From contig CP141135.1 in assembly GCA_035236585.1 (NCBI GenBank), positions 74,129,057 to 74,193,056 on the forward strand: 64,000 nucleotides of DNA, read 5' to 3'. This DNA is from Warburgia ugandensis. Its lineage: Eukaryota > Streptophyta > Magnoliopsida > Canellales > Canellaceae. The notes beneath the pieces are model-generated. The model did not search any database and was not told the origin of the DNA. It saw only the letters and a list, made by a program, of their open reading frames with translations. The position numbers and the translations under genes are program-made. This document shows positions 1-64,000 of the stretch, in pieces (the stretch's first letter is position 1; every line of letters begins with the position of its first letter).

Positions 1-180
1 ATTATAAAATCTGACGTGTGTTGGAGAATTTGAGAACATACCATCTCAAATAAACAATAAAGAAATCATGGCTCGACGGATGAAATAAACAATAAAGAAG
101 GTAGCAGCACTTTGTGTTTTCTTTCTTTCTTCCCCTACAGGGTTATTTCATCCTTTATTTTATCACCGACTCTTCTTCCA
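1..180 (+). pseudogene. Remnant of a DY-peptide gene (MARRY subtype), exon 1 destroyed
   Basis: This is the 5' flank and start of the same gene type seen at 18988, 32544 and 51028: the leader, the start codon at 68-70 and the codons for M-A-R-R are matched. The hydrophobic signal-peptide core is then missing and replaced by a 21-bp duplication of the leader motif (80-100), which brings a stop codon two codons later. The normal intron 1 sequence resumes at 101. Exon 2 is absent, because the sequence jumps near 180-230 to the block shared with 52.9 kb. Clearly non-functional. Confidence 0.75.
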
Positions 181-573
181 CTTAATTCACGAGGCTTCAC
201 GAGGCAAACTCACAGAACTCCTAACAATGTCATGGCTCATTGAAGTTCAGAAAATATTTATGAACAATTTACTGGCAGACATTAATCAACCGTATGAAAT
301 CGATTAGACAAGCCCAGCGCTTAATCAGGTGCATCTATAGCTAGACTATGGTGATCAGGTCGCTTGATACAGAAGATCGATATGCATCACGCCTATCAGT
401 AGCTCGATTTGCTCTTCTTACATGCTTTAATATAGTACATAATCCTACTTAAGCAGGGTCTAGGAAGTTACAGACCCATTCCACATTCAAGGAAGTGGAA
501 TGGCTGGAACAGGACCAACAAATCTCCCCCTCCAGGCCCATTAACTGAAGGAGGTTTCTTTACGTATTGACTT

Positions 574-1630
574 TTAGCAGAAGCCCATCCCGACCAATTC
601 TCTGCAAATCTCGAACTTGCTCTGAGGTAATGCTTTTGTCATCATATCTGAACTATTATCGTCAGTATGAATCTTCTCAAGCTCTAACGACTTTGAGTCC
701 AAAATATCACGTATCCAATGATACCGAACATCAATGTGCTTTGACCTTCCATGAAAAGTAGAATTCTTGTTAAGGTGTATAGCACTTTGACTGTCGCAAA
801 ATAACGCATACCTCTTCTGCATAAAGCCAAGTTCGTTCACGAACTTCTTCATCCACAATAACTCTTTGCATGCTTCTGTCACAGCAATAAACTCAGCCTC
901 TGTCGTAGATAAGGCAACACACTTCTGTAACTTTGATTGCCATGACACAACTCCCCCTGCAAAAGTAATCAAGTAGCCTGAAGTAGACTTCCTCGTGTCA
1001 ATATCACCAGCCATATCTGAATCAGTGTAGCCCTCAAGCACGGGCTTGCCAGTGCCAAATCCCAAACACAACTTAGAAGTACCACGTAGATATCTCAATA
1101 TCCACTTCACTGCATTCCAATGTTCTTTTCCTGGATTTGATAGAAAACGGCTCACTGTACCAACTGCATATGTAATGTCTGGTCTAGTGCATACCATGAC
1201 ATACATAAGACTGCCAACAGCTAAAGCATAAGGAACATCTTGCATGTATTCCTTCTCAGCATCACTTGTTGGAACTTGATTCTTATTAAGCTTAAAATGA
1301 GTAGCAAAAAGGTGTACTAACCACTTTAGCTTTATTCATGTGAAATCGTTGAAGTACCTTTTCTATGTACTTCTCCTGAGACAGTCATAACCTCTTATTC
1401 CTCCTGTCACGAATGATAGAAATCCCGAGAATCTGTCTCGCGGATCCTAAGTCTTTCATAGCAAAGACTTTGTTCAGCTCCTTCTTTAACTGACTGATCC
1501 TTGAAGAGCTTCTTCCAACAATAAGCATATCGTCGACATAGAGTAGCAAGATGATGAAATCATCTTCTAAGAATCTCTGCACAAACACACAGTGATCTGA
1601 AGTAGTCTTTCGATAACCCTGTTGGGTCAT
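574..1630 (-). pseudogene. Copia 1 pol: end of reverse transcriptase and RNase H
   Basis: The fragment 1630-1385 carries the RT catalytic box YVDDMLIVG. It ends in a TGA (1385-1387) where the related element at 26.1 kb has a Trp codon. A frameshift lies between 1385 and 1245. The 1245-574 part is a copia RNase H with LEGYTDSDMAGD, the KSTSGYL segment and ALSTTEAEF with conserved acidic residues. It is continuous with the upstream pol apart from these lesions. Confidence 0.9.
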
Positions 1631-1654
1631 GAACTGTTCGAACTTCCTATACCA

Positions 1655-3745
1655 CTATCTGGGAGCCTGCTTTAAGCCATACAGACTCTTCTTCAGCTTG
1701 CAGACATACTTCTCTTTGCCTTTAGCAATAAACCCTTCTGGCTGCTCCATATATATCTCCTCCTCTAAGTCACCGTGGAGGAACGTTGTCTTCACATCCA
1801 TCTGCTCAACCTCCAGATCAAGGTTTGAGGCCAAACCCAATACAACTAGGATTGAAGACATTTTAACAACAGGAGAAAATATCTCCTCAAAATCAACACC
1901 TTTTCTTTGACCAAAGCCTTTCACGACAAGTCTAGCTTTGTATCGTGGTTGTGAAGTGTCACCTTCGTACTTCACCCTGTATATCCACCGATTCTTCAAA
2001 GCTTGTCTGCCTTTAGGTAATCTTACCAGCTCAAAAGTGTAGTTGTCTTGTAAGGATTTCATCTCAGCCTTCATAGCTGTAATCCACTCTGCATTCTCTT
2101 CACTTTCAACTGCCTCTGTGTAGCTCTCAGGTTCTCCCCCGTCAGTGAGGAGTACGTACTCATCTGATGAATATCGAGTGGAGGGTTGACGATCTCTTGA
2201 ACTCCGTCTCAATGAAACTGCTGGTTCCTCAGTAGGAACCTCCTGCTGAATATCATCAACCTCTAACGAAACATCCATGTCTTCAGCAGCTTCATGTTCT
2301 CCCTCAGCCTGATTATCTTGAACATCAACTGGAGCACCACCATGGTCATTGGTGCCATCTACACTTGGCGTATGTGAAAAAGGAACTGGATCTAAATCTG
2401 TCAGAGTATCAGAACTCTGAGTTTCTGATACTTTGGCTTTGTCGATGTGTTCAATGGTTTGGTCTTCCATAAAGACCACATCACGACTTCTAACCAGCTT
2501 CTTTGCAACAGGATCATATAGCCTGTAACCAAACTCATCCTGCCCATAGCCAATGAAAATGCATTGTTTGGTCTTGACGTCTAGCTTGGACCTCTCATCC
2601 TTAGGTATATGTACAAATGCTTTGCACCCAAATACCCGCAAATGATCGTAAGAGACATCTTTTCCATACCATAGCCTGTCAGGAACATCTGCATTCAAGG
2701 CAACTATTGGAGATAGGTTAATAACATGGGCTGCTGTGTATAGCGCCTCACCCCAGAAGGAACCGGGCAGCTTTGCTTCAGAAAGCAAGCATCTGACCCT
2801 CTCCATCAATGTCCTGTTCATCCTCTCTGCTAAACCATTTAGCTGAGGAGTCTTCGGAGGAGTTCTTTGATGTCTGATCCCTTGCTTCTTACAATAAGCA
2901 TCGAAAGGTCCACAGTATTCGCCACCGTTGTCTGTGCGAATGCATTTCAGCTTCTTCCCCATTTGCCGCTCAACAGAAGCTTGAAATTCTTTAAACTTGT
3001 CAAGCACCTGATCCTTAGTTTTCAAAACATAGACCCAGAGTTTCCTGGAATAATCATCAATAAATGTGAGAAAATATAATGCACCACCAAATGTGCGTAC
3101 CTTCATAAGACCGCATACATCTGAATGTACCAATTCAAGTACGCCTGGCTTTCTGGAAGAATGATGGCTTTTGAAGGAAACTCGTTGCTGCTTTCCGGCA
3201 AGACAATGAGCACATTTGCTCACCTTTGTAGCTTTGAGCCCTGAAAGCAAATTCTTCTTGACTAGACAACCTAGTCCTTTCTCACTCATGTGGTGAGCCG
3301 CTGTGCCACAACTACGAAGAACCAGCAACATCAAGCTGCGTTCACGAGTTAATAGGAATCGAAGCTTGCATCACATACAAGCTAGATGATTTCTTCCTAC
3401 GGCAACCACAAGCGCTCCCTTAGAGAGCTTCCTTGTCCATCGCAAAGGTACTACGGTACCCATCATCATCAAGCTTTCCGGCTGATATTAAGTTCAACCG
3501 GATATCTGGTACATGTCGAACGTCCTTGAGAATCAACCTTGTTCCGTTGTTGGTGTCCAAAAGACGGATCCGATACCAACAACCTTTGACAGCCCATCGT
3601 TACCCATCTTCAACACTCCAAAGTCACCAGGAGTGTACGAGGTGAAAAACTCTCTCCTTGAGGTAACATGAAAAGAAGCACCACTGTCAACAACCCATCC
3701 AATCTCATTGGAGGCTAGGTTGATTTCATTTTCATCACAGAGCAC
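1655..3745 (-). pseudogene. Copia 1 pol: protease, integrase and N-terminal reverse transcriptase
   Basis: 3745-3533 has the aspartic protease motif WVVDSGASFH. After a disrupted stretch, 3334-1655 holds the integrase zinc region (CAHCLAGKQ), catalytic D at DVCG, D at RTDNGGEY and E at NGLAERMNRT, then the RT start MDVKTTFLHGDLEEEIYMEQ. The stop at 1655-1657 is TAG where the paralogous element has Gln, consistent with CAG to TAG. The order protease-integrase-RT defines Ty1/copia. Confidence 0.92.
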
Positions 3746-3799
3746 AACAAGGCACAGTAGTGGCAGCTACACGATCATTCCCCTCATCATTTCTTCTCT

Positions 3800-4572
3800 C
3801 ACCTTGGCATTCTCTGTTTTGTTCTCGGCTTTCCATTTGTAACACGCCTTTTAATGTGACCCTTCTTGCCACAATAATTGCATTCCAGTTCTTGTATACG
3901 GACTTAGATTTACTCCTCGCTTCTATTATTCTTCTCCTGTCCTTTGATCTTGCTTCTCCCTCGATTTTCTGAGATCAAAATCTCAGACTGTGATGTGGTG
4001 ACAACTTGAGCTCGTTGCCTCATTTCTTCATTTAGAACTGCACTTCTCGCTGATTCCCATGTCACAGCACCACCTGCAGCAGAATTAGCTAGAGAAACAC
4101 GAAAATTTTCCCATGAGTCAGGCAAAGTATTTAAAAGCCATAAACCCATGATATCATCGTCAAACCTGACGCCAACATCGGATAGTTGCTGAAAGCATCC
4201 GGTTAACTCGTTCAAGTGGTCGGAAATAGAACTCCCTTCCTTGTATCTCAAGTGCATCGCTTGATTAAGTAGGAATAACTTATTATTCCCAGTTCTCGAT
4301 GCGTACAAGGTTTCTAATTTGATCCATAGAGTTCTAGCATGTATTTCATTTTGAATATGATTCAAAACATTATCTTCTACCCATTGTCGAATAAAACCAC
4401 ATACCTGTTCGTGTTCAAAAGCCCACTCTTCTTCGGACTTATCCTCCAGTTTTTGAGTAGCAAAAACAGGTAGATGTAATTTCTTCACAAAAAGAAGATC
4501 TTTCATTTTTCCCTTCCACTTGTGATAGTTAGTACCATTTAAGCAAATCATTTTGCTCATGTTTGCCTCCAT
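3800..4572 (-). pseudogene. Copia 1 gag with frameshifted zinc knuckle
   Basis: 4572-3910 encodes a copia gag (start MEANMSKMICLNGTNYHKWK, later LWIKLETLYASR). The CCHC zinc knuckle follows at about 3870-3830 (CNYCGKKGHIKR). Its last Cys codon is reached only by a one-base shift, so the nucleocapsid knuckle is broken. Function in an intact element would be RNA packaging into virus-like particles. Confidence 0.88.
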
Positions 4573-4689
4573 AAGTAAAGAAAGAATACTTACAGCAATT
4601 TCAGGAGAAAATCTTACAAATTTGAGAACACCATTACGTTTGCCAAGAACTGGTCTATCCCCCTTAAAAACCTGCCAAAAATAGGTCTA

Positions 4690-5030
4690 CTCCAGTCGAA
4701 TCACTGTTGCAACTCGTTACTATTGCAACTCAGCTACGGTTGCACTCGAACTGTTGCAACCCGGTACTATTGCAATACGCTACTGTTTCACCTCAGCTAC
4801 TATGCAAATGCGCTACTATTTGCACTCGTACTGTTACAACTCTATACTGTTGTAACTCCGTATTTGTTGAAACTTGAACTGTTGGAACCCCCTTGGGTAC
4901 TGTGCAAACTCAGTACTGTAGTAGTACTGTAGCTATCACTGTAGCCGACAATGATGCTTTTATTGTAGCAACATTATAACGCGCTTTTCACTGTAGCAGC
5001 AATGATGATTACTGTAGCAACTGTAGCAGG
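4690..5030 (-). repeat. Degenerate short tandem repeats in copia 1 leader
   Basis: Between the primer site and gag, the motif TACTGTTGCAACTC and variants recur roughly every 15-25 bases. Copia 2 has a comparable but different TACTATTCAC-rich leader at 29450-29650. Confidence 0.7.
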
Positions 5031-5103
5031 AATAGTTTTCTTCCTCCTCTCGACCGGTGGAACTGCAAATCTGTTTTCTGCCTCTGTTTCACGGCAGAAC
5101 CGA

Positions 5104-5115
5104 GCTCTGATACCA
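5104..5115 (-). other. Copia 1 primer binding site (initiator tRNA-Met type)
   Basis: On the minus strand TGGTATCAGAGC, two bases inside the 5' LTR end. This is the standard copia primer site, complementary to the 3' end of initiator tRNA-Met. Confidence 0.9.
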
Positions 5116-5117
5116 CT

Positions 5118-5469
5118 TGTTGGGGATTTTCGTCCCCGCCCAAGATCATACACACAAAAAAACGCAGAGTTTAACGTGGTTCGGCCAATAAGCCTACGTC
5201 CACGGGAGAGAATGATTTCACTATGAAACTGGGGTTTTACAGAGAGGTATACACGGGGATTTTTACAGAGGAATAGGGTTATCCACCTTGCCCTCTTGGT
5301 ATCCCTATTTATAGGGAATTTTAGGGCCTGTTTTCAACATATTTAACACAAAGTCAGTGGCGGTGGCCGATGGCGGCGCCCGCCGCTGTTGAAGTCAGCA
5401 GTCGGCACCGACTGCTACGCCCGCCACCGTTGAATACGGCGGTTGCCTGAAAATGGGGCTGGACCAACA
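5118..5469 (-). repeat. Copia 1 5' LTR (352 bp)
   Basis: Terminal inverted TGTTGG...CCAACA, directly bordered by the primer site. The interior includes an 'ACGTGGTTCGGCC' segment also present in the solo LTRs at 8.5, 22.9 and 35.9 kb and in copia 2, so these are related copia LTRs. Confidence 0.88.
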
Positions 5470-5660
5470 AGAAGAACTAAAAGTAAAACGATTGTCAAAG
5501 TCCGACCAACATGTTGTGGAAAGGAATGTCACGATCTTGACCATTATCTAAGCTTGACCATTACCTAACAGATTCGGGATCATGTACAAACCATACCATT
5601 TCTTTGCTATACGAGAACTTGACGCTCGATTCTGCAAACAACCCCATTCGATTTGAAATA

Positions 5661-6069
5661 ATGGTTCGCTCTGACTTCCTCACATTTCTCATAACCACAT
5701 TTGTTCTGGCTCTCTGCTTCTCTCCAGATTGTATTTTTTTACTAGTTTTCTGTGTTATTGTAGCGTTCTGTTTTGATAGTGCGAGTTCTTCATCCTTCTT
5801 TGTAGGATATCAGAGAGGAAATGAGGATCAAGAAAGTAGCTCCTTCCACCCTACTTGAAGTGAGACTTTCCATTTGAACTTCTAAATTTGCTTGAGCTTT
5901 CAGAAAATTTTTCGTGCCATGGTGTTGGAATGTGCTTTGATTTTGTTGGGGCTTCCAGGAAATTTTGGAGAAAGAAAGATCGATGATCAAATTTTCCATG
6001 GATTACACTGCTCCACGTCCAAGTTAAAAGCCTGGTACTGGAGATCCACCTCCACATATTATCTCTTGA
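5661..6069 (+). pseudogene. Broken DY-peptide gene, twin of 53434
   Basis: Exon 1 (5661-5727) encodes an intact signal peptide starting MVRSDFLTFL and ending CFSP, but the donor GT after CCAG has become AT. Exon 2 (5806-5859) has a 2-bp loss after the G-Y start that throws the RK-E segment out of frame. Exon 3 (5959-6027) encodes ...KFSMDYTAPRPS and then TAA at 6025-6027. The ancestral reading (K-P-G-x-G-x-PPP, stop at 6067) continues beyond it in the same frame. The premature stop is shared with the twin, so it predates the duplication. Related to the intact gene at 52214. Confidence 0.85.
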
Positions 6070-6309
6070 AAAAGGATGAACAATGGAACGGGACTAGGAG
6101 GAAATGGCGAAGCCCATTCCAGCACTTCAATGGCGAAAAGAGGAGTCTAGTTTTTAGAATCTGTTGGCTATTATTAAACAATAGTTAGTAGAAATTATAT
6201 TTCTTTTGGAACTTCCTTTCTGACCATAGATAAATTTTCCTCCTGCGAGTTAGCCGAGCCAACTCAAATCTCAGTCTAAGTCCATAGCTTTTTCCCTGTT
6301 GATAGTCAA

Positions 6310-6975
6310 TACTCTCGTCATCATCATCAAGACCTTATCCCAATTAGGGCAATATGAATCTTATTTCTCCATTCCTCTCTATTGAGCAGCATGGCTTCAT
6401 TTAGTCCCAAAGTTTTTAAATCTTTCCTCACCACTTCTATCCACGTTCTTTTGAGCCTTCCCCTTACCCTTTTAAAACTTTCTACTTGCATTGCCTTACT
6501 CTTTCTAATCAGTGTTGTTTTCGTTCTCCTTTGAATACGTCCAAATCATCTAAGTCTAATCTCCTTCATCTTATTATCTATTGATGCTACCTCTAAATTT
6601 TCTCTAATATTCTCATTCCTAATTCTATCCTTTTTGTCTTACCACTCATCTATCTCAACATTTTCATTTCTGCTATGCTCATCTTATGAGCATGATGTTC
6701 CTTAACTACCCAACACTTAGATCCATAGAGGATGGCCAGCCGTATGGTCATCCTATAGAATTTTCCTTTTAGTTTGAGTGACACTCCCCAGTCATACAAA
6801 ACTCCAGATGCACATCTTCATTTGTTCCAACCTACTTGGATTCTTTGGGTAACCTCCCTCTCAATATCTCTACTCTCACGAATCATTGACCCTAAGTACT
6901 GAAAAGTGGTCTTTTACAGAAATTTTTTTATTATCAATCTTGAGTAGTATTCCACTCTTACTCCTCTCACTAAAA
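6310..6975 (-). mobile_element. 3' fragment of an RTE-like LINE
   Basis: Matches 54084-54765, which continues into a recognisable LINE reverse transcriptase. The 3' end (low coordinate) carries a short TCATCATCATCATCA repeat (TGA/ATG on the minus strand), the simple-repeat tail typical of RTE-clade elements. It is truncated at about 6975 against an LTR remnant. Confidence 0.75.
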
Positions 6976-7078
6976 TTACATTCCATATATTCTGGACGTA
7001 GGCTATACACATAGCCGAACCACGTAAGTCTTATTGTGTTTCTATGTGTGACTGTGTTATTGCAAGTTTGATCCTAAC
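6976..7078 (+). repeat. LTR remnant abutting the peptide gene on the minus strand
   Basis: The segment from ACGTAGGCTATACACATAGCC to ...GATCCTAACA matches the end of a longer LTR-like sequence at about 33660-33936. It ends CTAACA, as an LTR end would. It overlaps the last codons of the minus-strand peptide gene. Confidence 0.6.
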
Positions 7079-7445
7079 AACTGCTTTGCATCCTGAGGAA
7101 CATCATGGTCATGCACGTTAGATGCCAACAATGCCCTCACGATTTCCACATTCTCCTGAAAATCCAACAAAAGCAAAGCAAGACATGAAGATCAACTACG
7201 TAAAAAATTTGTAAAATCAAAACTCTGCAAAAGAAAAGAAAACAACCCGAGGCTGATTGGTGGGAGTCCTTCCTTGAGTATCATTTCTTTCCCTGAAAAG
7301 CCTAAGAAAATCAGAGAAAAGATACGTGTAGTAAAGCAACAAAAATGAATTAGAGAAAACAGAAAGCAGAAACTTGGCTACCTTGCAAGAAGTAGAGAGC
7401 CAAAACAGAGAAGGCCAGGACCTTGATGAAGTAAGAACGACACAT
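7057..7445 (-). pseudogene. DY-peptide gene, MCRSY subtype, copy A (frameshifted)
   Basis: Exon 1 (7445-7382) encodes MCRSYFIKVLAFSVLALYFL plus Q, a clean signal peptide. Exon 2 (7301-7247) is 55 nt instead of 56: one base is missing relative to the copy at 34140-34195, shifting the frame. Exon 3 (7155-7057) still reads ...SNVHDHDVPQDAKQLL but has His where the motif Tyr would be, and it reads into LTR sequence before a stop. A deletion between CTGCT repeats removed the segment matching about 33945-33980. Likely dead. Confidence 0.8.
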
Positions 7446-8239
7446 AGTTAGCCAATGATTCTAATAGCAAAGCAGCCAAAACACGAAAATCCAGGATTGA
7501 TATCTTTCATTGCGAGGAACTTATATAAACTTCAGGTCATGCCAGTTGAAGAGTTCGGTTTAAGAACTCCCGTTATTGTATGTTTGCACTCACTGTCAGT
7601 TAATTTTAATAAGAAAACAATGACACAAGCTCCTTCAAGAAAGCCTATAACAAAGAGGGATGAAAATGTCAAGCTCCTTCAGAGGAAGACGCATGCCAAG
7701 ATCTGCCTCGAACGACTTGGTATTCACTAGTGTTAGGAAAAAGAAGGATCTTTCAGTCAGAAAACCATACGGTTGTTATGTACATCCATGACATAAGGCG
7801 TGTTTCCTCCTACAATCATACAAATCAGGGCCCATACTTAGTATAATTCCACTACTCAAAGAAACTCTAGGGTGACCCCTGATCAATTCGAGCTGCAAAT
7901 GTAGACGAAAGATCCAAAACGTCGATTGCTGATCCTGAAGAAACTGCCACTAATCTGAATCTATCTAGAGAAAAACAACTATAGCACCTACAATGCTTCC
8001 TAAGAATGGAAATAGAGGGAGACCAATCAGCAAGCAAATGATTGGAAAATCTTTTAATATTTTGGGAAATTTATAGTTGTTAGGTTATACTGAGTTTCAA
8101 GCTGCGGCTCATCAATAACTCAGATTAACCGATAAATGATTATATATCACTGAAAGAATTGACTCTCTACTGTCCTCGAGGAAAAATATGAGTCTCACTA
8201 TTTCTTAGCTAATTAAGTTTCCATTATTTCTTCCCTATT

Positions 8240-8427
8240 GGTGCAACAGTAGAGTAGTCGTTGTGTGACCTGGAGGTCATGGGTTTGAGGCATGGAAACA
8301 GCCTCTTGCAAAAATACAAGGTGAGGCTGTGTACTATAGTCCCATGTGGTCTGCCCCTCCTCTGGACCCCACATATAGGGGAGCTTCGTGCACTAAGCTG
8401 CCCTTCTTTTCTTTTCTTTTTTTTTCT
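8240..8427 (+). mobile_element. Au-type SINE, copy 1
   Basis: tRNA-derived head (GGTGCAACAGTAG..., B-box-like GGGTTTGAGGC) followed by the body motifs GCCTCTTGCAAAA, TCCCATGTGGTC, GGACCCCACATA and GGGAGCTTCGTGCAC, and a T-rich tail. This is the Au SINE family known across angiosperms. It is part of the duplicated unit, so copies 1-3 are one insertion that was later copied. Confidence 0.88.
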
Positions 8428-8444
8428 ATTTCTACCTTCCACCT

Positions 8445-8807
8445 TGATAGGGTTAAATCGCCAATCCGCGCAAATCTGACCCTAGGATCTCTAGACCATA
8501 GGATCACACGATCAAACACACACATACACAAAATAGGAGAGACAGAGTTTTAGGAGGTTCGGCCAAATGGCCTACATCTACGGGAGAAAGAATACTATCT
8601 GACTAGATTACATGTCTCTCAAATCTATATCTCTTATTTATAGGAGTTATAAGTGTAAGATCGTCAAAACCAATGGCTGTTACAGTCATCTTTTCTAGCG
8701 CCGTAGCCGTCAATGTTGAATTGCTTGAGTTGGTTTGATGCTGACCTTGTAGATGTCGACTATCAACATCATGTGGTTTGGCCAAATGGCCTACATCCAC
8801 CCCAACA
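8445..8807 (-). repeat. Solo copia LTR, copy 1 (363 bp)
   Basis: Begins TGATAGGG and ends CCCCAACA. It contains the GGTTCGGCCAAATGGCCTAC segment related to the copia LTRs elsewhere in the window. The left flank CACCT matches the target duplication that is still perfect in copy 2 at 22882; here the right flank has drifted to ATCCT. Orientation is inferred from similarity to the minus-strand copia LTRs. Confidence 0.82.
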
Positions 8808-8956
8808 ATCCTTCCATTCAACTCTTGAATCTATCTAGTCAACTTATTTCTCACAGCTCTATACCAGAGTTCACAAGGCCTCTAGGCAAAGGTTGTTTTC
8901 TCCAGCATTAGAATCTATAATTTGTTTACTCTTCATACTTATCGTGAAGACAAGTC

Positions 8957-9369
8957 ATGGATCGATCTCAATTTCTAGCGTTTCTTTTGATTTCAATGCT
9001 TCTTCTTAACGGCTGCTCTAAAGGTAACGGTGTTATTCCCTTTTCCTTTGAATATCTTATCTTATTTTTTCTTTATTTGCTCCATCAAATTAGGTGTTTC
9101 AAGTGCTTTGATTTGTAGGATTTGGAAGAAAGCAAGTTAGATCCACAAAAGAAGATCCTTTCAGACTGCTTGAAGTTTGTTTATCCCTCTCTATTTCTGA
9201 GAATATCATTCACTTAGCAGGGCCTTGTAGGTGATAGTCTTATCTAAGGTCTTTATTTTGTTTCATTGGGTTTTAGGAGAATGTGAAGGAAGAGATACCA
9301 ATGACCGAAGTTCGTTCTTCCAACTACGATAGTCCTAATCGCAATGGAAGCCCTGGAATTGGTAATTGA
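8957..9369 (+). CDS. DY-peptide precursor, MDRSQ subtype, copy A (71 aa, 3 exons)
   Basis: Exons 8957-9023, 9119-9174 and 9277-9369. All introns are GT-AG and phases are 1 then 0. Exon 1 encodes a signal peptide (MDRSQFLAFLLISM..., ending NGCSK). Exon 2 encodes G-F-G-R-K-Q...FRLLE. Exon 3 ends ...VRSSNYDSPNRNGSPGIGN. The predicted mature 15-mer ends SPGIGN, like CEP peptides (SPGxGH). In this copy the residue before Tyr is Asn, whereas the two paralogs have Asp, so sulfation may be weakened. It sits just downstream of a SINE and solo LTR. Role inferred: secreted signalling peptide. Structure confidence is high, family assignment moderate. Confidence 0.78.
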
Positions 9370-10195
9370 TTGATTCAGACCTTACTGTGAGCCTCAAATG
9401 AAGCACAACTCTGCATATAATTCAAGTGCCAAATTGTGAATTTGTCTACTTATCGTAAATATGCTTTTAAAAGCACGCTGGTGTTGGTGTGCGTAGAGAT
9501 AGCTCTAAATGAGATTATGTTTTAGTTGGATTGTTTCCTAATTTATATTCAGTAAACTGAGAACTCACCATAAGACTTGGATGAGGGAGCAACTCATGGA
9601 TATTATTGTCAATGTGGCAGTTCAATGACGCATCTATTTTCAATTACTTGCCTTATACTATTGTTTAGATATTTGTTTAGCTGCTCTGAAAATCTATTAC
9701 TTGTAATTCAATTTGGAAACAAGGTTTATGTTATATAGACGTCTCAATTTTGATGGAGCTTAATTTATAGAAGAAAGCAACTTCATCAAATCCTCGAACA
9801 ACCCACTCTAGAGCACTGAGAATCCATTTCAAGGAACAATGAAGTGGCATATCCCACAGTTAGCTGCTTGGATTTGATTTGGCCTGTTTTTCGTAAGTCC
9901 GGTTTTTTGATTCACATCTAACTTTTGCCCTACTATGACCCATGTGAACCAGCTTAGCTATGGTAGTACTTGGGCAAGCCCGCTCCTTTGCTTAATGGTG
10001 GTTTTTGGCAGAATTGATCAGAAGTGGCAGCCAACTTCTCCCAAAGGAAACTTTGCATTCTACCACATCAAAATCTAATCCAAGTCTCTTTCTTATCAAA
10101 ATTAACGATTCGCATAACCGATAGAAAGCAACAGCATGGCCCATTTGATCAACTCTAATAGATATACGGCCTAATGATGCACATTCAAGACTATT
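9370..10195. other. Intergenic, duplicated flank; no gene seen
   Basis: Matches 23877-24370 plus 24571-24775 and 30886-31010, and also 36924-38010. It lacks the CT tract and is cut off at about 10195, before the minus-strand MARSC gene that follows in the other copies. No coding evidence. Confidence 0.7.
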
Positions 10196-11148
10196 AGACG
10201 TGGAACCGGCGCGTGTTTGTGCTTGTCTAGAACCGGCGCGCGTGGATCGGGCGTCTGTAGGTGCGCTCTATGCGTGGGGGCAGGGGGTAAACAGTGTGCG
10301 AGGCGCAAGTTCGTAGCGCCGCACGTGGCATGTTCCTACCACACCGCATGGTGCTCCCTCCTCCGTTCCTTTTCCTTCTGCGTGGTGCGTGCGTGTTGTG
10401 CCACGCCTCTCTTGCGTGGCGCGTGTCTGCTGCACTGCGTGGCCAGCCAGTCGCACCGCGGTCACGCCTGGCCGTGACGTGTGTCGACGCGGTGCCACAT
10501 GTCGCATGTCTGTGCATACATCCTCTGCCCGGAGCACGTCACCGTTGCCGGGAACGACGACCGGACTAGTTCGCCGTCGCCGGCAACCCCAGGTGCTCCA
10601 TTTTTTTTGCGATTTTTACACTATGTGACCAGTTTTTCACTTACAATTCATTTTCACTCTCCATTTTCACAAATCCATCCTAAATCTATCGTTTTTTCAC
10701 AATTTTTATTGCGTTTTTGAAAACTCCCAACATACTATTTTTGGGGGTTTTCGGCATCCCTAGGTGTCCGATCACCATGAAATATCATGGGTCAGTTCCT
10801 TATATCATCACACTCAAGATGAACGGTCTAGATCCTCATTTGACACCGTTACATTGGCTTTTTACTAGGGCAACAGTAACACTTAAATAAACTTAGAAAG
10901 AAGTATACAGAAAAGAGTGGGGCGAGCCTACCTTGGTCTGGCTAGTCGAAGGAAGGTGAGAGCTCGCCGCGTTCATCCGGTTGCTGGGAAATCATTGCCG
11001 GTGGCTCAGTTACGGGAAAATAAGAGGAGAGGGAGGGAAGTGCATTTGAGGCACTCCCCCCTCTAAATTTTTGCATATATACTTCATTTTCATTTTATTT
11101 TATTTTTATAATAAAAATTTCATAATCTTTAAAATAGTAAATGTTACA
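10196..11148. other. GC- and CpG-rich island of unknown origin, with AT-rich 3' part
   Basis: 10196-10600 is sharply richer in G, C and CpG than anything else in the window, including two GAACCGGCGCG(T/C)G motifs about 30 bp apart. 10600-11148 returns to AT-rich sequence, with a second GC-rich patch at about 10950-11020. Its left edge interrupts the duplicated block and its right edge abuts the copia gag fragment. ORFs here run in several frames on both strands and look like composition artefacts. It may be an LTR or another transposon end; unrecognised. Confidence 0.5.
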
Positions 11149-12290
11149 TTGATGGAGGTGTAGCAAAGCTAGTTGTTGGTATAGTTTTGACAAATACAAA
11201 AAAGCAAAGTTAGAAGCTAAATAATTTGAAGGCAAACAATTATCTTCTTCAAGCAATTGACCCGTCTATCTTGGAAACAATTCTCAGCAAAGAAACTTCC
11301 AAGCAAATTTGGATTCAATGAAGAAAAAAATATCAAGGTTCTTCAAGGGTGAAGTGTGCACAGCTTCAAGTTTTGAGGAGGGATTTTGAGACTCTACAGA
11401 TGAAAGATGGTGAGTCTATTACCAATTATTGTGCAAGGACCATGAGGATAACAAACAAAATGCTTGTGAGAACATAGAAGATGTTGCTATCGTAGAAAAG
11501 ATACCATATTCCTTAGCATCAAAGCATGATTATGTTGTTTGCTCAATTAAAGAATCTACAGATATCGATGAACTCTCACTTGATGAACTCCAGAGCCCTT
11601 TATTGGTCCATGAACAAAAGATGAACCAAAGTTTAACTACAGATAAGCGAGCTCTAAAAGCTTTTACCTTTATTCAATTCTCAAATTCTAGAGGAAGGGG
11701 TAGAGGTAGAGGTAAAGAAAGTGGAGGTCGAGGCAACAGAAATGGAAGTAGACATTGTCAAATTTTCAAAGCTAATGATGACCAATTTGAAGGCAAAGGC
11801 AAAGGCAAAGGATGAGATCAACAATTTGACAAATCTAAGGTAGAGTGCTTTAGGTGTCATAAATTTGGTCATTATCGTTCCGAATGTTATACTAAATTGC
11901 CTAACAAGAAAAAAAAATGGGAGAAATCGAATTTTGCAGAAAATAAGGAAGTAGAAACTTTATTGATGGCCTACCAAGCCAACAAGGAACCTGAATTAGA
12001 TGTTTGGTACGTAGATACAGGTTGCAACAATCACATGTGTGGTAGTAAATCTTCTTTTTCTTATTTAAATGAAGGCTTTCATTCTATTGTGAGTTTTAAT
12101 AATTGCTCTATTGTGAATGTAATGGGAAAAGGTAATATCAAAGTAAGAACCAATAATGGTTTTGTAGAAACAATTTCTAATGGTTTTTATGTTTTTGACT
12201 TGGAAAGTAATTTAGTAAGTGCTGGTCAATTGCAAGAAAAAGGTTATGTAATAACTATTCAGAAAGCTGCTTGTGAATACTTAAACTAGT
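11149..12290 (+). mobile_element. Copia 3 fragment A: gag, zinc knuckle and protease start
   Basis: Paralog of 44645-45790. Gag text such as ETLQMKDGESITNYCARTM, an RGRGRGK basic stretch and a CCHC knuckle (CFRCHKFGHYRSEC) are followed by the protease motif WYVDTGCNNHMCG. It is broken by small indels near 11310 and 11450 and by a stop after the basic region (11813-11815). Both copies end at the same point after ...CEYLN, so the element was already 3'-truncated before the block was duplicated. Confidence 0.85.
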
Positions 12291-13080
12291 TCCGCTTGTC
12301 ATGTAAAATAACTGACAGCAGTTGCCAAGTGCCCTTTGGCTGATACATCATAAGATATATGTGGCAAATGCAAGCCTTGGCATGGGACCCACCTGTCATA
12401 GAAATTCCTTAATTTAATATCAATTGCTCTAATATACATGATCACTGATGGTAGATGCTGAACATGGAACCTCCTATTTGTAAGCCACTGATAATATTCA
12501 ACTTATTGGCTCACTGAAGTTAAATATAAATTGTTACGAGTATTATAGTGTATTGATTTAGTTCTTGGCTCTTGATTGGGCTCACAAAATTAGAACCAGA
12601 TCAAATTTAATTTGATTTTGTTGGCAAAGAATTGTAATCGGACCATATTGGTTCCAACTAAAGAACCATAACCCAAGTTTTTGGTCCAGTTCCTAGGACT
12701 TGGTTGATAGCCCCAGCCATATGCCTGCCTTGATGACTTAGCTAATCAATTTACGGGTCATCAGTGATCCAAACAATTCACTAAACCGTCAGCTAGAAGC
12801 TATCCCATTTTGGATAATCCAAACCACTGATCGCCCAAGACTAGCTGGCACAAGTTAATCTAGTTGACTTCATTCTTATGACATCAGGCGACCTTTTTGT
12901 TCTCATATTCTGTAACATTGACTATAGTTGCAGAATTAGAAACTTTTTTTTTTTCTTATTAATCAATCTCATACCGTGCTCACATGGTCAATTGAACTGG
13001 CATGAAGACTATTGTAAGTATATAGTCCTTGAGAATCAATAATGGGCTTTCAGATTAGAGCATCCTTGGTTATGTTTCAG
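12291..13080. other. Duplicated non-coding block
   Basis: Matches 45795-46550 closely. At about 13070 the match jumps straight to exon 3 of the peptide gene, because about 620 bp holding exons 1 and 2 (present at 46556-47180) is gone. No other gene seen. Confidence 0.75.
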
Positions 13081-13851
13081 GAAAATTGGAAAGATTTAAG
13101 TGTGGTGGCAGCATTCACGAATGACTATCATCCCCCAAAACTGAACGATCAACCTGGCAATCATACCTTATTATCAAAATAAAGTAAATAAATCAAGGGC
13201 TGATATCTGGTGGGCCACCAATTGTTCATGTCTAATCTGGATGTATAATGATCAGATGATCCCAGAACTTGGATTGGAATTAATGAAGAGTGTTTCTTTT
13301 GAAGAACTTTGAAGTTCATGTCTCAATCAAGTGTATGATATCGAATTATCTCTAATGATCGGTTATTAATCTTGATCACTGAGTTGATGTGATCAAAGAT
13401 GTGTTAGTCATTGTCGTTGAAACAGAGGCCATTATTATATGGATAATTTTATAATTAAGAAGAGTTTTATCAAATATTACCAAGTCAACTTTTATATCTA
13501 CGGATGAAACAACAAAACATCAATTTCATGGATGGATGTGTTCACAATATACATGTCATGAATCAAAGGATGGGAAAGATTCCAGCCAATGCATGGAACA
13601 CACGTGGCAAATGATGAACTTAGACTAGCAATTTACTAGTTGAGAGGAGAAAAACTAAATGGGAATAGAAGAAGAAAATAGTAGTTCTAGTCAATGGAGT
13701 TGGTAGGATCATCGCCACCACTCTGCATTAATTCCATTCATTTTTCTGATTAATTTTTTTGTTTTCTTGCTTAGTCTAATTTTCTCCATTTGTAGGAGCT
13801 AAAAGAAAGGAAATGAGATTTGAGAAAGGACATTCTCTAAATCTACTTATG
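13081..13851 (+). pseudogene. DY-peptide locus copy A: orphan exon 3 and orphan second exon 2
   Basis: 13081-13182 is exon 3 only, encoding ...AAFTNDYHPPKLNDQPGNHT. The stop TGA of the twin (47274) is TTA here, extending the protein by L-L-S-K. 13796-13851 is a second 56-nt exon 2 (G-A-K-R-K-E-M-R-F-E-K...). Its partner exon 3, present at 48064 in the twin, is deleted between two GGTGG motifs. Without a signal-peptide exon the locus cannot encode a secreted precursor. Confidence 0.8.
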
Positions 13852-14059
13852 GTGGGGTAAATTGTAAGCTGAAACAGGACTGAGATCCTATAGACATGTA
13901 ATCATCTTCTAATTTCTTTGATTCTCCATGAAACCAAATATTAAAGAAAGCAAATTTTAGGTTCTACTTGAATGCTTTCAGAAGTAAGATGCCAAATTTT
14001 GGGTTTTGCAACGAACTGCAGGTAACATTTGATAGGCCAAGGAAAAGCATAGAATATCC

Positions 14060-14285
14060 CATCCATGGCAGGTTTAACCACATACTTGCCTACATGACCA
14101 ATCTATGGCAGGTTTAACCCAGAAACTTTGGCATGGTCGCCTATCTATGGTAGGTTTAAGCCAGTAACTTCGGCTGGTCTTTCTATGGCAGGTTTAAACC
14201 AGAAATTTGGCAAGTCTAGATATGGTAGTTTAAGTGAAAAAACTTTGATGGTCTACATAACCTATGTATGGCAGGTTATACTGGC
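14060..14285 (+). repeat. Degenerate minisatellite, about 40-bp unit
   Basis: Five to six imperfect copies of a unit containing CTATGGCAGGTTTAA followed by CCAGAAACTTTGGC. It lies directly upstream of the ORF at 14390. Confidence 0.75.
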
Positions 14286-14389
14286 TTCTCTCTCATTTCA
14301 AAGGCCGTATGTAGTTACATAGAGCAACCAACAAAGCTTAGTAACAATCTACATATATAGAGAGGCCTTCTTTCTCATACCAAAGCGAC

Positions 14390-14645
14390 ATGGTTATCTT
14401 TCAGATTTCTTTTCCCGTTGTTCCTGTTGGCCATTTCATCTCAAATTTGTCAATCAACTGGGCGCAATCCATCTCTGGCCATCCCCAATGGCTTCTCACC
14501 TGATCATGTTCTTCCAAATGGTAAATTCCATCCTACAAATTCATTTTATCACTCTGCTGATGTTCCATGTCAAGCAACTCAAATCAACCAACCCATCTGT
14601 ATTTGTTGTGATTTTTCTCTTGTGCAAATATTATATTATGTTTGA
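14390..14645 (+). pseudogene. Possible secreted-protein exon of unknown family, start codon out of frame
   Basis: A TATA-like ACATATATAGAGAGG at 14351 precedes an ATG at 14390. One base out of frame with that ATG, an open frame (from about 14394) reads like a signal peptide (FRFLFPLFLLAISSQICQ) followed by STGRNPSLAIPNGFSPDHVL. A good donor (AATG|GTAAAT) lies at about 14520, so the later ORF part may be intron. I do not recognise the family. Either a frameshifted gene or chance. Confidence 0.3.
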
Positions 14646-15655
14646 GAAGTTAACGAGCATGCGGTTGTTGTTAGAAACATACTCTGCCCATTGTGGATCA
14701 ACGGTTGGATTTACTCACCTTAAGAGATATGTGGGGTGTAAACTTTGGTCATCTAAACCCTTTCGGGCACATCTTTGAGAGGCCATATGTTCAAAAAACA
14801 TCTCCATTAGATGATCCTAGCCACTTAATTCGTAGTGGATAATCGACGGCTCATAAAATGTAAACAAACAAGTAAAATTTAGGGATTGGCATATATAATA
14901 TGTGAACTAAAAGATGAACAGTTTCGATTATCAACCATCACTCCCTGCATTCACTTTTTAGCGTGAATAGAAACTTATTTATAATAATAAAAAAGAAGGG
15001 ATAATTAGTAAAACATAAACATGCGGACTGGATTCTTCTACCGCTCCAAATGTGTTTTGCATTGCTGAATCTGAAACGTTTCTTATATTAACTTTCTGGC
15101 GATACATATTTGACGATGTAAAGGACATTGTTAGAAACTATAGGCCGTCCATTTTCGTGATTTTCAGATTACCAGATGTCCAATTATTGGAAAAATAAGT
15201 CGAACGGTGTGGATTGATCAAGCTAGAGTAGGACCCATCGTAAGAAAGTGAAGCATCGCCCTCTTGCGTCAACTACGTCCAGTGGGACCATTCCTAAGCA
15301 CTCTAGCGTGCTGATCATTTTAATTAATTTATTTTGATACTAAGATTTGTAGCTTATGGTTGTAATTTCTTCTGCTGCTTCTTCTTGAGTCCAAGTGTAA
15401 TTACAGATGCAACTGTTGCAAGTGCAACCTGAGTGGACAATTTCCAACCTGTGCCAAGTGAGGTGCCCTTCTAATCGGAGATGACCACATAAACTGGGAT
15501 ACTGATCTGGTGCTTGTAGGAATAAGATTATACCAAGAAATGGAACAAGATATAAGTAAATCATTTGTATCTTCTCTCAGGAATGAAATAATATGTGGCA
15601 CAGATGGATGTTTCCTATAATTTTCATTCCGTTTATTTCTGTCTCTAGACGTCCG

Positions 15656-15736
<81 letters not shown>

Positions 15737-16300
15737 TATCATGCATGGTTTGCAATGAAAAAAATATGCATATTGTGTCTATCATATTTCTTTTTCACTA
15801 ATCCGAGCCGTTCATCTGAATTGGCTTATTAGAATCATCTTAATCAGGGAGAGATGATTCCTATAACTCTTAGCATTAAAATATAAATAAATAAACTAGC
15901 GGTGGCAGATGACTTGACTTTTTTATTTAAATACACTTGGTTGCAGGTTTAAGTTATTGTTTTTTCCTTTGATCTGGCATCAGATTTTAAGAGAGTGTGT
16001 GAGTGATTTGCTTTGTAGTTCTTCACCCAAACCATGGAACTTGAATAGTTTCTATAACGATTCATTAGCAAGTCATTTATCCAAGTGCTGTGAATTCTAA
16101 AGCATGAATATATATACCATGACCCAAAATCAATATACTGTTAGTCATGCTAATATCTATTCAGGCTTTGGGCTAATTACACGCTTTGCTGTGGAAAAGG
16201 TTAAAAGGTTGCAATAAGTTCAACAAAGTCCCAGTCAATCCACAAGGTTGGGCTGCTTCTGACAATTTCTAGCTTTGACCATGGTGTTCGGGACATGATT
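14646..16300. other. No gene seen apart from a GA microsatellite
   Basis: I found no exon with signal-peptide or DY features and no transposon protein. The ORFs around 15400-15830 derive from the simple repeat. Confidence 0.6.
15661..15732. repeat. (GA)n microsatellite, about 36 units
   Basis: Uninterrupted GA dinucleotides over about 72 bp. Confidence 0.98.
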
Positions 16301-16394
16301 TATTCAAAATGAAAGAACTGTTGGACTTTCTGATTTTCTATATAAGGCAAAGCAAATTTTCAACATCAGAAATGGTTGTTCTCCAGTTCTATTT

Positions 16395-16415
16395 TTGTTA
16401 TAAAATCTAGAGCTT
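16395..16415 (+). promoter_or_regulatory. TATA box and conserved leader of the peptide gene at 16470
   Basis: GTTATAAAATCTAGAGC lies about 70 bp before the ATG and is followed by ATTCTGAAAACAACCCA. The same pair occurs before 46705 (GATAAAACCAGAGC, then ATTCTAAGAACAACCCA), and the TATA-CCAGA part before 18988, 51028 and 62648. Confidence 0.6.
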
Positions 16416-16469
16416 GATTATTGATTCTGAAAACAACCCACTGTGTTAAAAGGTGAAAGGGATTCTATC

Positions 16470-16900
16470 ATGGACCGATCTTACTTTCTCACAGTTCTGA
16501 TATTTTCAGCTGTTCTAGCTCTTTGTTTCTCTCGAGGTAGTTCGTCTTCCTTACGGTTTTCATGCATCTCTTCGTGTTTTAGGCCTTTGATTTATTTTCA
16601 TTAGCTATCTTCCTTATTTTGTAGGAAATGGCAGAAAGGGAATGGGGTTTGAGGATGTAACACCCATTGGAGTTAAGGTGGGCAGTTTCCATTTTTTGTT
16701 TTCTGTGTCTGCTTGTTCTGTTTCTTAGATAACAGCATCTTTTTCATGCCATGGTGTTGAAATGTGCCTTTCTTTTCTTGGTGATGTAGGGGAATTCGGA
16801 GAAAGAAAGATTGATTACTGAATTCACCATGGATTACGAAGTCGGACCACCGAGAAATTCGAAGCCTGGTAATGGAGCTCCACCTCCACCTATATCTTGA
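16470..16900 (+). CDS. DY-peptide precursor with PSY1-like proline-rich tail (76 aa, 3 exons)
   Basis: Exons 16470-16536, 16625-16677 and 16790-16900; GT-AG introns. Signal peptide MDRSYFLTVLIFSAVLALCF, then G-N-G-R-K-G-M-G-F-E-D in a slightly short 53-nt exon 2. Exon 3 reads ...LITEFTMDYEVGPPRNSK and then a P-G-N-G-A-PPPP-I-S end. Asp-Tyr, then Pro, Asn, Lys and a PPxS C-terminus at about 20 residues recall PSY1 (starts DYGDPSAN, ends PGVPPS), a Tyr-sulfated growth peptide. It is single copy in the window, with no lesion seen. Closest relatives are 52214, 5661 and 53434. Confidence 0.82.
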
Positions 16901-17690
16901 AAAGGATGATCGAAACAAAGAAGGCGCTGGCAATCTGCTGGTGAAAAAAGTTTGTCTGCATGAATACAATCATTATTAACTGTAACAAAGTTATAGGATA
17001 TTATTTAATCGAAAGGGACTGATGCAAGGATGATTAATAAAAATGAATTTTAAGTTATGCTATCTCTGTGATAAGTCTTCTAAATGTCACACCACAGGTG
17101 GTTGGATTTAGGGTCCCAATGGAATGGTGTTCACTTGACCGGGAATAAACACTTTCTAGGACCCACATTTGCTACATGGCACAATCGAATCCATAAATCT
17201 AACAGTAGCAACTGCTTTTGTCTTGAACAAATGGTCCTAGACCCTTGATCCATGAGGTCATATTTATTGGACTTCCACTGGCTGGTGTATATGTTTATTA
17301 TGGAACCAAAACCATGTGGTTCAGCTCTTGTTCTCTACAAATTCTACTCTATGCTATGGATCAAATGCATAGATTATCATGTGGGCCTTAAATATGTGCT
17401 TCTCCCTAGATCAGCTATTATGGAAAGCTGGGAATTGGTAGTCATTGAACGCGTACATCCAATAATGAAGAAGTTGGAACGTCGAACCTCCTCCAATAAT
17501 AGGAGGTTGGTAAAAAGTGCAAATGGGCAAGATGAAGGGCAACGGTCAATATTTTTGAAAGAAACCAAATTATATTAATCAAGACAGTAGTTAGGCCTGA
17601 CAATATGGGTTGGCGGGCCATGTTCGATTATTAAACGAGTCGACACAACTCGTGTAACACAATTAAATAAATGTAAAATAACTAATATAT
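16901..17690. other. No gene seen
   Basis: Only short ORFs (for example 17252-17578) without family features, spacing or splice context. Treated as non-coding. Confidence 0.55.
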
Positions 17691-17705
17691 GACGGTTTCT
17701 AATGA

Positions 17706-17759
17706 ACAGTCTTATATTACTAAAGAACCGTCCTACATTGCTATAGTAATATAGGACTG
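17706..17759. repeat. Inverted repeat (17-bp arms, about 20-bp loop)
   Basis: ACAGTCTTATATTACTA and, about 20 bp on, TAGTAATATAGGACTGT, its reverse complement apart from one T/C. It could be a decayed MITE or just a local palindrome. Confidence 0.7.
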
Positions 17760-18922
17760 TTTCTGATGAGCTGTCCAATATTTTCAACCCAATTAGGTAA
17801 TAGCTTGGGGGTTAGATGGGTCAACACGATGAATTAACAGGTTCACATGTCTTGTGCTAGAGACCAAGAAAAGAAAAGAAAAAACGAAGAAGTAGTAAAG
17901 AGAAAATATATTCCCACGCCTTTTTTATAACCAGCTATCAACCTGCACATTTTTCTTCTGGCTCTTTAACTTTCTCTATTTATGCGCCTAAGGTAATAAA
18001 GAAAAATGTCACACAAGGGCTAAGTTCTGGGATTGACTCTAAAACCTCAAGTAGTTAAGCTTTATTTTTTGATGGTCTGACTTATCCATCTTGTTTAGCC
18101 TCCCTTAAATTGGTTGGACTCCAAAATTCATATCCGTTGGATATTTCAGTACTGCATTTTAGTGTTTGAATCATAACCATTAGATTTTAATTTTGAGGAG
18201 AAAAACTACCAGCTAGAAATATCCAATGAGCATGTTTTTCTGCAAAGAGCCTAAATCGCATATGCCAAACAAGAGATTGAGTTAGATCACCCAAGGATAA
18301 GGCCTAGCTAGGTGGGGTTTCAGAGTCAGTCTTGGAACTCAGTTCTGATAGCATTTCTCTATCCAAAATCCGTTAATTGTAAATCTTTTGTGTTTTAGGG
18401 ATGAGTTTGTAAAGTGTATAGTAAGATAAGCCACGCAATCAAAATATCTGACAAATCTAAACCTCTACTTTGTGAACATGGAGAAAAAGGAGGACGCCCA
18501 TTTCAAACAGCATACACCCCCATGTAGGACGGCATTTGGTGTATGGCGCTGCTGCTCCATGTGCTGATGCAAAATGAAGGAGAAGTGAAAGATGGTCAAT
18601 ATTTCAATTAATGCATTGTGGAAAAGAAGGCTATTGCGAATTGGCCATGGGAAATTTTGAACTGCAGTGAGATAGCAACATAAGCGACTCAAAGAAACTC
18701 GGGCAGATTTCAAATGTTAGCAGCTTAGATTTTGAATATTTATAAGGAAAATGTTCGTGACCAAATAGTTTGAGCAGGAGGGCGCTAATGCCGTGCCCCG
18801 ATCACTCGTGCGTTAACCAGAAAGTTGAAAAGTCCAAGTCGAACACCAATTAATTCTAAAATGGAAGTGATCCTCGTGTTCTGACTATTGCTTTGCAGTT
18901 CACTTTGAGGGGTTGATCTTAT

Positions 18923-18934
18923 TATAAAACCAGA
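18923..18934 (+). promoter_or_regulatory. TATA-CCAGA element before 18988
   Basis: TATAAAACCAGA lies 65 bp upstream of the ATG; the same block recurs at 50963. In the copy near 32484 it is TATTAAACCAGA. Confidence 0.6.
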
Positions 18935-18987
18935 CGTGTGTTGGAGCATTTGAGAACATACCATCTCAAATAAACAATAAAGAAATC

Positions 18988-19208
18988 ATGGCTCGACGGT
19001 ATTCTTTTGTCGTTCTTCTCCAATTTGCAATTATTTTAGCTCTCTTCTTCTTTCAAGGTAGCAGCACTTTGTGTTTTCTTTCTTTCTTCCCGTACAAGTT
19101 TATTTTCATCCTTTATTTTGTCACCGAGTCTTCTTCCACTCGTAAGGATTAGTCCTTGGGAAAAGGCAGATGGGTTTTGAGAAACCCGCAGGTTTCTATC
19201 TACTTCAG
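18988..19208 (+). pseudogene. DY-peptide gene, MARRY subtype, exons 1-2 only (copy 1)
   Basis: Exon 1 (18988-19057) encodes MARRYSFVVLLQFAIILALF..., a good signal peptide ending FFFQ. Exon 2 (19153-19208, 56 nt from the ATTAG acceptor; a second in-frame AG lies 6 bp upstream) encodes L-G-K-R-Q-M-G-F-E-K-P-A-G-F-Y-L-L-Q. The donor is GT. I searched the following kilobase and found no exon 3 with a DY motif. Either exon 3 was lost before this block multiplied, or it is too diverged to see. Confidence 0.6.
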
Positions 19209-19269
19209 GTTGGGTGTTAGTTCATCTTCGCTAGCACTCATGCAGCATTTTATAACTGTTAGATTACCA

Positions 19270-21540
19270 TTCAACCTAAAAGTTTAAGCTGGCATTTGAT
19301 GAGAAAATAGATGAGAAAATCATAAATTTGACAACTACTTTGGCATTAGTATGGAATAAAAAGAGATTCTTCCATTGGCAGTTAATGTTTATTAAGAAAA
19401 CCATGAGAAAAAAGACCGTGACGAAAGCCTAAGACAAAGCGGAGAAGCAGATACCAACTCCCTCAGAGAAATGAAATTGCATGACTAATACGAGTCGTTA
19501 CATGCTGGCTCGTCAAAGCAATAAACAGTACGAAAGATGCTTGCCAAAATTGTCCCAAACAACTCACCTTTCAATTACAAGTGTACTAGAGTGTGGATGA
19601 ACACGGATGTTTTAGTCAGAAAACCTACCACGTTACAGGCGGTGCAATGAGGATGGTGGTTATATCCATCCATGACACAAGGCCTGTTTCCAATCATCCC
19701 AACTTACGTCAGCCAGGACTCAGTCGAAATTGGAAAGGGGAATAGAGAGGGAAAAACTCCTGATTTTCGTTTTACCAAGCCCTCTTGGCTTTTTTTTACA
19801 TTACCTCTATCGTCTGGATGATTACATAGAGGTCTTTGTATGATTTCACTAGGACGAACAAACTTACCTGCAAAATTATGCATTAATCTATAAACTAATT
19901 ACATTAGGCACTTCAATTTCCTCCTGAACCATCTATTTTACTGTTCTATCTACACCATACGAACTTGTCTTTCTTGCTTAGTAATTTAATTAGCATGAGT
20001 GTTACAGAAGGATAAAACTATCCTCTCCTTGACATGTTTGTGAAGTGATCAACGAGAATTATAAAGACAAAATGAAAAAAGTGAGTAATTGTTAAGTCAA
20101 CTAAAACTTAACTCATTAGAGAAGCACTTACCGAAATTAATTGATCAATTAAACAATGATTTCCAGTTCTCATGGAAAGGGGTCTTCTTCCCATTCTTCC
20201 CCCATAAAATCATTGAAGTTGGGGCCATGTACTTCATAAAATTCTACTGCTCCAATGCATAGTTACCATGGTACAGGTGATTCAGGTGTGCCTAGTGAAA
20301 CTCAACCCAATTAGCATCAAATTCAGTTCAAAGAAAAGAAAAGGAAAAAAAAATTTGTCTGGCTGATTCCTTGAAATAATCTAAACAAAGAACCACTTGT
20401 ACAAACCCAAAACTAAACAACCTAACTATTAAACCACAAAGAGAAGATGAACACATGGTGTAGCTAGAGAACTCAGTTATTTATAGCATCCAATCCATTT
20501 CACAAAATGGCTAAGCAGGACTTCTTTCTTTCTCTTTCTCCTTCTTCTTTGTCTGTATTTATCTTCTCCTTTAAGAGATATTCTAGCGTCAGGAACGTTC
20601 ATATTTATCATAACCATTCATCCGCGTAAATAAGAGAGTAACCTTAAGCGGTAGTATGCAAATCAGTGATCTGAATCACTGCACCTGTTGCTTGCTTTTT
20701 TATCTTAGCCATCACAACCTTCATGATTTATCATAATTTGGGAATACATATGTACTGAACCTCCTAAAATAGCTATTATTCTTAGGTTATCAACCAAACA
20801 GCTACGGTTTTCAATTCACAGCATATTGGCATTGAGCAAGTGTCTCATAATCGGGCCAATTAGAGTTCTCTCTAAAATTTGTTAGTAGACTCAGTCTTGC
20901 GCTGAAGCATGATCAGGTCTCCAGGATATGAGAACAGTTGATTGGTCAGAGAGAATGTAGGAGGGGTCACTGACCAGAGTTATTTTTGATATGGTAAATC
21001 AGGTCTTTTCCTTAACTGGATGAAGCTACAGACTCTAAAGTAGCGAACTATTTTGTGTGGCAAGTTGATTTTGGAAAGAACTAATGCCATTATTTTTGTT
21101 TTATATACTATGAGAAACTGTTCTTTTCCTTTCCAAATTTGATTACTAAAATCACTTTTTGGTTGCCTTTAATGCTGTTGGGTCTTGCTTTGGGAGGTTG
21201 TTTGGATTTAAGGATGGGACAGTGTATAATTAAAAGAAATCCTGCTATTAACATAACCACCAATTATTAGTTTGACTATGATATCATAGACTCCTTAGAT
21301 CTGAGCCAGGGGCAAATCATAACTGTCAGGAGTTTCTCTTTTACTCTTTCACTTAGCAAATAGACGCATCCACTGAAAAATCAATTGGTGTGAATTCCCT
21401 TTTAGACATATGCTTCCCATCAAAGATCAAAAGAAACGTGATTACTTATGCCATACTGTATAATCCATATTATACTAAAACATAAAGAAGTTCAGATCTT
21501 TTCTTGGTCGATGTTAATCCCTAAATTTGAGTCTGTTGCA
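19270..21540. other. No gene seen; partly repeated sequence
   Basis: 19340-19760 is a strongly diverged copy of the flank seen at 7.6, 21.6 and 34.6 kb. 21060-21490 matches 32930-33350. The rest shows no coding or transposon features. Confidence 0.55.
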
Positions 21541-22691
21541 TAGTCACACAAGTAAACATAAGAAGGAATGGCAGGGAGGAAGACGCATGCCAAGATCTGC
21601 CTCGAACGACTTGGTATTCACTAGTGTTAGGAAAGAGAAGGATCTTTCAGTCAGAAAACCATACGGTTGTTATGTACATCCATGACATAAGGTGTGTTTC
21701 CTAGCATTCCAAACTTATGGAAGCCTCGACTTTGTCCAAATTGTGAAAAAGTAATGGAGAAGAATAAACTCCGACTGATTTTCTTTTTCACCAAGCCCTC
21801 TTGCTTTTATTTACAGTTAATTTCATCTTCAGGATAATTATGTATTGGCATTTAGATGACTTTAGAAGGAAGAAGGAAATAACCTGCAAATAAGTAAATT
21901 AATGTATAGCCTCGTTACATCAGATACAATTTCCTCAAGGACTTTATCTATTTTATTGTTTTTTATCCACCCCAGACGAACTTGTCTTCCGCGCTAACTA
22001 ATTTAATTGACATAAATATTATGTAGGGATTAAACTATTCTCTCCCAGTCACAAGTTTGTGAAATGTTCAAGAAGAATTTACAAAAGGAAAAGGGTGAGT
22101 AATCATTTAGCCAACTAAAATTTAACTCATTAGAGAGGCAGTACTCGAAGGCATAATTGATCACGTAATCATTTGCTCTTCTAGTGGAAAGGGATCTTCT
22201 TACCCAGTCTTTCCTCCTACAATCATACAAATCAGGGCCCACACTTAATATAATTCCACTACTCAAAAGGCATTATCAGGATGGCTAAGCAACTGATTCC
22301 AGCCTGTTCAAAGAAACTCTAGGGTGACCCCTGCTCAATTCGAGCTGCAAATGTAGACGAAAGATCCAAAATGTCGATTGCTGATCATGAAGAAACTGTT
22401 ATTAATCTGAATCTATCTAGAGGAAAACAACTATAGCACCTACAATGCTTCCTAAGAATGGAAATACAGGGAGACCAATCAGCAAGCAAATGATTGGAAA
22501 ATCTTTTAATATTTTGGGAAATTTATAGTTGTTAGGTTATACTGATTTTCAAGTTGCGGCTCATCCATAACTCAGATTAACCAATAAATGATTATATTTC
22601 ACTGAAAGAATTGACTCTCTACTGTCCTCGATGAAAAATATGAGTCTCGCTGTTACTTAGCTAATTAAGCTTCCATTATTTCTTCACTATT

Positions 22692-22862
22692 GGTGCAACG
22701 GTAGAGTAGTCACCGTGTGACCTTGAGGTCATGGGTTTGAAGCATGGAAACAGCCTCTTGCCAAAATGCAAGGTAAGGCTGTGTACTATAGTCCCATGTG
22801 GTCCACCCCTTCTCTGGACCCCACATATGGGGGAGCTTTGTGCACCAAGCTGCCCTTTTTTT
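22692..22862 (+). mobile_element. Au-type SINE, copy 2
   Basis: Same head and body motifs as the copy at 8240 (GGTGCAACGGTAGAGTAGTC, GGGAGCTTTGTGCACC) and a short T tail. Paralogous by block duplication. Confidence 0.88.
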
Positions 22863-22881
22863 CTACTTCTACCTTCCACCT

Positions 22882-23255
22882 TGATAGGGTTAGATCGCCA
22901 ATCAGCTCAAATCTGACAGCCAGGATCTCTAGACCAAAAGATCACATGATCAAACACACACAAAATAGGAGAGACAGAGTTTTATATGGTTCAGCCAAAT
23001 GGCCTACATCCACGCGAGAAAGAATACTATCTGACCAGATTACATGTCTCTGACCTCTTATCACTCTCAAATCTATATCTCCTATTTATAGGAGTTACAA
23101 GTGTAAGATCGTCAAAATCGGTGGCTGTTACAATCATCTTTTACGGTGTAGTGACCGTCAATGTTGAACTGCTTGAGTCAGTGTGGTGCTGACCTTCTAG
23201 ATGTAGGCAATCTTCATCACGTGGTTTGGCCAAATGGCCTACATCCACCCCAACA
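22882..23255 (-). repeat. Solo copia LTR, copy 2 (374 bp) with intact target duplication
   Basis: TGATAGGG...CCCCAACA flanked on both sides by CACCT (22877-22881 and 23256-23260), which shows a true integration followed by LTR-LTR recombination. Orientation is inferred from the related minus-strand copia LTRs. Confidence 0.88.
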
Positions 23256-23257
23256 CA

Positions 23258-23370
23258 CCTTCCATTCAACTCTTGAATCTATCTAGTCAACTTATTTCCC
23301 ACAGCTCTATGCCACACCTTCCATTCAACTCTTGAATCTATTTAGTCAACTTATTTCCCACAGCTCTATA
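23258..23370. repeat. Two-copy tandem repeat, about 55 bp
   Basis: CCTTCCATTCAACTCTTGAA through CCCACAGCTCTAT occurs twice in tandem here and at 36303-36418, but once at 8811. The expansion therefore separates copies 2 and 3 from copy 1. Confidence 0.85.
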
Positions 23371-23463
23371 CCAGAGTTCACAAGGCCTCTTGACAAGGGC
23401 TGTTTTCTCCAGAATTAGAAGCTATAATTTGTTTACTCTTCATACTTATCGTGAAGACAAGTC

Positions 23464-23876
23464 ATGGATCGATCTCAGTTTCTAGCGTTTCTTTTTATTT
23501 CAATGCTTCTTCTTAACGGCTGCTCTAAAGGTAACAGTGCTATTCCCTTTTCCTTTGAATATCTTATTTTATTTTTTCTTTATTTGCTCCATCAAATTAG
23601 GTGTTTCAAGTGCTTTGATTTGTAGGATTTGGAAGAAAGCAAGTTAGATCCACAAAAGAAGACCCTTTCAGACTGCTTGAAGTTAGTTTATCTTTCTCTA
23701 TTTCTGAGAATATCATTCACTTAGCAGGGCCTTTTAGTTGATAGTCTTATCTAAGGTCTTTATTTTGTTTGGTTGGGTTTTAGGAGAATCTGAAGGAAGA
23801 GATATCAATGACCGAAGTTCGTTCTTCCGACTACAAGAGTCCTAATCGCAATGGAAGCCCTGGAATTGGTAATTGA
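23464..23876 (+). CDS. DY-peptide precursor, MDRSQ subtype, copy B (71 aa, 3 exons)
   Basis: Exons 23464-23530, 23626-23681 and 23784-23876 with GT-AG introns. Signal peptide MDRSQFLAFLFISMLLLNGC, exon 2 G-F-G-R-K-Q-V-R-S-T-K-E-D-P, exon 3 ending VRSSDYKSPNRNGSPGIGN. The DY motif is intact, so sulfation is plausible. The final SPGIGN is CEP-like, with Asn in place of the usual His. It differs from the copies at 8957 and 36509 mainly within the mature segment (NYDSPNR, DYKSPNR, DYNDPDH). All lesions checked for are absent. Confidence 0.82.
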
Positions 23877-24376
23877 TTGATTCAAACCTTACTGTGAACC
23901 TCAAATGAAGCACAACTCTGCACATAGTTCAAGTGCCAAACTGTGAATTTGTCTACTTATCGGAAATATACTTTTAAAAGCACGCTGGTGTTGGTGTGCG
24001 TAGAGATAGCTCTGAATGAGATCATGTTTTAGTTGGATTGTTTCCTAATTTACATTCAGTCAACTGAGAACTCACCATAAGACTTGGATGAGGGAGCAAC
24101 CCATGGGTATTATTGTCAATGTGGCAGTTCAATGACACATCTATTTTCAATTACTTGCTTTATAATATTGTTTAGATATTTGTTTAGCTGCTCTGAAAAT
24201 CTATTACTTTTAATTCAATTTGGAAACAAGGTTTATGTTATATAGACGCCTCAATTTTGATGGAGCTTAATTTATAGAAGAAAGCAACTTCATCAAATCC
24301 TCGAACTACCTACTCTAGAGCATTGAGAATCCATTTCAAGGAACAATGAACCAGCATATCCCACACTTCCACGACC

Positions 24377-24399
24377 CTCTCTCTCTCTCTCTCTCTCTC
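24377..24399. repeat. Short (CT)n tract
   Basis: About 11 CT units; the paralogous site at 37411 has about 52 and the one at 48514 about 6. Confidence 0.95.
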
Positions 24400-24775
24400 C
24401 ATCCTCCCAACCCAACAAAACACCCAGCCCGCCACCCCCCTTACCCGGCTGTTCATCCACCAGTACCCCTCACCTACCCAGCTGAATTCACTTGATCTTT
24501 GTTGATTTCATAGTTTATATTTAACGTATTCGTGATGATGCCCAGATAGTGTCAATATTACTAGCTGCTTGGATTTGATTTGGCCTGTTTTTTTGTAGGT
24601 TCAGTTTTTTGATCCATGTTAACTTTTACCCTACTATAACCCATGTGAACCAGCTTAGTTATCGTAGTACTTGGGCAAGCTGACTCCTTTGCTTCATGGT
24701 GGTTTTTAACAGAAGTGGTCAGAAGTGGCAGCCAACTTCTCCCAAAGGAAACTTTGCATTCTACCACATCAGAAT

Positions 24776-25235
24776 TGTTGGGAACTGTTGAGTGTACCAC
24801 TGTTTGAAACTACAGATCTGTAGATCTGATATCACACACACACATAAACACAAGTGGATTTACGTGGTTCAGCCTGATTTGGCCTACATTCACGGGACAA
24901 GGGAAAATCAATCACTAGCAAGAATAGGAATACAAAGGAGGAGGAGGAGGATCAGATCCTCACTCGACTCTACACCCTTCTACCTTCAGATCAATAGATC
25001 TGATACTTACAGCCCTACACCCCTTTCTCTCTCTCTATTCTGTCTTCTGCAGAGATCGAATCTCCCCTATTTATAGGGTGAGATGATCACATTTGTCAAG
25101 ATCTGCAGCGCAATAGATCTTGACCAATCTCTGTTTCTTGCTAGCCAATGTTGATTTTGACTGATATTTCGGTGCAGAAGTCTGATTTGGCTGCACCGAA
25201 TTCTGACTTTTGTTCTCATGGGTATGGACCCATCA
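24776..25235 (-). repeat. Copia 2 3' LTR (460 bp)
   Basis: TGTTGGGAACTG...GGACCCATCA in plus orientation, same length as the partner LTR. Confidence 0.95.
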
Positions 25236-25280
25236 ATTCTCCCCCTCCATACCCATAAGGGGAGAAGATCCTTCAATTCT

Positions 25281-26507
25281 TTAATTTGAGTCCATCCCTG
25301 CTATGTCTCTACATAGCATCAGCTTCGCAAATGACACTACTTTTGTCAGCATGTCAGCCAGATTCTCATCTGTGTGAATCTTCTCTATCTTCAGCAGTTC
25401 TTGTTCTATCACCTCATGTATCCAATGATAGCGTATGTCGATGTGCTTGGTGCGTGAGTGGTACATTGAATTCTTGCTCAAGTCCATAGCACTCTGACTA
25501 TCACAATGTACCTTGTATTCTTTCTGTGTAATACCAAGTTCCTAGAGAAACCGCTTTATCCACAACATCTCCTTGCCAGCTTCAGCTGCGGCAATATATT
25601 CTGCTTCTGTTGTCGATAAAGCAACACACTTCTGCAACTTGGACTGCCAAGATACAGCTCCCCCTGCAAAAGTGAATAAAAATCCTGATGTTGATTTTCT
25701 ACCATCAAGATCTCCTGTCATGTCTGCATCTGTGTATCCTTCTAGGATAGGTTCCGTTTCTCCATAACACAAGCACAAATTGGATGTACCTTTGAGATAT
25801 CTCAAGATCCACTTCACTGCTTCCCAGTGATCTCTTCCTGGGTTGGATAGGAATCTGCTTACTATTCCTACTGCATGAGCAATATCTGGTCTTGTACACA
25901 CCATTGCGTACATCAGACTTCCAACTGCTGACGAATATGGTATCGCTGACATCTTTTCTTTTTCTTGATTCGAAGAAGGATAGGTCTGCTTGCTCAGCTT
26001 GAAATGGTTACCAAGCGAAGTGTTGACTGGCTTGGCGTTCTCCATGTTGAATCTCTTGATTAATCGTTCAACATACTTCTCCTGTGACAACCACAACTTT
26101 CTTCCCTTTTTGTCACGAGTAATCTGCATGCCTAAAATCTGCTGAGCTTGGCCTAAGTCTTTCATGTCAAAAGACTTAGATAACTCCTTCTTTAGCTTGC
26201 TAATTATAGTCGCATCTTGTCCTGCAATCAGCATATCATCTACATAGAGAAGAAGTACTATAAACTTCCCATCAGAGAATCTTTGCACATATACGCAGTG
26301 ATCTGCTGCTGTTCTTTGGTATCCATGACTCATCATGAACGAGTCAAACTTCTTGTACCATTGCCTCGGTGCCTGTTTGAGACCATAGAGGCTCTTCTTT
26401 AGTTTGCAGACTAGGTGCTTCTTCCCTGGTACTTCAAAACCTTCAGGTTGCTCCATGTAGATATCTTCCTCTAAATCTCCATGAAGAAATGCAGTTTTCA
26501 CATCCAT
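25281..26507 (-). pseudogene. Copia 2 pol: reverse transcriptase and RNase H
   Basis: 26507-25542 starts MDVKTAFLHGDLEEDIYMEQ and includes YVDDMLIAG and RNase H (LEGYTDADMTGD, STTEAEYIAA). A TAG at 25542-25544 interrupts it, and the frame then continues to the real stop at 25281 (CDSQSAMDL..., YHSRTKHIDIRYHWIHEV). The only lesion here is that nonsense codon. Confidence 0.92.
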
Positions 26508-28532
26508 CTATTCAAGCTCCAAATTTAAGCTAGCTACCAATCCGAGTATAGTTCGAATTGAAGTCATCTTCACCACCGGTGAGAATATCTCGTCAAAGTC
26601 GATTCCTTTCTTTTGTTCGAAGCCTTTGACGACCAGTCGAGCCTTGTGTTTTACTAGCTTTCCACTGCCATCCTTCTTGAGCTTGAACACCCATTTATTC
26701 TTCAATGCTCTCTTGCCCTTAGGAAGCTTCACTAACTCGTAAGTCTTGTTCTTTTGCAGTGAGTCAATTTCCTCTTGCATAGCTTGCATCCACTTATTCT
26801 TGTTTGCATGATTCTGTGCTTCTTGGAAATTTTCTGGCTCCCCCTCTTCAGTAAGCGTGATATACTCTGATTCCGGATATCTTTTTGAGGGAATCAGTAC
26901 ACGACCTCTTGAAGATGTCTTTGAATGAAACTCATGATCTTCTGGTGGAAGAATTTCTTCATTTTGTGATGATCCTGCAGCTTCTGGTAGAGGAGGTTGT
27001 TGCTCCCCCTGCTCAGCACCCTCTGCATCCTCATTTTCTTCTGCTTCTGGAAGGTCATCCTGTATGTTGTCAGTGGTGGATTGAACTGGCGCAGGATCTG
27101 GAACAATATCTGGAGCACTTGTACTTCCTTCATTGGAGTTTGTGGGTTTTTCAAAATCCATAGAGAACTGGTTCTCTTGGAATACAACGTCTCTACTTCT
27201 GATGACCTTTTTAGCCACTGGATCCCATAGTCTGTATCCAAATTCATCGTCTCCATAGCCGATAAAGATACACTGAGTTGACTTGAGGTCTAGCTTTTGT
27301 CTTAACTCCTTGGATATGTGTACAAAAGCTTTACACCCAAACACCCTCAAGTGTTTGTAAGAAGCTTTCTTTCCTGACCAGACCTTCTCTGGTACTTCAA
27401 AATTCAACGATGCTGATGGTGATCTGTTGATGAGGTAGCAGGCAGTTCGTACAGCTTCTCCCCAAAATGGCTTCGGCATCTTAGCCATACTGAGCATGCT
27501 TCTGACTCATTCCACAATGGTCCGATTCATCCTTTCAGCAATGCCATTGTGTTGTGGGGTATATGGGACCGTCTTCTCATGTCGAATACCACGATCAGTG
27601 CAGTATGCCTTGAATTCTCTGGAAGTGTATTCTCCTCCATTGTCTGTTCGAAGACACTTCAATTTCTTTCCTGTTTGCCTCTCCACCATCGCGTGGAATT
27701 TCTTGAAGTTCATAAATACCTAGTCCTTGGTTCTTACAAAATATACCCACACCTTTCTAGATGCATCATCTATAAATGTTACAAAATATCTATTTCCTCC
27801 TAAGGACTCCTCTTCTATAGGACCACATACATCAGAGTACACCAAACTCAATATTTCCTTCCTTTTATTACTAGGAGAAGAGAATACAACTCTATGTTGT
27901 TTACCAAACAAACAGTAATTGCAAGGGTTTAGAGTTATACCTTTGGCTATTTTGATGAACTGCTTCTTGGCGAGTGTGAATAGCCCTTTCTCTCCCATGT
28001 GTCCAAGTCTTTTGTGCCACAGATTTGGCGATGCTTCATCTTCCACTGCATTAAGACTATCTCCGCATATCTTCATGTGAGTCTTGTATAGGGTGTTGCG
28101 TATATGCCCTCTTGCCACGATCATTGCACCTTTTGTCAGTTTCCATGTGCTGTTGCCGAAATAGTTTGTGTAGCCTTGTCTGTCAAGTGCTGGGACTGAA
28201 ATCAGGTTCAGCCTAAGTTCTTGTATATGCCGTACTTCCTTTAGTATCACTGTGCAGCCAAGGTTTGTCTTGACCTGCACATCTCCAATCCCAAGAATTT
28301 GAGACGAGCTGTTGTTTCCCATCTTTACCATGCCAAAGTCTCCTTCCCTGTAGGTGGTAAAGAATTCTTTATGTGGTGTGGCATGGTAGGAAGCAGCTGT
28401 GTCTACCACCCACTCAGCTTCATTGTTTGCCACGTGCAGGCATGCATCTTCTTCAGTTGTCAGTACTGAGATGTCTTGTGCAATGGTAACATTTGTTTCA
28501 CCATTACCTTCCTTTGTCTTGTTTTGTCCCAT
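26508..28532 (-). pseudogene. Copia 2 pol: protease and integrase, with three nonsense codons
   Basis: The protease motif is WVVDTAASYH, with Ala at the position of the catalytic-loop Gly, so the protease is probably inactive. Integrase: [38 protein letters not shown] and [10 protein letters not shown]. In-frame stops are TAG at 27720-27722, TGA at 27507-27509 and TAG at 26508-26510. Element 1 has Gln codons at the two TAG sites. Confidence 0.92.
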
Positions 28533-28547
28533 TTCTTTCTTTAGCTT

Positions 28548-29332
28548 TCAACAATCTTTCTTCATGTGTCCTGGAATGCCGCAGTGGAAGCACTTGTATT
28601 GCCCCCTATGTCGACTTTTGGATCTGCCAGGATCCTGTGGTCTCCCCCCTCGCTTCGCTTTTGCTTCTTCCTCGACCTCGACCTCTACTGCTGCTGTTTT
28701 CTTTGTTTTCTGTAACCAGGGCATGTGCTTGGTCCATTCTGGATTCTTTCCTCCTAGCCTCTTCATTGAATAGGGCGTCCTTGACCATCGCCATGGTCAG
28801 TTTGCCTTCTGGAGCTGAGTTACTGAGGGAGATTACCAGAGTCTCCCAACTTTCAGGTAAGGAACTTAGCAGTAGCAATGCTTGACCTTCATCCCCGAGT
28901 GGGAAACTCTCATCGAGACGAAATTTGGTTCACTAGGTTTTGAAATTCACTAGTGTGCTCAGCTATTGATGTACCACTTTTCAGCTTCAAATTCACTAGC
29001 CTTTTCATTAACAAGGCTTTGTTGCGTACAGTCTTTGCCTGATACATATTTTCTAGCTTTTTCCAAAGAACATGAGCATTTTCTTCCTGGGCTATATGAT
29101 GAAAGACACTATGGTCGATCCATTGTCTTATCTGACCTATAGTTTTCAGGTTCATTTTTGTCCACTCCTTTTCTGAAATACCCTCAGGTCTTTTTCCCTC
29201 ATCATCTAGAGGGTCATGAAGATCTTTGCAGTGTAAAAGATCCTTTATTCTGGGTCTCCATAAGGTGTAATTGGTGGCATTGAGTTTTATCATAGCCCCA
29301 GTTACAACATTTGCTGAACTAGACTCTTCCAT
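28548..29332 (-). pseudogene. Copia 2 gag and CCHC zinc knuckle, frameshifted
   Basis: 29332-28910 starts MEESSSANVVTGAMIKLNAT and includes LWRPRIKDLLHCK. A frameshift between 28910 and 28878 moves to LPESWETLVISLSNSAPEGK. A second shift leads to the knuckle CFHCGIPGHMKKDC (just before 28551) and a TGA at 28548-28550. Confidence 0.9.
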
Positions 29333-29449
29333 GGAGTATATTCTTTTCTAAGTCTAACCGTGAGAAATGAAGTGCACGGTTGAGGCAGGAACAATCAGAA
29401 AACCTTGGGAGTGGATTAGAGATGCCCAAGAATTTTTATCTACATGGGG

Positions 29450-29650
29450 GTATAATTGTCATTTTAGAGGGGGGGTACTATTCAGGGACAGAATTGTAAA
29501 TATGTAGTACTGTTTGGGAGGATACTATTCACCGTGTACTGTCTTGTTCGGCTGGCCTTTGTTCAGCCCGGGGTTACTGTTCACAAGTATAACTATTCAC
29601 GAGTCAACTGTTCACACTCGGTCTCTATGTGAGTTGATACAGTGATACTG
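29450..29650 (-). repeat. TACTATTCAC-rich leader of copia 2
   Basis: Recurrent TACTATTCA, TACTGTTCAC and AACTATTCACGAG motifs between gag and the 66-bp repeats. Confidence 0.6.
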
Positions 29651-29867
29651 TTCATATGGTGGCATTATCAGTTTGATGGGCTACTAATTTTGGATTTCCT
29701 ATAAAAAGGATAAGTTGAAAACCCTAACCTGTTTTCCTTCTTCTCCTTACAGCTGCAGCTGCGATTTTTCCCTCCGTGGCTGCAGCTTATCTTTTCCGAA
29801 CTCTGTCATGTGTGCGTCTTCTCCTGATGCGGCTTCACTGGATTAGTTCACGGCTGCAAAACCAGCA

Positions 29868-30065
29868 ATGGCTTCTCCAGAGTAGTAGCTGCAAGACTTC
29901 TTCAGATTGCAGCAGGGGCTTCTTCAGATCTGGATGGCTTCTCCAGAGTAGTAGCTGCAAGACTTCTTCAGATTGCAGCAGGGGCTTCTTCAGATCTGGA
30001 TGGCTTCTCCAGAGTAGTAGCTGCAAGACTTCTTCGTATGCGGCAAAGAAGGGCTTCTTCAGATC
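29868..30065. repeat. 66-bp tandem repeat, three copies, in copia 2 leader
   Basis: ATGGCTTCTCCAGAGTAGTA starts at 29868, 29934 and 30000, an exact 66-bp period; the third copy drifts at its end. Confidence 0.93.
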
Positions 30066-30104
30066 TGGGATCTAGGATCTGGTGGTCTTAGATCTGGTTT
30101 TCTG

Positions 30105-30340
30105 GGCCACTCCTCGGCCTGCTCTGGATCTGGATTGGATTGAGCCGCTCCTTGGCCTTCTCTGGATCTGGACTGGGCTGGGCCGCTCCTCCGCCTTCTC
30201 TGGATCTAGACCAGCCGGACCGGGCCGGGGCCGCTCCTCCACCTTCTCTGGATCTGGACTAGGCTGGACTGGGCTGGGCCGCTCCTCCACCTTCTCTGGA
30301 TCTGGACTAGGTTGGACTTGGCCTAATCTGGATCTGGCCT
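30105..30340. repeat. GC-rich, roughly 45-65-bp repeats in copia 2 leader
   Basis: Recurring GGGCCGCTCCTCC, CCTTCTCTGGATCTGGACT and GGCTGGACTGGGCTGGG between the 66-bp repeats and the primer site. It gives several artefactual ORFs. Confidence 0.85.
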
Positions 30341-30411
30341 AGACTGGACTGTTCCAGTCTCCTCAGCCTGGGCTAGATCTGGAATGGGTTGGGCTAGTAT
30401 GGATCTGGCCT

Positions 30412-30424
30412 GGCTCTGATACCA
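30412..30424 (-). other. Copia 2 primer binding site (tRNA-Met type)
   Basis: Minus strand TGGTATCAGAGCC next to the 5' LTR. Confidence 0.92.
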
Positions 30425-30425
30425 C

Positions 30426-30885
30426 TGTTGGGAACTGTTGCGTGTACCACTGTTTGAAACTACATATCTGTAGATCTGATATCACACACACACATAAACA
30501 CAAGTGGATTTACGTGGTTCAGCCTGATCTAGCCTACATCCACGGGACAAGGGAAAATCAATCACTAGCAAGAATAGGAATACAAAGGAGGAGGAGGAGG
30601 ATCAGATCCTCACTCGACTCTACACCCTTCTACCTTCAGATCAATAGATCTGATACTTACAGCCCTACACCCCTTTCTCTCTTTCTGTTCTGTCTTCTGC
30701 AGAGATCGAATCTCCCCTATTTATAGGGTGAGATGATCACATTTGTCAAGATCTGCAGCGCAACAGATCTTGACCAATCTCTGTTTCTTGCTAGCCAATG
30801 TTGATTTTGACTGATATTTCGGTGCAGAAGTCTAATTTGGCTGCACCGAATTCTGACTTTTGTTCTCATGGGTATGGACCCATCA
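30426..30885 (-). repeat. Copia 2 5' LTR (460 bp)
   Basis: Partner of 24776-25235; TG...CA ends, AGAAT follows at 30886. Confidence 0.95.
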
Positions 30886-31206
30886 AGAATCTAATCCAAG
30901 TCTCTTTCTTATCAAAATTTACGATTTGCATAACCGATAGAAAGCAACAGCATGGTCCATTTGATCAACTCTAATAGATATACGGCCTAATGATGCACAT
31001 TCAAGACTGTTAATATTGGTCAGACCCCGACATTGGCACCAGTCCAGGAATTACAACCAACCATGCCTCACAGTGGGTGAGTTTCAAATTAACAGCAAAG
31101 CAAACAGGTCTGAGAAAAGGTCAATTCTGATAAAAAAAACAAACTTCCAAAGGTGATATGAAAAGAACTCGGATATCCAGGATCATGCTAGCTAAATCTT
31201 TGTTGT

Positions 31207-31631
31207 TCAGTTATTTTGTTCCGCTGAAGCCTTGGGAGGACTAGGCTCCTGTATCGGAGGGTCATTATGAATTGGATAGGAATAGCCCCTGCTGGTAGAT
31301 GATATCAGCGACCTTTCAGATATCGCCTAAGGACAAAACAAAAATGGAAAATAAAAATAAAAATCAAGATAATAGTTTATAAAACTGTTGGAAGTTAGAA
31401 AATGCTACAATAGAGGTAGAGAAACAAGAGAACTAGCCTTAAGTTGATCTGTATGGACTTGTTTCTCATATTTTATTTCCTGTCTCCCAAATCCTACAAC
31501 GTAGAGGAGAAGCCTGAGTGAAGTAAATGAATACTTGAAAAGGAAAATAAAAGCGATATTCTACCTTGAGTGAAATAGAAAGCCAAAACGGATGAAACCA
31601 AGAGAGCTATGATAAAGCAAGACCGAGCCAT
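31207..31631 (-). CDS. Peptide precursor, MARSC subtype, copy 1 (80 aa, 3 exons, DY motif altered)
   Basis: Exons on the minus strand: 31631-31565, 31493-31438 and 31326-31207. Signal peptide MARSCFIIALLVSSVLAFYF, exon 2 G-F-G-R-Q-E-I-K-Y-E-K-Q-V-H-T-D-Q-L-K, exon 3 ISERSLISSTSRGYSYPIHN and so on, ending SAEQNN. Exon 2 ends AAG|GC, so intron 2 is GC-AG; all three paralogs share this. The Asp before Tyr is Gly here (RGYSYP versus GDYDPP at 49229), so sulfation is doubtful. A TATATAAA box lies about 120 bp upstream (near 31755). It sits divergently upstream of the MARRY block. Confidence 0.7.
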
Positions 31632-31939
31632 GTAGGTAGTTAACAGAACCATAACCTGACTAACCAATTCCAGTAATGGGAACCTACTTTCGCCAAACAA
31701 GAAGAGCAGCTAAATTAGAAATCCCAATATCTAGACCTTCCATTGTACTGAATTTATATATGAACTTGAGTCATGCAATTCAAACATCTTTCTTTGACTG
31801 CCTCTTTGTTCAATGATTCTTTCACTCTCAGCTAAATGTCTGTGAAGAAGAAATGAGGAAAGTATGCAAATGCCAAAATCAAAACTATGACTTCAAACTT
31901 CTCTTTCCAAAACTTCTCCTTCAAACTATCAGAAAAGTG

Positions 31940-32860
31940 TGCTAGAGACCAAGAAAAGAAAAAGAAATAAGCCATGCAATCAAAATATCTGACAAATCTA
32001 AACCTCTACTTTGTCAACATGGAGAAAAAGGAGGACACTCATTTCAAACAGCATGCACCCCCATGTAGGACCGCATTTAGTTTATGGCGCTGCTGCTCCA
32101 TGTGCTGACGCAAAATGAAGGAGAAGTAAAAGATGGTCAATATTTCAATTAATGCATTGTGGAAAAGAAGGCTATTGCGAATTGGCCATGGGAAATTTTG
32201 AACTGCATTGAGATAGCAACATAGGCAACTCAAAGAAACTCAGGCAGATTTCAAATGGTAGCAGCTTAGATTTTGAATATTTATAAGGAAAATGTTCATG
32301 ACCAAATAGCTTGACCAGTTGGTTAGACCGTCAGAGGGCGCTAATGCCGTGCCCCGATCACTCGAGCGTTAACCAGAAAGTTGAAAAGTCCAAGTCGAAC
32401 ACCAATTAATTCTAAAATGGAAGTGATCCTCGTGTTCTGACTATTGCTTTGCAGTTCACTTTGAGGGGTTGATCTTATTATTAAACCAGACGTGTGTTGG
32501 TGCATTTGAGAACATACCATCTCAAATAAACAATAAAGAAATCATGGCTCGACGGTATTCTTTTGTCGTTCTTCTCCAAGTCGCAATTATTTTAGCTCTC
32601 TTCTTCTTTCAAGGTAGCAGCACTTTGTGTTTTCTTTCTTTCTTCCCGTACAAGTTTATTTTCATCCTTTATTTTGTCACCGAGTCTTCTTCCACTCATA
32701 AGGATTAGTCCTTGGGAAAAGGCAGATGGGTTTTGAGAAACCCGCAGGTTTCTATCTACTTCAGGTTGGGTGTTAGTTCATCTTCGCTAGCACTCATGCA
32801 GCATGTTATAACTGTTAGATTACCATTCAACTTAAAAGCTTAAGCTTGCATTTGGCAGTC
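31940..32860. repeat. Duplicated block with MARRY-type gene, copy 2
   Basis: Near-identical to 18440-19300 and 50540-51350. Confidence 0.85.
32544..32764 (+). pseudogene. DY-peptide gene, MARRY subtype, exons 1-2 only (copy 2)
   Basis: Exon 1 32544-32613 (MARRYSFVVLLQVAIILALF...) and exon 2 32709-32764 are intact, with GT donor and AG acceptor as in the copy at 18988. The upstream box is TATTAAACCAGA rather than TATAAAACCAGA. No exon 3 was found before the sequence changes at about 32860. Confidence 0.6.
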
Positions 32861-32929
32861 CAATATACTCGTGGTCCTAAAACTTGTGAAAAACTCGTCT
32901 GAGTTACTTGATTTGGTGAGAACCAATGC

Positions 32930-33520
32930 TATTATTTTTGTTTTATATATTATGAGAAACTGTTCTTTTCCTTTCCAAATTTGATTACTGCAATCACTTT
33001 TTGGTTGCCTTTAATGATGTTGGGTCTTGCTTTGGGAGGTTGTTTGGATTTATGGATGGGCCAGTGTATAATTAAAAGAAATCCTGCTATTAACATAACC
33101 ACCAATTATTAGTTTGACTATGATATCATAGACTCCTTAGATCTGAGCCAGGGGCAAATCATAACTGTCAGGAGTTTCTCTTTTACTCTTTCACTTAGCA
33201 AATAGACGCACCCACTGAAAAATCAATTGGTGTGAATTCCCTTCTAGACATATGCTTACCATCAAAGATCAAAAGGAACGTGATTACTTATGCCATACTG
33301 TATAATCCATATTCTACTAAAACGTAAAGAAGTTCAGATCTTTTCTTGGTCGATGTTAATCCCTAAATTTAAGGTAAGATCATTGTTATTGGGTACCGAT
33401 GGAAAGGTGAACCATTAAAGCACTACAACCATGAGTTGTTGCCTCACTCAAGCTACTCACTATTTGGTTACAGAGCAAATAATTCAAAAGTAGTGGTAGC
33501 ATAAAAGTCAAATATCCAGA
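32930..33520. other. Non-coding, partly repeated
   Basis: 32930-33370 matches 21060-21530. No gene features. Confidence 0.6.
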
Positions 33521-33659
33521 AATTTAGGCGTTAAGCTTTGGGTTTGAATCTAAGTGAGGTGTACAAGTTTCAAGGCCACTGAGTTGGTGAGGCTGCTGGT
33601 ATTTGTATAGGCTTATATGATGACGTCCATCCCCATTATCGCTCATGAAGAATCCTGAA

Positions 33660-33936
33660 AAATAAGGAAAGTCGGTTAAATGTAATCCTAAACTGATTAG
33701 GAGTCCTAATAAGAGAAGAAAAAGGAAAAACTGAATTAGAAACATACTAGGAATCTACCGGGAAAGTTCCAAACCGCCTCTGGCCTCTATAAATAGGACC
33801 AGAGGCAGAGCCAAAAGGCATTGAGAGAAAATATTTCCCCTCTTCTCATGGACATAGGCTATGCACATAGCCGAACCACGTAAATCTTATTGTGTTTCTG
33901 TGTGTGATTGTGTTATTGTAAGTTTGATCCTAACAA
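33660..33936 (+). repeat. LTR-like remnant adjoining the gene at 33930
   Basis: Contains a TATA box (CTCTATAAATAGGACC) and ends GATCCTAACA, matching 6976-7078. The left edge is not determinable. Its last bases supply the stop codon of the minus-strand peptide gene. Confidence 0.5.
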
Positions 33937-34339
33937 CTGCTCATAACATTATGAAGAGGATTTGCACGCAGCTGCTTCGCGTTCTGAGGAACGTCACAGT
34001 CATGCATGTTAGATGCCAACAATGCCCTCATGATTTCCACATTCTCCTGAAAATCCAACAAAAGCAAAGCAAGACAGGAAGATCAACTACGTGAAAAAAT
34101 TTGTAAAATCAGAACTCTGCAAAAGAAATAGAAAACAACCCGAGGCTGATTGGTGGGAGCTCCTTCCTTGAGTATCATTTCTTTCCTTGAAAAGCCTAAG
34201 AAAATGAGAGTAAAGATCTGTGTAGTAAAGCAACAAAAATGAATTAGAGAAAACAGAAAGCAGAAACTTGGCTACCTTGCAAGAAGTAGAGAGCCAAAAC
34301 AGAGAAGGCCAGGACCTTGATGAAGTAAGAACGACACAT
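33930..34339 (-). CDS. Peptide precursor, MCRSY subtype, copy B (78 aa, 3 exons, Tyr to Cys)
   Basis: Exons 34339-34276, 34195-34140 and 34046-33930; splice sites are GT-AG and the frame is open. Signal peptide MCRSYFIKVLAFSVLALYFL, exon 2 G-F-S-R-K-E-M-I-L-K-E-G-A-P-T-N-Q-P-R. Exon 3 has ASNMHDCDVPQNAKQL then RANPLHN, a layout like PSY (DY..P..AN..H) except that the Tyr is Cys (TGT for TAT). The stop TAG overlaps the end of an LTR, so the original C-terminus is probably lost. A TATATAA box lies about 75 bp upstream (near 34414). It may be translated, but whether it is still a ligand is uncertain. Confidence 0.6.
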
Positions 34340-34599
34340 AGTTAGCCAATGATTCTAACAGCAAAGCAGCCAAAGCACGAAAATCCAGGATTGATATCTT
34401 TCATTGCGAGGAACTTATATAAACTTCAGGTCATGCCAGTTGAAGAGTTCGGTTTAAGAACTCCCGTTATTGTATGTTTGCACTCACTGTCAGTTAATTT
34501 TAATAAGAAAACAATGACACAAGCTCCTTCAAGAAACCCTATAACAAAGAGGGATGAAAATGTCAAGCTCCTTGACAGAAATGAATTTACATAGGTAAA

Positions 34600-35690
34600 T
34601 CAAGTCTTCACTTGTTGCATAGTCACACAAGTAAACATAAGAAGGAATGGCAGGGAGGAAGACGCATGCCAAGATCTGCCTCGAACGACTTGGTATTCAC
34701 TAGTGTTAGGAAAAAGAAGGATCTTTCAGTCAGAAAACCATACGGTTGTTATGTACATCCATGACATAAGGCGTGTTTCCTACCATTCCAAACATATGGA
34801 AGCCTAGACTTAATCCAAATTGGAAAAAAGTAATGGAGAAGAATAAACTCCGACTGATTTTCTTTTTCACCAAGCCCTCTTGCTTTTATTTACAGTTAAT
34901 TTCATCTTCAGGATAATTATGTATTGGCATTTAGATGACTTTAGAAGGAAGAAGGAAATAACCTGCAAATAAGTAAATTAATGTATAGCCTCGTTACATC
35001 ACTATTTTATTGTTTTTGATCCACCCCAGACGAACTTGTCTTCCTCGCTAACCAATTTAATTGACATAAATATTAAATAGGGATTAAACTATTCTCTCCC
35101 AGTTACAAGTTTGTGAAATGTTCAAGAAGAATTTACAAAAGGAAAAGGGTGAGTAATCATTTAGCCAACTAAAATTTAACTCACTAGAGAGGCAGTACTC
35201 GAAGGCATAATTGATCACGTAATCGTTTGCTCTTCTCGTGGAAAGGGGTCTTGTTACCCAATCTTTCCTCCTACAATCATACAAATCAGGGCCCATACTT
35301 AGTATAATTCCACTGTTCAAATAAACTCTAGGGTGACCCCTGATCAATTCGAGCTGCAAATGTAGACGAAAGATCCAAAATGTCGATTGCTGATCCTGAA
35401 GAAACTGCCATTAATCTGAATCTATCTAGAGAAAAACAACTATAGCACCTACAATGCTTCCTAAGAATGGAAATAGAGGGAGACAAATCAGCAAGCAAAT
35501 GATTGGAAAATCTTTTAATATTTTGGGAAATTTATAGTTGTTAGGTTATACTGAGTTTCAAGCTGCGGCTCATCAATAACTCAGATTAACAGATAAATGA
35601 TTATATATCACTGAAAGAATTGACTCTCTACTGTCCTCTAGGAAAAATATGAGTCTCACTGTTACTTAGCTAATTAAGTTTCCATTATTT
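34600..35690. repeat. Duplicated non-coding flank
   Basis: Matches 21540-22680 closely. The copy at 7690-8230 lacks about 450 bp by a deletion between TTTCCT motifs. No gene seen. Confidence 0.75.
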
Positions 35691-35700
35691 CTTCCCTATT

Positions 35701-35909
35701 GGTGCAACGGTAGAGTAGTCGTTGTGTGACCTGGAGGTCATTGGTTTGAGGCATGGAAACAGCCTCTTGCAAAAATACAAGGTAAGGCTGTGTACTATAG
35801 TCCCATGTGGTCTGCCCCTCCTCTGGACCCCACATATGGGGGAGCTTCGTGCACTAAGCTGCCCTTCTTTTCTTTTCTTTTCTTTTTTTTTCTTTTTTTT
35901 TTTTTTTTT
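35701..35909 (+). mobile_element. Au-type SINE, copy 3
   Basis: Same motifs as copies 1 and 2, with an enlarged T/C-rich tail (about 45 bp). Confidence 0.88.
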
Positions 35910-35928
35910 CTATTTCTACCTTCCACCT

Positions 35929-36300
35929 TGATAGGGTTAAATTGCCAATCAGCGCAAATCTGACCCTAGGATCTCTAGACCATAGGGTCACACGATCAAA
36001 CACACACATACACAAAATAGGAAAGACAGAGTTTTAGGAGGTTCGGCCAAATGGCCTACATTCACGGGAGAAAGAATACTATCTGACTAGATTACATGTC
36101 TCTCACCTCTCTCAAATCTATATCTCTTATTTATAGGAGTTATAAGTGTAAGATCGTCAAAACCAATGGCTGTTACAGTCATCTTTTCTAGCGCCATAGC
36201 CGTCAATGTTGAATTGCCTGAGTTGGTTTGATGCTGACCTTGTAGATGTCGGCTATCAACATCATGTGGTTTGGCCAAATGGCCTACATCCACCCCAACA
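35929..36300 (-). repeat. Solo copia LTR, copy 3 (372 bp)
   Basis: TGATAGGG...CCCCAACA, left flank CACCT and right flank ATCCT, as in copy 1. Orientation inferred as for copies 1 and 2. Confidence 0.85.
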
Positions 36301-36302
36301 AT

Positions 36303-36418
36303 CCTTCCATTCAACTCTTGAATCTATCTAGTCAACTTATTTCCCACAGCTCTATACCACACCTTCCATTCAACTCTTGAATCTATCTAGTCAACTTATT
36401 TCCCACAGCTCTATACCA
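36303..36418. repeat. Two-copy tandem repeat, about 55 bp
   Basis: Same duplication as at 23258-23370. Confidence 0.85.
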
Positions 36419-36508
36419 GAGTTCATAAGGCCTCTAGGCAAGGGCTGTTTTCTCCAGAATTAGAAGCTATAATTTGTTTACTCTTCATACTTATCGTGAA
36501 GACAAGTC

Positions 36509-36923
36509 ATGGATCGATCTCAGTTTCTAGCGTTTCTTTTTATTTCAATGCTTCTTCTTAACGGCTGCTCTAAAGGTAACAGTGCTATTCCCTTTTCCTT
36601 TGAATATCTTATTTTATTTTTTTTCTTTATTTGCTCCATCAAATTAGGTGTTTCAAGTGCTTTGATTTGTAGGATTTGGAAGAAAGCAAGTTAGATCCAC
36701 AAAAGAAGATCCTTTCAGACTGCTTGAAGTTAGTTTATCTTTCTCTATTTCTGAGATTATCATTCACTTAGCAGGGCCTTTTAGGTGATAGTCTTATCTA
36801 AGGTCTTTATTTTGTTTGGTTGGGTTTTAGGAGAATCTGAAGGAAGAGATACCAATGACCGAAGTTCGTTCTTCCGACTACAATGATCCTGATCACAATG
36901 GAAGCCCTGGAATTGGTAATTGA
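36509..36923 (+). CDS. DY-peptide precursor, MDRSQ subtype, copy C (71 aa, 3 exons)
   Basis: Exons 36509-36575, 36673-36728 and 36831-36923 with GT-AG introns. Signal peptide identical in type to copy B. Exon 3 ends VRSSDYNDPDHNGSPGIGN. Acidic residues on both sides of Tyr (D-Y-N-D) favour sulfation. The C-terminus SPGIGN is conserved in all three copies, while the residues between Tyr and NGSPG change (DYNDPDH here, DYKSPNR and NYDSPNR in the others). Confidence 0.83.
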
Positions 36924-37408
36924 TTGATTCAGACCTTACTGTGAGCGTCAAATGAAGCACAACTCTGCATATAATTCAAGTGCCAAATTGTGAATTTGTC
37001 TACTTATCGTAAATATGCTTTTAAAAGCACGCTGGTGTTGGTGTGCGTAGAGATAGTTTATGTTTTAGCTGGATTGTTTCCTAATTTAGATTCAGTCAAC
37101 TAAGAACTCACCATCTAACTTGGATGAGGGAGCAACTCATGGATATTATTGTCAATGTGGTAGTTCAATAACACATCTATTTTCAATTACTTGCTTTATA
37201 CTATTGTTTAGATATTTGTTTAGCTGCTCTGAAAATCTATTACTTGCAATTCAATTTGGAAACAAGGTTTATGTTATATAGACGTCTCAATTTTGATGGA
37301 GCTTAATTTATAGAAGAAAGCAACTTCATCAAATCCTCGAACTACCCACTCTAGAGCATTGAGAATCCATTTCAAGGAACAATGAACTGGCATATCCGAC
37401 AATTCCAC

Positions 37409-37518
<110 letters not shown>

Positions 37519-38203
37519 CCAACCCAACGAAACACCCAGCCCGCCACCCCCCTTACCCGCCTGCCCATCCACCAGTACCCCTCGCCTGCCCAACTGAATT
37601 CACTTGATCTTTTTTGATTTCGTAGTTTATATTTAACGTATTTGTGATGATGCCCAGATAGTGTCAATATTACTAGCTGCTTGGAATTGATTTGGCCTGT
37701 TTTTTCGTAGGTCCGATTTTTTTATCCACGTCTAACTTTTACCCTACTATGACCCATGTGAACCAACTTAGTTATGGTAGTACTTGGGCAAGCCGACTCC
37801 TTTGCTTCATGGTGGTTTTTACCAGAAGTGGTCAGAAGTGGCAGCCAACTTAACCCAAAGGAAACTTTGCATTCTACCACATCAGAATCTAATCCAAGTC
37901 TCTTTCTTATCAAAATTGACGGTTCGCATAACCGATAGAAAGCAACAGCATGGCCCATTTGATCAACTCTAGTAGATATACGGCCTAATGATGCACATTC
38001 AAGACTGTTAATATTGGTCAGACTCCGACATTGGCACCAGTCCAGGAATTACAAACCAACCATGCCTCACAGTGGGCGAGTTTCAAATTAATAGCAAAGC
38101 AAACAGGTCTGAAAAAAGGTCAATTCTGATAAAAAACAAACTTCCAAAGGTGATATGAAAAGAACTCGGATATCCAGGATCATGCTAGCTAAATCTTTGT
38201 TGT

Positions 38204-38518
38204 TCAGTTATTTTGTTCGGCTAAAGCCTTGGGAGGACTTCTAGGCCTATGTCTCGATGGGTTATTTCCTTGACTACGTCTCAGAGGTTGAGGACGCCTT
38301 GGCTCGTCATAGTCCCTCATGGTAGATGATATCATCGACCTTTCAGATATCTCCTTAGGATAAAACAAAAATGGAAAAACTAAATAAATCAAGATAATAG
38401 TTTATAAAACTGTTGGAAGATAGAAAATGCTACAATAGAGGTAGAGAAACAAGAGAACTAGCCTTAAGTTGATCTGTATGGACTTGCTTCTCATATTTTA
38501 TTTCCTTTCGCCCAAGTC
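38204..38518 (-). pseudogene. Peptide gene, MARSC subtype, copy 2, exon 1 deleted
   Basis: Exon 2 38518-38463 and exon 3 38353-38204 are open and spliceable (GC-AG intron). Exon 3 reads ISERSMISSTMRDYDEPRRP, then a long basic tail with NNPSRHRPRSPPKA, ending EQNN. The signal-peptide exon is missing: the sequence jumps from the exon 2 flank to the far upstream region at a CTTGAGT-like repeat (38534). Its exon 3 is the longest of the family (49 codons) and is well preserved, so loss is probably recent. Confidence 0.8.
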
Positions 38519-38836
38519 CTACAACATAGAGGAGAAGCTTGAGTCATGTAATTCAAACATCTTTCTTTTACTACTTTGTTCTATGAACAAGAAATGAGAA
38601 AAGTATGCGAATGCCAAAATCAAACTATGACTTCAAACTTCTCCTTCAAACTAAGAGAAAAGTATGCTAGAGACCAAGAAAAGAAAAAGAAATGAAGAAA
38701 TAGTAAAGAGAAAATATATTCCCACGCCTTTTTTATAACCAGCTATCAACCTGCACATTTTTCTTCAATCCTTTTCTCTTCCAATAAAGGTAACTCTTTA
38801 ACTTTCTCTATTTATGCACCTAAGGTAATAAAGAAA

Positions 38837-41800
38837 TGTGACGACCCAGGTTTTTGAAACACATTTTATAATATATTTTTCAAAGGCAAGGGCGTCCCCT
38901 TAGTAAAAAAAATTTCGCAAAACAAAGCAGCGGAAATTCTTTTATTTTAAAATTTGTTTTGAAAACCCAAGTCACCACTTCATACATAACATAAGTACAA
39001 TTTGTATACAAAATAAAATTCCATTGAAGGAATATGATTTTATTAAACTTCCAAGATCCATCCAGTGGTTCACAGTACACAACCCATTGTATCATTACAA
39101 TACTTGTCCAAATACACAATTCAAATTACAAAGTTCTAAATACAATACATGCTCTCTATACAATGTTTCAAGGGATATACCCTTATTACTTATTCTTCAC
39201 TAGTTCTTCAAATCTTGAGCTCCTAAGTCTCCTTCTCTGTATCTGAGATATTGTAAACATTCGAACATTTATAATATCTCAGTAAGCTATGCTTAGTAGG
39301 GGATAAGAATGTAAGTTATTGACAGTAAAATCTCAATATTTAACTATCCCATAATTCATTCTATCATAAACACATTCACAGACCATTATTATTTATATGA
39401 ACATCTCATTTCCTTATCATTTGTGTTCACCTTTATACATACATAGTATATAAGAACAAATCCGTTAAAATTGTAAAAATAATCAATAATCATTTTCATA
39501 CAAAACTGATCAACTCCTTTCATTATAGGAGATTTATATTTCAACAAGTTACTATACTGGGATTTTCCCTTCTTGGGAAAAATATTGGTAATATACAATT
39601 ACCTGGCATTTCATCATGTCATCCCTTAAGGCATTTCACTATGCCAATTTCATATGCATCATAATGCAAAATAATCAAGGACTACTATGCTTGCAGTCTG
39701 ATCCGTATAGCGCGCCCGGATAACTGTTCAATAATCCACTTATACCATTCACAGTGGAAATTACAATATCGATGTCCATATGGGAGGACCATGGCTGTCA
39801 CAGTGGTGGCCTTTCCATAATTGCCCCACCCGACTTTTAGCCTTTCTTAGGCTTGATATTCAATATCATCAAGTTTCAGAGAGTGGGTGGCTAAACCCTC
39901 TTAACTCTCCTAGCATAGCATCCCCAGGCCTATGCATATTTAAAACAAAACCACAAGCCTCCAAACTTGTATGTAAAATAATACTTATACATATCAGACT
40001 ATCTGTCTGTTTATTTAGGGTTGGAATATTTTCTACTTTCCTATTCACTTAGGGTTGTTCTAAATTCTCAACTTAACCATTTAATACTTATTTTTCTCAT
40101 CATTTGGTTAGATCATATTTCAATTTGAGGTATTTACCTTAATATATTTGTATCATACATGTCAATACTTCAAAACATAAGATCATGTATTAGACATGTA
40201 TCTTCATGTAAAAGCATTCTTAATAATCCACCTACCTCAATAAGGTATTCTTACTCCTTGAAATATGTCATAGTCTCGATCAACATATATCTGTCAAATT
40301 ATATGTATAATGTCATTTTTCTAATCAATGGTACATACTACATGGTCTTTTGATCATCCTTATGTAGGATGTTCTGAATCTTTCTTCCTTGAATATCATA
40401 TATCCATGGGTTTAATATCATCTATACAAATACTATCTATATAATACATAAGAATCTAATTTACATTGATGTTTTTTTTTCCTTATTTTTTTTTTATCAT
40501 ACAAGATCTCATCTTGTTTGATCATCCTTATCTTACTTACTATTTTTATTAGGGTTAGATAATTTGCTATCTTTTTATGTTCTTATTATTATTCAACCAG
40601 TTAGTGTCTTACTTGGTTGAAGATAATTTATTTCTTCCTATTACTAGACAACTCCTCCTTATTTTAGGATGACTAGTACTTACCAGTTAAAGTCTGCTCA
40701 AAAAGTGGTTAATACAACCCTCATGTAAGAAGGCATTTAGACCTCTCTTACGTCAATGGGAGGTGAGGGAAAAACACTTGGCTCTTGTATTCCCCCTATA
40801 ACCACAATGTTCAGAGTCCACTGGAGTGGTACTAGCTCAACCTTTGACAAGGTTCCTATGAGCTCTTTACCTTAAGTCCCTTATCTAATTGATTTTAATT
40901 AATTTCCATGGATATGCACAATGTCATCCATGGATGTTCATTATTTTCCTACTTTGGGCCAAGGAAATGATAAATCATTCCTTATATTGTCCTACTAACT
41001 ATAGCCCTTATTAAGTCAAAATCATTCATTCATCTTAGTTGTCCATGAATTTCTATATTTTATTAGTTTACATTTTTGGTGATTTATGCTCCTTATATCT
41101 TAACAATTACTTAACAATTGAATAAAATTTGACAATAAGTAAATCATCAACTTGAAAGCATAAAACAAATATAAGTTTAACAACTATATACTAACATTCT
41201 TCCTATGAATGTAACTTAAGCTAGTGAAATAAAACTAACATGATCCTAAGTTATGAAATACATAAAATTGTATTTCTATCTTAATGGAATCCTATTTAAA
41301 TCTCTAATTTACACTAACATGATCCTAAGATAATCAAATCTACTAACAAATTACTCATTTAGGGCATATCATACTAAAATTTAAATATTACACTATCATG
41401 CTTTCTAACTTAGAACATAAATCACATGTACACCTTTATATCCAATAAAAGATAATTAAAACTTAGAACATAAATCACATTTACACTTCTATATCCAATA
41501 AAATATAATTAAAATAATTTTATTAAGATTATTATAAACCTTTAAATATGATCCAACCATTAGATCTTAGGTGTTTTCCTTTAGATTAAGGGTTTTAATT
41601 ACCTTTAAGGTTTTTAATCCATTCAGATCCAAAAATCATATCCACTTGATTTTGTCACATTTCATCCATGATCTAACTGGATTCCATCATAATATCATTC
41701 CTTTAATCCATCCCAAGGATCTGATCATACTTGATCTCATTGATCAAGTGGGTCCCTTTATATTTTATTATTATTTTTATTTTAGGGTTTTTCTACCATA

Positions 41801-43326
41801 AAGGGCAGATCCCCTAATTTATCCAAGATCTGTCCAAATTAAGCATAAATATTACTTTATTACATTATTATATCATCATTAAAATAAATTTTCAAGATCT
41901 GATCACCTCAGATCTTGAAGATCTTAGAAATTTGACACTTATTTCCAAAATACAGAAAAATACAGAAATAATTTTTAGAAATATTATGACTTCATTAGAA
42001 ACTAGACATTATAAGATTTCCATAGCTTCTTTCCGATCTCAATTTGGAGTTCATATGACTCTACAATCTTAAATTGAAGTTTACAGCCGTTCCTAGGGTC
42101 CATATTTGATCTGGGCCCAGCAGAACTAATCTCTCTTAATTGAGAGTCCAAACCTTGTTAGATTTTCTTAAAAATTGTATCCTAGGGGTTTTTTACCCTT
42201 ATGAATCTATTGTAAAGCTTAGAATTTCAATCTGAGTTCTCTATCACCATGAATTGAAAGCTCTTGTATTTACTTTATTTTTACCATTTTTCATTCAAAT
42301 TAAATTACAGAAAAATAAAAATTACACTAAAACATAATAAATATATATGGTAAGTAGTTCCACCTACCTGATTGGAGAAAAATAATATAATTGATTCCCA
42401 ATTTGAGAGAATTACCGGTTGATGATAATATAGCCCGATTGTCCACCTTTTTGTAATTTTTTTTATTGTTGGAACTGTGGATCTTGAAATTGATTTGGGG
42501 ATTTTGTATATACTGTAGTATAGGAGGTTATGGACAGTGAAATTTATCAGATTCTACCTGGAACGGAGTGCCTAATTGAATTTAGGTCTCTTGTTCCACT
42601 TAGAAAAAGGAGAGATAAATAAGAAAAATAGATATTGGGGAGGGATGAATGAGAATTTGGAGCTGAAACTCCAGGGAAGATTTGAAAATTTCGTGGTTAA
42701 GGTTGTGAAAATTTTTGAAAATTTTTGGAACATATTTATAGCCAAATTTGAATTTTTTATTATTTCTTTTGATAGGATATTTTATTACTTTATAAATTTT
42801 TTATTACAAGTGCATTCTCCATTCTTCGATACAATCTCCACTACATTCTCCACTACTAGTAATAATGCACTGAGCAATTATTGTTGATTCTAGAACATTG
42901 GCCCACTTTGTGGGCCCCAGTTTTATGTGAAAAGACGTTTTTGCCCTTTGAACTCCAAAATTGGAGAATAATAGGCAATATTTGTCCGAACTCGGAATCG
43001 AGCGTACTTAATGGCGTTGGAATCGTATTTCTAAGTACTTCATGAATATTGAGGTCTTATTTCCTGGATATGGAATATGGGTAAAAATACCATTTTACCC
43101 CCAAATGGAGAAAATTAAGAAATTTTCATTTTAACTCAGAATTGAACGTACTTAATGTTGTTTCGATCAGTTTTCCAAGTACATCCATAATTTATATGTT
43201 TTAATTCATAATATAATCTCCATAAAAAGACAATTTTCAATAACCTAATATTCCAACCCAGAGTTTCTAAAAATTCAAACTTTATTAATTTGCCTTAATA
43301 AGTTACAAAAAATTGGGGTCATTACA
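38837..43326. mobile_element. 4490-bp solo-LTR-like insertion, non-coding
   Basis: Starts TGTGACGACCC, ends GGGGTCATTACA, and is flanked by the direct repeat AGAAA (38832-38836 and 43327-43331). The uninterrupted site is visible at about 50120. TG...CA ends and a 5-bp duplication are those of an LTR element. The interior is AT-rich with no gag, pol, primer site or second LTR that I can see. The complementary strand begins TGTAATGACCCC, a style common in large Gypsy (Tat/Ogre-like) LTRs; that lineage assignment is inference. A non-autonomous element is the alternative. Confidence 0.75.
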
Positions 43327-44116
43327 AGAAAAATGCCACACAAGGGCTAAGTTCTGGGATTGACTCTAAAACCTCAAGTAGTTAAGCTTTATTTTTGGAT
43401 GGTCTGACCTATCCATCTTGTTTAGTCTCCATTAAATTGGAGACACCAAAATTCATATCCGATGGATATTTTAGTACTACATTTTAGTGTTTGAATCATA
43501 ACCATCAGAATTTAATTTTGAGGAGAAAAACTACTAGCTAGAAATATCCAATGAGCATGTTTTTCTGGGTGGGGTTTCAGAGTCAGTCTTGGAATTCAAT
43601 TCTGATAGCATTTCTCTATCCAAAGTCCATTAATTGTCCATCTTTTCTGTTTTAGGGATGAGTTTGTAAAGTGTATAGTAAGATAAGCCATGCAATCAAA
43701 ATATCTGACAAATCTAAACCTCTACTTTGTCAACATGGAGAAAAAGGAGGACTCCCATTTCAAACAGCGTACACCCCCATGTAGGATAGCATTTGGTGTA
43801 TGGAACTGTTGCTCCATGTGCTGTCACAAAATGAAGGAGAAGTGAAAGATGGTCAATATTTCAATTAATGCATTGGTGGAAAAGAAGGCTATTGCAAATT
43901 GGTCATGGGAAATTTTGAATTGCATTGAGATAGCAAGGAGCGTAAAGGAGAACCAACTACTGTTCACCACATTGTTTTAAAACTTTTGAGTTAACTCAAA
44001 GCAACACATAGGCAACTCAAAGAAACTCAGACATATTTCAAATGTTAGCAGCTTAGATTTTGAATATTTATAAGGAAAATGTTCATGACCAAATAGCTTG
44101 ACCAGTTGGTTAGATG
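43327..44116. repeat. Duplicated block, copy 3, truncated by copia 3
   Basis: Matches 18000-18760 and 50125-50800, including the upstream flank of the MARRY gene. It stops at 44116, where the copia 3 LTR begins, so the gene itself is missing. It carries an extra insert at about 43935-44005. Confidence 0.8.
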
Positions 44117-44381
44117 TGTTAAGATTTAGTTATTTGAAAGATAGTGGTTTGAGTGGCTTTGAAAGTTGAATATTGGCAGTTTTATGGGAGTTAGTGGTAA
44201 AAGTTAGTGGTTGTTTTATGGGAGTTAGTGGTAAAAGTTAGTGGCTATTTTATAGAAGTTAGTGGAGTTAGTGGGGAATATTAGTTTGTTGTTTTACTAC
44301 CATTGTAATGTTTATTTGTAGACTTTTATCAATCAATAGAAGTGTGCTTAATGTTTTGCTCTCTATTTCTCTTGTTTTGCA
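44117..44381 (+). repeat. Copia 3 5' LTR (265 bp)
   Basis: TG...CA, five bases before the primer site. It contains a tandem TTTTATGGGAGTTAGTGGTA repeat. Confidence 0.8.
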
Positions 44382-45790
44382 TCAGCGGTATCAGAGCCAC
44401 TGTGAGGGAAGAGAGTGCTTGAGTGCAAAGAAAAATTGTGAGTGTCAAAACAGAAGTGAGATCTGTGAGGAAGAAAAAGGTGAGAAAGTATAGCAGTAAC
44501 TTTCTTCCATTGCAGTAGCAACGATTCATTCATGGCTTTAGAAAACTTTGTGCAACCAGTTATTCCTCGCTTTGATGGTCACTATGACCATTGGAGCATG
44601 CTAATGGAGAACTCCTTAAAGTCCAAAGAATATTAGCAGGTTGTTGATGGAGGTGTAGCAAAGCTAGCTGCTGGTACAGTTTTGACAAATGCACAAAAAG
44701 CAGAGTTAGAAGCTTTGAAACTAAATAATTTGAAGGCAAACAATTATCTTCTTCAAGCAATTGACCCGTCTATCTTGGAAACAATTCTCAGCAAAGAAAC
44801 TTCCAAGCAAATTTGGGATTCAATGAAGAAAAAATATCAAGGCTCGTCAAGGGTGAAGTGTGCACAGCTTCAAGTTTTGAGGAGGGATTTTGAGACTCTA
44901 CAAATGAAAGATGGTGAGTCTATTACTAATTATTGTGCAAGGACCATGGGGATAGCAAACAAAATACGATTCCATTGTGAGAAAATAGAAGACGTTGCTA
45001 TCGTTGAAAAGATATTATATTCCATAGCATCAAAGCATGATTATGTTGTTTGCTCAATTAAAGAATCTAAAGATATTGATGAACTCTCACTTGATGAACT
45101 CCAGAGCCCTTTATTGGTCCATAAACAAAAGATGAACCGAAGTTTAACTACAGATGAGCGAGCTCTAAAAGCTTTTACCTTTACTCAACTCTCAAATTTT
45201 AGAGGAAGGGGTAGAGGTAGAGGTAAAGAAAGAAGAGGTCGAGGCAACAGAGATGGAAGTAGACATTGTCAAATTTTCAAAGCTAATGATGACCAATTTC
45301 TAGGCAAAGGCAAATGACGAGATCAACAATTTGACAAATCCAAGGTAAAGTGCTTTAGGTGTCATAAATTTGGTCATTATTGTTCCGAATGTTATACTAA
45401 ATTGCATAACGACAAAGAAAAAGGGGAGAAATCCAATTTTGCAGAAAATAAGAAAGTAGAAACTTTATTGATGGCTTACCATGCTAACAAGGAACCTGAA
45501 TCAGATGTTTGGTACATGGATACATGTTGCAGCAATCACATGTGTGGTAGTAAATCTTATTTTTCTTATTTAAATGAAGGCTTTCATTCTACTATGAGTT
45601 TTAGTAATTGCTCTATTGTGAATGTAATGGGAAAAGTGATATTAACATAAGAACCAAGAATGGTTTTGTAAAAACAATTTCTAATGGTTTTTATGTTTTT
45701 AACTTGAAAAGTAATTTATTAAGTGCTGGTCAATTGTAAGAAAAAGGTTATGCAATAACTATTCAGAAGGCTACTTGTGAATACTTAAAC
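44117..45790 (+). mobile_element. Copia 3 fragment B: 5' LTR, gag and protease start
   Basis: LTR 44117-44381 (TGTTAAGA...TTTTGCA), primer site GGTATCAGAGCC at 44387-44398, and gag ATG at 44532 (MALENFVQPVIPRFDGHYDH). A TAG lies at about 44635, then the main gag ORF runs 44682-45317 with a basic RGRGRGK end. The knuckle CFRCHKFGHYCSEC and the protease site WYMDTCCSNHMCG (Gly replaced by Cys) follow. It is truncated after the protease; there is no integrase, RT or 3' LTR. Confidence 0.88.
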
Positions 45791-45794
45791 TAGT

Positions 45795-46640
45795 TCTGCT
45801 TGTCATGTAAAATAATTGACAGCAGTTGCCAAATGCCATTTGGCTGATACATCATAAGATATATGTGGCAAATGCAAGCCTCGGCATGGGACCCACCTGT
45901 TATAGAAATTCCTTAATTTAATATCAATTGCTCTAATATACATGATCACTGATGGTAGGTGCTGAACATGGAACCTCTTATTTGTAAGCCACTGATAATA
46001 TTCAACTTATTGGCTCACTAAAGTTAAATGTAAATTGTTACGAGTATTATAGTCTATTGATTTAGTTCTTGACTCTTAATTGGGCTCACAAAATTAGAAC
46101 CAGATCAAATTTAATTTGATTTTGTTGGCAAAGAATTGGAATTGGACCGTATTGGTTCCAACTAAAAACCATAACCCAAGTTTTTGGTCGAGTTCCTAGG
46201 ACTTCGTTGATAGCCCCAGCCATATGCCTGCCTTGATGACTTAGCTAATCAATTTACGGGTCATCAGTGATCCAAACAATTCACTAAACCGTCAGCTAGA
46301 AGCTATCCCATTTTGGATAATCCAAACCACTGATCGCCAAAGACTAGCTGGCAACAAGTTAATCTAGTTGACTTCATTCTTATGACATCAGGCTACCTTT
46401 TTGTTCTCATATTCTGTAACATTGACTATAGTTGCAGAATTAGAAACTTTTTTTTTCTTATTCTGTAACATTGACTATAGTTGAACTGGCATGAAGACTA
46501 TTGTAAGTATATAGTCCTTGAGAATCAATAATGGGCTTTCAGATTAGAGCATCCTTGGCTACGTGCTAGCTCATTGGACTTTTCTTGAAATGAAAGACCA
46601 TTCTTCAACTCTTCTGTTTCTGGCATCAACTTTCTGATAA
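45795..46640. other. Duplicated non-coding block upstream of the 46705 gene
   Basis: Paralog of 12295-13070. No gene seen. Confidence 0.7.
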
Positions 46641-46647
46641 AACCAGA
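46636..46647 (+). promoter_or_regulatory. TATA-CCAGA element before 46705
   Basis: GATAAAACCAGA, about 68 bp before the ATG, followed by CGATTCTAAGAACAACCCA as before 16470. Confidence 0.6.
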
Positions 46648-46704
46648 GCTTAATTGGTTGTCGATTCTAAGAACAACCCAGTTCCCTACAAGGCAAAAGA
46701 AATC

Positions 46705-47276
46705 ATGAGTCGATCTTTGTTCGTAGCAGTTCTTCTGATTTCAGCTGCTTGCTCTCTACGATTCTCTCAAGGTAGTAGAGATTTGCTATTTTTTCTCCTT
46801 CAGTTTCTTCCATTTCCTTCATGTGTTTTGCACCAAGATATATCTCTATATATATGTAGGAGTCGGTAGAAAAGCCATGGGATTTGAGGAAGAAACTACC
46901 CGCAATCTATTAGAGGTTGGTTTCCCTTTGCGACTTATACTGTGGAAAGCTTGATCCAAGCCCACCTACATGACATTAGCAAGATCTAGGCTGCAGGGTC
47001 TATGGATCGAGCAGATAGTACGTCTGATCAACGGCATACAAATCGACAAGATAGAATGATTCACATTTTAATACTCAAGCTTCCATGCTAAAAGCTTCTT
47101 TTTTTGTTGATTGAAGATTTTGCATTTTCGGCACTAATTTTGACATAATTTTCAAGTCTTTGATTTGCTTGTGTTGATTTTTTCAGGAAAATTGGAAAGA
47201 TTTAAGTGTGGTGGCAGCATTCACGAATGACTATCGTCCCCCAAAACTCAACGATCAACCTGGCAATCATACCTGA
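46705..47276 (+). CDS. DY-peptide precursor, MSRSL subtype (70 aa, 3 exons)
   Basis: Exons 46705-46771, 46860-46915 and 47187-47276, GT-AG, canonical lengths. Signal peptide MSRSLFVAVLLISAACSLRF, exon 2 G-V-G-R-K-A-M-G-F-E-E-E-T-T-R-N-L-L-E, exon 3 ...VVAAFTNDYRPPKLNDQPGN ending H-T. Asn-Asp-Tyr-Arg-Pro-Pro recalls CEP starts (DFRPT) as well as sulfated DY peptides. A second exon 2/exon 3 pair lies downstream (47898-48141) and is compatible in phase with exon 1. Confidence 0.82.
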
Positions 47277-47897
47277 TTATCAAAATAAAGTAAACGAATC
47301 AAGGGCTGATATATGGTGGGCCACCAATTGTTCATGTCTAATCCGGATGTATAATGATCAGATGATGCCAGAACTTGGATTGGAATTAATGAAAAGTGTT
47401 TCTTTTGAAGAACTTTAAAGTTCATGTCTCAATCAAGCATATGAGATCGAATTATCTCTAATGATCGGTTATTAATCTTGATCACTGAGTTGATGTGATC
47501 AAAGGTGTGTTAGTCATTGTCGTTGAAACAGAGGCCATTATTATATGGATAATTATATAATTAAGAAGAGTTCTCTCAAATATTACCAAGTCAACTTTTA
47601 TATCTGCGGATGAAACAACAAAACATCAATTTCATGGATGGATGTGTTCACAATTTACATGTCATGAATCAAAGGATGGGAAAGATTCCAGCCAATGCAT
47701 GGAACACACGTGGCAAATGATGAACTTGACTAGCAATTTACTAGTTGAGAGTTGAAAAACTAAATGGTAATAGAAGAAGAAAATAGTAGTTCTAGTCAAT
47801 GGTGTTGGTAGGATCATCGCCACCACTCGGCATTAATTCCATTCATTTTTCCGATTTTTTTTTTTTTCTTGCTTAGTCTAATTTTCTCTATTTGTAG

Positions 47898-48141
47898 GAG
47901 ATAAAAGAAAGGAAATGAGATTTGAGAAAGGACATTCTCTAAATCTACTTATGGTGGAATCTTTTTTCTCATTTTTTGTTTTTAAGGAATTTGTGATGGT
48001 CAGCAATTTCTTCAGTAATTTGGGTTGATTTTTTTTATTTTTTTTTCTCCTATGGTTTGTCAGAAGAATTGGAGGGCAGGTATACTGACGGCAGATTATG
48101 ATACCCCAATTCACAACCCTAGTCCTGGTAACGGACATTAA
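47898..48141 (+). other. Second exon 2 / exon 3 cassette without its own signal-peptide exon
   Basis: 47898-47953 (56 nt, G-D-K-R-K-E-M-R-F-E-K-G-H-S-L-N-L-L-M, donor ATG|GTGG) and 48064-48141 (...AGILTADYDTPIHNPSPGNG, then H and stop). I see no exon 1 between 47277 and 47897. The phases fit exon 1 at 46705, so this could be an alternative 3' end giving a different mature peptide, DYDTPIHNPSPGNGH (15 residues, CEP-like SPGNGH end). The alternative is a relic of a fused or deleted neighbour gene. Confidence 0.65.
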
Positions 48142-48299
48142 GGCAATCAAAGGTGGAGTAAATTGTAAGCTGAAACAGTACCGAGATCCTATATACATGT
48201 AATCATCTTCTAATTTCTTTGATTCTCCTTGAAACCAAATATTAAAAAAGGCAAATTTTGGGTTCTACTTGAATGCTTTCAGAAGTAAGATGCCAAATT

Positions 48300-49000
48300 T
48301 TCAATTACTTGCTTTATACTATTGTTTAGATATTTGTTTAGCTGCTCTGAAAATCTGTTACTTGTAATTCAATTTGGAAACAAGGTTTATGTTATAGACG
48401 TCTCAATTTTGATGGAGCTTAATTTATAGAAGAAAGCAACTTCATCAAATCCTCGAACTGCCAATCCATTTCAAGGAACAATGAACTGACATATCCCACA
48501 GTTCGACGACCCTCCCTCTCTCTCTCCATCCTCCCAACCCAACAAAACACCCAGCCCGCCACCCCCCTTTGCCCCCTTGCCCTCCTGCCCATCCACCAAT
48601 ACCCCTCGCCTGCCCAACTGAATTCACTTGATCTTTGTTGATTTCGTAGTTTATATTTAACGTATTCGTGATGATGCCCAGATAATGTCAATATTACTAG
48701 CTGCTTGGATTTGATTTGGCCTGTTTTTTCCTAGGTCCGGTTTTCTGACCCACGTCTAATTTTTAGCCTACTATGACCTATGTGAACCAGCTTAGTTACG
48801 GTAGTACTTGGGCAAGCCGACTCCTTTGCTTCATGGTGGTTTTTACCAGAAGTGGTCAGAAGTGGCAGCCAACTTCTCCCAAAGGAAACTTTGCATTCTA
48901 CCACATCAGAATCTAATCCAAGTCTCTTTCTTATCAAAATTGACGATTCGCATAACCGATAGAAAGCAACAGCATGGCCCATTTGATCAACTCTAATATA
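48300..49000. repeat. Duplicated block with short CT tract
   Basis: Matches 24140-24775 and 37180-37975; joins the copia 3 block at about 48300. The CT tract (48514-48526) is only about six units. Confidence 0.8.
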
Positions 49001-49228
49001 TATACAGCCTAATGATGCACATTCAAGACTGTTAATATTGGTCAGACTCCGACATTGGCACCAGTCCAGGAATTACAAACTAACCATGCCTCACAGTGGG
49101 CGAGTTTCAAATTAACAGCAAAGCAAACAGGTTTGAGAAAAGGTCAATTCTGATAAAAAAACAAACTTCCAAAGGTGATATGAAAAGAACTCGGATATCC
49201 AAGATCATGGTAGCTAAATCTTTGTTGT

Positions 49229-49661
49229 TCAGTTATTTTGTTCCGCTGAAGCCTTGGGATGACTTTTACGCCTACGTCCAGGAGGGTCACTACGAATTGG
49301 AGGGTCATAGTCCCCCATGGTAGATGATATCATCGACCTTTCAGATATCTCCTAAGGGCAAAACAAAAATGGAAAAAAACAAATCAAGATAATAGTTTAT
49401 AAAACTGTTGGAAGTTAGAAAATGCTACAATAGAGGTAGAGAAACAAGAGAACTAGCCTTAAGTTGATCTGTATGGACTTGTTTCTCATATTTTATTTCC
49501 TTTCTCCCAAATCCTGCAACGTATAGGAGAAGCCTGAGTGAAGTAAATGAATACTTGAAAAGGAAAATAACAGGAAACATAAGCGATGTTCTACCTTGAG
49601 TGAAATAGAGAGCCAAAACGGATGAAACCAAGAGAGCTATGATAAAGCAAGACCGAGCCAT
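49229..49661 (-). CDS. DY-peptide precursor, MARSC subtype, copy 3 (81 aa, 3 exons)
   Basis: Exons 49661-49595, 49513-49458 and 49351-49229. Signal peptide MARSCFIIALLVSSVLALYF, exon 2 G-F-G-R-K-E-I-K-Y-E-K-Q-V-H-T-D-Q-L-K, exon 3 ISERSMISSTMGDYDPPIRS then D-P-P-G-R-R-R-K-S-H-P-K, ending EQNN. It keeps the DY motif and all exons, so this is the best functional member of the subtype. Intron 1 is GT-AG; intron 2 has a GC donor (AAG|GC). The long C-terminal extension with RRRK could be trimmed after secretion. Confidence 0.82.
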
Positions 49662-49999
49662 GTAGGTAGTTAACAGAACCATAACCTGACTAAGCAATTC
49701 CAGTAATGGGAACCTACTTTCACCAAACAGGAATAGCAGCTAAATTAGAAATCCCAATATCTAGACCTTCCATTTTACTGAATTTATATATGAACTTGAG
49801 TCATGCAATTCAAACATCTTTCTTTGACTGCCTCTTTGTTCAATGATTCTTTCACTTTCAGCTAAAGGTCTGTGAAGAAGAAATGAGGAAAGTATGCAAA
49901 TGCCAAAATCAAAACTATGACTTCAAACTTCTCCTTCCAAAACTTCTCCTTCAAACTATGAGAAGTATGCTAGAGACCAAGAAAAGAAAAAGAAATGAA

Positions 50000-51350
50000 G
50001 AAATAGTAAAGAGAAAATATATTCCCACGCTTTTTTTATAACCAGCTATCAACCTGCACATTTTTCTTCAGTCCTTTTCTCTTCTAATAAAGGTGCCCTC
50101 TATTTATGCACCTAAGGTAATAAAGAAAAATGCCACGCAAGGGCTAAGTTCTGGGATTGACTCTAAAACCTCAAGTAGTTAAGCTTTATTTTTGGATGGT
50201 CTGACCCGTCCATCTTGTTTAGCCTCCCTTAAATTGGTTAGACACCAAAATTCATATCCATTGGATATTTTAGTACTGCATTTTAGTGTTTGAATCATAA
50301 CCATTAGATTTTAATTTTGAGGTGAAAAACTACTAGCTAGAAATATCCAATGAGCATGTTTTTCTGCAAAGAGCCTAAATCTCATGTGCCAAACAAGAGA
50401 TTGAGTTAGATCACCCAAGATTAAAGCCTAGCTAGGTGGTGTTTCAGAGTCAGTCTTGGAACTCACTTCTGATAGCATTTCTCTTTTCAAAATCCGTTAA
50501 TTGTCCATCTTTTGTGTTTTAGGGATGAGTTTGTAAAGTGTTATAGTAAGATAAGCCATGCAATCAAAATATCTGACTAATCTAAACCTGATGCAAAATG
50601 AAGGAGAAGTGAAAGAGGGTCAATATTTCAATTAATGCATTGTGGAAAAGAAGGCTATTGCGAATTGGCCATGGGAAATTTTGAACTGCATTGAGAGAGC
50701 AACATAGGAGACTCGAAGAAACTCAGGCAGATTTCAAATGTTAGTAGCTTAGATTTTGAATATTTATAAGGAAAATGTTCATGACCAAATAGCTTGACCA
50801 GTTGGTTAAGACCGCCAGAGGGTGCTAATGCCGTGCCCCGATCACTCGAGCGTTAACCAGAAAGTTGAAAAGTCAAAGTCGAACACCAGTTAGTTCTAAA
50901 ATGGAAGTGATCCTCGTGTTCTGACTATTGCTTTGCAGTTCACTTTGAGGGGTTGATCTTATTATAAAACCAGACGTGTGTTGGAGCATTTGAGAACATA
51001 CCTTCTTAAATAAACAATAAAGAAATCATGGCTCGACGGTATTCTTTTGTCGTTCTTCTCCAAGTTGCAATTATTTTAGCTCTCTTCTTCTTTCAAGGTA
51101 GCAGCACTTTGTGTTTTCTTTCTTTTTTCCCGTACAAGTTTATTTTCATCCCTTATTTTGTCACCGAGTCTTCTTCCACTCAATAGGATTAGTCCCTGGG
51201 AAAAGGCAGATGGGTTTTGAGAAACCCGCAGGTTTCTATCTACTTCAGATTGGGTGTTAGTTCATCTTCGCTAGCACTCATGCAGCATTTTATAACTGTT
51301 AGATTACCATTCAACCTAAAAGTTTAAGCTGGCATTTGATAGTCCAATAA
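50000..51350. repeat. Duplicated block with MARRY-type gene, copy 4
   Basis: Near-identical to 17930-19300 and to 31940-32860. Confidence 0.85.
51028..51248 (+). pseudogene. DY-peptide gene, MARRY subtype, copy 4, donor lost
   Basis: Exon 1 51028-51097 and exon 2 51193-51248 are as in copies 1 and 2, and the TATAAAACCAGA box is present at 50963. The donor after CTTCAG reads AT instead of GT. No exon 3 seen. Confidence 0.7.
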
Positions 51351-51700
51351 TATTTATATGTCACTCATGGTTCTAAAACTTGTGAAAAACTCATCTGAAT
51401 TACTTGATTTGGTAGCAATCAAGTCAACTATCTATGTAGCAAAGATGTTTTGTTTCTACTAAGATTTGAACCTAAGACTTCTCACACAACAATAAAGCAT
51501 CTTAATCAACTTACCTCCCGATTACATGTGTATTAAAGGTGAAATGTATAATCAAAATTTATAAAACGTCATAAAAAATTGCACTTGGGTAATTTTAACT
51601 CACCCATGAGTTGCTTTGACTTAACTCAACTCCCCCCACTTTCAAGTTGAATTGAGTTTTTGAGTTTTTAAAGTATGAAGACATCAGCTTAAATCCTTAG

Positions 51701-51755
51701 GCCTTGGGAGGAAGCAAATGGGTTTCAAGAAATCAAGTCTTTTTTTCTTTTCCTC
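51701..51755 (+). pseudogene. Orphan exon 2 of a DY-peptide gene
   Basis: After a CTTAG acceptor, the sequence reads (G)-L-G-R-K-Q-M-G-F-K-K-S-S-L, the exon 2 consensus, with no donor and no neighbouring exon 1 or 3. Surrounding sequence 51350-52140 is otherwise unrecognised. Confidence 0.6.
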
Positions 51756-52213
51756 TTCTTGCCTAAAAGCTTAATATGATATGAAATGAGCCAACATGCT
51801 CCTTTTGGGTTCTTGCACGCGAATTTGATAATGGAGGGTTTTAGAATTTAAACTCACAACCTCTCGGTCAATAAGGCTCTAATACCATTAGATTACTATT
51901 TGATCTAAGAGCTTAAATTAAAAGGCAGTGAGCCAAAAATATTTATGTCTGGCAGTAACTTTCAGCAGTTTTTTTCTTTCTTTCTTTTTGCTAAATTTAA
52001 CGATTAACTAATTTGGAGCCTGCCTCGTAAAGCAGCGTACCAGATTGAAGATCATGTAGAAATTATAGGATTTCAGTTTTAAAAAAGAAAAAAGCAGTTT
52101 TAACAACTAAAATGAATTGTTCTTCCTCCATGTTTTTTCCATAAATACTAGAGCACTATTCTCCATTCCAAGAACAAAAGTACCCTTTGGTTCGAGTTCG
52201 AAGGTGAAAGATC

Positions 52214-52633
52214 ATGTATCACTCATACTTTGTCACATTCCTCATAATTTCAATTGTTTTAGCTCTCTGCTTCTCTCCAGGTAGTTGTTTTCCATTATAG
52301 TTTTGATCTTTGTGTTTTTATGCCATCCTGTTTTCCTGGTTTGAGTTCTTCTTCTAATTTGTAGGACATGGGAGAAAGGAAATAAGAGTTACGAAAGTAG
52401 CTTCTTCCAATAGTGCACCCCTTGAGGTGAGATGTCCCATTGGGTCTTCTTATTTGCTTGAGGATTTCTTAGCTTTTAGTATTCTTTTCATGACTGGTGC
52501 TCAAATGTTCTTTGATTTTGTTGGCTTTCAGGGGAGTTTGGAGATTGAAAGATCGATGATTGAATTTTCCATGGATTACCCTGGTCCACGTAGAAATCGT
52601 AAATCCTCTGTTGTTCCAGCTCCACCTTCTTGA
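52214..52633 (+). CDS. DY-peptide precursor with PSY-like tail, MYHSY subtype (76 aa, 3 exons)
   Basis: Exons 52214-52280, 52365-52426 (62 nt, two codons longer than usual) and 52532-52633, GT-AG. Signal peptide MYHSYFVTFLIISIVLALCF, exon 2 G-H-G-R-K-E-I-R-V-T-K-V-A-S-S-N-S-A-P-L-E, exon 3 ...RSMIEFSMDYPGPRRNRKSS then V-V-P-A-P-P-S. Starting at DY, the 19-residue end (DY..P..N.K....P.PPS) lines up with PSY1 and with the peptide from 16470. No lesion seen. It is the intact relative of the broken genes at 5661 and 53434. Confidence 0.85.
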
Positions 52634-52929
52634 CCTGTCTTTGCAAAAGGATGAAACAAAGAAGAGGGGACTGAGGAACACAGAAGAGTGCGTTCGACAT
52701 TTTCAAATTGATGGAAGAGCGGGTTACTTAGTTTTGGCCACTAGAAATCCAGGGGCATGATTATTGTCTCTCTGGAATAAGCATGATTTTTTCCGTTTAT
52801 ACTCATTACAATATACAAGGCAAATTATGTGTTTGCCAATTCTATGTAAGTTTTTTCCTCAACCTTCTTTGTTCATATGGATGTGGTTTCATACTTCAAA
52901 CTCGTCGAGTCAACTCAAATTCGCAAGGC

Positions 52930-54765
52930 ATCAACAGGCAATCTCACAGAACTCCTAACAATGTTATGACTCGTTGAAGTTCAGAAAATATTTATGAACA
53001 ATTTACTGGCAGACATTAATCAGCTGTATGAAATCGATTAGACAAGCCCAGCGCTTAATCAGGTGCATCTATAGCTAGACTAAGATGATCAGGACGTTTC
53101 ATCCAGAAGATCGATATGCATCACGCCTATCAGTAGCTCGATTTGCTCTTCTTACATAATCCTACTTAAGCAGGGTCTAGGAAGTTACAGACACATTCGA
53201 CTTTCAAGGAAGTGGAATTGTTGGAACAGGAGAAAAGAGAAGAAAGAAGGACTAAAAGTAAAACGATTGTCAGTCCAACCAACATGATGTGGAAAGGAAT
53301 GTCACGATCTTGACCATTATCTAAGCTTGACCATTACCTAACAGATTCAGGATCATGTACAAACCATACCATTTCTTTGCTATACGAGAACTTGACGCTC
53401 GATTCTGCAAACAACCCCATTCGATTTGAAATAATGGGTCGCTCTGACTTCCTCGCATTTCTCATAATCTCATTTGTTCTGGCTCTCTGCTTCTCTCCAG
53501 ATTGTATTTTTTTATTAGTTTTCTTTGTTATTGTAGCGTTCTGTTTTGATAGTGCGAGTTCGTCATCCTACTTTGTAGGATAAGAGAGAGGAAATGAGGA
53601 TCAAGAAAGTAGCTCCTTCCACCCTACTTGAGGTGAGACTTTCCACTTGAACTTCTAAATTTGCTTGAGCGTTCAGTAAATTTTTCATGCCATGGTGTTG
53701 GAAAGTGCTTTGATTTTGTTGGGGCTTCCAGGAAATTTTGGAGAAAGAAAAACCGATGATCAAATTTTCCATGGATTACACTGATCCACGTCCAAGTTAA
53801 AAGCCTGATACTGGAGATCCACCTCCACATATTATCTCTTGAAAAAGGATGAACAATGGAACGGGACTAGGAGGAAATGGCGAAGCCCATTCCAGCACTT
53901 CAATGGCGAAAAGAGGAGTCTAGTTCTTAGAATCTATTAGTTCTTAAAACAATAGTTAGTAGAAATTATGTATCTTTTGGAACTTCCTTTCTGATCATAG
54001 ATAAATTTTCCTCCTACGAGTGAGCCAAGCCAACTCAAATCTCAATCTAAGTCCATAGCTTTTTATCTGTTGATGGTCAATACTCTCATCATCATCATCA
54101 AGACCTTATCCCAATTGGGGGTCGGTGACATGAATCTTATTCCTTCATTCCTCTCTATTAAGCCCCATGGCTTCATTTAGTCCCAAAGTTTTTAACTCTT
54201 TCCTTACCACTTCTATCCATGTTCTTTTGGGCCTTCCCCTTGCCCTTTTAGAATCTTCTACTTGCATTGCCTCGCTATTTCTAACTAGTGCCATTTTCGG
54301 TCTCCTTTGAATATATCCAAACTATCTAAGTCTAATCTCCCTCATCTCGTTACCTATTGATACTACCTCTAAATTTCCTCTAATATTTTTATTCCTAATT
54401 CTATCCATTCTTGTCTTACCACTCATTCATCTCAACATCCACATTTCTACTACGCTCATCCTATGAGTATGATGTTCCATAACTACCCAACACTCTGATC
54501 CATAGAGCATGGTCGGCCTTATGGCCATCCTATAGAATTTTCCTTTTAGTTTGAGCGGCACTCGCCAGTCATACAAAACTTCAGATGCACATCTCCATTT
54601 ATTCCAACCTGCTTGAATTCTTTGGGTAATCTCCCTCTCAATCTCTCCACTCTCATGAGTCATTGATCCGAAGTACCGAAAAGTGGTCTTTTACAGGAAA
54701 TTTTTTATTATCAATCTTGACTGATGTTCCACTCCTACTCCTCTCCTTGCTAAAATTGCATTCCA
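52930..54765. repeat. Segmental duplicate of 231-6975
   Basis: See that entry; this copy lacks the copia insertion and continues further into the LINE. Confidence 0.85.
53434..53800 (+). pseudogene. Broken DY-peptide gene, twin of 5661
   Basis: Exon 1 53434-53500 (MGRSDFLAFLIISFVLALCF) with the same GT to AT donor change. Exon 2 53579-53632 opens with an in-frame TAA after the junction Gly. Exon 3 starts at 53732 and ends at the shared early TAA (53798-53800) after KFSMDYTDPRPS. Confidence 0.85.
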
Positions 54766-55800
54766 TATATTAAGTCTTAGTTCGTTTAATTTTAAATCCT
54801 TTAGATTCTAATGATTCTCTTCATAACTTTAGCTTTGTGTTTACACCCTCCTTTGTCTCATCAATTAAGACTATATTATCTGCGAATAGCATGCACTAGG
54901 GAATCTCCTCGTGCAGATGTTTTATTAACTCATCCATAACCAATGTGAAAAGGGATAGGCTCAATGCCGATCCTTGGTGTAATTCTACAGTTATAGGAAA
55001 ATCACTGGTCTCGCCACTAGCGGTCTTAACATTTGTTATCGCTCCCTCGTACATATCTTTAATTATGTCTATATATCCTGGTGAAACCCCTTTCTCACCT
55101 AACCCCTTCCATATTAACTCTCTAGGGACTCTATCATAAGCTTTCTCTAAGTCGATAAAGACCATGTGAAGGTCTTTCCTCCTCTCCCTATATTTCTCTA
55201 TCAATTGTTGTAATAAGAAAATGGCTTTTATGGTAGACCTCTCAAGAATAAAACCAAATTGATTCTCCAATACATTAGTATCATACCATAACCTCTTCTC
55301 AATTACTCTTTCAAAAAGTTTCTTGGTGTGGCTTATAAGTTTCATCCCTCAATAATTGGTGTAGCTCTGTATGTCTCTTTTATTCTTATAAATTGGTACA
55401 ATGGAGCTTTTCCTCTACTCATTAGGCATTTTCTTTGATTTTATAATCTTGTTAAACAACTTGGTCAACCAAACTACCCAAATATCTCCCATATGCTTCC
55501 AAACCTCTATTGGTATACCATTGGGCCCCATAGCCTTTCCTGATTTTATCTTTTTCAAGGCCTCTTTCACTTCAAGTATCTTACATTTATATCTATAAAA
55601 TCCAATGTTATTTAGATTTATAGTATGTTCAATTCCTAAATTCTCAGAGCTATTGTTATTTAACAATTTTTGAAATTACATCTTCCACCTTTGTTTGATC
55701 TCATTTTCTTTGACTAATACCCTTTGATCATCACTTAAAGCACCTAACATTATCTAAGTCCTTACCCTTCTGTTCTCTTACTTTTGCAAGTTTAAACACA
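54084..55800 (-). mobile_element. RTE-like LINE, 5'-truncated and degenerate
   Basis: Minus-strand segments encode reverse transcriptase: KIKSGKAMGPNGIPIEVWKH (about 55560-55500), then 55345-54896 with VFIDLEKAYDRVPRELIWKG and LHQGSALSLSLFTLVMDEL. The C-terminal 54663-54427 has KFYRMAIRPTMLYGSECW. The pieces are separated by frameshifts and stops; the FADD catalytic box would fall in the damaged stretch after 54896. The 3' end has a TCATCATCATCATCA tail. Low-copy plant LINEs of the RTE clade have this RT signature. Confidence 0.85.
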
Positions 55801-55859
55801 TTTTTCTCACCTTCAGTACTCTCGATTTTTATTTGTAGCACGTAAAATTTGATGTTTCT

Positions 55860-57540
55860 TTAAAACAATGGTTTCTGATCATATTGGTACCTTGTTAAGT
55901 ACAGGGGTGGCTGGTATGGATGGTGATCCAAACAATCATCTTCTGCCCACATTCTAGATCAGTATTATCCCCAAATTCTTCTCCATTTTTTCATGTTGGC
56001 CTATCTAAAACAAGGCAGCGAAATGAACAGTATGAATCGCCAACCAGTTTACTCCCATTAGTACTTCTAGCCAGTCATATCACATACTAGGTTCTGCTCT
56101 GTTGCCCAATCCAATCCATCTCGATTTCGACTCCTTTGAAACTCACTGCGAGGCCAATTGGACCCGTTGGCGGAGAAGTGAGGTACTTAACAAACTCCAT
56201 TAAGTGCTCAAAATGTGAAATATTAATGTTTGTTGGACAATATCTTGTGGATGAGATGTTCATTTGGCATGGACTAAAGACGTGTCGTTCTCCTCTTTCC
56301 GCTTACTGAGTAATGTCAATGAAAGAATGTATCAAGCATACAGCATCTAATGAATAAATCCATAACTGGAAGCAAATTTTTCGATGGGATTTTCAAAGTA
56401 CATATCTCCCATTTTACATAGTTGATGCTTATATATGAAGTTGATTCTACTAGGGAGGTGTGAATATGTTCGTGGTTAAATCTCAGCCACTATCGCAGTT
56501 AACCAGTGGCAGTAGAACCATGAGATCTTGCCAAACTACGACTCATCGGTTCCCTTTTGTAGTGCGGTTCATCTTCTGGTCGAGATCTTAGATAAGTGTC
56601 ACACATGAAATCTTCTCAATTGGACGATGATGAATAGTTAGGATATTTCTATGGTTGCCTTCGAACTTTCTTAGTCTAATAGCAGTTAGGATTATCTGTT
56701 GGAGACGATTTTTTTGTGGTATTACATATCTAAGGTGTGGCGTGGAAGATGATACTCTGATTGCGATCGGCATGTACTTCTGCTCTGTGTAAATCAATGA
56801 CCCATGTTCGCAATCTGCCATTTTCATTGAGTAATTCATATTTCTAAGGCATAAAATGTCCCTGCATGCCTACCAATTGACAGTCTCAACAATACCAAAG
56901 TTATGGAATGGAAGAATTGCCACCTCCACGAAGTTGGTCAAGGACTGCCGAGAGTGAACACTCCAATACATAGGTGACACATCGGAACCATGTTAAAAGT
57001 CCTCTAGTCGATGACAACGTTTATGAATTGGGCAGTCCCTACAGTGGTAAAATGTTCCCAAACAACAGAGGAATGCATATTCTTACCGGGCGTGAATAAA
57101 TCCATCTCCTTTTTAAATGCTATTTGCATGCTCAAGTCGTCTCGTTGCATGGAACACATGGAGAAAAGGAGAATCATTCTCTAATTAACAAACTAACACG
57201 CGTTCGACCTTCCATAAAGACCTATTTTAACCAACCTAAAGTGTCTATGAAGTCAGCTCTTTTCTTAGCTGTTCATAGTTTTGCAGAAGTTGAAAGGCTC
57301 GTAATCTCACTTTCAAAAGCAAAATATTAAGAAAGTCTCTCCGTTACAGATTTTGTAATGCTGGTTTCAACTTGCATTGCTTAGTGAAATATTAGCTATA
57401 TTTTCCTGCTTCTGGCTGGCTCTTCTATTCAAGTAAACGCTGGAGTGAATCTATTACAGCTCTAACCATGAGCTCCCCATGGTAAATCCAACATTGTTCC
57501 TAATAGCTATATAGAAATGGAAGCAATGGTGGATGTTCTG
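55860..57540. repeat. Diverged tandem flank, copy 1; no gene seen
   Basis: 56440-57450 matches 58440-59515 (for example GTAATGCTGGTTTCAACTT at 57356 and 59420). A third, shorter match (GTGTGAATATG...) occurs near 60600. The 83-codon minus-strand ORF at 56588-56839 is not conserved as an ORF in the 58.8-kb copy. Confidence 0.65.
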
Positions 57541-57632
57541 ATTTGAGCTTCTTTTGCTATTCTTTTGGTAAAAGTAGAGGCATATTTGATCAACCTAGAA
57601 CAAACAATTGCAGCAAAAATAACGAAAAAATC

Positions 57633-58031
57633 ATGGGTCGAACTTACTTTCTCGTAATCATCCTTGTTCTAGCTTTTTTGGCTCTCTTCTTTCAAGGTAC
57701 CCATTCTATGTTTCCCTTTTATCTTTCCAGTTTATATTTGTTCCTCATTTTCATCTCACTAACGCTTCTTTCCATTGTTCGATTAGGACTTGCAAGGAAG
57801 GAAATGAGATTGCATAAACCAACTCGTTTCAATCTTCCTAAGGTGGATTTATTTCCTTTCGATTTATATTTTACTTCTCTAAATAGTATTTTGTGATTTT
57901 CAACAGTTTTTTCAGGCCAAGTCTTCAGATTTTCATTTGCTTTTATTGGGTTTCAGGCAATGATGGCGATGGATTACGACAAGCCAAATCACAGCAAAAA
58001 GACCAACTCTAGGAGACATAATGATCCGTGA
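57633..58031 (+). CDS. DY-peptide precursor with RHNDP end (64 aa, 3 exons)
   Basis: Exons 57633-57696, 57787-57842 and 57957-58031, GT-AG. Signal peptide MGRTYFLVIILVLAFLALFF, exon 2 G-L-A-R-K-E-M-R-L-H-K-P-T-R-F-N-L-P-K, exon 3 A-M-M-A-M followed by DYDKPNHSKKTNSRRHNDP. The end resembles PSY family members (…N.(R)RHDP) and, more loosely, RGF peptides (DY...P...RHN). Unlesioned. First gene of the 3' array. Confidence 0.83.
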
Positions 58032-58039
58032 ATGAATTT

Positions 58040-60100
58040 ATCAGTTACTAAATTATGCTAGTCCATGAACGTAACCAGTACCGAGGTCTGGGTAAGTTTT
58101 GCTGGATTTTCTTTCTTGTGCTTATTTATGTAAGACTGAAGGATTCAGAGGATCGATCGGATGCGTACCAAGTCTTGTAATTGAGATCTTGATAGTGCAT
58201 AGATCCCATTTCATCCATGCAGGAAAGGTGTAAATGCGTTCGTGAAATCATGATTTTGTCTTAGCCATTCTTGAAAGAGCTAGAAGATTGAGAATCAGTG
58301 TATAATTTGCTTCATAGCCACTTCAATATGAAGAACTCAACTAAGTCTGTCTAGAGGATGATTCTGTACTAGCAATCAAATGCCTCAGCAGAGAACAGGA
58401 ATCACCGTGGCAATTGAAGCTAGATGACTGTGGCCTGTTGATTCTATTGGAAAGGTGTGAATATGATCCTTGAATCATGGTCTTATTCCAGCCGATATCC
58501 AAGTCAAAAGACACGATCGGCCCTCAAGATCTTGCCAAGCCTATGAGTCTTAGATGGCCTTTTGTGGCCCCGTAAAATTTTTAGCATCAACCTGCTCAGG
58601 AGGAGATTTTTGGTAATGGGCTATTGGCATGGTTTGTGGGATAAGTATGACTCTGCATGTGAGTTATATCCTCAACCGTATTGCAAATTTATACTTGTAT
58701 GCACAAAATTGCATCTGAATTCCAGATGATTGGTGGTGGAAACCGTTCATCTTTCGATCCATTCTTAAACCCACAAAAAAAAATATTCTAGATTGGCAAT
58801 TTTTCGAGAGTCTTACCTTTGCTTTTGAAATTTTGTTTCCTCCTTCTCTAGCTTAATAGTACTTACGATCATCTAATGGAGTATGGAAAATGAGAATCTG
58901 ATTGCCATGTACTTTCTCTGTGGGCAAATCGATGTCCCAAGTTCGTAATCTATAATTTACGACCCCACACTTCATGTTTCTGTCATTTGAAGGTAAAGAA
59001 TCCCTACCAAGGGGCACTCCTAAACAGTGCTAAGTTGTTGACTGGAACAATGGCCATCTCCTGGACGTTGCTGGAGGACCTTACTGAGTATGAACGTCCC
59101 AATACGTAAGTAATGATGCTGAACAGTGACTCAGTACTTGCTACAGCCATGAAATGTTCCAGACCAACAAGGGAACGCAAGTTTCAACCGTCACCTCCTT
59201 TTAAAATGCTAAGTCGATCGTCTCATTGCATGGAATGCATGGAGAGAAAGGAGCATCAACATTGTCTATTTAATATGCTATCAACACATTCCATTAAGAA
59301 TTAAATTACCAAGCAAAAATGTCTTATGAAAACCAGCTCTTTCCTCAGCTGTTCGCAAGGATAGTTTAATGCATATTTCCGAGCAGAATACTAAAAAAGC
59401 AGCTCCATTTCGGATGTTGTAATGCTGGTTTCAACTTCCATTGCCTTATGAAATGGTAACTATATACATCTCTTTGCTTCTGGCTGGGCCTTTTAATTAA
59501 GTAAACACGAAGTTTAAAGGTACCAAGAGATACAACTACGTGCTACACATGTTGAATTAATATTGTCACAAGAAAAAGGAGCCGATATTCCCATACCCGT
59601 CGCTAATAATGTCAGGCCTTCTTTTTGGAGTTTTGTGGTAAAAGTAAATGTGAGGTATAGTATTTTTAGAGATCAAACTGTTCATCTTAGGCATCCTGCT
59701 ATAGATGGGTTATATCTTAAAAATCATATATTTTAAGCGATCCAAAGATTGACATTTTTTAGTTGCTTTTAATACAAATAAATTTTCTGCTATTGATTTT
59801 AAAACTAAAATAAAGTAATGGTACAATCATCCAATTCATGTGATTTTTCGGTCATACCTCATATACTAAAAAATGGTTAAGACGAACGGTTGAGATTATC
59901 ATGAAATTGAAATATTTAGATAAAAGTTTGATAAAACTCCAAAAGAGGGTGTCACATTAGCTTCAAAGGGTGCGAGAATATCAGCTCCCAAATAGCACTA
60001 TAAATTGGAAAAGATCAAGAGCATTCCAACATTAGCTTCTTTTACTCTTCCTTTGGCAAAAGTAGAGGTATATTTGGTCATCCAAGGATCAAGCTATTGC
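58040..60100. other. Intergenic with tandem flank copy 2; no gene seen
   Basis: 58440-59515 is the second copy of the flank described at 55860. The ORF at 59113 lies inside it and has no support. Confidence 0.6.
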
Positions 60101-60119
60101 AGCAAAATTAGTAATAATA

Positions 60120-60563
60120 AATGAAATGATGGAGTTTAATTTCTCATAATTATCCTTGCTAGCTCTTTCCTTCTTGAATCCTTATTTTCGAGTAGGACTT
60201 TGATAGAAAGGAAATGAGATTCGTGAAGCCAGCTCGTTTCAGTCTCTAGCTGAGGTGAGGTTATTCCTATTTGACTTCCATTCTACTTCTCATTAAGCAT
60301 TTTGTGGTTTGGGGAAGGATCAGGCTATGACTATGATGAAGGTGAGCTTTGATGCAGAGGTAAAAATTGTTGTCATATAACCTTGAGGCTATGGGTTCAA
60401 GGCGTGGAAAGTCTCTTGCAAAAATGCCAGGTAAGGCTACTTACTAGAGACCCTTATGATCAGCTCCTTCCCCAAACCCTGCATAGGCGGGAGCTTTGTG
60501 CAACAGGGCTGTCCTTTTTGGGCTATGACAATGATGGATTCCGACATATGGGATAAATTGTAA
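60120..60563 (+). pseudogene. Decayed DY-peptide gene split by a SINE
   Basis: 60125-60175 aligns to exon 1 of the gene at 57633 but with indels. Exon 2 (60196-60254) has TGA and TAG in place of A-R. Exon 3 begins at 60324 (GCTATGACTATGATG) and is interrupted by a SINE; it resumes after the target duplication and reads A-M-T-M-M-D-S-D-I-W-D-K-L, so Tyr is replaced by Ser. Confidence 0.78.
60339..60520 (+). mobile_element. Au-type SINE, copy 4, inserted in exon 3
   Basis: About 182 bp with B-box-like GGGTTCAAGGC, GTCTCTTGCAAAAATGCCAG, GGGAGCTTTGTGCAAC and a TTTTT end. Flanked by a 16-bp target duplication, GGCTATGAC(T/A)ATGATG, at 60323-60338 and 60521-60536. An independent insertion from copies 1-3. 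Confidence 0.9.
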
Positions 60564-60569
60564 CGAAAA

Positions 60570-61560
60570 TACAATGTTGATTCCATTCGATATGTGTGAA
60601 TATGCTCCCTTAATCGTGGCTGTATTTCAGCCAAAATCACAATTAGAAAGTCATGGTAGGAAGTGTTAAAAATCTTATTAATTGAACGGCAATGGGTGTC
60701 CAATTGGATAAGATTATTCAACCATTGTTAGTCATTGACAGATTCTTTTTTCTTTTTCTTTTCCTTGGGCCAAAGTCAAAGACAGATTCCTTTTAAAACA
60801 ATATTAATTAGAATCGTTCAATGGAGAGGACTTTTAGTGTGTAGCCATGAAAGGACGATTAGCAAGATTTATATAATCCGGTTTATTAAATTATGCTGAA
60901 TTATTCTTTACTAAAAAACAAAACCGCGTTTCCTTACATTCCATTAAGAACTATATTTACCATAAACAATAGCTGTCACAAGAAAGTTCAACTCTCTTCT
61001 AGCCCATTGTTGATTGTCTGATCAAATCAAAGGGCTATGACTTGAGTGGGATAGTATCCAAGTTTAGATGATTCAATCCATTCATCTGATTGCTCAAGCT
61101 TTTAATATCATCAACTAAAAGATCACGAATAATTGGATGATTCTAGCATTTAAAGAAGTCGCGATTTTGGTTGTTGGATGTAGACCATTGTTTATGCAAA
61201 ACCCTAGATCAAAGTAAAGATTTTTCGTGCATGATTCATCCAATGCATATGCCCCTTGAACTACTGCACAAACGAAGCATAAGCAATCAGATAAACGGAT
61301 CGGAGCATCCTACGTTTTAGCCTTAATATGCAAACATGGGGCCAAAGGTGTGAATATAGACAGTAAGCCATCTGCTCCTACTGATGAATCTAACATTGTG
61401 ATCCAAATACATGCATAAATAGAAGATATTGTGGGTATTCTGATATAAGCTTTCCTTTGCTACTCCCTCTTGTTTTTCAGTTCTACTTTTGCGGCATTGG
61501 TCATCTGGGGGGCGTATTCATCATATCAAGAGTACCCATTTCCAGAAGATAACATACAAA
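60570..61560. other. Intergenic; no gene seen
   Basis: Short match to the tandem flanks near 60600; the rest shows no coding or transposon features. Confidence 0.55.
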
Positions 61561-61562
61561 TC

Positions 61563-61972
61563 ATGGGTCGGCCTTACTTTGTCTTGGTTCTAGTTGTTCT
61601 ACATGTTTTGGCTCTCAGCTTGTGACAAGGTAACACTTGCTATTATCCTACTTTCATTCCTACATTTATAGTTCCTTCTCTTGTGTTTCACTAAGTCTTT
61701 CTTTCACTAATTTATTAGGACTTGGCCAAAAAGAACCGAGGTTCCAGAAGCCAGTTCGTTTCAGTCTACTTGAGGTGGAGCTTTTCTCGTTTGATTTCCA
61801 TTCTAGCTATACCAGGCATTTTACAAGTCTCATCCTTTCTCATGCCCTGGTATTAGACAAGTTAATTTTCTTTATTGGGTTTCAGGCCACGATGATGATG
61901 GATTACGATGTGCCAAATCATGGTGAAAACACCAAATGCAAGGAATTAGGATGTATAAGGATTAATAAATGA
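61563..61972 (+). pseudogene. DY-peptide gene with TGA at the end of the signal peptide
   Basis: Exons 61563-61629, 61719-61774 and 61886-61972, with correct GT-AG sites. Exon 1 (MGRPYFVLVLVVLHVLALSL) has TGA at 61623-61625, one codon before the exon end, where siblings have Phe. Exons 2 and 3 are otherwise open: G-L-G-Q-K-E-P-R-F-Q-K..LLE and ATMMMDYDVPNHGENTKCKE, ending RINK. DYDVPNH pairs it with the gene at 57633 (DYDKPNH). One base change from intact, so it is either a recent pseudogene or a sequencing or allelic variant. Confidence 0.78.
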
Positions 61973-62597
61973 ATGTATCGGGTAATAAATTATGCGAATC
62001 CGTTATCAGTTGTGGCGAGCCCATGTATATAGGTTGATGGATGATTTGGTGAATTCCCTATCGTAAAAGTCGTATCCAACGATCAGATGTGTATATAGGT
62101 CAATATCCGTCCACTTTGTCAAATCTTTCTCTTCTCTGTGTTCTTTGACCACTTACTCCTGCAGCTTCCGTAATATACATTACATGAGGTTGCTTATAGG
62201 AAACTTCATGTATTATAAATCTATGCGAAGTAGACAAATGTGTGTCGAATGATAGTTGCTCATCAGACTTTTCAATCTTGGATTTATAAATATTCCCATT
62301 GGTTCAAATTTCAAACTAGGCCAATACTAATTCTCGCCGATGAGCATCTTTTGATTCTTCCGGAATGATGGCAGATTTTCAAAACTATAAACTCCTGCTG
62401 AAGAAAAGATGGTGCAGATATGACAACAAAGGGACAATATCACATGCTGCTGGATAATGAATTCAATATTATTACTTGAACAATTCAAACTGAGTGACAG
62501 ACTTTTCAGCCTCAAAAGGCTCTTAAATGGAAGAGATTGTGACTCTCATAATTTAAGCTTATTTCGCTACTTTGGTTTTGTAGTGGCATTGTTATTC

Positions 62598-62610
62598 TCA
62601 TAAAACCAGA
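62598..62610 (+). promoter_or_regulatory. TATA-CCAGA element before 62648
   Basis: TCATAAAACCAGA about 45 bp before the ATG, the shared promoter or leader motif of the family. Confidence 0.55.
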
Positions 62611-62647
62611 GGCATTCCTGATCGTCCCAGAAAAGACGAAGGAAATC

Positions 62648-63020
62648 ATGGGTCGATCTTTCTTTCCGATAGTTCTAGTTGTCCTAGTTGTTTTATCTCT
62701 CTGCCTGTTTCAAGGTAACACTTTCTGTTTCCTTCTTTCCTTTTCATGTTTGTATTTCACCTTGTTTTCGTGACTAATTTTATCTTTCCATTAATCAATT
62801 AGCACTCGCAAGAAGGGAACCGAGAACTGAGAAACCAGCTCCGTTCAATCTACTTGAGGTGAAATTCTACCCATTTTCCTTTCCAGTTCTTGCAGAGAAC
62901 TTTGTAAACTGAGGCACTTTTTGCGATGGTTTTTCATCTTCTTTTCGTTTTGTTTGGCTTCAGACAATGACAACGATGGATTACTCAGGGCCAGATCGCA
63001 ACGGCAACGTTGGCCATTAG
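62648..63020 (+). CDS. DY-peptide precursor with SGP...GH mature end (59 aa, 3 exons)
   Basis: Exons 62648-62714, 62803-62858 and 62964-63020, GT-AG. Signal peptide MGRSFFPIVLVVLVVLSLCL, exon 2 A-L-A-R-R-E-P-R-T-E-K-P-A-P-F-N-L-L-E, exon 3 TMTTMDYSGPDRNGNVGH. This is the shortest member. The last 13 residues combine the DY motif with SGP...GxGH-like features known from PIP and CEP peptides. No lesion. A run of AATAAA-like signals follows within 60 bp. Confidence 0.84.
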
Positions 63021-64000
63021 AATATATTTAATTATTAATAAATGAATGATAAATGTAACACGATGTACCCAGCAGTCCAGTTTCTACACTGCAGAAAGGA
63101 TTGCTGACACCAAACAGTATTGTATAAACTGTGTAGCTATCGTCGAACTTTCACACATCTCATTGTAATCAATTTTTTAGTCAATAAAACTGATGACACA
63201 GATGGTTATATTCCATATGCTGTCTTTAAAGAATTTTCTGTCTGCCTTAACAGCTTTGTTTCTTGGGTTCTTTTGAAGATTAACTTACATGACAGCACTG
63301 TCACACATTACACTTGGTTAGAATACAACATATGGACAGCGTGCTCAAAAGGTTTTGACTACAACAGTTACACGCAAACAGATCAAGGCATTGTTCAGGA
63401 AAAACAAACAAGCAGCTACTGTTGTATGCCATTGAATGATTTCCAGAGCTCAATTTATCTATGAATACAGCAGCACTACCAATTGCCAGAGAGTATATGT
63501 CTCTGCAAATACCCACAGCACCATTGAGTCTCATCATAAAAGAGACAATCCATTCCTCAACAAAATTGACCTTTTACACTGGAACTCCGATTGGATACAA
63601 CCATCCCTCGCCTCAACTCCAGGGTATCAGCTTTTTCTGTATATTAATACATGCATTATAAGCATTGCTTTGAATTAAATAGGTAATCCAGAGTTTTTTC
63701 AAGGCACCCAATTTTTATGCACTTCATAAAGAGTTCTCATCAGGAGATACAAAAACTGAAACAAAGGGATGTGCCGCTATGTCTTGAACTACAACTGATA
63801 AGCTCGAACAAAACCTGAGCGAGAAAGCATATCTGAATAGTGCACGAAGCAACACTATTCTCTTCCTAAAGGACTAAAGAAAATCATTGTCTTGATAACT
63901 TATGTGGCTTCATCTTGTGCCAATGTAGAGGAGATATGGTAGGAAAGAGATGGTTTCATCTTTGTCCCATTTTGTGAATTCCGTTTCAAAGCTCTTTCAT
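63021..64000. other. No gene recognised at the window end
   Basis: The ORF at 63120-63464 (114 codons) has no signal peptide, domain or splice support. The stretch might be the 3' UTR of the preceding gene or of a gene beyond the window. Confidence 0.5.

Follow-up and report, generated by a model that had tools for sequence, protein, structure and literature searches.

Tandem copies and their gene plan

Searches with an nhmmer gene profile identified 24 copies of a tiny gene for a predicted secreted peptide within the window, that is, the whole 64,000-nucleotide stretch of Warburgia ugandensis DNA that was analysed (positions 1-64000; E ≤ 0.01; 16 near-full and 8 partial copies). The tandem cluster of about 22 copies described in the initial annotation was thereby confirmed, but its span had been drawn too narrowly: the same profile revealed five further copies, three of them open, in the left flank up to −11.9 kb, and no others in the remaining 188 kb of flank read. 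Window and left flank together hold about 30 tiny secreted-peptide genes or remnants (29 copies, labelled C10 to tell them from the C4 copies considered below). The left neighbour of the array is Dof-like by eye, and the right-hand neighbour is an RNA polymerase Rpb2-type gene (Pfam), for which no C4 match was found among the places listed. The window contains the following copies:

8957..9369, forward: open copy A8950; exons 8957-9023, 9119-9174, 9277-9369; tail NYDSPNRNGSPGIGN; Asp lost
16470..16900, forward: open copy C16455; exons 16470-16536, 16625-16677 (53 nt), 16790-16900; tail DYEVGPPRNSKPGNGAPPPPIS
23464..23876, forward: open copy A23457; exons 23464-23530, 23626-23681, 23784-23876; tail DYKSPNRNGSPGIGN
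31207..31631, reverse: open copy B31650; exons 31631-31565, 31493-31438, 31326-31207; GC donor in intron 2; tail GYSYPIHN...; Asp lost
33930..34339, reverse: open copy E34350; exons 34339-34276, 34195-34140, 34046-33930; tail DCDVPQNAKQ...; Tyr lost
36509..36923, forward: open copy A36502; exons 36509-36575, 36673-36728, 36831-36923; tail DYNDPDHNGSPGIGN
46705..47276, forward: open copy F46695; exons 46705-46771, 46860-46915, 47187-47276; tail DYRPPKLNDQPGNHT
49229..49661, reverse: open copy B49665; exons 49661-49595, 49513-49458, 49351-49229; GC donor in intron 2; tail DYDPPIRSDPPGRRRKSHPKASAEQNN
52214..52633, forward: open copy C52207; exons 52214-52280, 52365-52426 (62 nt), 52532-52633; tail DYPGPRRNRKSSVVPAPPS
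57633..58031, forward: open copy D57626; exons 57633-57696, 57787-57842, 57957-58031; tail DYDKPNHSKKTNSRRHNDP
62648..63020, forward: open copy D62642; exons 62648-62714, 62803-62858, 62964-63020; tail DYSGPDRNGNVGH
5655..6089, forward: broken near-full copy 5661; exon-1 donor GT changed to AT, 54-nt exon 2, in-frame stops
53428..53862, forward: broken near-full copy 53434, sister of the copy at 5655; exon-1 donor GT changed to AT, 54-nt exon 2, in-frame stops
7025..7450, reverse: broken near-full copy 7445; exon 2 one nt short, frame lost
61557..61980, forward: broken near-full copy 61563; stop within exon 1
38198..38698, reverse: broken near-full copy 38700 (also 38698); no recognisable exon 1; tail DYDEPRRPQPLRRSQ...
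13065..13194, forward: partial copy, exon 3 only (DYHPPKLNDQPGNHTLLSK)
13735..13857, forward: partial copy, exon 2 region
18982..19257, forward: partial copy, exons 1-2
32538..32813, forward: partial copy, exons 1-2
47853..48145, forward: partial copy 47853, exons 2-3 (DYDTPIHNPSPGNGH)
51022..51297, forward: partial copy, exons 1-2
51673..51735, forward: partial copy, exon 2 region
60177..60316, forward: partial copy, exon 2 region

Eleven of the 16 near-full copies possess an ATG, splice-site dinucleotides and a single open frame ending at a stop, in agreement with the at least eleven complete copies counted previously. Both introns are GT-AG in nine of them, while intron 2 is GC-AG in the two group-B open copies (31650 and 49665). 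As had been proposed, exon 1 closes in phase 1 in all 11, at a length of 64 or 67 nt; the proposed 56-nt exon 2 was recovered in nine, the other two having 53 and 62 nt. Exon 3 opens in phase 0, its stop lying 13-27 codons past the DY site, inside the 10-35 codons expected. The peptide motifs were less uniform than claimed. In particular, G-x-G-R-K-E/Q in exon 2 was found in five of the 11 (8950, 23457, 36502, 49665 and 52207), the rest carrying GNGRKG, GVGRKA, GFGRQE, GFSRKE, GLARKE or ALARRE, and D-Y-x-x-P was found in seven, with deviations such as DYEVGP in 16455. Asp-Tyr itself is retained in eight and replaced by N-Y (8950), G-Y (31650) or D-C (34350) in three.

A frame test on 15 near-full copies (38700 excluded) found the correct frame open in 11 and each shifted frame open in none, with 8 stops in the correct frame compared with 54 and 74 in the shifted ones; the open frames are therefore not due to chance. 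Exon 1 was hydrophobic in all 15 (best 12-residue Kyte-Doolittle mean 2.56-3.57), hydrophobicity being the sole measure by which the leader was judged, and the precursors span 59-81 aa in the open window copies (59 in 62642) and 89 aa in the founders described below. Profile, splice models and frame test together support locally expanded three-exon genes, as first annotated, for peptides with a predicted secretion leader. A TATA-like box lies upstream of 11 of the 22 ATG-bearing copies, compared with 22% of random stretches, which is weak evidence since several of these boxes are common by descent.

Founder-type genes and plant homologues

The leftmost copy of the array, outside the window, is a founder-type gene encoding ...RGRMMMVSTMDYADPGANINPRTGALLSP..., and its C4 counterpart, C4-1, differs from it by a dS of 0.24 and a dN of 0.10, with no indel in 270 coding bases and indels in both introns. 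Only a profile led by C4-1 (A2) reached plant homologues, in at least three plants: Tetracentron (E 1.7e-15), Asimina (1.8e-12) and Crotalaria (2.9e-5). In the protein homology search, a profile of nine window precursors (A1) returned 506 candidates, none at E ≤ 1, and the leftmost precursor as a lone query returned one candidate, none reaching E ≤ 10. The three homologues are annotated, named solely as hypothetical proteins, which weakens the earlier expectation that standard gene callers would miss all such genes. They also argue that the family is not confined to the array, pointing to a wider angiosperm family (magnoliid, basal eudicot, legume and Warburgia ugandensis) that expanded here and is represented by no curated model in the searched libraries. 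Pfam gave two chance matches below cut-off for nine precursors, and NCBIfam no match for the one precursor searched; the Tetracentron homologue carries the precomputed label PF15240.

Alignment of the two founders with the three homologues revealed 18 invariant columns, including R48, M50, M-D-Y, P60, N63, N65-P66, G69, L72 and P74. The founder motif reads DYxDP[GE][AP]NxNPxxG..., most commonly DYxDPGANTNPxxGYxLSPPP. Five strings of this motif had no match in the literature searched, in line with the initial annotation, which knew of no described family with this exon plan and local expansion, although homologues are already annotated in three plants. The string NTNPR does occur in the literature matches listed, where we took it for gene names such as NtNPR1.

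In a tree of 21 of the 29 C10 copies and six C4 copies (without 38698 and seven more partial copies), C10 and C4 copies were interleaved, with at least four label changes on starred branches. This topology suggests that the expansion began prior to the C10/C4 duplication, which, as a guess, might have been a whole-genome event.

Likeness to known peptide families

Peptides of the array family were scored against 25 known peptides (RGF4 and GLV9, with other spacing, and the PSKs excluded; GLV8, the CIFs and TWS1 shortened to 13 residues). The best scores linked GLV8 with C4-3 (p 0.012) and with C4-2 (p 0.028; both uncorrected), and 38698 scored 0.047 with RGF6 and 0.042 with TWS1, but none survives correction for 48 comparisons. 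RGF/GLV/CLEL peptides share the DY start and, mostly, P5 with the array family; their motif DYxxPxxxPPxHN was found in 0 of 20 sequences. According to the excerpt of PMC4526919, IDA and PIP genes are intronless with an SGPS core; the 11 open copies have two introns, and no SGPS was seen by eye in the 20 tails, so IDA/IDL and PIP/PIPL were rejected.

CEPs end in SPGXGH/N (PMC10515272, excerpt) or SPG(I/V)GH (PMC4526919, excerpt), and CEP-like tails had been noted here. Such SPGxG[HN] ends, closing tails that run 15 residues from DY, do occur in three of the 20 sequences (open group-A copies 23457 and 36502, and partial copy 47853, which lacks exon 1), and the group-A NY copies 8950 and −3390 close in the same way. 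The core that precedes SPG in CEPs is absent from the array copies. Array peptides start with DY, and kinship with CEPs would be speculative; as none of the five founders and homologues carries the ending, it probably arose within the array.

Founder-type members resemble PSY peptides, defined by DYXXXX[AP]NXXHXP (PMC7913133, PMC11641228). As in PSY, a short precursor of the 60-200 aa type carries a leader (by hydrophobicity) and a C-terminal DY peptide in its second half (PMC7913133), and introns are likewise present in tobacco and wheat PSY genes (PMC12153210, PMC11641228). In all five founders and homologues the peptide domain opens with Asp-Tyr and has P5, [AP]7 and N8, whereas [AP]N at positions 7-8 occurs in none of the 15 other sequences (N8 alone in seven). 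Within the PSY set, C4-1 is nearest to PSY2, with 5 of 11 residues matching beyond DY (p 0.03, uncorrected). These features would fit genes that are PSY proper in an ordinary PSY expansion, an explanation that we nevertheless consider improbable: H11 and P13 are found in none of the five, which conserve N-x-N-P-x-x-G-x-x-L-x-P in place of the HxP ending, and the full definition matches 0 of 20 sequences. The tandem arrangement also differs from that of the 29 wheat PSY genes, which are described without tandem duplicates (PMC11641228). With DYxxxx[AP]N, the front half of the PSY motif, but no HxP, the founders are, by their sequence, PSY-like yet not PSY by definition. The earlier interpretation thus stands in part: secreted-peptide genes, their expansion and, for founder-type members with a weak peptide score, some PSY kinship hold, while CEP kinship is speculative.

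Divergence within the array and its interpretation

Mature-peptide codons were compared with non-coding DNA in nine paralogue pairs, group E being omitted on account of a breakpoint that makes its ends differ. Mature codons changed faster in 31650/49665 (16/81 compared with 26/776, p 2e-7) and C4-2/C4-3 (11/54 compared with 27/416, p 0.0018; both uncorrected). Altogether, three pairs reached p < 0.05 and two did so after correction, while six showed no excess. Pre-pro exons were slower than non-coding DNA in four of the nine pairs at p < 0.05, one being a pair of broken copies; between groups they showed no third-position excess (0.467, 0.424 and 0.470 by codon position), which indicates that constraint on the array copies is weak. 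Since five of the 16 near-full copies are dead and three of the 11 open ones lack Asp or Tyr, a large part of the array may be in decay.

We interpret the locus as an array of three-exon genes that evolves by birth and death and encodes precursors of small secreted peptides (probability about 0.64). What the array does is more tentative. A conserved, undescribed Asp-Tyr hormone may have seeded copies that keep leader, propeptide and, mostly, the DYxxP frame, while diversifying selection acts on the remainder and has here and there produced CEP-like SPGxGN/H ends, with products acting as ligands or decoys in conflict. We hold this ligand repertoire to be possible but doubtful. A reading in which the founder works and the array is mostly a graveyard, shaped by tandem and block duplication among repeats and by neutral drift, is less likely than the birth-and-death interpretation. 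To the losses just described, the graveyard reading adds the eight partial copies, the weak constraint and the six unaccelerated pairs, as well as Copia and LINE pieces among the copies and a Copia gag-bearing block repeated at 93% (11149-13069 and 44644-46558). Against it speak the frame test and the mature codons of 31650/49665, which diverge roughly sixfold faster than the non-coding DNA beside them, as neutral drift would not make them do. That these fast codons reflect gene conversion or alignment error and not selection seems unlikely. Gaps are needed to align the group-B and C4-2/C4-3 mature segments, and the 31650 segment has 18 bases in common with the group-B copy at −1353, but for 36502, 49665 and 38698 no other site in 264 kb has more than 11-12 bases in common with the segment.

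Under the birth-and-death interpretation, exon 1 would encode a signal peptide cleaved near Gly-23 and exon 2, around GxGRK, a propeptide, while in exon 3 TPST would sulfate the tyrosine of Asp-Tyr and an SBT3.8-like subtilase that depends on aspartate would cleave before Asp. The released peptide, of 13-27 residues in open window copies and, without trimming, as many as 34 in the founders, may signal via an LRR receptor kinase by analogy with PSY peptides. The founders would then represent a constrained hormone. As array copies mostly hold Asp-Tyr-x-x-Pro while the remainder drifts or, in some pairs, may be driven apart, the array could supply changing ligands or ligand antagonists. If active, the founder peptide would be a new candidate sulfated hormone and the array a naturally occurring set of variants for its receptor. 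The locus also allows change in presumed plant ligands to be measured against the introns of their own genes.

Should the ligand-repertoire reading be true, it would imply conflict, for example with pathogens or within the plant, akin to SCOOPs or hypervariable toxins. The likeness to PROSCOOP/SCOOP lies in evolutionary pattern, since the excerpt of PMC6382344 describes tandem clusters amid transposon remains, divergent peptide motifs, two- or three-exon genes and some unannotated members. By contrast with the array family, no DY motif is mentioned in that excerpt, and PROSCOOP is reported there without homologues outside Brassicaceae, whereas homologues of the family described here come from a magnoliid, a basal eudicot and a legume.

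The peptide array and its surroundings

The peptide array on contig C10 (window 74129057-74193056 of a 1.12-Gb plant genome) is real, and its best explanation, to which we assign a probability of roughly 0.64, is a birth-and-death array of genes for small secreted peptide precursors, which would act as putative ligands. Predicted genes were read directly, DYxxP and GxGRK words were listed in all frames, and a nucleotide profile was made from 13 copies and then rebuilt from 16 (cut-off E ≤ 0.01). The rebuilt profile identified 24 family copies inside the window, bearing out the tandem cluster of about 22 proposed in the initial annotation, and five more to the left, at about −1.4, −3.4, −5.6, −8.6 and −11.9 kb (negative positions lie left of the window); the rest of the flanking sequence, 188 kb, gave no copy at this cut-off. 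Both strands carry copies, which also lie within larger duplicated blocks, and one duplicated block (window 11149-13069) recurs at 44644-46558. Between the peptide genes lie Copia-type pieces and one non-LTR-type reverse transcriptase, as identified by Pfam on eight window open reading frames and otherwise by eye. The right boundary of the array is an intact Rpb2-type RNA polymerase gene, judged by eye to be probably a Pol III subunit, whose second-best genome match is 39% identical. Long simple repeats at window 37411-37516 and 15661-15732 (translated: GAGAGA, CTCTCT) account for the long inverted-repeat pairs there.

Features surrounding the peptide genes (transposon pieces by Pfam or by eye)
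Window 577-4686, minus strand: Copia-type/non-LTR-type piece
Window 11414-12286, plus strand: Copia-type/non-LTR-type piece
Window 25545-29347, minus strand: Copia-type/non-LTR-type piece
Window 44637-45647, plus strand: Copia-type/non-LTR-type piece
Window 54899-55348, minus strand: Copia-type/non-LTR-type piece
C10:74194326-74197763, minus strand: intact Rpb2-type gene, 1146 codons, 1.3 kb beyond the window end

Sixteen window copies are near full length and 11 of them are open, in agreement with the earlier claim of at least 11 complete three-exon copies. In these 11, exon 1 measures 64 or 67 nt and ends in phase 1, and exon 3 stops 13 to 27 codons past the DY site. The proposed exon plan otherwise holds in part: exon 2 is 56 nt long in nine of the 11 (53 and 62 nt in the other two), and Asp-Tyr is present in eight and absent from three. 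Of the 16 near-full copies, the 15 with an exon 1 were compared across frames: the right frame was open in 11, with eight stops in total, and each shifted frame was open in none, with 54 and 74 stops. Of the four left-flank copies modelled (all but −8557), three are open (the leftmost, or founder, −3390 and −5558); in the fourth, −1353, the second acceptor no longer has its AG. In all four group-B copies (31198-31632, 38196-38698 and 49220-49662, all minus, and −1353), GC replaces GT at the second donor. In the group-E minus copies (window ~7020-7085 and 33885-33935), the exon 3 end runs into a common sequence starting TTAGGATCAAACTT, which looks like a mobile-element end and is missing from the −5558 copy.

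Founder, relatives and wider family

Family copies beyond the window
C10:74117130-74117596, plus strand: founder-type copy, left of the window; exons of 67, 56 and 147 nt
Copy −3390, left of the window: open, tail NYNSPNRNGSPGIGN
Copy −5558, left of the window: open, tail DYDVPQDAKQ...
C4:56588185-56662815: second family set; stretch between read in part
Within C4:56662226-56662815, minus strand: C4-1, open
C13:36595481-36595593: exon-1-like founder-type remnant on a third contig

The founder-type copy, whose protein reads by exon MGRSCFLMVLMISAVLALCFSQG / LGSRGISFEKLEGFNLYK / ERSLRGRMMMVSTMDYADPGANINPRTGALLSPSTPGQPSHPSPSYYP, is the best candidate for the family's putative constrained hormone gene. 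In a genome search its DNA matched a C4 relative at 84% identity (alignment covering 575 of 581 bases), as well as two more C4 places and one on C13; with a group-D query, further C4 matches appeared near 56.588 and 56.599 Mb. The C4 copies read comprise three open ones (C4-1, C4-2 and C4-3) and three broken by eye, with one more near 56.588 Mb. Between founder and C4-1, dS is 0.24 and dN 0.10 (point values) without coding indels, a pattern that fits purifying selection. A tree of 21 C10 and 6 C4 copies, arbitrarily rooted and with three long end branches, has at least four C10/C4 label changes on starred branches, so several lineages predate the C4/C10 duplication; groups A, B, C and E were multiplied by later block duplication on C10.

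Behind the array is an unnamed plant peptide family. Searching 5.8 billion sequences with a protein profile led by C4-1 recovered hypothetical proteins of Tetracentron sinense (E 1.7e-15), Asimina triloba (1.8e-12) and Crotalaria pallida (2.9e-5). Aligned with the founders, all three have in common with them, besides the leader and an R-x-M segment, the motif M-D-Y-x-[DE]-P-[GE]-[AP]-N-[TI]-N-P-x-x-G-x-x-L-x-P. The initial annotation had known of no described family of this kind; this stands as regards curated families, with no match above cut-off in Pfam for nine precursors or in NCBIfam for one, and five founder-motif strings absent from the literature searched (supplements, subscription papers and preprints being outside its scope). 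The family does extend beyond the array, to hypothetical proteins of three other plants. The Tetracentron protein carries the precomputed Pfam label PF15240, and in the Protein Data Bank the founder has chance matches only (best E 0.32).

Divergence of the mature part

Pairwise counts in the mature part (peptide-coding codons of exon 3, from DY) were compared with non-coding DNA. Differences fall at 16/81 mature versus 26/776 non-coding sites between the group-B copies 31650 and 49665 (p 2e-7), at 11/54 versus 27/416 between C4-2 and C4-3 (p 0.0018), and at 6/48 versus 31/727 between 8950 and 36502 (p 0.022). On these counts, one C10 pair gives good support for diversification of the mature part, and in one C4 pair it is likely. 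Four group-A copies vary at 7/45 mature versus 12/197 intron sites (p 0.058). The pre-pro exons (1 and 2) are slower than non-coding DNA (p < 0.05) in four of nine pairs (in one of the four, both copies are broken) and show no third-position excess between groups.

The remaining six of the nine pairs (five from group A, whose pairs are not independent of each other, and one from group C) have no mature-part excess, and they count for the rival readings. One is that the founder works and the array copies are mostly dead and drifting, which we consider unlikely but worth serious weight. Another, that gene conversion or alignment error produced the fast mature codons, seems improbable: no donor for the mature segments of 36502, 49665 and 38698 was found in 264 kb. 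Compared with the first reading, the unnamed family behind the array and a mature part that is fast-evolving in places add to its interest; that a good share of copies are dead, and that systems of this kind are already known, take from it.

Comparison with known peptide families

Asp-Tyr is the TPST context in PSK, PSY and RGF precursors, and SBT3.8 cleaves before it (PMC7913133). By analogy, the Tyr of Asp-Tyr in the family precursors would be sulfated by TPST, and an SBT3.8-type enzyme would cut before the Asp. For the founders, DYxDPxAN points first to a PSYR-type LRR kinase as candidate receptor; the array products may bind this receptor too or may by now use different ones.

The tails had been likened to PSY, CEP or PIP peptides. 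A PSY-like anatomy can be recognized, but H11 and P13 of the published PSY definition occur in none of 20 tails (including five of founders and homologues), which rules out PSY by that definition; the tested features likewise rule out RGF, IDA and PIP membership. Among residue-by-residue scores against 25 known peptides none survives correction, and the best uncorrected single scores are to GLV8, not PSY. CEP-like ends are found in group-A copies and in a single partial copy; since they are absent from the founders, they look like convergence.
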